From the NCBI RefSeq assembly GCF_009905545.1, contig NZ_JAAALB010000044.1, positions 1 through 50,944 on the forward strand: 50,944 bases of DNA, given 5' to 3'. Made by a program: the position numbers and the translations under genes. Below the pieces are notes generated by a model that was not told where the DNA came from, ran no database searches, and saw only the letters and a program-made list of their open reading frames with translations. Shown piece by piece: positions 1 through 50,944 of the stretch; positions within the stretch are counted from its first letter, which is position 1, and each line of letters begins with the position of its first letter. Origin of the DNA: Cellulophaga sp. BC115SP (lineage in GTDB: Bacteria > Bacteroidota > Bacteroidia > Cytophagales > Spirosomataceae).

Positions 1-158
1 ACTTTTTCCAGTTTTAGATTTTGAAGTTGCCATCATTAGTTGATTTTTGAGGGCAACCTATTTTAGGCAAGGACAAATGCTTACTCACAACTCATAATTC
101 AACACTCTGAACTAAAACAGTGTATTAATTATTTTGGATAGATAATGAATAGTCAAGA

Positions 159-185
159 TATGCTCCAAGAAATTCTTGGAGCATA
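159..185 (+). terminator. Rho-independent terminator of an upstream plus-strand gene
   Basis: A near-perfect inverted repeat (left arm TATGCTCCAAG, right arm CTTGGAGCATA, five-base loop) is followed directly by CTTTTTAT on the plus strand. The T-tract lies only on the plus-strand side, so it most likely ends a gene lying left of the window. It also lies just beyond the stop of the minus-strand sigma gene and may stop both transcripts. Positions 1-158 show no convincing gene. Confidence 0.75.
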
Positions 186-199
186 CTTTTTATAAAGGA

Positions 200-829
200 T
201 TATAATGTCATTTTTAGCTGAATGAAATAAGTTATTACCCAAAGTTCCCAATGATTCGGAAAAAGTGTTCTTAAAGTAGTCATCGATTTTTGTAAGTGAT
301 TGGATACCGACTGCTTGTTGATATTCATCAAATCAGCAATTTCATCATGACTGAGTCCTTGGTAAAATTTAAGAAAAAGAACTTCTCGTTGGCGTTTGGG
401 CAATAATTCAAGCGCTTTTCTAACACGTTGCTCGTTTTGAGAGTATATTTCAGTCGAAATCCATTGGTCTTCAACATTGGTTTCGTCTGCGATATTGGCC
501 TCCTCAGAGTCTACATCAGCACTAAAATCCTGCCATTTATTTTTACGCATTTGATATAGCAAATTATTTCTAACCGCTCTAATCAAATAAATACTCATCA
601 CATTGATAGTCCCAATGGTTGCCCGTTTTTCCCATAACTGAAGAAACAAATCTTGAATAGCATCTTTGATGGCTTCCTTGTCGGCAGTAAAGTTCAAAGC
701 ATAATTGAACAATAGACGATAATGTGCCTCGCATAATTTACTGAATGCCGCACGGTCACCTAGCTGAGTTTGTTCCCACAAGGATACATACAACTCGTTA
801 TTTTTTGATAGAGAGGCTGACTTTACCAT
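200..829 (-). CDS. ECF RNA polymerase sigma factor, FecI-like (module 1)
   Basis: Extracytoplasmic-function sigma factor of the Bacteroidetes FecI-like class, expected to direct RNA polymerase to promoters of the adjacent uptake module when released by its FecR partner. Region 2 is visible as the LFNYALNFT...IQDLFLQLWEKR segment, and region 4 as the helix-turn-helix LPKRQREVLFLKFYQGLSHDEIADLM. An open frame extends upstream to a TTG at 862. I choose the ATG at 829 because the paralogue at 25026 starts at the matching place before the SLW...GD motif, and because a TAnnTTTG box sits at 851-858. The gene is divergent from the fecR homologue at 1130, with a 300-nt shared upstream region. About 209 residues is normal for the family. 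Confidence 0.93.
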   Translation of the reverse strand: MVKSASLSKNNELYVSLWEQTQLGDRAAFSKLCEAHYRLLFNYALNFTADKEAIKDAIQDLFLQLWEKRATIGTINVMSIYLIRAVRNNLLYQMRKNKWQDFSADVDSEEANIADETNVEDQWISTEIYSQNEQRVRKALELLPKRQREVLFLKFYQGLSHDEIADLMNINKQSVSNHLQKSMTTLRTLFPNHWELWVITYFIQLKMTL

Positions 830-850
830 AATTTTGCTTAATTGATTAAG

Positions 851-858
851 CAAATGTA
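851..858 (-). promoter_or_regulatory. Bacteroidetes -7 box (TACATTTG) of the sigma gene
   Basis: On the minus strand TACATTTG matches the Bacteroidetes housekeeping -7 consensus TAnnTTTG exactly and lies 22 nt before the chosen ATG at 829. No convincing TTTG -33 box is seen at the right distance, so this is a partial match. It supports the ATG at 829 over the upstream TTG, which would overlap the box. Confidence 0.4.
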
Positions 859-1044
859 ACAAAAAAAATAAATAATGATATATTTTTACGAAAAAACTTT
901 GCTGATATTTCTAAAAATAAATAGGCATATTACTTTTTTACCAAAAAATGACAACTTGATTAAACGTTTAATGAAAATATATTTAGTCTTTATTAAGCGT
1001 AAATTTACCTTTTCTTGTTACTAAAATACGTGTAGGCAAAGTCC

Positions 1045-1074
1045 ACAAAAAAATATTTTAAAAAAAAGAGTATC
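1045..1074 (+). promoter_or_regulatory. Putative ECF-type promoter element before fecR homologue 1
   Basis: An A/T-run segment ends in AAAAGAGTATC at 1064-1074. The same GRGTATC core after an A-rich run occurs upstream of the second fecR homologue, the LacI-type gene, GH43 and GH127. The core ends exactly 55 nt before the chosen start codon, the same spacing as in front of the second fecR homologue. Its role as a sigma-factor target is inferred from this recurrence. Confidence 0.5.
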
Positions 1075-1129
1075 ACAGGAGTATTCTCACATCTTATGAT
1101 TGAAGAATAGAAAAAGTGCAATAAATCCT

Positions 1130-2227
1130 ATGCAAGATTATAGACAATATAAACCAACAGACTTTATTTCGGATGATTCTTTCCGAGCATGGGTTTTGGA
1201 AAATTCGGAAGGAGATACCGCCTTTTGGGAACAATGGATGCTATTAAATCCAGATAAAAGAGCTGATGTTTTGGAAAGCAAAGGCATTTTATTGTCGATT
1301 TACAAAGCTTTTGAAAATGTAAATGATACAGAAGTCGCTTTTGAACTAGAAAAACTTAATGAACGATTGGATGAGTCTGAGGCTCAGAATAAGGTTGTTC
1401 GTTGGCCGTGGAACAAAATTTTCTATGCTGCTGCTTCTATTTTACTGATTTTAGGACTATTCTGGTTGAATCAGCGTCGTGAAGCCTCTCAGCAAATAGA
1501 AAATAATATTGCTTTGGCGCAAGGCTCTGCTTTGAAATGGGTTACGAAGGAAAATACCACCGATAATCAGATGACTGTAAACTTGGAAGATGGAAGTACA
1601 ATTGTTTTACAAAAAAATAGTAAGATTCTTTATCCAGAAAAGTTTGAAAAAGAACAACGGAAGGTAATATTGATAGGAGAGGCATTCTTTGAAGTCGCCA
1701 AAAATCCATCAAGACCATTCTATGTTTTTGCGAATAAATTGGTAACTAAAGTACTGGGTACAAGCTTTTTAATACAAGCCAATGAAGCCGATAAAACGGT
1801 AAAAGTAGTGGTTAAAACAGGGAAAGTATCAGTTTTTGAAAATACGGTAAGCAATCTTGGTGAACACACAACCAATAAAAAATTACAAGGATTGGTACTA
1901 ACACCCAACCAACAAGTGGTGTTTGATGAAACCGATAAGAGAATGATTAGAAGTCTGGTGGATTCTCCTAATTTACTTAAGGTACCAATTCAGAATCAGG
2001 TATTTGATTTTAATAATGTACCAATTGCTGAAGTTTTCAAAACCTTGGAAAAAGCTTACGGAATCAATATTGTGTATGATGCAGAGGTCATGAAAAACTG
2101 TTATTTGACAGCTTCTTTAGACGATGAACCACTTTTTGAGAAACTTAATTTAATCTGTAAAACAATTGATGCCAAATACGAACAAGTAGATGCGCAAATT
2201 GTGATATACTCTAACGGTTGTTATTAA
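1130..2227 (+). CDS. FecR-family anti-sigma factor (module 1)
   Basis: Inner-membrane anti-sigma factor that senses substrate through the SusC-type transporter and controls the ECF sigma factor encoded divergently. It has a cytoplasmic N-terminus (DFISDDSFRAWVLENS...FWEQW), one membrane segment near residues 98-114 (FYAAASILLILGLFWLN), then a periplasmic FecR domain (VNLEDGSTIVL...GEAFFEVAKNPSRPFYV...VLGTSF). The C-terminal DUF4974/STN-like domain contains LICKTIDAKYEQVDAQIVIYSNGC. Cysteines near the C-terminus are shared with the paralogue at 25972. The frame is open back to a TTG at 1100, but the ATG at 1130 matches the paralogue's MQNY start and gives the same promoter spacing. The susC homologue follows after a structured leader. 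Confidence 0.93.
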   Translation: MQDYRQYKPTDFISDDSFRAWVLENSEGDTAFWEQWMLLNPDKRADVLESKGILLSIYKAFENVNDTEVAFELEKLNERLDESEAQNKVVRWPWNKIFYAAASILLILGLFWLNQRREASQQIENNIALAQGSALKWVTKENTTDNQMTVNLEDGSTIVLQKNSKILYPEKFEKEQRKVILIGEAFFEVAKNPSRPFYVFANKLVTKVLGTSFLIQANEADKTVKVVVKTGKVSVFENTVSNLGEHTTNKKLQGLVLTPNQQVVFDETDKRMIRSLVDSPNLLKVPIQNQVFDFNNVPIAEVFKTLEKAYGINIVYDAEVMKNCYLTASLDDEPLFEKLNLICKTIDAKYEQVDAQIVIYSNGCY

Positions 2228-2308
2228 ACGTCGAATGCTATCAATTTTTAGTATTAAAAAAGTAAACCTTATTATTATGTAAAAAACTCGGCTATTAGCC
2301 ACAAAAAA

Positions 2309-2404
2309 GAAGCGAAGGTGTTCCCGCACCCTCGCTTCAAAACTCCCTATCTTCTTTGGCAATGATGATTCACACTCAAAAAGTGTGCTGGGGGAGTATT
2401 TGCC
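2309..2404 (+). ncRNA. Structured susC leader RNA, copy 1
   Basis: Between fecR and susC lies a hairpin of 12-bp arms (2309-2320 with 2327-2338, one mismatch, loop TTCCCG) built around GAAGGTG/CACC. A second domain follows, closed by ACTCCC (2342-2347) with GGGAGT (2392-2397), enclosing a CACACT/AGTGTG hairpin (2371-2387). GGCAA (2358-2362) could also pair with TTGCC (2400-2404) as a pseudoknot. The first hairpin begins 125 nt before the susC ATG, against 124 nt in the copy before the second susC. Attenuator or translational control is inference. Confidence 0.55.
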
Positions 2405-2433
2405 GATTCGAATACGACAAATCAAACAAAAGT

Positions 2434-5400
2434 ATGAAAAACAAAGTACTATTTCAAAAAACAATCCTAAAAGTCATGAGGATAAGTTTCTATCAGGTGC
2501 TTATTGCGATGATCTGTACAACCATAGCCGAAGCCAGAGAAGGTGTGGCTCAGAGTGCGTTAAATCAGAGACTGAGTGTTCAAAGCAATAACCAATCGAT
2601 TGTAAGCATTTTACATAAATTAGAAAAGTTGTCGGATGTACGATTTATGTACAATCCACAAATTTTTGGTGGTGATGCCACCTCAAGCATTTCAGCAAAA
2701 AATGAAACACTAGATAATGTTTTGGAGCATTTGCTTAAACCTTTAAGGGTTGATTATGAGATGGTTGGTAATAAAATTATTCTGAAAAAGAATATGATGT
2801 TATCGACTATTGCTAACCTCGAAACTCGCATCAATACGACAATCATGCTCGGTGACCAGACCGTAAAAGGGAAGGTTGTAGATGAAAACGGACAGCCTAT
2901 TCCTGGTGCAAGTGTCATCATTAAAGGGACTACCAAAGGAACTACCTCCGACGAAAAAGGAGAATTTAGTATCATTGCACCAGAAGCAGGAGCACTTATT
3001 ATTTCGTCGGTAGGTTTCAACAAAAAAGAAATCAATATAGCAAAACGTGTATCTATTAACGTTACTCTAGAGTCAGACGTAAAGTCCCTCAATGAAGTCG
3101 TAGTGGTAGGTTACGGTACCGCCAAAAAAGCAACATTAACGGGTTCGGTTGCAACAGTATCTGCTCAAACTTTTAAAGATCGTGGTCCTGTATCTAGCCC
3201 CTTGGCAGCTTTACAAGGTCAGGTTGCAGGGGTGACAGTCACTCGTAACTCTGCACAGTCAGGGCGTGAAGGTTGGAATTTCCAAATCCGTGGAGCCGCT
3301 TCGGTCAATTCTACCGAACCTTTGGTAATTGTAGACGGCGTGCCAGTGCCGTCGGTAGGTGCGTTGAACTCATTTAACCCTAACGACATCGAAAATATAT
3401 CATTCCTAAAGGACGGTTCTGCTGCGATTTACGGTTCACGTGCGGCTGGTGGTGTCGTATTGATTACCACCAAGCGTGGCAAATCTGGTAAAGTTGTGAT
3501 TGATTATAATGGTTCGACTTCCATTAAAAAAGTAGGGTTACTCCCTAAGTTAGTGGATATTAAAGGTTGGGCTCCATTTGTGAAAGAAGCACGCGCCACT
3601 GACGGTTTTCCTGCGACAGATATTTGGTATAACTATGGTGCTGTTGCCGAAAAAGCGTTAGCCGCTGGTAAACAATGGTTAACAAAAGCTGAGTATGATG
3701 CTATGAGTACCAATGGTGCATCTTTATTTGGTGATGTAAAAGATTTTACGCTTTTCTCGGGTACTGAACAAGATATGCTTTGGGGTTCGGCCACATCTAC
3801 CGAGCATCAATTGAGTATTTCAGGTTCTACAGAAAAATCAGGTTACCGAATTTCCCTAGGTTATTTGAAAGATGGAAGTTTACTACAAGTAGGAAATAAT
3901 TTCTCAGACAGATATAACGCACGTCTTACGCATGATTATCAATTTTCTAAAAAGTTAAAGTTAGAAACAAACATTTCTTATGAAATTCAGAATATTGTTC
4001 AGCCAACATATTTAGGAGATGTGTTGAACAATGGTAATCAGCCTGGTAAGCCATTAAGTGGTTTGGGCTTGACAGGGAAACCTTATGTTTGGGGTTCGGG
4101 TTTGGGAAATGCCTCTGTAAATCAGATTGCACTTCAAGGTGGAGATAATAAGGAATATAACAATCGTTTGAACTCAAATGTGAATTTGACATATACTTTC
4201 AATTCAAATCTGAAGGCTGTGGGATATGCAGGTTTTTATCAACTAGATACCGATATTCGTACTTTGGGTAATTCAATCGGATGGTATGATTATACTGGAA
4301 CTGTTTTGATTTCGAATTTACCTACGAGAAGTTTCTATCAGCGTTCATCTCGTTTAGAAAACAACTACAACTTGAACGGATACTTGGAGTATGAGAAGGA
4401 AGTTGCTCAAAACCAGACAATTAAATCCGTGTTAGGTGCTCAGTATGAATTGTACCAACGTAATATATATTTGGCTAAAACTTTTGATGTATTAGCTAAC
4501 GTGCCTCCGTCACTTTCATTGAGCGTTGGAGATCCGACTTCAAAAACTGTGACAGAAAGTCAAACACATACTGCACTGGCAGGTTATTTTGCTCGTTTTA
4601 ATTATAATTTCAATGATAAATATTTTGTAGAAGCCAATGCACGTTACGATGGTTCGTCAAAATTTAGAGCGCAAGATCGTTGGAAATTATTCTATGGCGT
4701 ATCGGGCGGCTGGCGTTTAGGTCAAGAAGAGTTTATTAAAAATTTGAATATTTTTGATGAATTGAAATTAAGGGCTTCTTACGGTGTAATGGGTAATCAG
4801 AGTGGTATTAGTAATTATGACTATATCCAATTCCTAAACCTAGCATATTCTACCAGCTCTACAGATGCTAGTTACCCAATTTTAGGAACTAGTCCAGTAG
4901 TTCGTGTGTCACCAACAGGTACTTTGGTTGCTTATGACCGTACGTGGGAAAAACTAGAGACAGAGAACATTGGTTTAGATTTTGGTCTTTTAAAAAGACG
5001 TTTGTCTGGGTCATTTGATTATTTCTGGAAACGTAATGGTAATATGTTGTTGAGTCGTACTTATTCGGCAGTAATGGGGGCAAGCGCACCGACAGGAAAT
5101 AACGGCGATTTGAGTGTTTGGGGCTGGGATTTTTCATTGAATTGGAGAGACAAAGTGGGTGAGCTTTCTTATAACTTGGGCTTCAATATTTCGGATAGCC
5201 AAAATAAGTTAGTCAATTTTGGAGGACAAAACCTTATTAGCAGTGCCAACCGTGGATTTAATTCGGCTGTAGAGGGGTATCCACTCAACTCTTACTTTGG
5301 TTTGGTTTACGATGGTAGAATCCAAACGCAAGAGCAACTTGACAATTATCGTAAATTTATCACAGGCAATAACATTGGTATGCCTTCTGGAGTTGCAACA

Positions 5401-6036
5401 GCACAAGCCAATAGTCGTTTGGCTTTAGGCGACAATATGTTTAAAGATGTAAACGGTGACGGAAAAATTACTTTCCCTGAGGATGCCGTTTATTTAGGAA
5501 CAGATAATCCTCGTTATTCTTATTCAGTAAATGGTGGTTTGCAATTCAAAGGATTTGATTTTAGCTTTATTTTACAGGGAGTAGGAAAACGTACTATTAT
5601 TCGTGATGGTAACTGGCGAATTCCTGCAGCCGTAATTTTCCAAGCCCAAAACGCTGCCTTCTTAGATCAGTGGTGGACGCCAGAAAGAACCAATGCTGCT
5701 TTGCCACGTATTTCTTCAACAGGTACAATCAATAATTACAACTATTTCCCATCTGACTGGGTAGCTGAGGATGGTTCATATTTACGTTTGAAAAACTTAG
5801 TGATAGGTTATACCATTCCTAAAGCAATTACACAAAAAGCGAAAATAGAGCGATTGAGAGTATATTTCTCTGGAAACGATTTGTATGAATTTTCTAAAAT
5901 TCGCGATGGTTGGGATCCCGAGGCTCAAAGAACAGTATCTAATGCAGGCGATTCTAACAACCTTAATGTTAGTACAACGAGTCAGCGATTTCCATTCTAT
6001 CGTTATTTCACATTTGGGGTAAACTTAACTTTCTAG
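2434..6036 (+). CDS. SusC/RagA-type TonB-dependent outer-membrane transporter (module 1)
   Basis: Outer-membrane beta-barrel importing glycan fragments, energised by TonB and paired with the SusD-like lipoprotein encoded 36 nt downstream. Signal-like N-terminus to about residue 34; an STN domain at about 50-115 (ILHKLEKLSDVRFMYNPQ), which marks transducing receptors that signal to FecR; a carboxypeptidase-regulatory-like beta-sandwich from about 143 (VKGKVVDENGQPIPGASV). The hallmark LNEVVVVGYG is at about 220, followed by plug and barrel. A DVNGDGKI calcium-loop-like motif lies in the barrel. The frame opens at a TTG at 2356, but ATG at 2434 aligns with the start of the paralogue at 27259 and places the leader RNA outside the gene. 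About 1200 residues is normal. Confidence 0.96.
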   Translation: MKNKVLFQKTILKVMRISFYQVLIAMICTTIAEAREGVAQSALNQRLSVQSNNQSIVSILHKLEKLSDVRFMYNPQIFGGDATSSISAKNETLDNVLEHLLKPLRVDYEMVGNKIILKKNMMLSTIANLETRINTTIMLGDQTVKGKVVDENGQPIPGASVIIKGTTKGTTSDEKGEFSIIAPEAGALIISSVGFNKKEINIAKRVSINVTLESDVKSLNEVVVVGYGTAKKATLTGSVATVSAQTFKDRGPVSSPLAALQGQVAGVTVTRNSAQSGREGWNFQIRGAASVNSTEPLVIVDGVPVPSVGALNSFNPNDIENISFLKDGSAAIYGSRAAGGVVLITTKRGKSGKVVIDYNGSTSIKKVGLLPKLVDIKGWAPFVKEARATDGFPATDIWYNYGAVAEKALAAGKQWLTKAEYDAMSTNGASLFGDVKDFTLFSGTEQDMLWGSATSTEHQLSISGSTEKSGYRISLGYLKDGSLLQVGNNFSDRYNARLTHDYQFSKKLKLETNISYEIQNIVQPTYLGDVLNNGNQPGKPLSGLGLTGKPYVWGSGLGNASVNQIALQGGDNKEYNNRLNSNVNLTYTFNSNLKAVGYAGFYQLDTDIRTLGNSIGWYDYTGTVLISNLPTRSFYQRSSRLENNYNLNGYLEYEKEVAQNQTIKSVLGAQYELYQRNIYLAKTFDVLANVPPSLSLSVGDPTSKTVTESQTHTALAGYFARFNYNFNDKYFVEANARYDGSSKFRAQDRWKLFYGVSGGWRLGQEEFIKNLNIFDELKLRASYGVMGNQSGISNYDYIQFLNLAYSTSSTDASYPILGTSPVVRVSPTGTLVAYDRTWEKLETENIGLDFGLLKRRLSGSFDYFWKRNGNMLLSRTYSAVMGASAPTGNNGDLSVWGWDFSLNWRDKVGELSYNLGFNISDSQNKLVNFGGQNLISSANRGFNSAVEGYPLNSYFGLVYDGRIQTQEQLDNYRKFITGNNIGMPSGVATAQANSRLALGDNMFKDVNGDGKITFPEDAVYLGTDNPRYSYSVNGGLQFKGFDFSFILQGVGKRTIIRDGNWRIPAAVIFQAQNAAFLDQWWTPERTNAALPRISSTGTINNYNYFPSDWVAEDGSYLRLKNLVIGYTIPKAITQKAKIERLRVYFSGNDLYEFSKIRDGWDPEAQRTVSNAGDSNNLNVSTTSQRFPFYRYFTFGVNLTF

Positions 6037-6072
6037 TAAGAGGATTTAGGAAAATATAAATGAATTAAGATT

Positions 6073-7800
6073 ATGAAAATCAATAAGATATATATTAAAG
6101 CGGCTTTAGTTGGACTGTTGTTTACCACCGTTAGTTGTAATGACTTGGTTGACCTAAAGCCTATCAATGAAATTTCGGATGCCGATTATTGGAAAACTTC
6201 CGATCAGTTCAAGTTAGCTGCCAACGAATTTTATACTTATTTGCGTAGCTTCTCAGATATTCTAAATGATGCACCACATTCTGACCGTCGTGCTGACTTT
6301 GTATTTGTCTCTGGTGGCAATGCCTTTAGCAACGGTACCAACACAATTCCGCTGTCGGATGGTAACTGGAATAGTGCCTATTCAAGAATTCGTGCCACTA
6401 ACTACTTAATCGAAAAAGCAAGTGCGTATGCACAACCTATTGATATTAAACAGTTTGTAGCAGAGGCAAAGTTTTTTAGAGCATATACCTACTTTGACTT
6501 GTTGCAGCAATATGGTGAAGTACCGTTGATTACCAAAACATTGACGACCACTTCAAGCGAGTTGAACTCCCCACAAAATACAAGAGAAGAAATTGTGAAT
6601 TTTATCATCCAAGATATTGAGGCCGCTATTACGGATTTACCATTGGAATCTGCTATTGCTGCCGCTGATAAAGGTAGAGTGAGTAAAGGGGCAGCACAGG
6701 CTTTTTTGGGTAGAGTAACGTTGTATGAAGGTACTTGGCAAAAGTTTAGAGGAAATACTGCTCGTGCCAATACTTTGCTTGACAAATCTATCTCGAGCAA
6801 TGATGAGGTTATGAAAAGTTCTTTATATGAGTTGTTTGCACCAACTGCTTTGGGTGATTCAGCACAGAAGTATATGTTTATATTGGAAAATCAGCAATCA
6901 AATCCAGCCAATATTACGAAGGCAGCAAATAAAGAATATATTTTGGCGAACCGATACGATTTTGCTAGTCGCCAAATTAGATTAAATATTACGCATTCGG
7001 CACTTAATAACATATATTGGGTCACTCGTAAGTTTGCTACTCAGTATTTGTGTCAGGATGGTTTGCCTATTGATAAATCGCCTCTATTTAGAGGTTTTGC
7101 GACTACGACATCAGAATTCCAAAACCGTGATAATCGTATGCGATACAATATGATGGTTGATGGAAATTACTACTGGGATAATGAAAATCCTGGCGCGCGT
7201 GTAACTTGGAAAGGTGATGCAGCAGATATTGCTGCATCAAGAGGTAAACATAAATCTAATTCAAATTCAGGTTATGCCAATCAGAAATGGGCGACTGAAC
7301 GCCGTTTAGATGATAACCAAGAAGGGTATGATTTCCCTGTTATTCGTTATGCAGAGGTATTGTTGAATTATGCTGAGGCAGTTTATGAAAGAAATGGTTC
7401 TATTTCAGACGTGGACTTGAATCGTTCATTGAATTTGGTACGTAATCGTGTAAATAAGACCATGCCAAAATTGACCAATGCTTTTGTTTCGGCAAATGGC
7501 TTGGATATGCGTACGGAAATTCGCCGTGAAAGAAACATTGAATTGTATTTTGAAGGCTTTAGAAGAGATGATTTGATTCGTTGGAAAACTGCTGAAACAG
7601 AGTTACCATCGGATATTCAAGGGATTCAATGGACAGGCACAGCTTATGAAACCTATTGGACGGGTATTAAAAACAACATTGTCAATGGAGTATATCGCAT
7701 TGAATCGGGAAGAAGATGGCAGGACAGAAATTACTTATTGCCAATTCCATCACAACAGATTCAGTTAAATCCTAATTTGAAACAGAACGCTGGCTGGTAA
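6073..7800 (+). CDS. SusD/RagB-family glycan-binding lipoprotein (module 1)
   Basis: Surface lipoprotein forming the lid of the SusC barrel encoded immediately upstream. The N-terminus carries a signal peptide ending in the lipobox TTVSC, with Cys at about residue 22, followed by NDLVDLKPINEISDADYW, the usual SusD opening. TPR-like helices follow (AEAKFFRAYTYFDLLQQYGEVPL). The C-terminal SusD domain shows PVIRYAEVLLNYAEAVYE, RRERNIELYFEGFRRDDLIRW, and the family ending LPIPSQQIQLNPNLKQNAGW. Length (575 aa) is typical. Glycan specificity cannot be read from the sequence. Confidence 0.96.
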   Translation: MKINKIYIKAALVGLLFTTVSCNDLVDLKPINEISDADYWKTSDQFKLAANEFYTYLRSFSDILNDAPHSDRRADFVFVSGGNAFSNGTNTIPLSDGNWNSAYSRIRATNYLIEKASAYAQPIDIKQFVAEAKFFRAYTYFDLLQQYGEVPLITKTLTTTSSELNSPQNTREEIVNFIIQDIEAAITDLPLESAIAAADKGRVSKGAAQAFLGRVTLYEGTWQKFRGNTARANTLLDKSISSNDEVMKSSLYELFAPTALGDSAQKYMFILENQQSNPANITKAANKEYILANRYDFASRQIRLNITHSALNNIYWVTRKFATQYLCQDGLPIDKSPLFRGFATTTSEFQNRDNRMRYNMMVDGNYYWDNENPGARVTWKGDAADIAASRGKHKSNSNSGYANQKWATERRLDDNQEGYDFPVIRYAEVLLNYAEAVYERNGSISDVDLNRSLNLVRNRVNKTMPKLTNAFVSANGLDMRTEIRRERNIELYFEGFRRDDLIRWKTAETELPSDIQGIQWTGTAYETYWTGIKNNIVNGVYRIESGRRWQDRNYLLPIPSQQIQLNPNLKQNAGW

Positions 7801-7817
7801 TCCTGAATAATTTTATG

Positions 7818-7849
7818 ACGTATAGGGTACAAAGTAATGCCCTATACGT
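7818..7849 (+). terminator. Hairpin between susD and the large lyase gene
   Basis: Perfect 10-bp inverted repeat, ACGTATAGGG with CCCTATACGT, around a 12-base loop, 17 nt after the SusD stop. Only TTATT follows, so termination would be weak. It may reduce read-through into, or stabilise the transcript ahead of, the lyase gene at 7956. Nothing else is seen in the 155-nt gap. Confidence 0.45.
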
Positions 7850-7955
7850 TATTCCTAGCATACCTAATCACTCCCTAATTTTGCCTTCTTGAAACGCCCT
7901 ACACTTCTACTTAAAACCTCGAAATTTGATTTTCTAACATTTACTAAACGTTAAC

Positions 7956-10900
7956 ATGAAAACTTATTTAACGTGGCAACTACGATTATTGTTTCTAATA
8001 ATTGTAGGGTTGATGCCGTATGTCCATACTCAAGCACAAACCTTCACACATCCTGGAGTATCTCACAAAAAGTCTGACTTAGACAGGATGAAAGCCATGG
8101 TTGCTGCTGGAATCGAACCATGGAAATCCTCCTTTAAATCTCTTTCTCAAAGTCCTTATGCCAGTTATAGCTATGCTGTTCGAGGCAATGGTAGTACGAC
8201 TTTAGCAACGGTTTCGACCATAACTGGTTTTAATTATGATGACATCAAATACGATGGACTAGCCGCCTACTGTAATGCCTTGATGTGGTATGTAACAGGA
8301 GATGAGCGTCATGCCAAAAAAGCAGTGGAGATATTCAATGCTTGGTCCTATCTGCAAAGAATCAAAACGGGTGGTACTAGAAGTTTGGATGCTGGTCGTG
8401 TAATATGGAAATTGTTGGAAGGTGCCGAAATTATCAAGCATACCTACACTGGATGGAATGCGACCGACCTTGAAAGATTTAAGTCTATGCTAGTTTACCC
8501 AGGTTATTCGTCCACGGTAGAACCAACCGCTCAGATTAATAATGAAGAAGTGACCTTCTATTGGTTTATGTACAATGGCGATGCAGGTCGTCATGGCAAT
8601 CAAGGAATCTTCGGGATGAGAGGTGTCGCTGCTATGGGTATCTTTTTGGATAATCGGGTGATGTACGAACGCTCTATTCGATACCTAAAAGGGCTTCCTC
8701 ACCGTGCTGATGACCTTCCTTATCCAGCTGGACCACCAATCAATGGGACAACTCCGACCAGTGCCTCAAATGAATATCAAGAGGTATATGCGTTGAACGG
8801 CTTTGATAATTCTGTTCCTGATTATGGGTACAATGAATTAATTCAAAATTATGTTTGGGAAAATGGACAATGTCAAGAAAGTGCCCGAGACCAAACTCAC
8901 TCTTTGAATGGGGTAGGGAATATCTTGACCATTTGTGAAATGGCTTGGAATCAAGGCGATGATATCTATAGTTTTCTTGATAATCGATTGCTAAAGGGGA
9001 TGGAGTACAGCTATCGTTACAATGTTTCGCTCAATTATCCTTATCCTGACCAGACAACTCCTTGGGAACCGACAGTTGAATCAGGTGAATTTATTAGACG
9101 CCGTGATAGAACTGGTAGATGGCAATCGTTGAGAATGAATCCGCTCAATGAAGGAAAAACCGCAACAACAAGAGCTACTGGGTTTAAATTTGACCGTGCA
9201 CCGATTACCGAAATGGTATTGGGGCATTATCGAGATAGAATAGGTGTTAACGCCAATAATTACAAATGGACACAACGTGCTTATGATATTTCGACACAAG
9301 AGTTAGGTGTTGAAAGCCAAGGTTTTGAGGTCGATTATCCTGGTTGGGGTGGCTTGACTTTTCATAGAACATCTCTTTCTCCTGGCGATGCTTGTGCTTT
9401 TGTGAATGGAAAACCTGTTTTTGCAATTCCCAATTTTCCTGCTACAATCGAAGCTGAAAACTTTGACTATATGCCTACCGATGGACAAAACAAAACATTT
9501 TACGATTTGAGTAACTCAAATACTGGCGGTCAATTTCGTCCGAACGAAGCGGTTGACATTGAAAGTCGAAGTAATGGAGGATACCACTTGACGTTTTTAG
9601 AGGCAGGAGAATGGGTAAACTATACGGTAAATGTGCCAACAGCAGGACGTTTTAAGATCAATATCAATGCTTTGGTTCTTGCAGCAGGAGGGAAAATCAA
9701 AATTGAGTTTGATGGAACAGATAAGACGGGCGAATTTGATATACCTGCAAATGGAAATTCTGATTGGCAAACGATTACCATTGCGCCACAAGTGAGTTTA
9801 CATGCAGGTGTTCAAAGCATGAGAATCAAAATAGTAGGAGTTTCTAATGCCTTCAAGTTGGATAATATCGTGGTGGAATACCTTGGTGCTTTACCAACAC
9901 AAACGATCTCATTTCCTGCCATTGCTACAAAGTCTTTTGGTGCGGCGAATTTCAATCCTAGTGCCAGTACAAGTTCTGGACTACCTGTAACTTATACAAG
10001 TTCAAATACTTCCGTAGCAACAATTGTCAATGGACTTGTGCAAATAGTTGGTGTAGGTTCTTGTCTGATTACAGCCTCTCAACAAGGGAATGATGATTAT
10101 GCTGCAGCACAAAGCGTAAGTCGCACGCTATTAGTGACGGGTATCGCCGCTGGAGATTATCTGTCCTCGGGTAATATGAATTGGAATGGTGGAACTTGGA
10201 ATATTTCAGATGGAAACGGCGGAATCGCAAGCTCAACCACAACAGCTCCGACTGCCAATACTAATGTTCATATTCTAGCAGGACATACTGTTACCTTATC
10301 TTCCGTAGCAGGTTCTTGCAAAAGTTTGACAGTCAATGCGCAAGCAACACTCACAGAAACAATTGCCCTCACAGTAGCCAATACCTTGATTATGGATGGC
10401 ACAATGACACATACTGGTGCGATTACAGCAAATGGTGATGTCTTTGTAGGAGGTATTTGGACTGCCTCAAGTAATCTAACGGTGGCGAAGAATTTTTCTA
10501 TTCAAAGTTCAGGGGTGTATAAATCTTCAACCGCACCAGGTGGGTCAGTTTTTAGTTTGACGGTCAATGGCAATGACGCTGTTGTTCGTGTAGATGGAAC
10601 TTTAGGAGGAACTACCACAGGCAATAGCACCGTTGGAGAAGGAATCAGACTTTATCTCGGGGGAAGCGGTTCGCCAACGGTAACAGGTACAGGCATAGTG
10701 AATATTGCTCGTTTTCAACCAACTGGTAACAATATCCAAAATATCATTTTTGATATAGATATGAATTTCGGTAACAACAGTGTGCAATCCAGTGGGATAA
10801 ATACCTTATCATTATTGGCAGGAACTTCTAATAAAACGCTGACTATTAATGCAGGAAAAACGGTAAAAATTTCTAATCCCAATGGCTCATTTCATTCCCC

Positions 10901-13598
10901 AACTAATGCGACAGAGGATAATACAGTAGCCGCCTTGAAATTAGGTGGAACGCAAAATTATGGGAATATGACCTACAATATTTTGGGAACTTTAGATGTA
11001 AGCCAAGCACATTTTGTCTTGTATTCCAACACCAGTACATCCAATCCTTCAGCGGTTCAAACAATCGCCGTAAATGTGGGAACTCAAGGAATACTGAAAT
11101 TGGGCTCTGATGTTAGAATGGCGAAGAATGCTGCCACTCAAAATATTTTTGTAAACGTAGCAGACGGAGGAATCATTGATGCTACTACGGCGCCTTTAAA
11201 CTTGACCATAGCCCCAATTAGTGCCAATGGTCATACCACAAATGGTTCGGGTCAACTATGGTTTACCATGGCTCCAAACGCAGTCTACAAACAGGCTCTG
11301 AGCGCTGGAATGGCAACGCCTCTTTGGGTGGGTGTGTCTAACACAAGTTACAATCCTGTTACAATTACCCCTAACGCTGCAACAGTGGTCGAAACAAGTC
11401 TTCAAACAGGCTTTGGCCCAAGTGGGTTGGAGACTCAAACTATCCAGCAAGCCGTTAATCGTACATGGAACTTGAAAACTTCTGATGCGGTAAGTAGTTC
11501 ATTAAAGTTTGGATTCAACGCTTCTGATTTGAATGTAGGGGCAAGCGCCACTCAAGGAATGAAGCTTATTCGTTATAACTCCTCAACAAATACTTGGGAA
11601 AAAGTAGCCAATAGCACGCCACAATTAGGTCAAAATAACAGCTTTACTGTTTCTTATGATAATGTTTCACCACTGTCGAGTTTTGTTCTGAGCAACAGAT
11701 ACTATGTGCCAGTGAATATTACGAATCTTAGTTCTTTTTACTGTAAAAATGCTCCTGCTGTAACACTAACAGGAACCCCTTCGGGTGGAACTTTTACAGT
11801 AGATGGTAATCCCGTAAGTGTATTCGATCCTACAAGTTTATCTTCTGGAATGCACACAGTCATTTATGCTTTAGCAGATGGTGAAAACTCAGATACCTTG
11901 CAAGTGGAGGTAGGAGTCTCATTGACAGCTCCAAGTATTTCGGGTGCAGGAGTCTATTTTATGCCAAATCCAGTAACTCTAACTGCTTCTGGTTGTTCTG
12001 GTATCGTTCGCTGGTCAAATAATACCTCAGGAAATACATTAACCATATCTGGTGTAGGAAGTTATTCGTATACAGCTACTTGTGTTGTGAATGGTTGTGT
12101 TTCGCCCTCCAGCGATGTGGCAATCGTGGAAATCAAAAAGCTAGACCAGATGATTACTTTTGAGGAAATAACTAATAAGTACATCGACGAAGCAGACTTT
12201 ACTCCAGTGGTTTCTTCTAATGCAGGTTTGGCTATTTCATTAGTAAGCTCAGACACAAGTATCGCCAAAATTTCTAATGGACTAATCAAATTAGTGGGCG
12301 TTGGGACTGTACAAATTACTGCTTCACAATCAGGAAATGGCAATTATAATCCTGCTGCTAATATCTCTAGGAGCTTTTCTATTTTAAGTTCTGTTAAAAT
12401 AAAATATCAGAACGGAGATAATAGTACGACCAACAATCAAATTAAACCATTTTTGACCTTAGTAAACGAAAGTAATCATACAATCCCTTACAACGAATTG
12501 ACGGTGAAGTACTGGTTTACTCCAGAAAATTATACGGGCATCAATACATGGATTGACTATGCAGCACTTGGGAATTCGAATGTCAAAATGAGTTATGCTA
12601 ATTTGCCTAATCCACGAAATAATGCCTTAGGATATGTAGAATACAGCTTTTTAGCCGCGGCAGGTAATCTGGGAGCAAATGCTAATTCAGGTGTAATTCA
12701 ATCAAGATTTGCCAATACAGATTGGTCAGATTTGAATGAACAAAACGATTATTCATGGTCAAATACCAATTCCACTTTATTGGTGACTAACATTACGGTG
12801 TATAGAAATGGTAAATTGATTTGGGGGCAAGAGCCGTCTTTGGTACCTGTCAACCAGTCGCTGAAAGTGTATGCAAATTCAAAGTCACAACCCAATTCAA
12901 ACACTATTAGTACCTATTTAACCCTCAATAATGAAGGGAATAGCCCTGTAAACTACAAGGATCTGAAAGTTCGCTATTGGTTTACCAAAGATGGAAGTGC
13001 CAACTTAAACACCTTCTTTGACTATGTGCAGATAGGTAATGCTCAGGTTAATGGAACTTTTGGCAGTGTTTCTAACAAACAAGGCGCAGATTCCTATTTT
13101 GATCTTGGTTTTAACGCCACAGCTGGCGTCCTTTATCCTTTATCAAATTCGGGAAATATCAATTTTAGAATTGCGAAAACTGATTGGAGTAACTTCAACC
13201 AAAATGATGACTATTCATACATGAATGTCAATGGAAATTCTTTGTTGTTAAATACCAAAATTTCAGTGTATTATCAGGGGAATCTAATATTCGGCTCTGA
13301 GCCTAATGCCTTGTCCAATAATGCAATAGGGGATAATCTGGCATTGATACAGTACAGTGTATATCCTAATCCTTCTTCTCAAAATAATGTCAAAGTAGCG
13401 TTGAAAAATGACATTAAGTTGGAAAATGATGTTCCAATTCGAGTATATAACAGCACTGGGATGCTTATTACTGAGAAGATAGTAGAGGCTGGTGAGACGA
13501 GAACAATAGAACTCAATTTACCAGACCAATTGACAACAGGGGTGTATTACATCCAATTAGGAAATATGCCATCTGTTAAGCTAATCCTTCAAAAATAG
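7956..13598 (+). CDS. Secreted multimodular polysaccharide lyase: PL5/PL38-like, CBM6-like, Ig-like, tandem CBM3, T9SS sorting domain
   Basis: Predicted extracellular endo-lyase for a uronic-acid polysaccharide. After a signal peptide (about 1-28) comes an (alpha/alpha)-toroid of the alginate-lyase superfamily (about 40-400). Its family motifs are WFMYNGDAGRHGNQG and the catalytic-region QESARDQTHS...EMAWNQGDDIY (about 305-335). Next: a CBM6-like module (about 495-645, TIEAENF...GEWVNYTV); a Big-type Ig domain (about 649-729); a long beta-rich G8/beta-helix-like stretch (about 735-1250); PKD/Ig-like segments and a second Big domain (about 1398-1477). Two CBM3 cellulose-binding-type modules follow (about 1480-1628 and 1636-1784, both with LTVKYWF/LKVRYWF and DWS...QNDYS). 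The tail from about 1800 is a type A T9SS C-terminal domain (YPNPSS...GVYYIQ). The PL5/PL38 assignment and glucuronan or alginate as substrate are inference. Confidence 0.85.
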   Translation: MKTYLTWQLRLLFLIIVGLMPYVHTQAQTFTHPGVSHKKSDLDRMKAMVAAGIEPWKSSFKSLSQSPYASYSYAVRGNGSTTLATVSTITGFNYDDIKYDGLAAYCNALMWYVTGDERHAKKAVEIFNAWSYLQRIKTGGTRSLDAGRVIWKLLEGAEIIKHTYTGWNATDLERFKSMLVYPGYSSTVEPTAQINNEEVTFYWFMYNGDAGRHGNQGIFGMRGVAAMGIFLDNRVMYERSIRYLKGLPHRADDLPYPAGPPINGTTPTSASNEYQEVYALNGFDNSVPDYGYNELIQNYVWENGQCQESARDQTHSLNGVGNILTICEMAWNQGDDIYSFLDNRLLKGMEYSYRYNVSLNYPYPDQTTPWEPTVESGEFIRRRDRTGRWQSLRMNPLNEGKTATTRATGFKFDRAPITEMVLGHYRDRIGVNANNYKWTQRAYDISTQELGVESQGFEVDYPGWGGLTFHRTSLSPGDACAFVNGKPVFAIPNFPATIEAENFDYMPTDGQNKTFYDLSNSNTGGQFRPNEAVDIESRSNGGYHLTFLEAGEWVNYTVNVPTAGRFKININALVLAAGGKIKIEFDGTDKTGEFDIPANGNSDWQTITIAPQVSLHAGVQSMRIKIVGVSNAFKLDNIVVEYLGALPTQTISFPAIATKSFGAANFNPSASTSSGLPVTYTSSNTSVATIVNGLVQIVGVGSCLITASQQGNDDYAAAQSVSRTLLVTGIAAGDYLSSGNMNWNGGTWNISDGNGGIASSTTTAPTANTNVHILAGHTVTLSSVAGSCKSLTVNAQATLTETIALTVANTLIMDGTMTHTGAITANGDVFVGGIWTASSNLTVAKNFSIQSSGVYKSSTAPGGSVFSLTVNGNDAVVRVDGTLGGTTTGNSTVGEGIRLYLGGSGSPTVTGTGIVNIARFQPTGNNIQNIIFDIDMNFGNNSVQSSGINTLSLLAGTSNKTLTINAGKTVKISNPNGSFHSPTNATEDNTVAALKLGGTQNYGNMTYNILGTLDVSQAHFVLYSNTSTSNPSAVQTIAVNVGTQGILKLGSDVRMAKNAATQNIFVNVADGGIIDATTAPLNLTIAPISANGHTTNGSGQLWFTMAPNAVYKQALSAGMATPLWVGVSNTSYNPVTITPNAATVVETSLQTGFGPSGLETQTIQQAVNRTWNLKTSDAVSSSLKFGFNASDLNVGASATQGMKLIRYNSSTNTWEKVANSTPQLGQNNSFTVSYDNVSPLSSFVLSNRYYVPVNITNLSSFYCKNAPAVTLTGTPSGGTFTVDGNPVSVFDPTSLSSGMHTVIYALADGENSDTLQVEVGVSLTAPSISGAGVYFMPNPVTLTASGCSGIVRWSNNTSGNTLTISGVGSYSYTATCVVNGCVSPSSDVAIVEIKKLDQMITFEEITNKYIDEADFTPVVSSNAGLAISLVSSDTSIAKISNGLIKLVGVGTVQITASQSGNGNYNPAANISRSFSILSSVKIKYQNGDNSTTNNQIKPFLTLVNESNHTIPYNELTVKYWFTPENYTGINTWIDYAALGNSNVKMSYANLPNPRNNALGYVEYSFLAAAGNLGANANSGVIQSRFANTDWSDLNEQNDYSWSNTNSTLLVTNITVYRNGKLIWGQEPSLVPVNQSLKVYANSKSQPNSNTISTYLTLNNEGNSPVNYKDLKVRYWFTKDGSANLNTFFDYVQIGNAQVNGTFGSVSNKQGADSYFDLGFNATAGVLYPLSNSGNINFRIAKTDWSNFNQNDDYSYMNVNGNSLLLNTKISVYYQGNLIFGSEPNALSNNAIGDNLALIQYSVYPNPSSQNNVKVALKNDIKLENDVPIRVYNSTGMLITEKIVEAGETRTIELNLPDQLTTGVYYIQLGNMPSVKLILQK

Positions 13599-13613
13599 AT
13601 CAGGTTTTTACAG

Positions 13614-13650
13614 ATTCGAGAGTCTTTTTGAGGCTCTCGAATTTTATTTT
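13614..13650 (+). terminator. Rho-independent terminator after the large lyase gene
   Basis: Perfect 9-bp inverted repeat ATTCGAGAG / CTCTCGAAT (13614-13622, 13634-13642) runs into TTTTATTTT, 15 nt after the stop codon. It separates the lyase transcript from the downstream regulator. Confidence 0.88.
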
Positions 13651-13710
13651 ATAGTTTCCAGTGTCTCTCGAAATGCTTGCTTACGAGCTTAACTTTTACC
13701 CTGTCAAAAC

Positions 13711-13743
13711 TTTTTTACATATTTTTCTTCATAAAAGGGTATC
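13711..13743 (+). promoter_or_regulatory. Putative ECF-type promoter element before the LacI-type gene
   Basis: TTTTTTAC (13711-13718), 18 nt spacer, then GGGTATC (13737-13743) preceded by AAAA and followed by AAATTC. The element before the second fecR homologue has the same two blocks with a 19-nt spacer. The regulator start lies 223 nt downstream, so the leader is long. Function is inferred from recurrence. Confidence 0.5.
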
Positions 13744-13966
13744 AAATTCAAAAAGTGGCATCTTTTTATTGTGGACTACTTAGAAATTGCACTAAGAGTA
13801 TATGATTCATTATAAAATCAATAATTTTTCATAGATTTTTAAGAAAAAGTAGAAATGCAGTCTGTGGAGAGGATGGATGTTTTTTCAAAAACTAGGTTTT
13901 TTTATGAGAATAATCGTTTAACTTGTATGCTACTTCCCGAAAAACTTAAAACGATTGTGTTTGTAG

Positions 13967-14995
13967 ATGAAAAAAATGTCTATCAAAGAAGTGGCAAGCG
14001 CTCTTCAAATTTCTACTGCTACGGTTTCATATATCCTTAATGGAAAAGCCAAAGAAAAACGTATTAGTCCCGAATTAACAAAAAAAGTAACAGCTTTTAT
14101 TGAAGAAAATAACTTCAGACCCAACCATTTGGCTAAGAGTCTCCGAACGGGCAAAACGAATGTGATTGGCTTGATTGTTGAAGATATTGCCGACCCATTT
14201 TTTGCTAGTGTAGCAGGGCATATCGAAAATGTAGCTTATGAGAATGGCTACAAAATCATTTATAGTAGTACCAAAAACGACCCTAAAAAAGCCAAAGAGC
14301 TGATTGATACTTTCAGAGATCGTAATGTAGATGGGTATATCATTACGCCTACAGAAGGTATTGACAATGAAATTAAATATCTGATTGATAGTAAGTTGCC
14401 AGTGGTATTGTTTGATAGGAATTGTAATGATTTAGATATTAGTTATGTGGGAATGAACAATTTCGAAAGCTCATATCAAGCAGCGAAATACCTTATTTCA
14501 CAAGATTATAAAAATATTGCATTTGTAACGCTCGACTCAGTTCAGCCCCAAATGATAGACCGTTTGCTAGGCTATGAAAGAGCGATTTATGAAAACCGTT
14601 TGACTTCTTTTGTCAAAAAAGTGGAGTATCGTGCTGCCAAAGAACATTTGATTATGGCGGAAATTGAGAATATGCTAAAAACTGAACCTCAAATAGATGC
14701 GATATTTTTTGCTACTAACTATTTAGCTATCACAGGAATAGAGTTGCTAAATCGCATGGGAGTAAAAATAGGAGAGGAGTTAGGCATGATGGTTTTTGAT
14801 GACAACGATTTGTTCCGTATTCATCAGCCATCTATCTCAGCGATTGCTCAACCGATTCAGGAAATGTCTCAACAACTGATTAATGACTTGTTGGAACACA
14901 TGCAAGATACCAACGAGTATACCAATAGAACAACCGTTTTGCCTGCACACCTTATTATCAGAGATTCGTCGAGTAAAATGCGCAAAAATGCTTAG
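13967..14995 (+). CDS. LacI/GalR-family transcriptional regulator
   Basis: DNA-binding regulator controlled by a sugar effector. The N-terminal LacI helix-turn-helix spans about residues 4-23 (MSIKEVASALQISTATVSYIL), followed by the hinge NFRPNHLAKSLRTGKTNVIGLIV. A periplasmic-binding-protein-like sensor domain follows (ADPFFASVAGHIENVAYENGY, DGYIITP, VVLFDRN, and MMVFDDNDLFRIHQPSISAIAQP). 342 residues is the standard length. It is a single gene between the lyase and the GH88-to-heparinase run and is the most likely local repressor or activator of that run. A palindrome at 15173-15192 just before GH88 is a possible operator. The effector is unknown; a uronate-derived sugar or pentose would fit the neighbours. 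Confidence 0.93.
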   Translation: MKKMSIKEVASALQISTATVSYILNGKAKEKRISPELTKKVTAFIEENNFRPNHLAKSLRTGKTNVIGLIVEDIADPFFASVAGHIENVAYENGYKIIYSSTKNDPKKAKELIDTFRDRNVDGYIITPTEGIDNEIKYLIDSKLPVVLFDRNCNDLDISYVGMNNFESSYQAAKYLISQDYKNIAFVTLDSVQPQMIDRLLGYERAIYENRLTSFVKKVEYRAAKEHLIMAEIENMLKTEPQIDAIFFATNYLAITGIELLNRMGVKIGEELGMMVFDDNDLFRIHQPSISAIAQPIQEMSQQLINDLLEHMQDTNEYTNRTTVLPAHLIIRDSSSKMRKNA

Positions 14996-15022
14996 ATGAA
15001 CCTATAAGGTGTGGATAGAAAA

Positions 15023-15126
15023 GTAATAATGCAAAATAAAATTGCATTATTACGCTCTAGGTTAAAAGCATTAAGCAGAAATATATCCTTTATTTCTACA
15101 AATAACATGTTTTAACTTTTAGCTTA
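15023..15126 (+). repeat. Dispersed intergenic repeat, copy 1
   Basis: Begins with a perfect 12-bp stem, GTAATAATGCAA / TTGCATTATTAC (15023-15034, 15042-15053), and ends with AACTTTTAGCTTA at 15114-15126. The same two blocks recur, inverted, at 24844-24952 with the shared loop AAAATAAA and similar internal spacing (91 versus about 96 nt). The hairpin may also end the LacI-type transcript. Confidence 0.6.
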
Positions 15127-15172
15127 TGGCATAAAGCCCACAGCGCTAATATTTATCCCTTTTTTTAATTGA

Positions 15173-15192
15173 TAGCTTAATCCTTTAAGCTA
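15173..15192 (+). promoter_or_regulatory. Palindrome before GH88, possible operator
   Basis: TAGCTTAA and TTAAGCTA form a perfect 8-bp inverted repeat around TCCT, ending 11 nt before the GH88 start codon. Its symmetry and 20-bp size fit a LacI-family operator and a LacI-type gene is the neighbour. It is equally a short RNA hairpin over the ribosome entry region. Confidence 0.3.
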
Positions 15193-15203
15193 AGTGAATT
15201 GCT

Positions 15204-16391
15204 ATGAAAAAAATATTGACTACTTGTATCGCTATTTGCTTGACTTGGACCGTAAATGCGCAGTTTAATCCTCAAAAAGAAATTGATTATTGTGCGACAC
15301 AAGCCTTAAAAACTATCAACGCTTTACCCGCCGATGGTCAAGGGAATAATATCCCAAGAAGTATCGAGAAGGATAAAACAGCTTGGCGACTTGTAGATTA
15401 CAAAGATTGGTGCAGTGGTTTTTGGTCTGGCGCTTTATGGTATTTGTACGAGGGCACCAAGAATCCTCTTTTTAAAGAGCAGGCCGAAAGATTTGATAAA
15501 CAATTAAAACCTTTATCCCAAGAAAAGGCCTACGATCATGATCTTGGCTTTCAGATTTTTTGTAGTTATGGCAATGGGTATCGCTTAACGGCTAATTCTA
15601 CCTATAAGAAGGTGATTCTCGCTACTGCCGATACATTGGCAACGCTTTATAATCCCAAAGTAGGGACGATTTTATCATGGCCTCGAGAAGTGAAAAAATT
15701 TGGTGCACATAATACCATCATCGACAATATGATTAACCTAGAGTTGTTGTTCTGGGCGGCTAAAAATGGAGAGAATAAAAAGCTCTACAAGATAGCCGAG
15801 CAACATGCACTAACTACTATGAAAAATCATTTTCGTGATGATTACACCTCGTATCATGTGGTGCTGTATGATTCGTTGACTGGGAAAAAAATCAAAGGAA
15901 TGACCCATCAAGGTTATGCGGATCATACCATGTGGGCACGCGGACAATCTTGGGCAATTTATGGTTTTACCATGTGTTACCAATTTACTAAAAACCCTCA
16001 ATTTTTAGATTTCGCTCAGAAAGTGACCGATGTGTATTTAAAAAATTTACCTGATAATACCTTGATTCCCTACTGGGACTTCAATACGCCAGAAATTCCG
16101 AATACGACCAGAGATGCTTCTGCGGCTGCCGTAACTGCATCGGCGTTATTTGATTTAGCCAACTTTGTGAAAAGTCCACAAAAGAAGGCTTTGTATTTAG
16201 CCAAGGCTAAAAAAATGGTAGAAAGTTTATCGTCTGCCGAATATCAGAGTAGAAAAGTAAATAATGCATTTCTGCTACATTCCACAGGAAATAGACCAAT
16301 TAATGGAGAGGTAGATGCTTCTATTATTTATGGAGATTATTATTATATCGAGGCCTTGTTGAAATACAAGAAATTGCTCAAACATCAATAA
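15204..16391 (+). CDS. GH88-family unsaturated glucuronyl hydrolase
   Basis: Removes the 4,5-unsaturated uronic acid left at the non-reducing end of oligosaccharides by polysaccharide lyases, by a hydration mechanism. Signal peptide at 1-19 (ending VNAQ), so probably periplasmic. The (alpha/alpha)6 GH88 fold is recognised from WCSGFWSGALWYLYEGT, YDHDLGFQIFCSYGNGYRLT and GMTHQGYADHTMWARGQSWAIYGF. The catalytic aspartates of the family correspond to Asp113 (HDLGF) and Asp174 (IIDNMINLELL). 395 residues is typical. It is the first gene of the downstream catabolic run and couples directly to the lyases at 7956 and 22422. GH105 is the nearest alternative, but the motifs fit GH88 better. Confidence 0.92.
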   Translation: MKKILTTCIAICLTWTVNAQFNPQKEIDYCATQALKTINALPADGQGNNIPRSIEKDKTAWRLVDYKDWCSGFWSGALWYLYEGTKNPLFKEQAERFDKQLKPLSQEKAYDHDLGFQIFCSYGNGYRLTANSTYKKVILATADTLATLYNPKVGTILSWPREVKKFGAHNTIIDNMINLELLFWAAKNGENKKLYKIAEQHALTTMKNHFRDDYTSYHVVLYDSLTGKKIKGMTHQGYADHTMWARGQSWAIYGFTMCYQFTKNPQFLDFAQKVTDVYLKNLPDNTLIPYWDFNTPEIPNTTRDASAAAVTASALFDLANFVKSPQKKALYLAKAKKMVESLSSAEYQSRKVNNAFLLHSTGNRPINGEVDASIIYGDYYYIEALLKYKKLLKHQ

Positions 16392-16419
16392 ATCAATGTC
16401 ACATAACCTCTGAATATAC

Positions 16420-16497
16420 TTACTCATCTCGTCTATTGGGGTTTTAGATTTACACCTATTTGGATTGGATAGTTTTACCGAATAGACGGATGAGTAA
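16420..16497 (+). repeat. Long inverted repeat between GH88 and GH97
   Basis: Arms 16420-16437 and 16481-16497 (TTACTCATC(T)CGTCTATT) pair over 17 bp with one bulged T, around a 43-nt loop, and end 27 nt before the GH97 start. No T-run follows the right arm, so an intrinsic terminator is unlikely. A processing or mRNA-stability element is possible. Confidence 0.5.
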
Positions 16498-16524
16498 CAA
16501 ACAAAAACAATCATTTCTAACATT

Positions 16525-18426
16525 ATGATAAGAACTCTTACCATGACCCTGTGCCTGTTTTTAGGGTATTCTTTTGCCTTCGCACAGAAAGGTCTTATTC
16601 CTCAAACCCTTCAAACCGTCAAATCTCCTGACGGAAAATTAGTTTGTCAACTTTATCAAAAATTGGATAAAAAAGGGCATAAAGCAATTTTTTATACCCT
16701 TACCTACAATAGTACTCCAATCATCTTGGAGTCAGAGCTAGATATTCAGTTAGACAATCATTTATCTGAATTAGCCATGGCATTGAAGGTAGATAAAACT
16801 ACCAAATGGTGTGAAGATATGGAGTTTCTCAGAGCGAGTTCATCTGTAGTAGATTCAGTTTGGAAGCCTTTGTATGGTGAACGTTCTGTGATAAAAAATC
16901 GCTATTCTGCTGCTACGATCGCTTTTCAAAAAAGTAGCAATCATGATTATAAAATGGATATTCAGGTGAGATTGTACAATGAAGGGCTAGCTCTCCGCTA
17001 TTTCTTCCCTGAAAATCCGAAAGGCTCTTATTACCAGATTACAGCCGAGAATACAGAGTTTTCGCTTCCTGCTGGAACAACGGCATTCTATACACAATGG
17101 GCACAAGGCAAATATCAAGAGCTTCCGTTAAAAGACTGGGTGGATTCGGGAGAAAGACCGATGCCATTGAGACTTGCGAATGGTTTGTGGGCGTGTTTGG
17201 CAGAAGCCGAAATGGTGAATTACGCTCGTGGAAAATTCGCTTTATCCAAAACCAAAAAGAATACCATTCAAACGAGCTTGTACGGAGGAGTAGATGCTAT
17301 TACCTATTTTGGAACGCCTTGGCGAGTAATCATGGTAGCGGAGTCGGAGGGGCAACTCATCGAAAATAATGATATTCTTTTGAACCTAAATCCTGCCAAT
17401 AAAATTGCCAAAACAGATTGGATTAAGCCAGGGAAAATTATTCGTGAAATGACTTTGACCACACAAGGCGCCAAAGATGCGATTGATTTTGCTGCGAAAA
17501 ATAACCTCCAATATATTCTGTTTGACTGGAAATGGTATGGGCCAGCCTTGACTTGGGATACTGATGCGGCCAAAGTGGTAGCACCTATTGATATGCCTGC
17601 TGTAGTGGAATACGGAAAGCAAAAGGGTGTTGGAATTTGGCTGTATGTAAATCTTCAATCTTTGGTTAAACAAGCAGATGAGATTTTCCCGCTTTATAAA
17701 AAATGGGGTATTAAAGGCATTAAGTTTGGGTTTGTACAAGTGGGTTCTCAACATTGGACAACTTGGGTAGAGGAGGCCATAAAAAAATGTGCTGCCAATG
17801 ATTTAATGGTAAACATACACGACGACTGGCGACCAACTGGTGAGATGCGAACTTATCCGAACCTCATGACGGCCGAGGGTATTAGAGGAAACGAAGAAAT
17901 GCCGGATGCTTCTCATAATGTAATGCTTCCTTTTACCAGATATATTGGTGGCGCGGCGGATTATACGATTTGCTATTACACCAATCGAATTAAGACTACC
18001 CATGCTCATCAGTTAGCTATGGCAGCGGTTTATTACAGTCCAATTCAAACGCTGTTTTGGTACGATAAACCATCACAAAGTAAGGATGAACCTGAATTAG
18101 AGTTTTGGCGAAAAATCCCAACTACTTGGGATGAAACAAAAGTAGTAAATGGTAAAATGGGTGAATATATCACGATTGCTCGTAAGTCAGGAAATGATTG
18201 GTTTTTAGGATGTATGACTAACAACGCTGCCCGTAAGCTGACGATAGACTTTAGTTTTTTAACTGTAGGTAAAAAGTATAAAGCTCATCTCTATTTTGAT
18301 GATGCAAACGTAAATACTGCTACCAAAGTAGGGATGAAAACTATTAGCGTGGATTACACAAGCAAACTGGAGGTGGATTTGTTGGCATCGGGTGGATACG
18401 CCATTTGGTTTGAAGAGGAAAAATAG
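16525..18426 (+). CDS. GH97-family glycoside hydrolase
   Basis: Alpha-glucosidase/alpha-galactosidase-type enzyme of family GH97, with a signal peptide (ends SFAFAQ). N-terminal GH97_N beta-sandwich (SPDGKLVCQLYQK...YNEGLALRYFFP), then the catalytic barrel (LQYILFDWKWYG, MPAVVEYGKQKGVGIWLYVN, LMVNIHDDWRPTGEMRTYPNLMTAEGIRGNEEMP, FTRYIGGAADYT) and the C-terminal beta domain. At the position where retaining GH97 enzymes carry a nucleophilic Asp (KVDF-type motif), this protein reads KFGF near residue 400. It therefore looks like the inverting branch, which uses glutamates. 633 residues is normal. Probably removes an alpha-linked side or terminal sugar from imported fragments; the exact linkage is not determinable. 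Confidence 0.9.
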   Translation: MIRTLTMTLCLFLGYSFAFAQKGLIPQTLQTVKSPDGKLVCQLYQKLDKKGHKAIFYTLTYNSTPIILESELDIQLDNHLSELAMALKVDKTTKWCEDMEFLRASSSVVDSVWKPLYGERSVIKNRYSAATIAFQKSSNHDYKMDIQVRLYNEGLALRYFFPENPKGSYYQITAENTEFSLPAGTTAFYTQWAQGKYQELPLKDWVDSGERPMPLRLANGLWACLAEAEMVNYARGKFALSKTKKNTIQTSLYGGVDAITYFGTPWRVIMVAESEGQLIENNDILLNLNPANKIAKTDWIKPGKIIREMTLTTQGAKDAIDFAAKNNLQYILFDWKWYGPALTWDTDAAKVVAPIDMPAVVEYGKQKGVGIWLYVNLQSLVKQADEIFPLYKKWGIKGIKFGFVQVGSQHWTTWVEEAIKKCAANDLMVNIHDDWRPTGEMRTYPNLMTAEGIRGNEEMPDASHNVMLPFTRYIGGAADYTICYYTNRIKTTHAHQLAMAAVYYSPIQTLFWYDKPSQSKDEPELEFWRKIPTTWDETKVVNGKMGEYITIARKSGNDWFLGCMTNNAARKLTIDFSFLTVGKKYKAHLYFDDANVNTATKVGMKTISVDYTSKLEVDLLASGGYAIWFEEEK

Positions 18427-18446
18427 TTTAGAGAAACAGGTTAATT

Positions 18447-19295
18447 ATGAAACATATAGGTGTTGATATTGGAGGCTCGCATATTACGGCAGCCCAAGTT
18501 GATTTACAAAAAGGAGAGGTCGTTGCTTCTACCTTATCAAGAGCAAAAGTTCATCCACATGGTAGTGCTGAAGAAATTTTGAGTATTTGGGCAGAAACAA
18601 TCAAGCAGGCATTACAGGGCTCAGAAGATGGTCGAATTGGTATCGCGATGCCAGGTCCATTTGACTACCTCACAGGGATTTGTTTGATGAAAAATGTCAA
18701 TAAATACGAATCGCTGTATGGACTCAACATCAAACAAGAACTCTCAGATCGATTGGGGATTGATGTGCAAAATATCGTTTTCCGCAATGACTCAGAAGCC
18801 TTTTTAGCTGGCGAAATGCGTTTTGGAGCAGGTAAAGGTTTGGAAAAAGGAATAGGTATTACGCTTGGGACAGGGCTAGGTACTTCCATTTATCAAAATG
18901 GCGAAGCGCAGGATATGGCTTTAGGTATTAATTATCCTATGCTGGAGGGCGTAGCCGAAGATTATATATCCACTCGTTGGTTTGTGGATACTTATCAGTT
19001 AAAAACTCAAAATTCCATTGAAGGTGTCAAACAATTGGTACAATTATATCCTTCTGATGTGATTGCTCGTAAATTATTCGAGGATTTTGGTCAAAATCTA
19101 TCTTCATTCATTCATGGTTTTATCAAACGATTCGAACCAGAAGTTATCATTATTGGAGGGAATATTGCCCACGCCTCAGAGAAGTTTTTCCCAACCATTA
19201 TTCAACAATTGGCAGCATACAACCCAACGATTCAACTACATAAAGCTATTTTAAACGAAGAAGCATCACTTTTAGGTGCCATTAGCCATAAATGA
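18447..19295 (+). CDS. ROK-family sugar kinase-like protein
   Basis: Cytoplasmic ROK (repressor, ORF, kinase) protein, expected to phosphorylate a hexose or related monosaccharide with ATP. The N-terminal phosphate loop is GVDIGGSHITAA; the catalytic Asp lies in FRNDSEAFLAGE near residue 114; a second phosphate motif is GITLGTGLGTS; the C-terminal adenosine motif is PEVIIIGGNIA. The CxCGxxGC zinc cluster of many ROK proteins is absent. At 282 residues it is on the short side. No N-terminal helix-turn-helix is present, so it is a kinase rather than a repressor. It begins 20 nt after GH97 and is followed 58 nt later by the MFS transporter, consistent with a transport-plus-activation pair. Confidence 0.88.
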   Translation: MKHIGVDIGGSHITAAQVDLQKGEVVASTLSRAKVHPHGSAEEILSIWAETIKQALQGSEDGRIGIAMPGPFDYLTGICLMKNVNKYESLYGLNIKQELSDRLGIDVQNIVFRNDSEAFLAGEMRFGAGKGLEKGIGITLGTGLGTSIYQNGEAQDMALGINYPMLEGVAEDYISTRWFVDTYQLKTQNSIEGVKQLVQLYPSDVIARKLFEDFGQNLSSFIHGFIKRFEPEVIIIGGNIAHASEKFFPTIIQQLAAYNPTIQLHKAILNEEASLLGAISHK

Positions 19296-19353
19296 TTAAT
19301 GAATTAATCAAACATTATTGCTATCGGTTTCTGTCCTAAAGCACACCAAAATC

Positions 19354-20568
19354 ATGTCCAAAATTAAAGCCTCTTTAACGGAGCGAACGTACTTAGTTAC
19401 CTTCGCTTTCGTTACCTCATTGTTTATGCTTTGGGGAATTGCACACGCCATGAGCGATGTATTAAACAAACATTTTCAAAATGTACTTCAAGTAAGCAAA
19501 GCCCAATCTGGTCTCATTCAATTATCCGTTTTTGGTGCGTATGCCATCATGAGTATTCCTGCTGGACTATTCATGAAGCGATTTGGGTATAAAGCTGGCG
19601 TATTGTTTGGCTTAGTCCTGTTTGCTTCGGGCACGTTCTTATTTGTTCCTGCTGCGAATGCCGAATCTTTCGGAATGTTTCGATTGGCCTTATTCATTTT
19701 AGGTTGTGGAATGGCGACGCTCGAAACGGTAGCACATCCCTTTGCAGCCGCTCTTGGCTCGCAAGAAACCTCAGACCAACGACTCAATTTCTCCCAATCA
19801 TTCAATGCTGTCGGAACGATTATTGGTCCTGCTATTGGATCCTATTTTCTATTGAGAGCTAGTGGAAATGAGGGAAATGATTTAGGTTCTGTAAAAAGTC
19901 TGTATGTTTCCATAGGAATAGCCATTTCTGTTGTTGCCGTATTATTCTCTTTTATTCAAGTGCCTAATTTAGAGGTTGGTCATCATGGTACTGAGTCAGA
20001 TACTACGGAGGAAGAGACTCCATTATGGAAACAAAAACATTTTATCTGGGCAGTCGTCGCACAGTTTTTCAATGTTGCAGCCCAAGCAGGAACATGGTCA
20101 TTCTTTATTAATTATGGACATGACGTCATGGGCTTTTCTGACGAACAAGCTGCTAATTACATGATTGTTTTTATGGCAATGATGGCGCTTGGTCGTTTTG
20201 TGGGGACTTTCCTGATGAAATTTATTGCTCCAAACAAGCTCTTAGGAATCTTTGCTACAGGTAGTATCATTGCTTGTCTGGTGGTAGCACAAGCTTGGGG
20301 TTGGATTTCTTACAGTGCCTTAATGATGATAAATTTCTTTTTCAGCATCATGTTTCCGACCATCTTTAGTTTAGGATTGAAGAGCCTAGGCAATCATACA
20401 CAACAAGGCGCGTCCTTTATTTCAATGGGCGTAGTCGGTGGTGCCTTTTTCCCTCTTCTGATGGGATTAGTTGCCAACCAGAATGTCGCTCAGGCATATT
20501 ATCTACCAATAATCTGCTATCTGGTTATTGCAGTTTTTGCATTTAGGTTATATAAAATAAAAAAATAA
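19354..20568 (+). CDS. MFS sugar:proton symporter, FucP-like
   Basis: Inner-membrane major-facilitator transporter of the FucP (fucose permease) type, about 12 hydrophobic segments. Family features are FVTSLFMLWGIAHAMSDVLNKHFQ in the first helix and GAYAIMSIPAGLFMKRFGYKAGVLFGL across helices 2-3. ATLETVAHPFAAALG...RLNFSQSFNAVGTIIGPAIG marks helices 4-5. The frame is open from a TTG at 19318, but the ATG at 19354 (MSKIKASLTERTY) gives the usual short cytoplasmic lead. Likely imports a monosaccharide released by the periplasmic hydrolases and handed to the adjacent ROK kinase. FucP relatives take several different sugars, so the substrate is open. Confidence 0.9.
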   Translation: MSKIKASLTERTYLVTFAFVTSLFMLWGIAHAMSDVLNKHFQNVLQVSKAQSGLIQLSVFGAYAIMSIPAGLFMKRFGYKAGVLFGLVLFASGTFLFVPAANAESFGMFRLALFILGCGMATLETVAHPFAAALGSQETSDQRLNFSQSFNAVGTIIGPAIGSYFLLRASGNEGNDLGSVKSLYVSIGIAISVVAVLFSFIQVPNLEVGHHGTESDTTEEETPLWKQKHFIWAVVAQFFNVAAQAGTWSFFINYGHDVMGFSDEQAANYMIVFMAMMALGRFVGTFLMKFIAPNKLLGIFATGSIIACLVVAQAWGWISYSALMMINFFFSIMFPTIFSLGLKSLGNHTQQGASFISMGVVGGAFFPLLMGLVANQNVAQAYYLPIICYLVIAVFAFRLYKIKK

Positions 20569-20576
20569 TACGAATA

Positions 20577-20583
20577 GGGTATC
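20577..20583 (+). promoter_or_regulatory. GGGTATC element upstream of GH43
   Basis: GGGTATC directly follows an A/T-rich run of mostly A and lies 160 nt before the GH43 start, immediately after the transporter stop. It matches the core of the elements before both fecR homologues and the LacI-type gene. The upstream TTTTTTAC block is not clear here, so this is the weakest member of the set. Confidence 0.35.
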
Positions 20584-20662
20584 TTAAGACCTGATTCTTC
20601 TCCTTATCTCAGAAACTCAATTCTGAATATATCAAAGTTACTTTTTCTATTTCAGAAAATTG

Positions 20663-20707
20663 ATTTCCCTTAAGCAAGTAAACCTTCATCACTTGTTTAA
20701 GGGAAAT
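20663..20707 (+). repeat. 17-bp hairpin upstream of GH43
   Basis: Arms 20663-20679 and 20691-20707 (ATTTCCCTTAAGCAAGT and its near complement) pair over 17 bp with one G-U pair and an 11-nt loop. An exact palindrome TTGATATATCAA follows at 20710-20721. No good T-run follows, so a leader or mRNA-stability structure is as likely as a terminator for the transporter gene. Confidence 0.5.
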
Positions 20708-20743
20708 TCTTGATATATCAATACTCGTCTTAATCTAAAATCA

Positions 20744-22387
20744 ATGGATTCATTCAAAAACCTACTTTTCAAAATAACGCTATTAGGAGGCTTATGCTTT
20801 AACGATAAAGCACTTCTGGCACAAAAGCCATTTGTATCAAAAGCGTGGGTGGCCGATAACGGAGATGGTACATACAAAAATCCTGTACTCCATGCCGACT
20901 ATTCCGATCCTGATGCCATTCGTGTCGGCAATTATTATTACTTGGTTGCTTCCTCCTTCGAAAATATCCCAGGACTACCGATTTTACGTTCCAGCGATTT
21001 GGTCAATTGGAAAATTATTGGAAATGCGTTGATAGTTCAAACGCCCAAAGAAGTTTTCGATACTCCACAACATGGAAAAGGGGTTTGGGCACCAGCCATT
21101 CGATATAACAAAGGTGAGTTCTTGATTTACTATCCCGATCCTGATTATGGAATTTATGTAATTCGTTCGAAAAATCCAGCAGGACCTTGGTCGACGCCAG
21201 TGTTGGTTGAGGCAGGTAAAGGATTGATTGACCCTTGCCCTTTTTGGGATGAGGATGGAAAGGCTTATTTAATTCATGGATTCGCGGGTAGTCGTGCAGG
21301 AATTAAGAGTTTTCTTGTCCTAAAATCATTGAGTGCTGATGGCTCGAAAGTACTGGATGCTGGTAAAATTATCATTGATGGACATGAAACAGACCCAACT
21401 TTAGAAGGACCTAAAATCTATAAACGAAATGGTTTTTATTACGTGTTTGCTCCTGCAGGTGGCGTGGCTACAGGTTGGCAATTGGTATTTCGTTCCAAAA
21501 ATATTTATGGACCCTACGAAAGAAAGGTTGTGATGGATCAAGGTAAAACGGCAATCAATGGTCCTCATCAGGGTGCTTGGGTGAGTACACCAACTGGAGA
21601 AGATTGGTTTTTACATTTTCAGGATAAAGGCGTATTTGGTCGAGTGGTACATTTGCAACCTATGTCGTTCAACAACGCTTGGCCAGTCATTGGCACAGAC
21701 CCCGATCATGATGGCAAAGGTGAACCTGTTACCACTTACAAAAAGCCCAAAAGTACCCTTCCAACGGTTATAGAGACTCCACAAGATACCGATGAATTCA
21801 ATTCGCTCGATTTGGGTTTACAGTGGCAGTGGAATGCCAATCCAAAGGTCACTTGGGCATTTATGTATCCTAGCAAAGGTTCTCTTCGCTTGTTTACTGA
21901 TAAAATTCCAGCTGGAGAAAACTTGTGGTGGACACCTAATGTACTTCTTCAAAAGTTTCCTGCTCCTGTTTTTACGGTTACCACCAAGTTGCAATTTACC
22001 CCATGTGAAAGGTTAATTAATGAAAAAGTAGGCTTGACTATTTTGGGTTTTAGCTATGCCAATATTGCCTTAAAATCGGCAAAAGATGGTGTTTGGCTCA
22101 CCTACACTACTTGCAAGGATGCTGACAACCACAAGCCAGAAACAGAAACCAAAATCAAATTGGTCGATCCCAAGCAGGCTATTTATTTGAGGCTTGCTAT
22201 GAAGGATGATGGATTATGCAAGTTTAGCTATAGTCAAGATAATCAGAATTTTACAGAAGTAGGGGAGGCGTTCCAATCAGAAGTTGGACGTTGGATAGGC
22301 GCTAAATTTGGGTTGTTCGCAACGCGTGAAGATACCATTAATGATGCAGGATTTGCTGATTTTGATTGGATAAGGGTTGAAAAATAA
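20744..22387 (+). CDS. GH43-family beta-xylosidase / alpha-L-arabinofuranosidase
   Basis: Five-bladed beta-propeller glycosidase acting on pentose-containing side chains or oligosaccharides. Signal-like N-terminus (about 1-27, ends LLAQ). The three GH43 acids are visible: base Asp55 in DYSDPDAIRVGNYYYLVASSF, Asp163 in LIDPCPFWDEDG, and acid Glu221 in DPTLEGPKIYKRNGFYYVFAPAGG. A C-terminal beta-sandwich follows (about 340-547), of the type common in GH43 subfamilies (NSLDLGLQWQWN...AKFGLFATRE...AGFADFDWIRVE). 547 residues is normal for the two-domain form. Begins 175 nt after the transporter and is followed 34 nt later by the heparinase-family lyase, probably co-transcribed. Specificity (xylose or arabinose) cannot be decided; the GH127 gene elsewhere in the locus makes arabinose attractive. 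Confidence 0.93.
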   Translation: MDSFKNLLFKITLLGGLCFNDKALLAQKPFVSKAWVADNGDGTYKNPVLHADYSDPDAIRVGNYYYLVASSFENIPGLPILRSSDLVNWKIIGNALIVQTPKEVFDTPQHGKGVWAPAIRYNKGEFLIYYPDPDYGIYVIRSKNPAGPWSTPVLVEAGKGLIDPCPFWDEDGKAYLIHGFAGSRAGIKSFLVLKSLSADGSKVLDAGKIIIDGHETDPTLEGPKIYKRNGFYYVFAPAGGVATGWQLVFRSKNIYGPYERKVVMDQGKTAINGPHQGAWVSTPTGEDWFLHFQDKGVFGRVVHLQPMSFNNAWPVIGTDPDHDGKGEPVTTYKKPKSTLPTVIETPQDTDEFNSLDLGLQWQWNANPKVTWAFMYPSKGSLRLFTDKIPAGENLWWTPNVLLQKFPAPVFTVTTKLQFTPCERLINEKVGLTILGFSYANIALKSAKDGVWLTYTTCKDADNHKPETETKIKLVDPKQAIYLRLAMKDDGLCKFSYSQDNQNFTEVGEAFQSEVGRWIGAKFGLFATREDTINDAGFADFDWIRVEK

Positions 22388-22421
22388 AACAGTAACTAAA
22401 CATTTTTCTTGAGTAAAATAG

Positions 22422-24701
22422 ATGAAGCATTATAAAAGATTAGTTTTCCTTTTCTTCCTCAGTACGCTGATGGGAGTGAGTGCTTTGGCACAGAAGCATC
22501 AAAAATTGTTTTTTACGCCAGAACGAATTTCGTTCTTAAAAAAACGAATTGAAACTGATGCGGAGGTTCGTAAAAACTGGGAAGAAGCACTGGCAGTCGC
22601 TAAGCATCAACTTGAAAAGCCTGACTTGGATAAAATTGATTATTTGAGTCTTGCTTACCTTATGACGGGTGAGCAAGTTTATGCTGACAAAGTAAAAGAA
22701 CAACTTTTGAAACTTTGTACCAAAAGCACATGGTCGAATCCTGAAATGTTGAAACGCCAACCAGCTTGGTCGTCCGATTTGCGAACAGCAGGTAATTGCT
22801 GGATTGTGACAATGGGCTTAGAGGGCGTCTATGACCAGTTGTCGAAGGACGATAGAAAAATTATTGTTTCAGGCTTGATGCGCATGGGTATTCGTCCTGC
22901 TTTGGACGAGTGGTTTTTGCCTGAAAAGAGAATCCATACGCTCAACTCTATGGGTCATAACTGGTGGTCATCTTGTGTATATATGGCTGGTGTGGCGTTA
23001 CTTTCGGTGAAGGATGAAGTTCCAGAATCAGCTCAATGGCTCAAAGATTTGAGTGCTTCTGCCGAAGAATGGTTTGGTTTTACGGGAGATCAATTACAGC
23101 ATAAAGTCAAAACTTGGGATGCGAAAGGTGGAATGTATGAAAGTGTAAATTACGCTTCTTTCGGCGTTTCAGAGTATCTTTTGTTTCGTTTGGCTTTTCA
23201 AAATGTTTTGCCTAAAGTAAAACAACCTGATATTCCTTTGCTCAAAAATATTCCCTCCTTTTTTATGAATGTGGGTTATCCTCGTGATGGAATGATGTAC
23301 TCGTTGACTTTTGGGGATAGTCATAAAAATATCGTAGGCGAACGACCAGTCAAATTGCTATGGGCATTGGGCTACCAAGATCCCAATGCTTTGTGGTATT
23401 TGAATAATATCGAAACGGGACAGCATCGTGAAGGTCTGGCAAAAAATGCGCCGATGGGCTTGATTTTTCATCCTGACTTTTCTAAATCGCCTGAATTACC
23501 CAATCTTCCAACTTCGCAATTATATGAAGATATGGATTGGGCAACGCTCAGGGATTCTTGGAAGAAAAATTCGACATTGTTGGCAGTAAAATCTGGTCAT
23601 ACATGGAATCACTCTCATGCCGATGTCAACTCTTTTTTGCTTTTTCACAAAGGCGAATTTGTTATCAAGGATGCAGGGCATAGCTGGTATGCCTCCAAAG
23701 AATATCCAGCCTATTTTTTTCAAAGCCCTGCGCACAACGTCTTGACTTTTAATGGAAAATATCAACCAACAGAACAACAATATCATGGAGCACCGCTCCG
23801 TGGCGAAATGTCAGAACTGTTAGACGCTGGCGATATTAAATATGTGATGTCGAACGGTACTGGACCTACGTCGTGGATTTACTCTCGAAATTTTCGCCAT
23901 TTTCTATGGATAGGTAAAGTCATTTTAGTCATTGACGACGTGAAAGCGCATGAAACAGGAAAATTTGAATGGTTATTGCATCCTGCTGGCGAATCTCAAA
24001 AAGTGCGTGGAGATATTAGTATCGTCAACAAAAAAGGAGCGGTATTGGTCAGACCACTTTTTCCAGAAACCTTAGTTGAAACAGGTTTTAACCATGATTT
24101 TCCTGAAAAAATGACGCTTAATGAAATCCTTGCCCCGAATGAAGAAAATGTAAAGGAGCAAGAAAAGTATTACAGTATTGGTTATCCAGAGCAAGTGCGT
24201 CAAACCAAATTTATCACCGCTATTATTCTTAAAGATTCCATCAACGATACCAATATTCCAGTAATTGAAAGAATGACAGGAGAGGATATGATTGGGGTGA
24301 AAATCAAGCAAGATGGTAAAGTCACAGATGTGTATTTGAATCTCAAAGCTGATGGTAGGTTGATGCACCTCAATAGTATCAAAACATTTGGAGGATACAC
24401 AACTGACGCCTACTTAACGGCAATTTCGTATCCTGAAAATGCGCCTAATACCATTTCAAGCTATTTTATTGGATACGGAAGCTTTTTAAGAAAGGATACT
24501 ATCAGCTTGTTTAGTTCATTATCTAAATTGTCATTAGTGGTCAAAGAAAAGGATGCCAAATATGATATCCAAGTGACTGGACAGCCATTGATTCGTGCAA
24601 CATTTTCAGCTTCTGAAAAACCCATAAATTTAAGTGTAAATGGGCAAATGCAGAAAGTAGACTTTCAAAAAGGAAATTTTTCTATAAATTTACAGAAATA
24701 G
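22422..24701 (+). CDS. Heparinase II/III-family polysaccharide lyase
   Basis: Two-domain lyase: an N-terminal (alpha/alpha)-toroid (about 30-370) and a C-terminal heparinase II/III-like beta-sandwich (about 380-650). Signal peptide at 1-23 (ends SALAQ). Toroid motif LNSMGHNWWSSCVYMAGVALL with GGMYESVNYASFGVSEYLLF; sandwich motif HTWNHSHADVNSFLLFHKGEFVIKDAGHSWYASKEYP (about 390-430), with the family's histidines and metal-site region. PL12, PL15, PL17 and PL21 share this layout; I cannot assign the family. In context it probably acts on oligosaccharides produced by the secreted lyase at 7956, giving products for GH88. Last gene of the run that starts at 15204. Confidence 0.88.
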   Translation: MKHYKRLVFLFFLSTLMGVSALAQKHQKLFFTPERISFLKKRIETDAEVRKNWEEALAVAKHQLEKPDLDKIDYLSLAYLMTGEQVYADKVKEQLLKLCTKSTWSNPEMLKRQPAWSSDLRTAGNCWIVTMGLEGVYDQLSKDDRKIIVSGLMRMGIRPALDEWFLPEKRIHTLNSMGHNWWSSCVYMAGVALLSVKDEVPESAQWLKDLSASAEEWFGFTGDQLQHKVKTWDAKGGMYESVNYASFGVSEYLLFRLAFQNVLPKVKQPDIPLLKNIPSFFMNVGYPRDGMMYSLTFGDSHKNIVGERPVKLLWALGYQDPNALWYLNNIETGQHREGLAKNAPMGLIFHPDFSKSPELPNLPTSQLYEDMDWATLRDSWKKNSTLLAVKSGHTWNHSHADVNSFLLFHKGEFVIKDAGHSWYASKEYPAYFFQSPAHNVLTFNGKYQPTEQQYHGAPLRGEMSELLDAGDIKYVMSNGTGPTSWIYSRNFRHFLWIGKVILVIDDVKAHETGKFEWLLHPAGESQKVRGDISIVNKKGAVLVRPLFPETLVETGFNHDFPEKMTLNEILAPNEENVKEQEKYYSIGYPEQVRQTKFITAIILKDSINDTNIPVIERMTGEDMIGVKIKQDGKVTDVYLNLKADGRLMHLNSIKTFGGYTTDAYLTAISYPENAPNTISSYFIGYGSFLRKDTISLFSSLSKLSLVVKEKDAKYDIQVTGQPLIRATFSASEKPINLSVNGQMQKVDFQKGNFSINLQK

Positions 24702-24708
24702 AAGTGTT

Positions 24709-24765
24709 AAAAGTTTCTTTTGATGGTAGGTATTCTGTGAGTATTTCAAAACAAAAGAAACTTTT
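24709..24765 (+). terminator. Long-stem hairpin after the heparinase-family gene
   Basis: Perfect 14-bp inverted repeat, AAAAGTTTCTTTTG and CAAAAGAAACTTTT, around a 29-nt loop, starting 7 nt after the stop codon. The right arm itself ends in CTTTT, giving a short U-run. Likely the end of the 15.2-24.7 kb transcript. Confidence 0.55.
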
Positions 24766-24843
24766 ACCAATATGAAAAACTCCATTTTTTATAAGTTAGT
24801 GGACAAAATTAAAATAATTTTACCTCCATTAAGCACTAAGCTG

Positions 24844-24952
24844 TAAGCTAAAAGTTGAAAAGTATTTCTCATGAAATAATCTAAGCTTTTTTGCCTAACG
24901 CCTACGGCTTACAGCCTAAAGCATATTAATGCAGCTTTATTTTGCATTAATA
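24844..24952 (-). repeat. Dispersed intergenic repeat, copy 2 (inverted relative to copy 1)
   Basis: On the minus strand it has a 10-bp stem (TATTAATGCA / TGCATTAATA, 24943-24952 and 24924-24933) with the loop AAAATAAAGC. It ends in AACTTTTAGCTTA (24844-24856). Both blocks and their spacing match copy 1 at 15023-15126. The two copies face each other across the GH88-to-heparinase gene run. Confidence 0.6.
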
Positions 24953-25025
24953 CTTAAATTAAGCCTATGAATTAATAAAGATTGATAAACCAAAACTATG
25001 AATGTCTAAACTTTAACTATTTTCT

Positions 25026-25655
25026 ATGAAAGTGAATGAAAATATACCTCGTGATGAAGCTCTATTAAGTGAATTATGGTTGCGATTTAAACAGGGAGAT
25101 GGAGAGGCTTTTGACCAAATTTTTGCTTTACGCTATCGCGAGCTTTTTAATTACGCCACTCGCTTCACCAAAGACCATGAGTTTATTAAAGATTGCTTAC
25201 AAGATTTGTTTCTCGAAATGTGGTCGCATCGTGAAGGATTAGTTGAAAATCCTTACGTGACGGTCTATTTGATTAAGGCGCTTCGAAATAATTTGTTTCG
25301 AAAACTGAAGCTAGAGAAACGACTTGGTGCACCCACAGACCTCAATGACGAACTTTATTTTTTAAGTGATGGTCAATCTATGGAATCAGAATGGATAGCC
25401 GCCGAGTTGTTGGATGAAAATGAACAAAGTATTCGCCAGGCAATTTCACAACTTTCGAAGCGACAGCAAGAAGTAATTTTTCTAAAGTACTACAAAGGGC
25501 TTTCCAATGAGGAAATAGCCACAATTATGGATATTGAAAGACAAACTGTTGCTAACTTTTTGCATCGTTCGCTCACGAATCTCAAACGCAGTTTGTTAAT
25601 GGTGGCAGAGTTTTTACTACTTCCATTTATCAAGTTTTTATATCTTGACTTTTAA
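25026..25655 (+). CDS. ECF RNA polymerase sigma factor, FecI-like (module 2)
   Basis: Second FecI-like ECF sigma factor in the locus, paralogous to the product at 200-829. Region 2 is LFNYATRFTKDHEFIKDCLQDLFLEMWSHRE; region 4 is LSKRQQEVIFLKYYKGLSNEEIATIMDIERQTVANFLHRSLTNLKR. The short hydrophobic C-terminal tail (LLMVAEFLLLPFIKFLYL) is common in Bacteroidetes ECF factors. Unlike module 1, the sigma gene here is codirectional with fecR and separated from it by 316 nt with its own promoter-like element. It presumably works with FecR homologue 2, though cross-talk between the two modules is possible because the fecR upstream elements match. Confidence 0.94.
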   Translation: MKVNENIPRDEALLSELWLRFKQGDGEAFDQIFALRYRELFNYATRFTKDHEFIKDCLQDLFLEMWSHREGLVENPYVTVYLIKALRNNLFRKLKLEKRLGAPTDLNDELYFLSDGQSMESEWIAAELLDENEQSIRQAISQLSKRQQEVIFLKYYKGLSNEEIATIMDIERQTVANFLHRSLTNLKRSLLMVAEFLLLPFIKFLYLDF

Positions 25656-25971
25656 ACAAATCACTCTTTTTTAACCTTACACGCTTGTAGTGTAACCTCC
25701 TCCTTATGTCTTTTTGTTGACCGAAGCTTGGCTTTGGTTATTGTCGTTTTAGCGAGTTTCATCAAAGAAAACCTTGATGTTAGACGGAGTAGTGAACGTA
25801 AAAAGAACTACTTACGATTCAGTAAGGGTACTTTTTATAGCCTAACGACAGTAAAAGGAGATTAATAATTTATAAGGTCAATTTTTTTACAAAAAAAATC
25901 ATTACAAAAGGGTATCAATAATTCAATAGCTACTATATCATACAAGAAAGGCTAATAACACAATTTTATCT
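25656..25971 (+). other. 316-nt structured intergenic region between sigma 2 and fecR 2
   Basis: No gene seen. The region is dense in short inverted repeats: TTACAC/GTGTAA at 25677-25695, ACCGAAG/CTTTGGT around 25720-25740, AGTAGT/ACTACT around 25790-25815, and GTCGTT near 25745 with AACGAC near 25850. The last pair would close a larger fold. The promoter-like element lies at 25883-25916. Possible uses are a terminator for the sigma transcript or a small RNA; no known RNA family is recognised. Confidence 0.4.
25883..25916 (+). promoter_or_regulatory. Putative ECF-type promoter element before fecR homologue 2
   Basis: TTTTTTAC (25883-25890), 19-nt spacer, then AAAAGGGTATC ending at 25916. The core ends 55 nt before the start codon, identical to the spacing at fecR homologue 1. 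The two-block form closely matches the element before the LacI-type gene. Confidence 0.55.
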
Positions 25972-27087
25972 ATGCAGAATTATATAGAATTTACGGTAAA
26001 AGATTTCATGTTAGATGATGCCTTTTGTCGATGGGTAATACAGAACTCAGAAACGGATAATCATTTTTGGAACAACTGGTTACTTGAAAATCCACACCAA
26101 ATCAAAAATGTAGAAACTGCCAAAGAAATTATTAAAAAGATACGTGCCGCCCATGAAGAAATTTCAGAAAGCGATTTGAATGCTGAAATTAGAAGGTTTT
26201 CAGATAGCAGAAAACTGTTGTCTGTGACACCTCAAATAGATTCACCAAAAGGACGTTTGATCGATTTTGCCAAATTATGGAAAGTAGCTGCCGTATTTTT
26301 AGTAGGAGTTTTTGGAGTAATATATCTGTCAAAGCAAACAGGTATCGATGAGTTTAGTTTTCAGAAAACCGCCTATAAAAAACGAACTGACGACAAGAAA
26401 GAGGTATTAGAAGAAGTCATTAACGACTCCGAAAAAACAAAGCTCGTGGATTTACCCGATGGCAGTCAGGTAACCCTATCAAAGCATAGTCGTGTTAGTT
26501 ATCCGAAGTCTTTTTCGGCTACCCAACGAGAAGTTTATTTGAGTGGAGAGGCTTTTTTTGAAGTATCCAAAAATCCTCATAAGCCTTTTGTGGTTTATGC
26601 CAATGAGCTAGCAACAAGGGTTTTAGGGACCAGCTTTACAATTAGTTCTTATGATAAAGAAGAAGAGGTAAAAGTGATCGTAAAAACAGGAAAAGTAGCA
26701 GTTTTTCCTTTGAATAACGAAGATGAAGTATTAGAAAAAAAGCCAGAGGTAATGCTTACACCCAATCAGAAGGTGGTTTTCAATCGAGTAGATAACCAAA
26801 TGAAACGGTCGATTGTCGCAACTCCTGAGCCTCTCAAAAGTATCGTGCCAACTAGTAAATATTTAGTATTCGAAAATACACCTGTTACACAAGTTTTTGA
26901 AAAACTGTATGAACTGTATAACATTCCAATGGTGTACGATAATACATTAATGGTCAATTGCCGAATCACGGCAGAACTTGGAAATCAACCATTATTTGAA
27001 AAGCTCGATTTGATTTGCAGAGCAATCGATGCCAAATATGAAGTGATAGATGGACAGATCGTGATTCATGGAAAAAAATGTAACTAG
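25972..27087 (+). CDS. FecR-family anti-sigma factor (module 2)
   Basis: Inner-membrane anti-sigma factor paralogous to the one at 1130. It opens with MQNYIEFTVKDFMLDDAFCRWVIQNSE, has a membrane segment near residues 105-120 (VAAVFLVGVFGVIYLS), and a periplasmic FecR domain (LVDLPDGSQVTLSKHSRVSYP...GEAFFEVSKNPHKPFVVYA...VLGTSFTI). The C-terminal DUF4974/STN-like domain ends LICRAIDAKYEVIDGQIVIHGKKC. Cysteines (NCRITAEL and the C-terminal KKC) match those of the paralogue and may form a disulfide. 371 residues. The start is the first ATG and aligns with the paralogue. The susC homologue follows after a structured 171-nt leader. Confidence 0.95.
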   Translation: MQNYIEFTVKDFMLDDAFCRWVIQNSETDNHFWNNWLLENPHQIKNVETAKEIIKKIRAAHEEISESDLNAEIRRFSDSRKLLSVTPQIDSPKGRLIDFAKLWKVAAVFLVGVFGVIYLSKQTGIDEFSFQKTAYKKRTDDKKEVLEEVINDSEKTKLVDLPDGSQVTLSKHSRVSYPKSFSATQREVYLSGEAFFEVSKNPHKPFVVYANELATRVLGTSFTISSYDKEEEVKVIVKTGKVAVFPLNNEDEVLEKKPEVMLTPNQKVVFNRVDNQMKRSIVATPEPLKSIVPTSKYLVFENTPVTQVFEKLYELYNIPMVYDNTLMVNCRITAELGNQPLFEKLDLICRAIDAKYEVIDGQIVIHGKKCN

Positions 27088-27134
27088 CCTTCAAATAGTT
27101 CTATACCAGTTTCATTACCCATTTCAACAAAAAA

Positions 27135-27228
27135 GTCGAAGGTGTAGCAGCACCTTCGACTGAGGTTTCCCTACATGTTGCGCTAACAACTTCCGACCTA
27201 CGCTAATAGGTTGGGCAGGGATTTTTTT
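27135..27228 (+). ncRNA. Structured susC leader RNA, copy 2
   Basis: A perfect 10-bp hairpin, GTCGAAGGTG / CACCTTCGAC (27135-27144, 27151-27160, loop TAGCAG), is followed by a domain closed by TCCCT (27168-27172) and AGGGA (27217-27221). This encloses GTTG/CAAC and CCGACCT/AGGTTGG hairpins and runs into TTTTTTT (27222-27228). The layout parallels the leader at 2309-2404, with the first hairpin 124 nt before the start codon. The closing stem plus T-run looks like an attenuator terminator. Confidence 0.6.
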
Positions 27229-27258
27229 GCTAAAACTTAACAAAAGACAAAACAAGTT

Positions 27259-30200
27259 ATGAAAAAATTTACGAAACAAATTAAGATTTTGTTGAAAATC
27301 ATGCGCTTTTCTCTTTATCAAGTTCTGTTAATACTCTTTTGTACAACCTTTGCGATTGCACACAAGAATCATGGGCAAGAGTGTTTGAACCAAAAAATTG
27401 TTCTTCATTTGGAGAATAAACCTTTGGATATGGCTTTACGTCAAATCAAAAAAAATGCGCCTGTGAGTTTTATCTATAGTCCTCAATTGATTGGTTCTGA
27501 ACGAAATGTAACAATCGTGGCACAGAATGAATCCATTAAAAATGTGCTGTTTAAACTCCTTGCACCCCTAGGCATCGATTATGAAGTTTCGGGAAACACC
27601 ATTATATTAAGTAAGGCAAACAAATCGCTCTTTACCTCAATGCTTTCGTTGAGACCTATGTTGATTGATTATATTTATGAAAAATCAGTAACAGGCTTGA
27701 TCTTGGATGAAAAGAACCAACCAATGCCTGGTGTAAATATCTCGATCAAAGGAACTTCAAAGGGAGTATCTTCAGATGCAGACGGTAAGTTTTCGATACA
27801 AGTACCCAATAGCAGCGCTGTGTTGGTGTTTTCGTTTGTGGGCTACAAAACGCAAGAAGTTTCGGTGGGCAGTCGCTCAAAAGTTGAAGTCATAATGCAA
27901 GTCAACAACCAAGCGCTAGACGAGGTTGTAGTGGTAGGTTATGGGGAGCAAAAAAAGGAGAGTGTAGTCGGAGCTATTACTACGGTGAAAATGGCTGACA
28001 TTAAATCTGCCGCTCCACGTTCCTTGAATAACGCTTTGGCTGGTAAAGTAGCAGGGGTAATCGCAGTTCAACGAAGTGGCGAGCCTGGCTATGATGACGC
28101 CCAATTTTGGGTACGCGGTATCAGTACTTTTGGCGCTGGTGCTTCGCCACTGGTATTGGTAGATGGGGTAGAAAGACCAATTAATAACATAGAACCAGAA
28201 GAAATAGAGTCTTTTTCAGTCTTGAAAGATGCCTCGGCAACGGCAGTTTATGGTATTAGAGGTGCCAATGGCGTTATCTTGGTGACTACTCGTAGGGGAA
28301 CAAATGACAAGCCTTCCATTAGTTTTAAGTATGAGACAGGCTCAAATTCGCCAACGATGCTACCACAAATGGTGGATGGACCAACTTATTTGAATCTTTA
28401 TAACGAAGCTCAGTTAGCTTCTAATCCTAATTTTGTCACACCATATACTCCTGAGATTATTGCCAAATACGCTTCTGGTACTGATCCTTATCTTTATCCT
28501 AATGTCAACTGGATAGATTTATTGGTGAAAAAAAATACACCTACCAAACGTGCCAATTTGAATATTTCGGGTGGTTCGCCCAATGCTAAATACTTTGTGT
28601 CGGCAACCTACTACGATGAGGAGGGAATCTGGAAGGGTGATAATCTTAACCGTTACAATACCAATGCAGGATTGAAACGCTACAACTTCAGAGCAAATAC
28701 CGATGTGAAGTTAGGTAAAACTACTGAATTAAAATTGGGCTTGGGCGGTATTTTGATTACGGCAAATTACCCAGGTGTTGGTGCGCCAACCATTTGGAGC
28801 GATGCTCTCTTTAATACCCCAATAGGTTATGCACCCACTTATCCATACAATAATCCTGCGGGGTTTGTGTATGGCGGTGTCAATGGTATTACGAATCCTT
28901 ACCAGTCTTTAACAGGAAAGGGTTTTGCCACAGAATGGAGAAATAATATCCAATCAGATTTGACGCTTAATCAAGATCTTTCGAGTATTACTGAAGGTTT
29001 GAAGGTTTCAGGAAAGTTTGCATTTGATGGATATAATTACCACTTTATTCAGCGAACTCGTTCTGCGGTAGATACTTACACTGCTCCCACAAGAGATGCC
29101 AATGGTAACTTATTACTGACTAAGTTGGTAAATGGTAATGCTGATTTGGGCTTTACAAAATCTTCTGGCGGAAATAGACGTATATACATGCAAGCTAACT
29201 TGAATTATGACAGAACCTTTGGCGGACATACAGTAAGTGGATTGATTTTGTACAATCAGCAAGATTATCAAAATGCCGATGCTACCGATGCTATTAGCTC
29301 TTTGCCGTTCAGGTTGCAAGGTTTGGTAGGTCGCTTGTCTTATAGCTATCAATCAAGATACTTTCTGGAATTTAACGCAGGGTATAATGGTTCGGAAAAC
29401 TTTGCCAAAGGACATAGATTTGGGTTTTTCCCTGCTGTAGCAGCTGGTTGGATTGTTTCACAAGAACCTTTTTTCAAAGACAATGACGCTATTCAGTATC
29501 TCAAAGTTAGAGGGTCGTACGGACTCAAAGGGAATGACCAAATTGGTGGACGCCGATTTGCTTATCTCACTACAGTAGGCGGTGGAAATGGAGGCTATAC
29601 TTTTGGACAAGATGTCAATAATGGTTTTGGAGGTAGAGGAGAAGACCAATGGGGGGCAGATTTGACATGGGAACAAGAAACTGAAACTAACGTCGGTCTC
29701 GAACTACGATTCCTCAGAGGTTTTTACTTACAAGCAGATGTTTTTAAGAGAATCAGAACGGGCATTTTTATGCAAAGAAATTCATTGCCAGCTATTTTAG
29801 GACTTCAAAATAACCCATGGGGAAATATCGGAGAGTTTGAAAATAAAGGAATTGACGCCAATATGGAATACAACAAAAAAATTGGCAAACTCAACCTTGG
29901 CTTGAAAGCAAATGTAACTTATGTGAAAAATACACTCCTCAATGACGATGCTCCCGACTATAAATATACTTATCAAAATAGAAGAGGAAAGAGGTATCAA
30001 CAACCATTTGGTTTGATAGCAGAAGGATTGTTTAAAAGTGAGGACGAAATTACGACTTCTCCTAAGCAAACTTTTGGACCAGTTAGAGTTGGAGATATCA
30101 AGTATAAAGATGTCAATGGTGATGGATTGATAGATTCTTATGATGAAGTAGCCATCGGAAATCCTCCAACGCCACAATTGGTTTACGGTTTCGGAACAAC

Positions 30201-30657
30201 ACTTGGTTTTAAAGGCTTTGATGTTTCTGCATTTTTTCAAGGTGCAGGTACTATGAGCTTTATGTTGGGTGGGGTAGGTATTTACCCTTTTTCCGAAGGT
30301 GGTCTGCGAGGCAATGTTCATGTGAGTGCTTTGAGCCGTTGGACGCCAGAAAATCCAAGCCAAGATGTAGTTTATCCTAGACTATCTTTTGGCACAAACT
30401 CTAACAATTTCCGTTCGTCATCATGGTGGTTAAGAGATGCCACATATCTACGCTTAAAGACGGTCGAAATAGGATACACGATTCCGAAAAAACTTACTCA
30501 AAAACTAAAAGTGAATACTTTACGCTTTTATGTCGCAGGGTTAAACCTATTGACCTGGAGTGGATTTGATTATTGGGATCCAGAGTTGGGTAACGGTCGC
30601 GGAGCTGTGTACCCGATTCAAAAAAATATCAATGTTGGAGTAAATATCAGTTTGTAG
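27259..30657 (+). CDS. SusC/RagA-type TonB-dependent outer-membrane transporter (module 2)
   Basis: Second SusC-type glycan importer, 1132 aa, about 70 residues shorter than the paralogue. Signal-like N-terminus (1-34, MKKFTKQIKILLKIMRFSLYQVLLILFCTTF), STN domain (about 45-115, ALRQIKKNAPVSFIYSPQ) for signalling to FecR, and a carboxypeptidase-regulatory-like domain from about 147 (VTGLILDEKNQPMPGVNISIKG). LDEVVVVGYGEQKKESVVGAI is near 221, then plug and barrel, with DVNGDGLIDSYDE as a calcium-loop-like motif and a final aromatic-containing strand (INVGVNISL). The sequences are divergent enough from module 1 that a different glycan fragment is likely. Paired with the SusD homologue at 30866. 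Confidence 0.96.
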   Translation: MKKFTKQIKILLKIMRFSLYQVLLILFCTTFAIAHKNHGQECLNQKIVLHLENKPLDMALRQIKKNAPVSFIYSPQLIGSERNVTIVAQNESIKNVLFKLLAPLGIDYEVSGNTIILSKANKSLFTSMLSLRPMLIDYIYEKSVTGLILDEKNQPMPGVNISIKGTSKGVSSDADGKFSIQVPNSSAVLVFSFVGYKTQEVSVGSRSKVEVIMQVNNQALDEVVVVGYGEQKKESVVGAITTVKMADIKSAAPRSLNNALAGKVAGVIAVQRSGEPGYDDAQFWVRGISTFGAGASPLVLVDGVERPINNIEPEEIESFSVLKDASATAVYGIRGANGVILVTTRRGTNDKPSISFKYETGSNSPTMLPQMVDGPTYLNLYNEAQLASNPNFVTPYTPEIIAKYASGTDPYLYPNVNWIDLLVKKNTPTKRANLNISGGSPNAKYFVSATYYDEEGIWKGDNLNRYNTNAGLKRYNFRANTDVKLGKTTELKLGLGGILITANYPGVGAPTIWSDALFNTPIGYAPTYPYNNPAGFVYGGVNGITNPYQSLTGKGFATEWRNNIQSDLTLNQDLSSITEGLKVSGKFAFDGYNYHFIQRTRSAVDTYTAPTRDANGNLLLTKLVNGNADLGFTKSSGGNRRIYMQANLNYDRTFGGHTVSGLILYNQQDYQNADATDAISSLPFRLQGLVGRLSYSYQSRYFLEFNAGYNGSENFAKGHRFGFFPAVAAGWIVSQEPFFKDNDAIQYLKVRGSYGLKGNDQIGGRRFAYLTTVGGGNGGYTFGQDVNNGFGGRGEDQWGADLTWEQETETNVGLELRFLRGFYLQADVFKRIRTGIFMQRNSLPAILGLQNNPWGNIGEFENKGIDANMEYNKKIGKLNLGLKANVTYVKNTLLNDDAPDYKYTYQNRRGKRYQQPFGLIAEGLFKSEDEITTSPKQTFGPVRVGDIKYKDVNGDGLIDSYDEVAIGNPPTPQLVYGFGTTLGFKGFDVSAFFQGAGTMSFMLGGVGIYPFSEGGLRGNVHVSALSRWTPENPSQDVVYPRLSFGTNSNNFRSSSWWLRDATYLRLKTVEIGYTIPKKLTQKLKVNTLRFYVAGLNLLTWSGFDYWDPELGNGRGAVYPIQKNINVGVNISL

Positions 30658-30865
30658 GCTATTCCAGACCACAAATGAAAAAAACAATTTGTTCCAAATC
30701 TAATGCTAAAACTCATTCATGATAAGGAGTAGGGAGGATTAGAATAATAGTGTGTCTGTGGTGTAATCTAGTCGTAATGTTTTGATTATGAATTACTTCA
30801 GAAAATGGATATACTATTAACTAATAACAACTTCTTACTTGGCTAAATTTTATCGAAATATCATT

Positions 30866-32629
30866 ATGAAAAGAATCTCTATATTTCTTCTATTGGTCAT
30901 AAGCGCATTGAGCATTTCGTGCGATGATTTTTTGGATAAACAACCCGACGATATGCTTACAATCGATGCGGTATTTACCACCCGATTAGAAGTAGAAAAG
31001 TACCTTGCCAATGTGTATAGCTATTTGCCCGATCCTGCCGACCCTTATGCAAACTTTACGCCTGTTTCTGATGAGGGAGATTTCGTCTGGACAACTATTG
31101 GCGCCAACTCGATTAATACTGGTAACTGGGGACCCACTTCGATTCCCTATGATAGATATGCCCACTATTACAAAGGTATTCGTGCGGCATCGGTATATAT
31201 CAACTCAGTGGAAAAATGTGCTGAATGTGAAGGCGTAACCGCTGGTATCAATATCCGAACGAAGGCAGAGGCTAGAGCTTTAAGAGCTTATTACTATTTT
31301 CTTTTGCTTCGTCAATATGGCCCTATTGTACTTTTACCCAATATTATACCAGTAGACGCCTCGATTTCGGAAACAACCAAACCTCGCAATTCTTATGATG
31401 AATGTGTGAAATACATCGCAGATGAACTGGACTTGGCTGCCAAAGATTTACCTACCGTTACACAAAATGTCATAGATTATGGTCGCGTAGACAAGCGAGC
31501 TGCAATGGCAATCAAAGCTCGTGTATTACTGTATGCTGCAAGTCCTTTGTTTAATGGAAATAACCAAGATTATGCCAGCTTCAAAAATACGGATGGCAAA
31601 GCCTTGATTACTAATACGTACGATGCCAATAAATGGAAATTAGCTGCTGATGCAGCTAAAGCCGTGATAGACTTAATGCCGAATGGGTTATATAAAAAGT
31701 TTGATGCTACGGGAGCTTTAGATCCCTTTGCTTCTTATCGTGATGTTTTTATTGATCGCTGGAACGCTGATGTTATTTGGGGACGCCCTAGTTCAGGAAC
31801 AAATAACTGGACTATTCATGCTGCGCCAAGACAAATGAAAGGTTGGAACGGTTTGGGTGTAACCCAACAAATGATAGATGCCTATCACATGGCCAATGGC
31901 AAACGTATTGATGAAGCTGGCTCGGGATATGTAGAAACGGGTTTGTCTACAACAGACACTAAATATACCAAGGCACTGGACTGGAATATGTATCTCAATC
32001 GTGAACCAAGATTCTACGTAAGCATACTTTATAACCACGATACATGGGTGTTTACAGGAGCATCTAGTACACCAATACAGTTATACGCAACAGGAGCTTC
32101 TGGAAAAAATGGCTCGCATGACCATACTGAGACAGGATATTTGTTGACCAAGTTTGTGAGTCCTAATAGTGATGTGCCCAACAACAGATATACAACCCAA
32201 TCTTGGATTTATTTTAGATTGGCCGAAATGTACCTGAACTATGCTGAGGCATTAAACGAATACAGTCCAAACAATACAGATATTGCCAAATATGTCAATC
32301 TGGTGCGTGAGCGGGCAGGTATTCCAGCTTTGCCAACGGGCTTAACACAAGCAGATATGCGTGAGCGTATTCGTCACGAACGCCGTATCGAACTAGCTTT
32401 TGAAGAACATCGCCTATTTGACGTGCGTCGTTGGAAAACCGCCGATAACACTCAAGGTGGACCTATGTATGGGATGAATGTTAGTAAAGGCACAAGTTTT
32501 ACGGATACCGAATTTTACCAGAGAGCGATATTCGAGACTCGTGTATTTGAGAAAAAACACTATTTCTGGCCAATTCCACAATCGGAAATAGACCGAAATA
32601 AGCAAATGGTTCAAAACCCAGGCTGGTAA
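30866..32629 (+). CDS. SusD/RagB-family glycan-binding lipoprotein (module 2)
   Basis: Surface glycan-binding lipoprotein partner of the SusC homologue at 27259. The frame is open from a TTG at 30839; the ATG at 30866 gives a clean lipoprotein signal MKRISIFLLLVISALSISC with the lipobox Cys at 19, then DDFLDKQPDDMLT. Helical repeat region AEARALRAYYYFLLLRQYGPIVLLP; C-terminal motifs YFRLAEMYLNYAEALNEY, RERIRHERRIELAFEEHRLFDVRRWK, and FWPIPQSEIDRNKQMVQNPGW. 587 residues is normal. The susC-susD gap is 208 nt here, much longer than the 36 nt in module 1, and I see only weak short repeats in it. Confidence 0.95.
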   Translation: MKRISIFLLLVISALSISCDDFLDKQPDDMLTIDAVFTTRLEVEKYLANVYSYLPDPADPYANFTPVSDEGDFVWTTIGANSINTGNWGPTSIPYDRYAHYYKGIRAASVYINSVEKCAECEGVTAGINIRTKAEARALRAYYYFLLLRQYGPIVLLPNIIPVDASISETTKPRNSYDECVKYIADELDLAAKDLPTVTQNVIDYGRVDKRAAMAIKARVLLYAASPLFNGNNQDYASFKNTDGKALITNTYDANKWKLAADAAKAVIDLMPNGLYKKFDATGALDPFASYRDVFIDRWNADVIWGRPSSGTNNWTIHAAPRQMKGWNGLGVTQQMIDAYHMANGKRIDEAGSGYVETGLSTTDTKYTKALDWNMYLNREPRFYVSILYNHDTWVFTGASSTPIQLYATGASGKNGSHDHTETGYLLTKFVSPNSDVPNNRYTTQSWIYFRLAEMYLNYAEALNEYSPNNTDIAKYVNLVRERAGIPALPTGLTQADMRERIRHERRIELAFEEHRLFDVRRWKTADNTQGGPMYGMNVSKGTSFTDTEFYQRAIFETRVFEKKHYFWPIPQSEIDRNKQMVQNPGW

Positions 32630-32638
32630 GAAAAAAGT

Positions 32639-32682
32639 GAAGCCCTCGTTAGAAATAAATTCAACGAGGGCTTCTCTTTTTT
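32639..32682 (+). terminator. Rho-independent terminator after SusD 2
   Basis: Perfect 12-bp stem GAAGCCCTCGTT / AACGAGGGCTTC (32639-32650, 32663-32674) followed by a T-rich run. Located 9 nt after the stop codon; it closes the second SusCD operon. Confidence 0.92.
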
Positions 32683-32683
32683 A

Positions 32684-32801
32684 GCCTTTGTTGGAATTAT
32701 TTCCAACAAACTTGCGTCAGCCACAAACAAATTTGATATTCCGCCTTTGTTGGAATTTTTTCCAACAAACCTGCTTCAGCTATAAATCAACTTGGTATTG
32801 C
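32684..32801 (+). repeat. Two tandem 59-nt repeat units left of the toxin-antitoxin pair
   Basis: Two units starting at 32684 and 32743 share the order GCCTTTGTTGGAA, TTCCAACAAAC, TGCnTCAG, GATATT/GGTATT. Each begins with a perfect hairpin TTTGTTGGAA / TTCCAACAAA. A third, more diverged unit in the same orientation lies at 33505-33561, on the other side of the toxin-antitoxin genes. Confidence 0.75.
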
Positions 32802-32810
32802 TTTAGATAT

Positions 32811-33218
32811 TTAGCTATTTGCTAACTGATATTTACGAGGATTAATATATCTTAATGTTGGAATTTTACCGAAGTCAGAATCATTATCAGAGAGTAAAAT
32901 CAGGTCATAACACATGGCTGTTGAGGCGATAGTTGCATCTGGTAGTTTTACCTTATACATTTTCCTAATCTCAATAGTCTGTTGCACAATTTCCTCCGAT
33001 ATCCAAAATTCTTGGCAAGCATCAATAAAAGTATTAATTGATGCCAAAAGGTTTTGATTTTTTGGTGCGAAACTCAAAAGTTCTATTCTAGTAATTACAG
33101 AAATATATGCCTGTCCATTGTCAAGCACATGATCAAGTAACGTATGTCCGTGTTCAAAAAGAGTTTCCTCAAAATATTTAGATACAACATTTGTAGCAAT
33201 TAAATATCTCTTTCCCAT
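32811..33218 (-). CDS. VapC-like PIN-domain toxin with altered catalytic site
   Basis: PIN-domain RNase-type toxin of a vapBC-like module, 135 aa, normal length. PIN motifs after the first strand are intact: Glu46 in ITRIELLSF, Asp94 in VKLPDATIASTA, and Asp113/Asp115 in LLSDNDSDFGKI. The first motif, usually YLxDTN, reads YLIATN, so the first catalytic aspartate is Ala8 (codon GCT instead of GAT or GAC). This should weaken or abolish metal-dependent RNase activity. The start overlaps the end of the antitoxin gene by 19 nt, a typical translational coupling. Cognate antitoxin is the upstream gene. Confidence 0.88.
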   Translation of the reverse strand: MGKRYLIATNVVSKYFEETLFEHGHTLLDHVLDNGQAYISVITRIELLSFAPKNQNLLASINTFIDACQEFWISEEIVQQTIEIRKMYKVKLPDATIASTAMCYDLILLSDNDSDFGKIPTLRYINPRKYQLANS

Positions 33219-33463
33219 TCGTTTCTGATATTGTCAAAATGCTTGTGAATTTCTTCTTTGTCTTTATCATCAATATTTTTCCAAGTCCCTCGTAAACTTC
33301 CTTTTAATGTACGAGCAGGAACTAGGTTACTTTCCACAGTAGTTTGGTCATTGACTACCTCCTCAGTAAACATAACAAAGACCTTTACTTTGTGGGTAAA
33401 TTTGGGCGTTTCAGTCAATATGATTTGCCCATTATCGTAAACTCCTTCTACGGCTGTAAGCAT
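33200..33463 (-). CDS. Antitoxin of the PIN-domain toxin
   Basis: Small 87-residue protein encoded directly upstream of the PIN-domain toxin, with overlapping ends, so by position the antitoxin. The N-terminal part (MLTAVEGVYDNGQIILTETPKFTHKVKVFVMF) resembles the small beta-strand antitoxins found beside PIN toxins in Bacteroidetes and cyanobacteria, and the acidic/basic helical C-terminus (DDKDKEEIHKHFDNIRNEWERDI) would wrap the toxin. I do not recognise a classical AbrB, RHH or Phd fold with certainty. A TATATTTG box lies 24 nt upstream of the ATG. Confidence 0.82.
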   Translation of the reverse strand: MLTAVEGVYDNGQIILTETPKFTHKVKVFVMFTEEVVNDQTTVESNLVPARTLKGSLRGTWKNIDDKDKEEIHKHFDNIRNEWERDI

Positions 33464-33486
33464 AATTGTTTCGTTTTAAGGTTACT

Positions 33487-33516
33487 CAAATATAACAGTT
33501 TTTCGCCATTGTTAAA
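33487..33516 (-). promoter_or_regulatory. Promoter of the toxin-antitoxin operon
   Basis: On the minus strand TATATTTG (33487-33494) matches the Bacteroidetes -7 consensus TAnnTTTG. A TTTA at 33513-33516, 18 nt upstream, is one base off the TTTG -33 box. The -33 part falls inside repeat unit 3. Confidence 0.55.
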
Positions 33517-33561
33517 GTTATCCATGACAAACTTGCGTCAGTAACAAATCAACTTGATATT
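33505..33561 (+). repeat. Third repeat unit, right of the toxin-antitoxin pair
   Basis: Diverged copy in the same orientation as the two tandem units at 32684-32801. It aligns from GCC(A/T)TTGTT through ACAAACTTGCGTCAG to CAACTTGATATT. The hairpin arms have decayed, while ACAAACTTGCGTCAG is identical to unit 1. Confidence 0.7.
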
Positions 33562-33618
33562 TAACTAGAAAACTCAAAAGAGGGCAGCATTATTTTTGAG
33601 AAAGCGCTTTTCTGACAT

Positions 33619-34647
33619 CTAAGGCAAGCTCATGACTAGTAAAAATGGTGAAAATCCTTTTTTGAAACCTGTAACATGGGTTAGGAAAAACCCATAAACA
33701 CCGTTGGTTTTATCAATCCAAGGATAAGCGCCTGCCCATGAAGGACTGCTAAGAAGTGTGGCTTCTCCTTGAGTATTCACTTCTTCTCGCCATTCACCTA
33801 AGCCATAAATATCTGTTTCTTTTCGACCCCTTGCCCGCTCGACAAATTCTCCAACTTGAACTTTTGCATTTTTTATTTGGTCAGATTGCATAAAAGCAAT
33901 GGTTTTTTCAGATAAAATCCTTTTCCCTTTAAATACCCCTTTGTTGAAAATCATGGATAGAAAATTAGTATAGTCCTGAAGTGTCGAGCGAGCGCTACCG
34001 CCCAACATGGGCGCATGTCCTCCCGCTGAATCGACTGGGGTAAAACGAGTACGAGTCATTCCTAAGGGATTTGCTATTTTTTTTTGAAATAATTTTTCCC
34101 AACTTTTACCTGTTGCTATTTCTGCCATTCTCCCTGCAACCTGCATTGCCAATCCTCCATACTTGAATTTTGTTCCTGATAAAGTATCGGCAGGTAAAGG
34201 AAGAATGTTGTCAACAGAACTCTTTAAATCCTGAGATATATCGACAGGGTTGCCTTGAGGTTGATAATCAGGATAGCCAGCAGTATGTGATAGAAGTTGC
34301 GCTAAAGTCGCCTCACCTTTGGTATCCTTAAATTCGGGAAGCCAGTGGTTTACCTTATCTTCCCAATGTAATTTCCCTTCGTCGACCAAAACCGCAATCG
34401 TTGCGGCTGCCAACCATTTGCCAGCAGAGGCAATGAATACAACTCTATTTTTGTCATAATTTCCAAAATAGGCTTGGTAAATCTTTTTATTTTTTTGAAA
34501 AACAACGATTGAAGCACCATCATAATGACCACTGTCTACCCAAGTTTGAATTTTTTGTTGAATAGGCATAAAGCTCTTGGGTGTTTTCTGAGCAACAGCA
34601 GACCAAAAACATCCACACAAGCAAAGAATAATAAGGAGTTGTTTCAT
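33619..34647 (-). CDS. Serine hydrolase, beta-lactamase class C / esterase family
   Basis: Secreted or periplasmic serine hydrolase of the beta-lactamase/penicillin-binding-like family, more likely an esterase or peptidase than a resistance enzyme in this setting. Signal peptide MKQLLIILCLCGCFWSAVAQ. The SxxK nucleophile motif is SAGK at residues 74-77 (VVFIASAGKWLAAATIAVL). The second motif tyrosine is probably in KFKYGGLAMQVAGRMAE. The frame is open from a TTG at 34671, overlapping the preceding gene; the ATG at 34647 gives the signal peptide and starts 8 nt after that gene's stop. Last gene of the GH127-esterase-hydrolase operon. May remove an acyl substituent from the target glycan; this is inferred from position. 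Confidence 0.85.
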   Translation of the reverse strand: MKQLLIILCLCGCFWSAVAQKTPKSFMPIQQKIQTWVDSGHYDGASIVVFQKNKKIYQAYFGNYDKNRVVFIASAGKWLAAATIAVLVDEGKLHWEDKVNHWLPEFKDTKGEATLAQLLSHTAGYPDYQPQGNPVDISQDLKSSVDNILPLPADTLSGTKFKYGGLAMQVAGRMAEIATGKSWEKLFQKKIANPLGMTRTRFTPVDSAGGHAPMLGGSARSTLQDYTNFLSMIFNKGVFKGKRILSEKTIAFMQSDQIKNAKVQVGEFVERARGRKETDIYGLGEWREEVNTQGEATLLSSPSWAGAYPWIDKTNGVYGFFLTHVTGFKKGFSPFLLVMSLP

Positions 34648-34655
34648 AGAGTGTA

Positions 34656-36248
34656 TTATTTTTCGATCCAAAAACTTTGTTCAATAGGCTCGGCAGATTG
34701 TACTTTTCCAGCAATGCCATATTGCCAAGCCACAACGGTTACTTTGATAGGCATTTTAGATTTTGGTGGAATTTTAGTAAAAACTAACTGTTGATTCTTG
34801 ATTAAAGCAGGTCCTTCTTTTACATAAAAAAATACAGGAACTCCCGCATTTGAGCTTGCAGTTAGAGTTACAAAGCGCACTTTCTTTTTAATATTAGGCA
34901 TAGCTTCAAAAGAAATCTTTTGTGCTATACCTTGTGTATTTTGTAAGGGAAATTTTAGCTCAAATTGCTGTACAGCTGATTTATAATGCTCATCACCTTC
35001 GTTATGTGCCAATAGCCAAATCGCATTGCTCCGTTTTTTGTTGTTAAATCCCATGCGGTAAAAACTGATTTGGAAAGTACTATCATCTAGTTTTTTGACA
35101 GGACCACAAATACGGTCTATCATAATCGGTGTTTTGGCGTGATTGATGACAACTGTAGTTTTGGTTGTATCACTAAAAAAAGCTTTGAACCTAAAACTAA
35201 TGCCATCAGACAAAGGCTTGAAAGTTGGTTGATATTGAGCATGATTTTTGGATGGAATAAGTATTTTTTCTTGCTGAATTAAGCCCAAATATTGCATTTT
35301 TTTGCTTCGAGCTTTTTCATAAAATGCTTCTGTAGCTTGGGCATGTTCTTTGTCAAAACACCAAGATGCCGTGTATTTATTTCCTGTAAATTGCGAATAG
35401 GGACGTGCTTGAGTAATAGGCAAGGAGTCTTTTCTCCAACGGTCAATCAACCAACCATTTTGTGGAATTACAGGACGTAGGGCTTCACCATTTTTTTTAG
35501 GAAGTCGATATTTAACAGCTTTTTCAATAAATAATCCCACATAGTTGACCATGGATTCATTATAATCAAAATGCCCATGTCCAGCATCTGCAAAGAAAGT
35601 AATAGGCGTTTTCGGATGTTTGGATACATATTGAAAACCTGGTTCGAGCCGTTTTTCCCACCATTCATATTCACCCATAATAAACAGACTTGGTACACCT
35701 TCAATCGTTCTATTTCCCCAGTCTGGATTAGCTCTGCCATAGCCAGTTAGGTTGGTTTGAGGGGTATCGCCATGAACAGAAATTATGGCTAAAGTTCTGG
35801 TAGGATTCCACGCACCAAAATTCCAAGGATAAGTCGCCATGGCTGAGTGCCCTAAGGGAATAATCGGAGCATTCGATAATTCGGTATATCCCGAAACCTT
35901 GGCAAGAGCATCCATCATGGTTTGGAAATGCTTTGGGGCATCTTTATGAAAATCGAAAGGAAATTCTAAAACGGGTGTAATCCAAACTTCGGCAAGACCT
36001 AACTCGGTAAGCTTTTTCCTGAAATTTTCGTTTTCTAACATGCCTTCTTCTATCATGTTGTGCATGCCGACCACTACGCCTTTCACTTCCTTACAATTCT
36101 CAGGAATCCACAGGAATGCTTGCGGATTGGCATTGGTTTCCTCGCTAATGAGTCCTTCTACGGGAGCTGACCATTGCCAAACTTGTGCGTGTATATGGGT
36201 AGAAAAACCGATAAATAGTAGAAAAAAAATGATGAGTATTTTTTTCAT
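34656..36248 (-). CDS. Secreted alpha/beta-hydrolase, probable carbohydrate esterase
   Basis: Signal peptide (1-21, ends HIHAQ), then an alpha/beta-hydrolase domain. The nucleophile elbow is GHSAM with Ser135, and the histidine is in FFADAGHGHFDY (His224 or His226). SLFIMGEYEWWEKRLEPG carries the likely acidic-residue strand. The C-terminal half (about 290-530) is beta-rich and Ig-like without a named family (ISFRFKAFFSDTTKTTVVINHA...WQYGIAGKVQSAEPIEQSFW). Proteins of this two-part layout occur in PULs that attack decorated pectic or uronic glycans, where they are taken as deacetylases or demethylesterases. Middle gene of a three-gene operon, 21 nt after GH127 and 8 nt before the serine hydrolase. 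Confidence 0.8.
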   Translation of the reverse strand: MKKILIIFFLLFIGFSTHIHAQVWQWSAPVEGLISEETNANPQAFLWIPENCKEVKGVVVGMHNMIEEGMLENENFRKKLTELGLAEVWITPVLEFPFDFHKDAPKHFQTMMDALAKVSGYTELSNAPIIPLGHSAMATYPWNFGAWNPTRTLAIISVHGDTPQTNLTGYGRANPDWGNRTIEGVPSLFIMGEYEWWEKRLEPGFQYVSKHPKTPITFFADAGHGHFDYNESMVNYVGLFIEKAVKYRLPKKNGEALRPVIPQNGWLIDRWRKDSLPITQARPYSQFTGNKYTASWCFDKEHAQATEAFYEKARSKKMQYLGLIQQEKILIPSKNHAQYQPTFKPLSDGISFRFKAFFSDTTKTTVVINHAKTPIMIDRICGPVKKLDDSTFQISFYRMGFNNKKRSNAIWLLAHNEGDEHYKSAVQQFELKFPLQNTQGIAQKISFEAMPNIKKKVRFVTLTASSNAGVPVFFYVKEGPALIKNQQLVFTKIPPKSKMPIKVTVVAWQYGIAGKVQSAEPIEQSFWIEK

Positions 36249-36269
36249 AAAAGAATGATAATCTAAAAG

Positions 36270-38204
36270 TTATTCATGAATTATATCCCAGTACACCACA
36301 TATCTTTCTCGATGAATATTGTATAGTGGTTGTAAAATAATGCCTTCAGCCTTCGTTTTGAAGGTCAAAGCCGCATTGGGAACCTTCTCTATGGTCGATG
36401 TTAAGTTTTGTGGATTTAAGTGTAAACTGGTAATAATATCCGCAGGAACATGGTATTGATATTTGTAATAGTCGTTGTACGCACTCGGATCAGAATAGGG
36501 GGCAGGGCTGTTCATTTGGGCAGTACCCATTTTACCAGCTAGTACAATGGGACCGTAGGTAATGGCAACTTTGTTGGCGTTATCGTTGGTGGGTTTTAGG
36601 TTAAGTTCCATTGGAAACTCCACTTCGATAATGTCGTTGACTTTCCATTTTTGTGATAAAGAAATGTATCCTCCTGCAAGATTTTGTAGTTTTTGTACCT
36701 TTCCATTTAATTTCACTACCACACTTTTAGCCCAAGACGGATAACGAATTTTGATTCCCAAAGGCTGTGTGGGTGCTGCTGTAATCGTAAACTTCGTTTG
36801 TCCGTTTTGTGGAAAAATGGTTTCTTGTTTTAGGCTAAAGTTTTGTTCTTTCCAATTTAATTCAGACGCCATAAATAAGTTGACAAGTACCGAATTGGCA
36901 TCATGATAATAAATACCTTCACCATACTTCGCATGGTTTTCGAAGCCACTTCCCACACAGCACCAAAACGAATTTTCGGGAGTGCTATACACTTTATGCG
37001 CTCCTGCCAACATTGGAAGAAAGTAGGCCACCATGCCCGTAGCGGGGTCTTGTTGACCGAGTATATGATTGAATAGCGCCTTTTCGTAGTAATCCGCATA
37101 TTTAACATCACCCGTATGAGTGTATAAATGCCGCGTCAACTTGAGCATATTGTAGACATTGCAGGTTTCACCAGTGTAGCCTGAAAGGTGTTTGGAAAGT
37201 TCGTCGGACTTAAAAAAATGTTCTTTGTCGCTATTACTTCCTGTGGCAAAAGAATGATGATTGATGACTGTATTCCAGAAAAATGCTGCTATGGTATCGG
37301 CATCGCCTTTTCCTTCAATTTCATAATTGCGAGTCAGTCCTAATAGTTTAGGAATAAAAGTGTTGGCATGTTTGGGGTCTAGCACATCCTTTCCCTCTTT
37401 TAAAGGGTCAATAGTTTCGTTGTGGTAAAAGAACTCTGCTAGCCATTGATATTCTTTTTTCCCCGTAATAGCATACAAATTATAGAAAGACTCGTTAATC
37501 CCCCCGAACTCGTTACGAAGCATGATACGTCGTTGTTCAGGCGAAACAGGTTGGAGTTTTTTGTATGCCCACAAGCCCATCTTTTCAGCAATTTCTAGGG
37601 CTTGTTTGCTGTCACAATACAAATATTGGTCTATTAGTCCTGCATAGATTTTGTGTAAAGTGTACCAAGGCGCCCACACGCTTTTACCAGCCAAATTTCG
37701 ATTGATTAATTCTTGAGGAAAAGCACTCAAATAGCCCTCTTGATTCAAGGCAGTTTGTACTTCTGCGAGCCCTTTGACCAAAGAATCGGCTTTAAGTTTG
37801 TAATAATCATCACCCGTTTGAGCATACATCAATGCCAAGCCAGACAACAAATGCCCAGTGGTATGACCTCTCAAATCACAATCGAGCGATTCCCATCCAC
37901 CATATTTCTTCATGGCGAAATATCCGCCTTCATTGGCAGTGTAAACACCTGCATTGTTTCTGAAACTATGAAGTAGTCGTTTGGTATCCAGTTGCTTAAT
38001 CCATGATTGTTCACGGAGCATATTTTCTTTAAAACGCCCATCTAACAAACGAATTTGAAGTAAATCAAAAGCCTGAATAGTAGAGGATAACTGGTCCTGC
38101 AGGACAAATTTGCCATGGTGCTGACCGGGGTAGTGAGATTGAGCCTCAATGGAGTATGAAAAAAGCGAAGCTATTCCAAGAATAAAAAATCCTTTTCTGA
38201 ACAT
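36270..38204 (-). CDS. GH127-family beta-L-arabinofuranosidase
   Basis: Retaining glycosidase that uses a cysteine nucleophile at a zinc site, acting on beta-L-arabinofuranosides. Signal peptide (1-21, ends SIEAQ). The (alpha/alpha)6 barrel is recognised from WESLDCDLRGHTTGHLLSGLALMYAQTGD and VWAPWYTLHKIYAGLIDQYLY. The zinc/nucleophile set is Glu346 and Cys348 in TGETCNVYNMLKLTRHLY plus Cys415 and Cys416 in SFWCCVGSGFENHAKYGEGIYY, matching the Glu-Cys...Cys-Cys arrangement of the family. C-terminal beta domains follow. 644 residues is typical. First gene of the minus-strand operon, 45 nt behind a GAGTATC element. Its presence implies arabinose in the target glycan. Confidence 0.93.
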   Translation of the reverse strand: MFRKGFFILGIASLFSYSIEAQSHYPGQHHGKFVLQDQLSSTIQAFDLLQIRLLDGRFKENMLREQSWIKQLDTKRLLHSFRNNAGVYTANEGGYFAMKKYGGWESLDCDLRGHTTGHLLSGLALMYAQTGDDYYKLKADSLVKGLAEVQTALNQEGYLSAFPQELINRNLAGKSVWAPWYTLHKIYAGLIDQYLYCDSKQALEIAEKMGLWAYKKLQPVSPEQRRIMLRNEFGGINESFYNLYAITGKKEYQWLAEFFYHNETIDPLKEGKDVLDPKHANTFIPKLLGLTRNYEIEGKGDADTIAAFFWNTVINHHSFATGSNSDKEHFFKSDELSKHLSGYTGETCNVYNMLKLTRHLYTHTGDVKYADYYEKALFNHILGQQDPATGMVAYFLPMLAGAHKVYSTPENSFWCCVGSGFENHAKYGEGIYYHDANSVLVNLFMASELNWKEQNFSLKQETIFPQNGQTKFTITAAPTQPLGIKIRYPSWAKSVVVKLNGKVQKLQNLAGGYISLSQKWKVNDIIEVEFPMELNLKPTNDNANKVAITYGPIVLAGKMGTAQMNSPAPYSDPSAYNDYYKYQYHVPADIITSLHLNPQNLTSTIEKVPNAALTFKTKAEGIILQPLYNIHRERYVVYWDIIHE

Positions 38205-38249
38205 AGGTACAAGGTTTATTTTCAGAAAAGATGAGTCGACGACCTATTT

Positions 38250-38286
38250 GATACTCTTTTTTTCTTAAGAATAATCTTTCAAAAGG
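38250..38286 (-). promoter_or_regulatory. Putative ECF-type promoter element before the GH127 operon
   Basis: On the minus strand CCTTTTGAA (38278-38286), a 21-nt spacer ending in a run of seven A, then GAGTATC (38250-38256) followed by AAAT. Core and A-run match the elements at the fecR homologues and the LacI-type gene. The core ends 45 nt before the start codon. Suggests joint control of this operon with the rest of the locus. Confidence 0.45.
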
Positions 38287-38404
38287 TTTTTGCTTGAAAA
38301 TGAGATTAATAATATTTTTTACCAGATAATAAATATTGTGAGCCTAATTTGCTTGTTTACGAGAATATTCCCACTTTCAGGTCGAACAATAACACACAAA
38401 ATTT

Positions 38405-39580
38405 ATGTCAACTGAATCAAAAATTAAAGCACGCCAAGCCCTCAATATTGCTCCAGACAATAAGATAATTTTTAGTTTTGATGGAGGTGGAATACGAGGC
38501 ATTTTTACCATTCAGCTCTTAAAAAAAATCGAAGAAATCGTAGGTGCTCCTATCTACGAATGGGTAGATATGGTGGCAGGCACCTCTACAGGAGCGATTA
38601 TTGCCAGCTTGATTGCAAACAAAAAATCGGCGACAGAGATAGAAACACTGTATGAAGATTTAGCTGCAAATATCTTTAAAGAACGATTGTTGGGTAATCG
38701 TTACACAAATCCTCCTCAATTCGATAAAATCAATTATAGAGCGATTTGTAAAGATATTTTTGGTAATAAATCCTTAAAAAACCTAGGCGAATCGTCAGGA
38801 ATAGACTTGTTTTTTACTGCCAAAGATATGGTGGCAGGCGAAGAAACGTTTTTTACTTTTTTTAACAAAAATGAAAACTCTAAAGCGGTAGATACTTATC
38901 AGGATGCTCTGATGCGCGCTGTGGTGGAAGCCACCATGTCGGCACCCACGTATTTCCAGCCCTTTGAGCGCTTTATCGATGGAGGTACAACCGTGTACAA
39001 TAATCCAGTAATGGCGGCGCTAATGGAGGCATTTCATTACAATGGAAAAGAGAAATATAGTTCTGACAATACGACTGTTTTTAGTTTTGGTACTGCAAGC
39101 TTGTTTAGGTTTGTCCCTCTCGAAGAAATCTCCGAGCCCAAAGGACCAGATGTATTATTTTGGCTGGATTATGTAATGGATGAATCAAGCAAAGATGCGA
39201 GTGAAATGCAGGTGAATTTTCTGAGAAGTACACTTATGAAAGGACTAGATTTCCGAAGATTGCAACTTTCTTTGGATCGAAAGTCTATTGAGAAACTACC
39301 TAATAAATCACTCAAAAAACTAGACAATATCGATGCTAACTCTATACATCAATTGAGTGACCGAGAGCTAGCAAAAATCAATATGGCAGATGTAAAGATG
39401 TTGCCATTAATGAAGATATTGGGCGAAGCCGTAGCAGATTTTGTACATGATAAAAATGGTTTTAAGTCAGACCTCAGAGGTGAGAATAAGTTGGTGACTG
39501 GTATGGATAGTAATTATCGTGAAAAACTTAAAAAGCATCTTCAAAAGGCAAGTTGGATAGATCATTTACCAACAGCTTAA
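38405..39580 (+). CDS. Patatin-like phospholipase
   Basis: Patatin-family acyl hydrolase with a Ser-Asp dyad. The glycine-rich oxyanion loop is DGGGIRG at about 26-32, the nucleophile elbow GTSTG at 59-63 (Ser61), and the Asp is in FIDGGTTVYNNP (Asp192). No signal peptide or membrane segment, so cytoplasmic. The C-terminal third (about 255-391) is helical and polar, of the bacterial CBASS-effector/patatin type length. No cyclic-nucleotide synthase gene is near, so a CBASS role is not supported here. Single gene, divergent from GH127 with 200 nt between. It marks the change from the polysaccharide locus to the accessory region. Confidence 0.92.
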   Translation: MSTESKIKARQALNIAPDNKIIFSFDGGGIRGIFTIQLLKKIEEIVGAPIYEWVDMVAGTSTGAIIASLIANKKSATEIETLYEDLAANIFKERLLGNRYTNPPQFDKINYRAICKDIFGNKSLKNLGESSGIDLFFTAKDMVAGEETFFTFFNKNENSKAVDTYQDALMRAVVEATMSAPTYFQPFERFIDGGTTVYNNPVMAALMEAFHYNGKEKYSSDNTTVFSFGTASLFRFVPLEEISEPKGPDVLFWLDYVMDESSKDASEMQVNFLRSTLMKGLDFRRLQLSLDRKSIEKLPNKSLKKLDNIDANSIHQLSDRELAKINMADVKMLPLMKILGEAVADFVHDKNGFKSDLRGENKLVTGMDSNYREKLKKHLQKASWIDHLPTA

Positions 39581-39649
39581 GAAAACTTAAACAACATTAT
39601 TAATTATACATACACATTTCTTCAAACGTCTTACCAAATGGATATAGTT

Positions 39650-39676
39650 GATAAATTACGTATATTGACTTTGGTT
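39650..39676 (+). repeat. Left copy of 27-nt direct repeat flanking the accessory block
   Basis: GATAA, then two variable bases, then TACGTATATTGACTTTGGTT. The right copy at 47989-48015 is identical at 25 of 27 positions, with 20 identical in a row. The copies are in the same orientation, 8.3 kb apart. An attachment-site-like or recombination scar role is inference. Confidence 0.7.
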
Positions 39677-39818
39677 GCTATTGTAAGCTCAAAATGGTAA
39701 TAGATCAACAAATATATATCGGCACATTTAAGCACATTGCGAATAGACTGAATTGGAAACTGTATTTGGAAGAGGAGGATATGTTGAACTATAAAAATCT
39801 AACTAAACACCTGTCTGA

Positions 39819-39854
39819 CAATATATTGAAAGAAGTATTTCTTTCAATATATTG
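39819..39854 (+). terminator. Perfect 16-bp hairpin, possible terminator
   Basis: CAATATATTGAAAGAA and TTCTTTCAATATATTG (39819-39834, 39839-39854) pair without a mismatch around GTAT. A T-run (AATTTTTATT) comes about 11 nt later. It may end the patatin transcript, though it lies 240 nt after the stop, or be part of a small repeat element. Confidence 0.5.
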
Positions 39855-39948
39855 CATTAAGCCTAATTTTTATTGAATTTTCGTGCAAAAAAATGCTACT
39901 TCAGTTAGCTGTATTTTTTGATACCCATATAAAAACGATACCCAGATA

Positions 39949-40650
39949 ATGAATAATCAGTTGGACAACATAAAAGCTAAGCTTGAAAAACTACGACAAT
40001 TGGATACGAATTTGGAGCTTTTTGGTTCTGTAAAACATAGGTATATCCTAAATCCAACCGTTCAGATAGACGTGATAAAACAGTTTGAAGTGAAGCATAA
40101 GATTACTTTACCGAGTGATTATGTTGCATTTTTGACTACACTCGGAAATGGAGGAGCAGGCCCATTTTATGGACTTGAACCTCTTGAAAATGCTGTTTTG
40201 GACGACTTGGACTACAAACATAAGGGCAGTGTATTAAATCCAAGTAAACCATTCCCACACACTGACGCTTGGAATATGGAATTTGAACCTACTGTTAGTG
40301 AAGATGAAAATCAGGAGGAAAATGATAGGCAATATGAAGAGTTTACAAATTTGTATTTTGATAGAGAACAAATTAATGGCGTTATTGCGATTTGTAATTA
40401 TGGTTGCGGAATAAGTTTAAACTTAGTCGTCAATGGAAGAGAATATGGGAATGTTTGGACGGATGACAGAGGAAACGATGGTGGAATATATCCAACAATT
40501 CAACTTGGTGAAAAAAACAAAATCAAATTTTTAGATTGGTATGAATTGTGGTTGGATAAGTCAATTGCAGAGATGACTTTAAAATTTAGCACTAAAGAAA
40601 ATACAACTATTGACCTAAAAAAACCTTGGTGGAAAATCTGGCAGAACTAA
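39949..40650 (+). CDS. SMI1/KNR4 (SUKH)-family protein, putative immunity protein
   Basis: Cytoplasmic SUKH-superfamily protein; in bacteria these are mostly immunity proteins that bind and block polymorphic or contact-dependent toxins. The SMI1/KNR4 signature is visible at about 45-75: IDVIKQFEVKHKITLPSDYVAFLTTLGNGGAGPFYGLEPLE. ICNYGCGISLNLVVNGREYGNVWTDDRGNDGGI (about 145-180) is the family's second half. The last residues, KKPWWKIWQN, resemble the tail KPWWKF of the unrelated protein at 42274. No toxin gene is adjacent. Upstream, AAAACGATAC precedes the start, as it does before the gene at 48137. Confidence 0.88.
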   Translation: MNNQLDNIKAKLEKLRQLDTNLELFGSVKHRYILNPTVQIDVIKQFEVKHKITLPSDYVAFLTTLGNGGAGPFYGLEPLENAVLDDLDYKHKGSVLNPSKPFPHTDAWNMEFEPTVSEDENQEENDRQYEEFTNLYFDREQINGVIAICNYGCGISLNLVVNGREYGNVWTDDRGNDGGIYPTIQLGEKNKIKFLDWYELWLDKSIAEMTLKFSTKENTTIDLKKPWWKIWQN

Positions 40651-40736
40651 AGGAAATATAGTCGCTGACACTGACCTGTGGCTATGACTGTTTCGCAAAA
40701 AATTGAACGACAGGGGTTAATATTATCTTTAGAAAT

Positions 40737-41315
40737 GTGAGGCTGTGTTCTCCCTATAACTCAAAGCCTGTCTGTTATAAACCTTTTAATGACAACTCAA
40801 CCATCGAAACCAAAAGACATATCGAAATTAACGAAGGCTATCAAGGTTTTAACTTGACAGAGTTTGCCATTGAGGTTGAAGAACTATCTAGCAACGACCA
40901 AATTGTTGACATCTTTATTCGTTCAAAGCAATTTTCCTTTGATTGTTTGCGTGACTGTGTAAAAGCTGAACCAGAAAAAGGTTATTTGAGACAAGCTTTT
41001 GCTATTGACAAAATAAAAATCAATGACTTCGAGAAAACGGACAAACAAGGCGTATTAAAATTTCTTTGTGACTTTATCAACGAACCAGATTGGGGTGATG
41101 ATAGAAACGCATTTGCGAAACTGCTCGATAGGTATTTTGAAATCCAAAATGATTTTGGAGATAACTATTTTTATATTTTATCAAAGGACTGGTTTGACAA
41201 AAACGATGAAAGAGTCCTTGAACCCGAAAGTTGGGTTTATATCTATTACTTTTTGATTATTTCAATAGATAGGAAAGCAAACTCCTTGACATTGATAGAA
41301 TGGACATACGATTAA
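40737..41315 (+). CDS. Hypothetical protein (possible GTG start)
   Basis: 192-residue soluble acidic protein with no family I recognise. Segments: NLTEFAIEVEELSSNDQIVDIFIRSKQFSFDCLRDC near 40-75, DKQGVLKFLCDFINEPDWGDDRNAFAKLLDRYFEIQNDFGDN around 105-145, and a hydrophobic ending WVYIYYFLIISIDRKANSLTLIEWTYD. No signal peptide. The frame begins at GTG 40737; the overlapping ATG at 40735 is out of frame and stops at once. In position and size it fits the run of small putative immunity proteins, but this is inference only. Confidence 0.6.
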   Translation: MRLCSPYNSKPVCYKPFNDNSTIETKRHIEINEGYQGFNLTEFAIEVEELSSNDQIVDIFIRSKQFSFDCLRDCVKAEPEKGYLRQAFAIDKIKINDFEKTDKQGVLKFLCDFINEPDWGDDRNAFAKLLDRYFEIQNDFGDNYFYILSKDWFDKNDERVLEPESWVYIYYFLIISIDRKANSLTLIEWTYD

Positions 41316-41439
41316 TTAATTACGAAAAAATGCCATTTCCTGATTATGATCTCAAGCTAGAGGATATTAGTATTTTATCTCGCTGTCATTCTATAAATAT
41401 TAGCACTGAAATAACACCAATTTAAAATAACCTATAATT

Positions 41440-42054
41440 ATGATAGACAAAGTATTTGCAATTTCTGAAAATAAAATTTCTTCATTTATTATTGATGAAA
41501 ATTCTCTGAAATTTTCTAGCCAAAACTTCAATACTTTTACCGCATTTCAAGATGCTTGGAATAAAAAACTATCTCTTGCGACAAAGGTCGAGGTGAAGTA
41601 TGACTCCATAAAATCAATTAAAAAGGAGGAAAATGATGACGATGTGTATATAACATATAAAGCTATCGGCGGAATTTCAGTGGATTGTGTGTTTAGCTTT
41701 AAAGACCAAAATGAGGATGAAGTTCTATTCAATTATTTTATTCGAGAACACTTTTATCAAAAGGTGGATGAAGCATTAACTCCATTTAAGGCTATTCAAA
41801 ATTATTTAATTGGACTTTTCGCAACCGTTGGAGTAACTGTGTTTTCTTATTATGAAGCCATTGGTATAGCAAATGGAACAGTCGAAGAGGCACATAGTCG
41901 TAAGACACGTCAGTTTAACAATATTATAGAGCTTCTTGGAGATAAAGGCGTAATTTTAATTGGAACGGGAGTCTCTTTATTCCTACTTTACAAAATTTGG
42001 ACACGCTATAAAAATCCACCTAACCAAATCAGATTTCTTCCTCCAAATAGATAA
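41440..42054 (+). CDS. Hypothetical membrane protein with two C-terminal transmembrane segments
   Basis: 204-residue protein of unknown function. The N-terminal half (1-110) is soluble and strand-rich (MIDKVFAISENKISSFIIDENSLKFSS...VEVKYDSIKSIKKEENDDDVYITYKAIGG). It has the look of a PH-like or lipid-binding-like domain, but this is impression only. Two membrane segments follow, about 122-142 (NYLIGLFATVGVTVFSYYEAIGI) and about 170-186 (GVILIGTGVSLFLLYKIW), with a basic C-terminal end. No signal peptide. A 32-codon frame (41330-41425) in front of it is probably not a gene. Confidence 0.7.
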   Translation: MIDKVFAISENKISSFIIDENSLKFSSQNFNTFTAFQDAWNKKLSLATKVEVKYDSIKSIKKEENDDDVYITYKAIGGISVDCVFSFKDQNEDEVLFNYFIREHFYQKVDEALTPFKAIQNYLIGLFATVGVTVFSYYEAIGIANGTVEEAHSRKTRQFNNIIELLGDKGVILIGTGVSLFLLYKIWTRYKNPPNQIRFLPPNR

Positions 42055-42244
42055 ATAACAAATAAGAGTAGACTGCATGAACCTCAACTTTGGACTTACA
42101 GGATAGTGTAAAAATGATGGACAAACGGTAACAAAATTAATTATTTTTGAGGTAGCAATGGGATACTGAAAAATGCCACTATTAGTTTGTGGCGAGAGGA
42201 TAACAGCAAGTTGTTTTAAATCTCCACTGTAGCTAATAACAAAA

Positions 42245-42267
42245 TGTTATATCAATTTTAAAAGACC
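42245..42267 (+). repeat. Boundary motif before the gene at 42274
   Basis: TGTTATATCAATTTTAAAAG resembles TGTTATAGCCAATTGTAAAA at 48098-48117, which precedes another accessory gene. An ATAACA/TGTTAT inverted repeat overlaps it. The 219-nt spacer here otherwise shows no gene. Confidence 0.4.
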
Positions 42268-42273
42268 ATATAA

Positions 42274-42963
42274 ATGGGAAATTTTTTAGCACTTTCATCA
42301 ATCATTGGTAAGACAAAAAACGAAGTAATTACCAGCTTGACAAATTATGCCATTTCTGTTAGTGGTGGACTTCAAGAAGAAAGTAACATTGACTCATCTA
42401 CTGACAACTGTTGCATCATCGACGAAGAAAATGGGAATGTGAGTGTTTTCTATCCAAATGGCTATTTAGAATGGGATGACAGTTCGGCTTATTTGTCAAA
42501 AGAATTAAATGCGACAGTATTCTCATTTCATATTCACGATGGAGATTTTTGGATGTATGTTTTGTATAATGATGGACAAATAATTGACCAATTCAATCCC
42601 ATTCCAGATTATTGGGATGAAACCATTTCGGATGAAGAAATTGAAAGTTGGAAAGGGAATGCCAATATTCTTACTCAATATTTAAAGAATGTAACACCAA
42701 GCGACATTGACAAATATTTAGTTAAGTGGGATTTGGAAGAAGAAGAAACAGAAAAAGCATATTCTACGGACGAATATGGACAGGAAGAATGGCAACTAAT
42801 AGACTTTATGAATAAATTAAGTTTGCCATATCCACTTGATTTCGACGGTAATCCCAAAGGTCTAACTTTTAAGCTTTGGACAAAGCAACTCAAGCTTACA
42901 ACTGTAAAAAATAAAAGCAATACGACAGCAATCAAGAATGAAAAACCTTGGTGGAAGTTTTGA
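42274..42963 (+). CDS. Hypothetical protein, Bacteroidetes family with KPWWKF tail
   Basis: 229-residue cytoplasmic acidic protein. The pattern MGNFLALSSIIGKTKNEVITSLTNYA, VFSFHIHDGDFWMYVLYNDGQIIDQFNPIPDYWDE and GNANILTQYLKNVTPSDIDKYLVKWDLEEEE looks like a conserved small-protein family seen beside immunity-type genes, but I know of no assigned function. The last residues KNEKPWWKF match the KPWWKIW ending of the SMI1/KNR4-type product at 40650, although the proteins are otherwise unrelated. Preceded by a boundary motif and followed by 75 nt without a gene. Confidence 0.8.
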   Translation: MGNFLALSSIIGKTKNEVITSLTNYAISVSGGLQEESNIDSSTDNCCIIDEENGNVSVFYPNGYLEWDDSSAYLSKELNATVFSFHIHDGDFWMYVLYNDGQIIDQFNPIPDYWDETISDEEIESWKGNANILTQYLKNVTPSDIDKYLVKWDLEEEETEKAYSTDEYGQEEWQLIDFMNKLSLPYPLDFDGNPKGLTFKLWTKQLKLTTVKNKSNTTAIKNEKPWWKF

Positions 42964-43038
42964 CAGTTTTTCGTCGAGGAGGACAAAAAACGGCTAGTAA
43001 TATAGCTACTCACTAAAAAGACAAAACGGGAATTAAAA

Positions 43039-43680
43039 TTGAAAGAATTACAAAACATTTTGCCAATTGAACTTGAAGAAGCATTTTCATCTGCGGAATT
43101 TGAGAATGATGGTGGGTTAGAAATATGCTCTATTGAATACTTAGAAAATGAACTTCTTTTTAATTTTTCATTTTATTTAGACGAACTTGAAGAACGGCAA
43201 AGGCAGTATTGGCAACTTAAAGTAAACGGCTACATAGAAAGTAAAATTGATAATTTCGGCAACTTTATGACTTTTTATTCAGAGCATAATTTACTTGTAG
43301 AATTTCAAGATGTAGAAACTGAATTATACTTTAAAAGGAAAGGAGATCATCCTGAATTGTTACTAACAAGTATTTTCGAATTACATACAATTGTTTTCGA
43401 CAACTTAATTCCAATTGAAAAATTTATTCAAGGAAGACAACTATTTCAGCTATGTAAATCAGAAACAGGACTTTTCGCAAAAGGACCAAAAAGTATTCTA
43501 AGCTTTTATTTTGACATGTTACAAAAAGCAGGAAAAGAACCTTACTATTTTGGTGAGCGAAAACCTCAATTTTGGAACGGACAAAAATGGACAGAATACA
43601 ATAGTGATTTAAAATTAGTTTTAAGTGGCGGAACCTACATAATTGGAGAAGAATTTAATTTCATGAAACTGAATAGATAA
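43039..43680 (+). CDS. Hypothetical protein (TTG start)
   Basis: 213-residue soluble protein without a family I can name. It opens MKELQNILPIELEEAFSSAEFENDGG, has a strand-rich middle (LEICSIEYLENELLFNFSFYLDE and WQLKVNGYIESKIDNFGNFMTFY), then FAKGPKSILSFYFDMLQKAGKEPYYFGERKPQFWNGQKWTEY and an ending ...GTYIIGEEFNFMKLNR. The first in-frame ATG is about codon 76, inside conserved-looking sequence, so the TTG at 43039 is the likely start. No signal peptide. A member of the same run of small acidic proteins. Confidence 0.65.
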   Translation: MKELQNILPIELEEAFSSAEFENDGGLEICSIEYLENELLFNFSFYLDELEERQRQYWQLKVNGYIESKIDNFGNFMTFYSEHNLLVEFQDVETELYFKRKGDHPELLLTSIFELHTIVFDNLIPIEKFIQGRQLFQLCKSETGLFAKGPKSILSFYFDMLQKAGKEPYYFGERKPQFWNGQKWTEYNSDLKLVLSGGTYIIGEEFNFMKLNR

Positions 43681-43802
43681 AAATGTCTACCAAGACAAGG
43701 TTTGGCAGTATGGTGGCTTTCGTTTGAGCTGGATTTTTTCAAATTTCATCAAAATGCAAAGCCCCAATCATTAGCTGTACTACCAATATAACATTGAAGA
43801 TA

Positions 43803-44327
43803 ATGCCTCCATTTTATGACATATATGGAATTTCCAAAAGTAGAGACAAAGAAACGATAGAGCTTTTCTTGAACTTTTATTGTCAGCGAGAATTAATTGA
43901 GAATTTCGAAGGAAAAGGTGTTGAGGTAGCAATCTATTCCAATGAAAAATATGGAGTGAAGGAAACCTATATACCAGTGAATACGCTGAGTGAGGTAATT
44001 GACTATGGATTAAGTCACCCAAATCTTTGGTTTGCGTTTTACATTGGAACAAAATCTAATTATAAAAAGGATATTGATGGAGTTATCTTGAAATTCACTT
44101 TTGATGATAAAATCATTTTCGGTATATCTATCGAAGAAAATAGTCTCACAGATGAAGGACAATTAATTAATAATTACGATAATGCCCTTGAAATTCAGAA
44201 GGAGATTCAAGAACTTACCAACTCTACAAAGACATGTATCCTGCTTGAATATGCTCCTGCTGATGATGATGAGGAGTTTGATAGTGATATTAAACATTGG
44301 CAAATTATGAACGAATCGAAACGATAG
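43803..44327 (+). CDS. Hypothetical protein
   Basis: 174 residues from the ATG at 43803 (a TTG at 43794 is in frame three codons earlier). MPPFYDIYGISKSRDKETIELFLNFYC is followed by VEVAIYSNEKYGVKETYIPVNTLSEVIDYGLSHPNLWFAFYIGTKSNYKKDIDGVILKFTFDDKIIFGISIEENS and a late region ALEIQKEIQELTNSTKTCILLEYAPADDDEEFDSDIKHW. Compact, acidic, no signal peptide or membrane segment; possibly an immunity-type protein by context. The gene ends 13 nt before the next start at 44341. Confidence 0.7.
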   Translation: MPPFYDIYGISKSRDKETIELFLNFYCQRELIENFEGKGVEVAIYSNEKYGVKETYIPVNTLSEVIDYGLSHPNLWFAFYIGTKSNYKKDIDGVILKFTFDDKIIFGISIEENSLTDEGQLINNYDNALEIQKEIQELTNSTKTCILLEYAPADDDEEFDSDIKHWQIMNESKR

Positions 44328-44340
44328 CCATAAGTACATT

Positions 44341-45156
44341 ATGAAAAAATACATTCATTTCTACACTTTACTTTTATGGACACTTTCATTTTTCAAAGGG
44401 TTTTCGACTTCACAATTACCAGACCTACTGATTTATAAAGGAGATACTATTCCAATTTATGCAAATCCTCTCGAACAACTTTATGAGAAAAGTAGCTCAC
44501 GCCCCAACTTTTTTGGAAGTAAGCATGAGTGTACTTCAACTAGCTGCTGGCGAGGTTATTATGCTGAATGGGAGATTATTAACAACCAAATTTATTTAAC
44601 AGGCATTTTTAGTTGTTGCGATGAGCATCGTGAAACTAAGGCAGACTTAAAAGCTTTGTTTGGCGAGAAGTGTATTAACGGAAAAGTCAAGGCAGTTTGG
44701 GTAACTGACACTTTTATTTCGCCACAAGGAAAACTGTTACATTACGTCCACATGGGTTATGATTCTATATACGAAAAGGAATTAGAATTTCAGTTTAAAG
44801 AAGGGAAACTTTTGGGTATAAAATCTTATGATAATTCAAAATCTCGAACTTCTATTTACAAAGTAGACCACAAGAAATTATTGAAGTTCATTGACAGACA
44901 AATAAATTGGAGCATTTTACCAAAGAATAAAGGGAAAATAAGAGTATTTGTGCAGTTTTCGGCAAATATCTATGGATTGATAGATCGTGCTGAGGTGATT
45001 CGTGGTTATAACAAAGACTTCGATAAAGAAGCAATTAGAATTGTCAAGTCAATTCCCCAGTGGGATATTTTATATAGTCATGGTAAATTCATTCGTATGA
45101 ATTATATAATGCCAGTTACATTTAACTGTGAAAATAGACATAACAAGTACCATTAA
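44341..45156 (+). CDS. Secreted protein with TonB C-terminal-like domain
   Basis: 271-residue protein with an N-terminal signal or membrane anchor (MKKYIHFYTLLLWTLSFFKGFSTSQ). The middle is cysteine-containing (KHECTSTSCWRGYYAEWEIINNQIYLTGIFSCCDEH) and unrecognised. The C-terminal part (about 195-265) resembles the TonB/energy-transducer C-terminal fold: NKGKIRVFVQFSANIYGLIDRAEVIRGYNKDFDKEAIRIVKSIPQWD...GKFIRMNYIMPVTF. In Bacteroidetes this domain is common in proteins that are not true TonB; here no proline-rich spacer is seen. Its function is unknown. Starts 13 nt after the gene at 43803 and may be co-transcribed. Confidence 0.75.
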   Translation: MKKYIHFYTLLLWTLSFFKGFSTSQLPDLLIYKGDTIPIYANPLEQLYEKSSSRPNFFGSKHECTSTSCWRGYYAEWEIINNQIYLTGIFSCCDEHRETKADLKALFGEKCINGKVKAVWVTDTFISPQGKLLHYVHMGYDSIYEKELEFQFKEGKLLGIKSYDNSKSRTSIYKVDHKKLLKFIDRQINWSILPKNKGKIRVFVQFSANIYGLIDRAEVIRGYNKDFDKEAIRIVKSIPQWDILYSHGKFIRMNYIMPVTFNCENRHNKYH

Positions 45157-45198
45157 TCAAATTAGGTAAAACTAAAAACATGGAAGGATAATCAAACG

Positions 45199-45573
45199 AT
45201 GGTCAAAGGCTATCCCGTTTACATAGTTAACCCCACATATAAAACAATTAGGGTGGAGGAACAAGATGGAAGGTTAATGATTATACAAGAAGCAAAAGAT
45301 AAGAATGGCAATTGGAGACCCATTGAATATTGGCAGTTTAGTAGTTGTGGAAATAGTTATGGAGGCGTCGCATTAAAACCTAATTCCTATATTTTTACAA
45401 AAATAGTAGCGTATAGAGGAGAATTTGAAACAACCTTACGCTTAAAAATGCTCAATGATACCCTTGTATATTACTCTGAACCGTTTAAAGGAAGTATCAA
45501 TTTAACCCAGCTGGACACAGCCTTAATTAAACAAAATGTTAGTCCGCAAAACTTTTTCAATAAAGAGAAATAG
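45199..45573 (+). CDS. Small hypothetical protein, probably N-terminally shortened
   Basis: 124 residues: GYPVYIVNPTYKTIRVEEQDGRLMIIQEAKDKNGNWRPIEYWQFSSCGNSYGGVALKPNSYIFTKIVAYRGEF. Relatives I recall in Bacteroidetes carry a signal peptide before the YPVYIVN segment; here the frame is closed by TAG at 45163-45165, leaving only MVKG before it. This suggests loss of the N-terminus or a start in a different frame through a frameshift. It follows the TonB-C-like gene by 42 nt. Function unknown. Confidence 0.6.
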   Translation: MVKGYPVYIVNPTYKTIRVEEQDGRLMIIQEAKDKNGNWRPIEYWQFSSCGNSYGGVALKPNSYIFTKIVAYRGEFETTLRLKMLNDTLVYYSEPFKGSINLTQLDTALIKQNVSPQNFFNKEK

Positions 45574-45669
45574 AAAAAAAAACATTTGCCACACATGGTC
45601 TTACGTGGTTAAATCAAGTACAGAGCCTCTGTCAAAATTTGATTAATATTAAAATAAACCATTTAACTA

Positions 45670-46713
45670 ATGAAACTATTTGATAAAATATTCAATTCCA
45701 ACAAGACAACACAAACAGTTGACTTGACAACCATCACAAGGACAGAAGTTCTGGAAGGGTTTTCTATCCCAGGAATGATACACAATATTCATTATCACTT
45801 TACTGACTTGCAGGTGTATAGTGACGGACTTATTAATTGTTGGGGAATGGTTGACCTATCTATGTTCCAAGACAAGTTAAATAAAGGCTGGGTTGTTCCC
45901 TCGATTCCAGACGGAGAAGCAATTTCTATTTATAATTTAGGTAACTGGAATATTGAGCAAGGAGAATGGCAACATACCAAAGAAACACTGTATGATTATG
46001 TTTACTCACTTGTAAAACAACTTAATCCGACACTCGAAAATTTACACAATTATAACGGTAGTGATTCAAAAAAGGTAGGCAATGTAAATGTTGCAAAGCA
46101 TTCTACCTCGACAGCCCTACCTTATCATTATGATGACCCAAACTCATTTTTTCGAAAAAGAATTAATGGAGAAAAATTTCATTTCTTTTATCGAAATGAT
46201 GATAACAAAACATATTTAGCAGAATTATCTATTTATAAAAGTGGATACATAGAGATTACAAATTTACCTAAGAAGAAAATACACAAACTAGTGGACTTAG
46301 ATGCCTTAGCTCAGAATGGTACGCTAACAACAGATCTTAAAATCGGAGAAACGGTTTTAATTGTGAATTTAGGGTCATTTAAAGTCGTTTCGGGGAGCGG
46401 AATTGATATTAAATTCAAACTGAACGAGCTAGTTGATAAGTTCAACGAACTAAACGGTAGCGAAAATAGTATTGCCAAATGTGCGAGAATATTTGAGGTG
46501 TACAAACAAAACCCGACCAAAAAATTACGAGACGATTTAAAAGCGGCGTATGAAGCAGTTCCAGAACATCGAAGAATTTTCGTTGGGACAATGGATACAA
46601 AAGACTACGAAGTTCGTCAGGTAATTTATGGCGACATTGTGAAAAAAGAATGGGAGGAGGATTATGGGTATGAGTATCCGTATGACGATATGCCCAAACC
46701 AATAGATGAATAG
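45670..46713 (+). CDS. Hypothetical protein, two-part, cytoplasmic
   Basis: 347 residues without a signal peptide. The N-terminal half (VLEGFSIPGMIHNIHYHFTDLQVYSDGLINCWGMVDLSMFQDKLNKGWVVPSIPDG and GNWNIEQGEWQHTKETLYDYVYSLVKQLNPTLENL) has a pattern I associate with small Bacteroidetes immunity-context proteins, but I cannot name the family. The second half (about 150-340) includes FHFFYRNDDNKTYLAELSIYKSGYIEITNLPKKK and KCARIFEVYKQNPTKKLRDDLKAAYEAVPEHRRIFVGTMDTKDYEVRQVIYG. The ending EWEEDYGYEYPYDDMPKPIDE is acidic and aromatic. Stands alone between non-coding spacers. Confidence 0.7.
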   Translation: MKLFDKIFNSNKTTQTVDLTTITRTEVLEGFSIPGMIHNIHYHFTDLQVYSDGLINCWGMVDLSMFQDKLNKGWVVPSIPDGEAISIYNLGNWNIEQGEWQHTKETLYDYVYSLVKQLNPTLENLHNYNGSDSKKVGNVNVAKHSTSTALPYHYDDPNSFFRKRINGEKFHFFYRNDDNKTYLAELSIYKSGYIEITNLPKKKIHKLVDLDALAQNGTLTTDLKIGETVLIVNLGSFKVVSGSGIDIKFKLNELVDKFNELNGSENSIAKCARIFEVYKQNPTKKLRDDLKAAYEAVPEHRRIFVGTMDTKDYEVRQVIYGDIVKKEWEEDYGYEYPYDDMPKPIDE

Positions 46714-47240
46714 GAATAAGACCGCAAATAAGTTTTAATTATTTTACAAACTCTGTCGCTAGTGCTGGCTTCCAAGCCAGTACTCACTCAATCTAAGGAT
46801 TCCGATCCTATTGGCAAGGATAATGGTTCCCTAGTCACAATTGAAGATTTTGCACAGGATGGAAATCAATTTTTATTTTTATATATTTGAATTGTACTTT
46901 AGCTACACCGCTAAATCTCGTCTATTGCAAACAAAAAAATGATACTATGCACTTACAAGAGACTCTACAAAATCACAGAAATTCACTTCAAGAGAGACCA
47001 AACTACGCTCGGGATATGGCATTAAAAAATATCTTGATAATGAAACCCTTATAAGCCCGTATGGCAACTGACGGTGTTTAAAATTGGGACACATCAAACT
47101 TTATTGCATTTCATAATTTTTAACTTCATATACAAAATAGTGGAGTATTTGAATGATTCGATAAGGTATTATGCCAATAATGAACTTTGGCATTCTCAAT
47201 ATCAAATCGCTATACTCACTCACCCTTTAACTACAATTCT
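46714..47240. other. 527-nt region without a convincing gene
   Basis: Contains a strong hairpin at 46759-46783 (CTGGCTT/AAGCCAG core with flanking AGT/ACT) and a small AGGAT/ATCCT hairpin after it. A 35-codon frame at 46947-47054 has no recognisable product. The C-richer stretch around 46755-46830 differs from its A/T-rich surroundings and may be a remnant of a lost gene or mobile element; not proven. Confidence 0.4.
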
Positions 47241-47876
47241 ATGAAAACTTTAGCCATTACAATAGTGACAATATTTATTTCACTGACTTCATCATTAGGG
47301 CAAACCTCAAAGGACAGTTTGTTAGTCTTTATCGGAGAAAAAATTGAAGTGAAATACACACCTGAAAAGTCTTTGTCAGATACAGTAATTATGGGCAAAG
47401 ATACTGTGATAACCGTAGGTATAAGTCTTGACAACAGATATAGAGCAAAATACAAAATATTACAAGTAATCAATGGTTCTTTCAGACAAGACACTATTAC
47501 ATTTTTTGCTTATGACCATTATGGCGAACCTGCATTTTCCAAGTTCAAGACAGTTCTTCTTTTTGTTTCTCCTCACAAAGGCGAGCTATATCACGAGAAA
47601 TACCAATATTTTGATTTGTATTTGACCGCTGACAACAAATGGGCAAGTCCTTATTCAGGTAGATACCAAAATGATTATTTCAAAGATAAGGTTAGTGTAA
47701 GACCAGAGAAAATTTCGTTTAAAGAAGAAGTTTCGTCTCCAATTAGTCATTTATCAGAAGACCAACGAAAAACTTTGTTTCCTAAACCATATTTTGACAT
47801 TAAGAATGGTAATGCAATCGCTATTTATGGCAATTATGTGGATGATTTAGTTAAACTCAAAAAACAGACAAATTGA
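47241..47876 (+). CDS. Secreted hypothetical protein
   Basis: 211 residues. The frame is open from a TTG at 47187, but the ATG at 47241 gives a clear signal peptide (MKTLAITIVTIFISLTSSLGQ). The mature part has KYKILQVINGSFRQDTITFFAYDHYGEPAFSKFKTVLLFVSPHKGELYHEKYQYFDLY. It resembles small periplasmic or surface proteins in Bacteroidetes that follow the pattern VIxGxxxxDTIxFxxYDHYG. No enzyme motif seen. Unlike the neighbours it is exported. Ends shortly before the right copy of the direct repeat. Confidence 0.75.
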   Translation: MKTLAITIVTIFISLTSSLGQTSKDSLLVFIGEKIEVKYTPEKSLSDTVIMGKDTVITVGISLDNRYRAKYKILQVINGSFRQDTITFFAYDHYGEPAFSKFKTVLLFVSPHKGELYHEKYQYFDLYLTADNKWASPYSGRYQNDYFKDKVSVRPEKISFKEEVSSPISHLSEDQRKTLFPKPYFDIKNGNAIAIYGNYVDDLVKLKKQTN

Positions 47877-47988
47877 AAGTGAAATGATATTATTGGAAGT
47901 CGTGGTTATCTGAGCGTTTAACCTTGCTGTAGCGAGTTGTTGAGGCAGTTTTATATACACCTATAACAAACAGCTTAGGGATAGCTTC

Positions 47989-48015
47989 GATAATATACGT
48001 ATATTGACTTTGGTT
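47989..48015 (+). repeat. Right copy of 27-nt direct repeat flanking the accessory block
   Basis: Matches 39650-39676 at 25 of 27 positions, including TACGTATATTGACTTTGGTT. The similarity fades into GGATA...GATAA on the left and stops sharply on the right. Confidence 0.7.
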
Positions 48016-48097
48016 AATAAAATGCTTGGCGTGATTCAAACCTTCGCATTGGTTGGATAGACGTAATAAAATTCAATTATTATTGCAGTTATAAACT

Positions 48098-48123
48098 TGT
48101 TATAGCCAATTGTAAAACGATAC
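48098..48123 (+). repeat. Boundary motif before the gene at 48137
   Basis: TGTTATAGCCAATTGTAAAA followed by CGATAC. Its first part matches the motif at 42245, and its end (AAAACGATAC, 48114-48123) matches 39932-39941 before the SMI1/KNR4-type gene. Confidence 0.45.
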
Positions 48124-48136
48124 ACACGACATCAAA

Positions 48137-49072
48137 ATGAGTATGAGTATAGTAAAAAGACAACATTACGTATGGAGACATTATCTAAGACCTTGGGCGG
48201 ACAACGATAATATTTGGACACATTTCACGCAGTTAAATAAAATTGAAAGGACGAGTTTAATGGACGTTGCTCAAGAAAGATATTTCTATAAGCTTGTTGA
48301 CTTTACAGATGCAGAAGAAACTTTTCTAAAAAACTACATTGACAAATTCAGTCCAACAGTTGTAAAACCGCTCAATTTTGACTTTCTAAATTTATTCACC
48401 AGCACAAGTAAGTTAAAAGAGCAATTATATAAGACCGTAAATCCTGCGGTTGACAAAGAAAAGTATACCGAAGAAATCAGAAAACTGGAAATCAATCTGA
48501 TGGAAATCGGACACGGGAAAATGGAAAATTTAGGACAGAAACTTATCGCATACAGAAGTTTGGAAGACTTAAAAACAATCGAGCAAGACGACTACTTATT
48601 TGATGCAATAATGTTTTTGTGCTTTCAGTATTTCAGAACTAAAAGTATGAGAACTTCAGCTTTACAATCTTTTGTCGGTGGACCTTATGAAGAGTTGGCG
48701 AAAAAATCTTGGAATATTTTGAGTTATGTTACAGCAACGACTTTTGCAAAGAAAATTTCACTTGACCGAAAAATCAAATTCATATTTCACGAGAATAACA
48801 CAACTGAACATTTCATCACTTGCGACCAACCTATTTTCAATATCTTCAACGACAAAGTTGATGAAAATGGCGAAGTAAAAGATTTAGAATTGTATTATCC
48901 TATTTCTCCAAAACACGCATTGACAATACATTTTCGTGACGACCAAGCCGATAAATATGTAGGTAATAGTGCAGACAAAGAACTTATAAATTTATTTAAT
49001 AAAAAGGTTATCGAAAATTCTGACTTCTATGTTTTTGCCGACACAAAAGAACAATTGGAAAGGCTGAAATAA
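48137..49072 (+). CDS. DUF4238-family protein
   Basis: 311 residues, cytoplasmic. Signature pieces of DUF4238: the opening IVKRQHYVWRHYLRPWADNDNIWTH, the central helix stretch LFDAIMFLCFQYFRTKSMR, and the C-terminal FITCDQPIFNIFND...ELYYPISPKHALTIHFRDD. The biochemical role of this family is unknown to me; members are scattered, often in accessory regions. Preceded by the boundary motif, and followed after 163 nt by the ATPase-Toprim gene on the same strand. Joint transcription is possible but not shown. Confidence 0.85.
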   Translation: MSMSIVKRQHYVWRHYLRPWADNDNIWTHFTQLNKIERTSLMDVAQERYFYKLVDFTDAEETFLKNYIDKFSPTVVKPLNFDFLNLFTSTSKLKEQLYKTVNPAVDKEKYTEEIRKLEINLMEIGHGKMENLGQKLIAYRSLEDLKTIEQDDYLFDAIMFLCFQYFRTKSMRTSALQSFVGGPYEELAKKSWNILSYVTATTFAKKISLDRKIKFIFHENNTTEHFITCDQPIFNIFNDKVDENGEVKDLELYYPISPKHALTIHFRDDQADKYVGNSADKELINLFNKKVIENSDFYVFADTKEQLERLK

Positions 49073-49084
49073 GAACAACTGGCA

Positions 49085-49188
49085 ATTGGCAAAAGTGGCG
49101 GTTCAGTGCTCCTCAGGCACACTTGTGGTTAAACAAACATTTGTTCTCCGCATCAACATTTGTGGTAGAAATCGCCACCTTCGCCAAG
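49085..49188 (+). repeat. Imperfect long-range inverted repeat between DUF4238 and ATPase genes
   Basis: ATTGGCAAAAGTGGCG (49085-49100) and CGCCACCTTCGCCAAG (49173-49188) pair at 13 of 16 positions around a 72-nt loop. Size and imperfect pairing recall integron attC-type sites, but no clear GTTRRRY core and no integrase is seen. Confidence 0.4.
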
Positions 49189-49235
49189 CCGCAAACCTTT
49201 GTGCGTAATTTTAGGAAAGACTATATATAAATCAA

Positions 49236-50849
49236 ATGACTGACAATAAATACAGATTTTCAATTCAGACATCAAACAACGGAAATGTAAATATTCCGTT
49301 GACTGAAGGAAACGCACTTTTTGTTTTAGGTGCCAATGGAGTAGGTAAATCGACTTTGATGCACAATCTATTTACTCAAAACAGTAATCATGCTAAACGT
49401 ATACTTGCTCATAGACAAACATGGTTTACTGATAATGCAATGAATATGACAGCTTCGCAAAAAAAAGATTATGAGAACGCAATAAATTCAACGAACTCAC
49501 AAATTTTTTCAAGGTGGAAGGATGATTATTCGCAACAAAGAACATCACTTTCAATTTTTAATTTAATTAATTCAGAAAATATCAGAGCAAGAAAGATTGC
49601 ATCAGCCGTTGATGGGAATAATATTGAGCTTGCCCAAGAACATTCTCGAAATCAAGCACCTATTCAAGCTATTAATGAACTTTTAGCCGTTTCAAATATT
49701 CCAATTGCAATAATTCTTGGAAAGGATGAACAATTATTTGCTTCAAAAAATGGTTGTGAGCCTTATAGTGTTGCCGAACTGTCTGATGGTGAGAGAAATG
49801 CTTTATTAATTGGAGCTGACGTTCTAACTACAGAACCAAATTCGTTGATAATTCTAGATGAGCCAGAGAGGCATCTTCACCGTTCGATAATTTCACCATT
49901 ATTAACTACACTGTTTCGAAAAAGGAATGATTGTGTATTTGTCATTTCTACTCATGATATCCATTTACCAATTGACCACCCTGAGGCTAGTATTCTTTTA
50001 GTTAGAGGTTGTCAATGGCAAGGAAAGAATATTCAAAATTGGGATGCAGACTTAATTTCAGCCGACACTTCAATTCCTGAAACAGTTAAACGTGACATTC
50101 TAGGTTCAAAAAGAGAATTACTTTTTGTAGAGGGACAATCCACGAGCTTAGATAGGCAGATATACCAACTTATTTATCCTAATGTATCAGTTATTCCACA
50201 AGGTAACTGCGGCCAAGTTGAAAGGGCAGTTGATGGCATAAAAGGAACAGAAAGTATTCATTGGATTGGTGCTTATGGTTTGATTGATAGTGACGATAGA
50301 ACAGACGAACAACTACAAGGACTATTGACGAAAGGAATAGCAGCTGTTCCATTTTATTCTGTTGAAGCATTATATTACCATTTAAATATTGTTGAAAAAA
50401 TCGCATTAAAAGTTTCTGTGTTGACCGGACAGGAAGCAAGCATATTATTTCAGAATGCAACAGCAAACATTATACAAGATATAATGCAGCATAAAGAAAG
50501 ACTTTGCTCAAAACTTTGTGAAAAAAGACTTCGCAATGAGGTCATGTCGTCCCTGCCAAAACATAGCGATATTCAAGCACGAAAAAATTACAATTTGACA
50601 TTTGATTTAAACCAAGTTCTACAAAATGAAGAAAATCATTTTGACAGGCTTGTTGCAGAAAGCAACTTAATGGGTCTATTGACAAGATACCCAATAAGAG
50701 AAACACAAGTTCTAAACAGAATTGTTTCGGGTCTTGGCCTGACAAGAGAGCAATACGAAAATGCTGTTAGAAAACTAATTATTGACGAACCAGACATAAG
50801 AGATTTTTACAGAACACTTTTGCAACCATTGACAAACTTAATTGGATGA
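49236..50849 (+). CDS. ABC-type ATPase with C-terminal Toprim-like (DUF4435-type) domain
   Basis: 537-residue single-chain protein. The N-terminal ATPase has Walker A GANGVGKST (32-40), an ABC signature-like ELSDGERNALL (about 181-191), Walker B LIILDEPERHLH (about 203-214) and switch histidine VISTHD (about 236-241). From about residue 290 a Toprim/DUF4435-like part follows: strand RELLFVEGQ with the conserved Glu, then GAYGLIDSDDR (about 346-356) giving the DxD-type acids, and a helical C-terminus. The combination is that of OLD-type nucleases and of the PARIS defence system (AriA ATPase plus AriB Toprim, sometimes fused). Without comparison I cannot say which. Predicted role: sensing phage or foreign DNA/protein and cleaving nucleic acid. 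No signal peptide. Right-most complete gene; 50850-50944 shows nothing further. Confidence 0.85.
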   Translation: MTDNKYRFSIQTSNNGNVNIPLTEGNALFVLGANGVGKSTLMHNLFTQNSNHAKRILAHRQTWFTDNAMNMTASQKKDYENAINSTNSQIFSRWKDDYSQQRTSLSIFNLINSENIRARKIASAVDGNNIELAQEHSRNQAPIQAINELLAVSNIPIAIILGKDEQLFASKNGCEPYSVAELSDGERNALLIGADVLTTEPNSLIILDEPERHLHRSIISPLLTTLFRKRNDCVFVISTHDIHLPIDHPEASILLVRGCQWQGKNIQNWDADLISADTSIPETVKRDILGSKRELLFVEGQSTSLDRQIYQLIYPNVSVIPQGNCGQVERAVDGIKGTESIHWIGAYGLIDSDDRTDEQLQGLLTKGIAAVPFYSVEALYYHLNIVEKIALKVSVLTGQEASILFQNATANIIQDIMQHKERLCSKLCEKRLRNEVMSSLPKHSDIQARKNYNLTFDLNQVLQNEENHFDRLVAESNLMGLLTRYPIRETQVLNRIVSGLGLTREQYENAVRKLIIDEPDIRDFYRTLLQPLTNLIG

Positions 50850-50944
50850 AAAACTACGCCCAACAAGGGTAGCTGTTGCACAACTCATTTTCTCTAAAAA
50901 TTCTCTTACAGAATATCCTTCCAGACCTCTTTTAAAGTAATTTA

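Follow-up and report, generated by a model that had tools for sequence, protein, structure and literature searches.

RNA regulators of susC-like genes

The closest described systems are the DonS-like antisense RNAs, which have been reported as repressive RNAs of 78-128 nt (PMC7366714). DonS itself lies divergent to a susC homologue in B. fragilis and represses its locus (PMC7366714, PMC11697453), by a mechanism that PMC11697453 calls unknown. In B. thetaiotaomicron, 32 PUL-associated antisense RNAs have been described, and the correlations within asRNA/PUL pairs are positive in some cases and negative in others (PMC10994844). In addition, FopS and GibS, with RbpB, are reported from Bacteroides thetaiotaomicron as multicopy sRNAs that repress susC-like genes, and 4 of 14 FopS RNAs are classed as antisense RNAs (PMC11697453). 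Control through mRNA leaders in B. thetaiotaomicron, cited in PMC7366714, likewise acts at the RNA level and at the 5' end of metabolic genes.

We analysed a window of 50,944 nt from Cellulophaga sp. BC115SP in which two fecR-susC gaps, here copy 1 and copy 2, carry similar structured elements. It is quite probable that each encodes a DonS-like cis-antisense repressor of susC, about 120 nt long, with a four-stem fold absent from Rfam. The strand, terminator, promoter-like box, fold, family and location of this predicted antisense RNA can be taken from the sequence; its transcription, its start site, the repression of susC and the switch logic are what we infer.

As described for DonS, the predicted window RNAs are opposite and divergent to a susC homologue. 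The two copies fall within the 78-128 nt range, which some members of a set of 51 related elements (85-142 nt, median 121) exceed. Taking the general definition of an sRNA gene as a guide, each window RNA appears to have its own intrinsic terminator and a TAnnTTTG promoter-like box, the box of copy 2 being weaker. The window's lineage differs from the DonS type in its P1-P2/P3-P4 fold, whereas the Bacteroidales elements that were folded look simpler by eye. FopS RNAs, as their source describes them, have a conserved sequence in common and bind target mRNAs close to the start codon, whereas the window-type copies each lie opposite their own susC and share the fold more than the sequence. As a parallel to the FopS/GibS system with RbpB, the own genome encodes one RRM_1 protein. 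The leader described in B. thetaiotaomicron is a sense element, whereas the window element is on the opposite strand. We found no report of antisense susC control in Cytophagales in the open-access literature searched; such control, already described in Bacteroides, looks by sequence as if it extends to several other Bacteroidota groups.

Architecture of the two window elements

The features below include matches to R2, a covariance model trained on the 51 elements. The 5' ends were inferred by placing the -7 box at -12 to -5, following PMC9723704, which also describes the TAnnTTGY form of the box.

1100-2227, plus strand: FecR-type anti-sigma gene adjoining copy 1 (Pfam FecR, FecR_C)
2303-2422, minus strand: copy 1, predicted antisense sRNA of about 120 nt that begins near 2422 (+/-2) and ends in the U-tract
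2303-2436, minus strand: copy 1, R2 match, 72.9 bits (an R2 training copy)
2303-2308, minus strand: copy 1, U-tract (terminator scan)
2309-2338, minus strand: copy 1, P4 intrinsic terminator hairpin, 12 pairs including one G.U; the first hairpin of the original prediction
2342-2397, minus strand: copy 1, domain P2/P3 (fold), with P2 arms 2392-2397 and 2342-2347, P3a 2371-2387 and P3b 2349-2369
2398-2422, minus strand: copy 1, stem P1, arms 2415-2422 and 2398-2405 (single-sequence fold, own-versus-swapped test)
2427-2434, minus strand: copy 1, putative -7 box TACTTTTG (TAnnTTTG), which overlaps the start codon of susC (ATG 2434-2436)
2434-6036, plus strand: STN-domain susC gene, proposed as the target of copy 1 (Pfam STN, CarbopepD_reg_2, Plug)
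25972-27087, plus strand: FecR-type anti-sigma gene adjoining copy 2 (Pfam)
27128-27247, minus strand: copy 2, predicted antisense sRNA of about 120 nt, 5' end near 27247 (+/-2)
27127-27261, minus strand: copy 2, R2 match, 66.4 bits (an R2 training copy)
27128-27133, minus strand: copy 2, U-tract (terminator scan)
27134-27161, minus strand: copy 2, P4 intrinsic terminator hairpin with 11 pairs, none of them G.U
27168-27221, minus strand: copy 2, domain P2/P3 (fold), with P2 arms 27215-27221 and 27168-27174
27225-27245, minus strand: copy 2, stem P1 (fold)
27252-27259, minus strand: copy 2, weaker putative -7 box TAACTTGT across the susC start codon, closer to TAnnTTGY than to TAnnTTTG
27259-30657, plus strand: STN-domain susC gene, proposed as the target of copy 2 (Pfam)

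The original prediction described two copies of one architecture, kept by selection on RNA, with no named family. Its components are present in both gaps: the hairpins, a TCCCTA/GGGA stem enclosing inner hairpins followed by a T-rich TTTGC, and susC ATGs (at 2434 and 27259) 125 nt from the start of the first hairpin (124 for copy 2 if counted from 27135). Of 51 non-redundant RNAs, 37 have the strict architecture of P1 plus the domain, where shuffles would give 4.7. Rfam 15 likewise gave no match in the window at gathering score; with permissive settings the best scores were 22.1 bits for copy 1 (gathering score 40) and 13 bits for copy 2 (gathering score 35).

Selection on RNA is borne out by the kept spacing and by covariation in P4, all 12 of whose 12 pairs have two-sided changes in a sequence-only alignment of the 51 elements (RNAalifold). 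Covariation in homologues was seen for P4; P1 and P2 were recovered neither from that alignment nor by a helix scan of the R2 alignment (28 matches, 21 non-redundant). Support for these two stems comes from folds of single sequences, controlled by shuffles and swaps. In the swap test, the 5' strand of P1 had its own partner among the best 10% in 18 of 51 RNAs (5.1 expected), and the test was weak for P2 (8 of 51). Pair counts from an alignment called A3 were set aside as circular, its rows having been cut by structure, and an N-padded alignment was dropped, having shifted P2. The complementarity in copy 1 between 2358-2362 and 2400-2404 (GGCAA/TTGCC), first read as a possible pseudoknot, is present and would compete with P1 on the minus strand; the evidence does not support a pseudoknot as common to the family.

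Strand, start-codon box and competing explanations

Terminator scans of both window gaps gave matches on the minus strand only. The A-run preceding each first hairpin on the plus strand is a U-tract after the hairpin on the minus strand, and a plus-strand A.C mismatch in the first hairpin of copy 1 is a minus-strand G.U pair. In the own genome and related ones, we considered 100 fecR-susC gaps measuring 90 nt or more (41 of 143 flanks had shorter gaps and were left unscanned). Minus-strand terminators occurred in 73 of them (2.9 in shuffles), a count inflated by orthologues from sister species, and plus-strand terminators in 2 (0.3 in shuffles). No minus-strand terminator was found in the other 27, and many fecR loci lack the element. 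Class genomes gave a plus-strand terminator in 1 of 65. Among hairpins picked without strand preference in 49 non-redundant gaps, the odd pairs read on the minus strand were 58 G.U versus 8 A.C.

Folding z-scores against dinucleotide shuffles were -4.1 (plus) and -3.3 (minus) for copy 1, which by this measure alone would favour the plus strand, its plus value being the lower, and -4.3 (plus) and -4.9 (minus) for copy 2. Over the 51 elements, which were chosen by having a minus-strand terminator, the means were -4.2 (minus) and -2.7 (plus), or -2.05 and -1.24 with the terminator omitted; given the same selection, 40 of the 51 elements had the more negative value on the minus strand, and 39 still did so without the terminator.

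The same strand carries a Bacteroidetes -7 box (TAnnTTTG) across the susC start, which in sense letters is the full CAAANNT-ATG pattern, in 49 of 73 gaps with a terminator versus 11 of 68 flanks without. Its profile over 46 non-redundant loci was T, A 0.89, n, n, T 0.93, T 1.00, T 0.93, G 0.65. Upstream of susC, CGT-type dyads of a sense ECF promoter were not above shuffles and no sense promoter motif was found. Together, the direction of the U-tract, the G.U/A.C asymmetry, the strand-wise folding energy and the minus-strand -7 box point to a separate RNA on the opposite strand.

The original prediction had instead seen a structured sense leader, with hairpins in the 5' UTR of the susC mRNA exerting attenuation or riboswitch-like control. 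The plus strand does fold better than shuffles, with the lower z-score in copy 1; the closing stem of copy 2 runs into seven T on that strand, and the region would be part of any sense RNA that starts at fecR or before it. Set against the rarity of plus-strand terminators, the 58 to 8 asymmetry and the lower minus-strand z-scores of elements selected by their minus-strand terminators, this explanation is very unlikely. Attenuation, in particular, is not a family feature, because plus-strand terminators occur in only those 2 of 100 gaps. There may still be a sense leader that pairs with the antisense RNA.

Two further explanations accept less of the predicted RNA. The start-codon box could belong to the sense translation start region only, any antisense RNA starting elsewhere. 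Part of its conservation could be explained in this way, since the box overlaps an A-rich translation start; T at -1 is also common at element-free susC starts (34 of 66 first ATGs), and the box of copy 2 is weak. We nevertheless regard this as unlikely, given the enrichment of CAAANNT-ATG where the element is present, its occurrence in 5 of 10 own-genome susC genes with an N-terminal extension versus 0 of 20 others, and the predicted start of copy 1, which falls on the first base of P1. Alternatively, the hairpin might be a terminator only, blocking stray antisense transcription into fecR with no regulatory RNA involved. P4 is the best supported stem, and its T-tract is frequently within a few tens of nt of the fecR stop. 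Such a device is highly improbable in view of the conserved -7 box, the similar distance to susC across the 51 elements and the P1/P2 architecture. Moreover, a terminator 60-150 nt before a possible start was found in 8 of 10 extended own-genome susC genes and in 0 of 20 without the extension. One susC locus without the extension, L031, has a two-way terminator further up.

Proposed mechanism and distribution of the element

According to the cis-antisense reading, the housekeeping sigma factor would start the antisense RNA at the TAnnTTTG-type box across the susC start codon, and the RNA would end at the intrinsic terminator behind fecR. Its fold would comprise P1 as the 5' hairpin, a domain that P2 closes around the P3 hairpins, and P4 as the terminator. 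When substrate is absent, it would most likely keep susC/susD expression low, like DonS in Bacteroides fragilis. To do so it might pair with susC transcripts extending through the region, oppose transcription, or both. Release of the ECF sigma factor would let sense transcription pass through the antisense promoter and silence it. A promoter over the start codon suggests a simple way for a substrate-sensing sigma factor to override the antisense brake on its own locus.

A broader version is possible but doubtful: a device used across the phylum, with a structured antisense RNA whose promoter sits inside the susC start codon, so that sense and antisense transcription are mutually exclusive and each nutrient locus has a built-in threshold switch. 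In the window's family, the four-stem RNA would carry a conserved terminator apex (approximately UGNUSSNA(A)CA) to which a protein binds, perhaps one of the RRM type, and would act beyond simple pairing.

The R2 model offers a means of predicting, by sequence, which Bacteroidota nutrient loci carry such an RNA, its strand and its approximate start. Another covariance model, R1, used loop-trimmed rows; it performed weakly and put the -7 box in the wrong place, scoring 30.0 and 24.3 bits in the window versus 18.8 bits for a sense match, and R2 was used instead. Among the 150 of 6764 own-genome candidates that were scored, R2 gave at least 11 matches of 49.6-83.8 bits, all antisense at susC starts, and the next match was at 24.2 bits. 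Nine of the 11 belong to the training set and the other two scored 63.6 and 49.6 bits; four other own-genome training elements (those at C124, C152, C24 and C196:156867) were not among the matches.

A covariance-model search of the order had been proposed as a check on the original prediction, and with R2 it found matches in 23 of 194 genomes at E <= 0.001, 14 of them (the own genome included) in the window's family. Of the 28 loci from this search, four repeat training elements (L388, L389, L399 and L407); 22 of the remaining 24 lie opposite an open frame of 501 aa or more, beginning at the complement of model position 1, and L404 and L405 have no opposing frame.

With R2, no match was found at E <= 0.1 in Bacteroides salyersiae, one Prevotella or Marinilabilia salmonicolor, nor at E <= 1 in 15 of the 42 class loci tried. 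Among the 30 loci of the search that covered those three genomes, L421 and L430 lack a long opposing frame, and L419 opposes what we take to be an htpG-like gene. Weaker matches came from Parabacteroides, Bacteroides, Echinicola and others; at antisense elements of susC starts, R2 scored 31-48 bits in Parabacteroides and 35.6 bits at one in Bacteroides propionicigenes.

Strand of the hairpins in the two fecR-susC gaps

The features from which a structured susC leader RNA had been predicted are present in both fecR-susC gaps of the window, and the genes were correctly named: Pfam gives FecR (FecR, FecR_C), then SusC with STN, CarbopepD_reg and Plug, and then SusD, with sigma-factor genes nearby. 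Read on the minus strand, opposite susC, the hairpins belong to two predicted antisense RNAs of about 120 nt:

2303-2422, minus strand: copy 1, predicted antisense RNA in the first gap
27128-27247, minus strand: copy 2, predicted antisense RNA in the second gap

The A-run 5' of the first hairpin on the plus strand is a U-tract 3' of the hairpin on the minus strand, and intrinsic-terminator scans of both gaps gave matches on the minus strand only. One stem position of the copy 1 hairpin is a mismatched A.C on the plus strand and reads as paired G.U on the minus strand. We sampled 143 fecR-type 3' flanks (18 from the strain's own genome, 25 related-genome loci and 100 fetched stretches); after removal of 41 gaps shorter than 90 nt and two without a downstream frame, the remaining 100, some of them mutual orthologues, had 73 terminators on the minus strand and two on the plus strand, against shuffle expectations of 2.9 and 0.3. 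A hairpin search without strand preference in 49 non-redundant gaps found 58 G.U against 8 A.C among odd stem pairs as read on the minus strand. Across 51 non-redundant elements, which were selected by their minus-strand terminator, the mean folding-energy z was -4.2 on the minus and -2.7 on the plus strand; with the terminator removed it was -2.05 and -1.24, the minus strand being lower in 39 elements. Copy 1 by itself favours the plus strand, opposite to this average. Just past its terminator lies a second, shorter terminator-like hairpin (2289-2301, minus strand), perhaps a back-up terminator.

Fold and promoter-like box of the predicted RNA

When folded from predicted start to terminator, 40 of the 51 elements form exactly two domains ahead of the terminator, and a stricter architecture is found in 37, compared with 4.7 expected from shuffles. 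Of the stems that had been proposed to covary, the terminator hairpin P4 does so: RNAalifold, run on a sequence-only alignment of the 51, gives it 12 pairs, each showing two-sided changes. Its apex is conserved. The 5' stem P1 and the stem P2, which encloses P3 in the inner domain, did not emerge from that alignment, and both are also missing from a helix scan of the sequences aligned with R2, a covariance model trained on these elements. In swap tests, P1 ranked its own partner in the best 10% for 18/51 elements (5.1 expected), while the P2 signal was weak (8/51). Pair counts from the structure-trimmed alignment A3 were discarded as circular. Rfam gave no match to the elements, in keeping with the original view that no named family applies, and a tRNA search found none.

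Seen from the minus strand, TAnnTTTG includes the start codon of susC; this motif is described as the -7 box for the housekeeping sigma factor of Bacteroidetes (PMC7366714, PMC9723704). The exact pattern occurs in 49/73 gaps with a terminator versus 11/68 flanks without. A profile of 46 non-redundant loci shows T7 in every one, frequencies of 0.93 for T6 and T8, 0.89 for A3 and 0.65 for G9, and a weak TTTG about 20 nt further up; an A-rich translation start could explain part of this conservation. A search for a sense promoter motif upstream of susC found none. Among 30 of the 56 susC loci in the own genome, a minus-strand terminator lies 60-150 nt before a possible start in 8/10 susC genes with an N-terminal extension and in 0/20 without, and the exact box is found in 5/10 and 0/20, respectively. 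Copy 1 has the exact box and copy 2 has TAACTTGT. The latter (27252-27259) is closer to TAnnTTGY, reported as variant motif SM5 in Flavobacterium psychrophilum (PMC9723704), than to TAnnTTTG.

Distribution of the elements

R2 scored copies 1 and 2, both training members, at 72.9 and 66.4 bits. Across the whole own genome, with 150 of 6764 candidates scored, it gave 11 matches at 49.6-83.8 bits (next, 24.2), all antisense at a susC start by position, and did not recover four more training elements. Nine of the 11 are training elements. The other two are C122 (63.6 bits), whose terminator the terminator scan had overlooked, and C196:48545-48672 (L367; 49.6 bits), opposing a susC in which Pfam finds no STN domain. 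L367 adjoins a gene assigned by reading to the response-regulator type, not fecR, so the antisense RNA is not strictly bound to sigma/anti-sigma loci.

In Cytophagales, R2 matched 23/194 genomes at E <= 0.001, some of which had also supplied training elements. Fourteen belong to the window's family, own genome included, and nine to others, five of these in one further family; among the genomes listed, at least three of the window's family had no match, 151 further non-matching genomes lying outside the list. Of 28 loci read, four were training elements again; opposite 22 of the other 24 runs a frame of 501 aa or more whose start coincides with model position 1, and 5/5 opposing proteins tested with Pfam were SusC-like with STN.

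In the class, 89 fecR-type flanks (29 loci and 60 stretches) were sampled from 31 genomes, including Parabacteroides acidifaciens (100% match). Excluding 22 gaps shorter than 90 nt and two without a frame, the remaining 65 had 30 minus-strand terminators, two of them separated from the start by over 250 nt, and one plus-strand terminator, counts that carry no shuffle control. At 24 named susC loci, ten had a minus-strand and one a plus-strand terminator. On 42 class loci, most of them selected for a minus-strand terminator, R2 at E <= 1 gave 28 matches on 27 loci, 27 antisense and one partial sense. At E <= 0.1 it matched 10/13 named genomes, where 28/30 loci read oppose a long frame; 10/10 opposing proteins selected for Pfam were SusC-like, and one of the 28 frames resembles htpG.

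Known antisense RNAs

Antisense RNAs at the equivalent position are described in Bacteroides, where the DonS family measures 78-128 nt (PMC7366714); since these are known, the predicted window RNAs would most likely act in the manner of DonS, the fold in the window lineage having four stems. Any repression might come from pairing with a susC leader or from interference with sense transcription. Bacteroidales elements appear simpler than that fold. DonS represses its own locus by a mechanism described as unknown (PMC7366714, PMC11697453), and for B. thetaiotaomicron 32 PUL-associated antisense RNAs are reported, their correlation with their genes being mixed (PMC10994844). The open-access literature searched yielded no report of susC antisense RNAs in Cytophagales.

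In the antisense RNA predicted for P. acidifaciens (L227 / L276), two hairpins share the loop GCGTCAAC on differing stems, hinting at a repeated recognition loop. The own genome encodes a single RRM_1 protein (C147:35637-35843, 113-aa frame); analogy to RbpB, an RNA-binding protein of B. thetaiotaomicron, makes it a candidate partner of the predicted RNAs.
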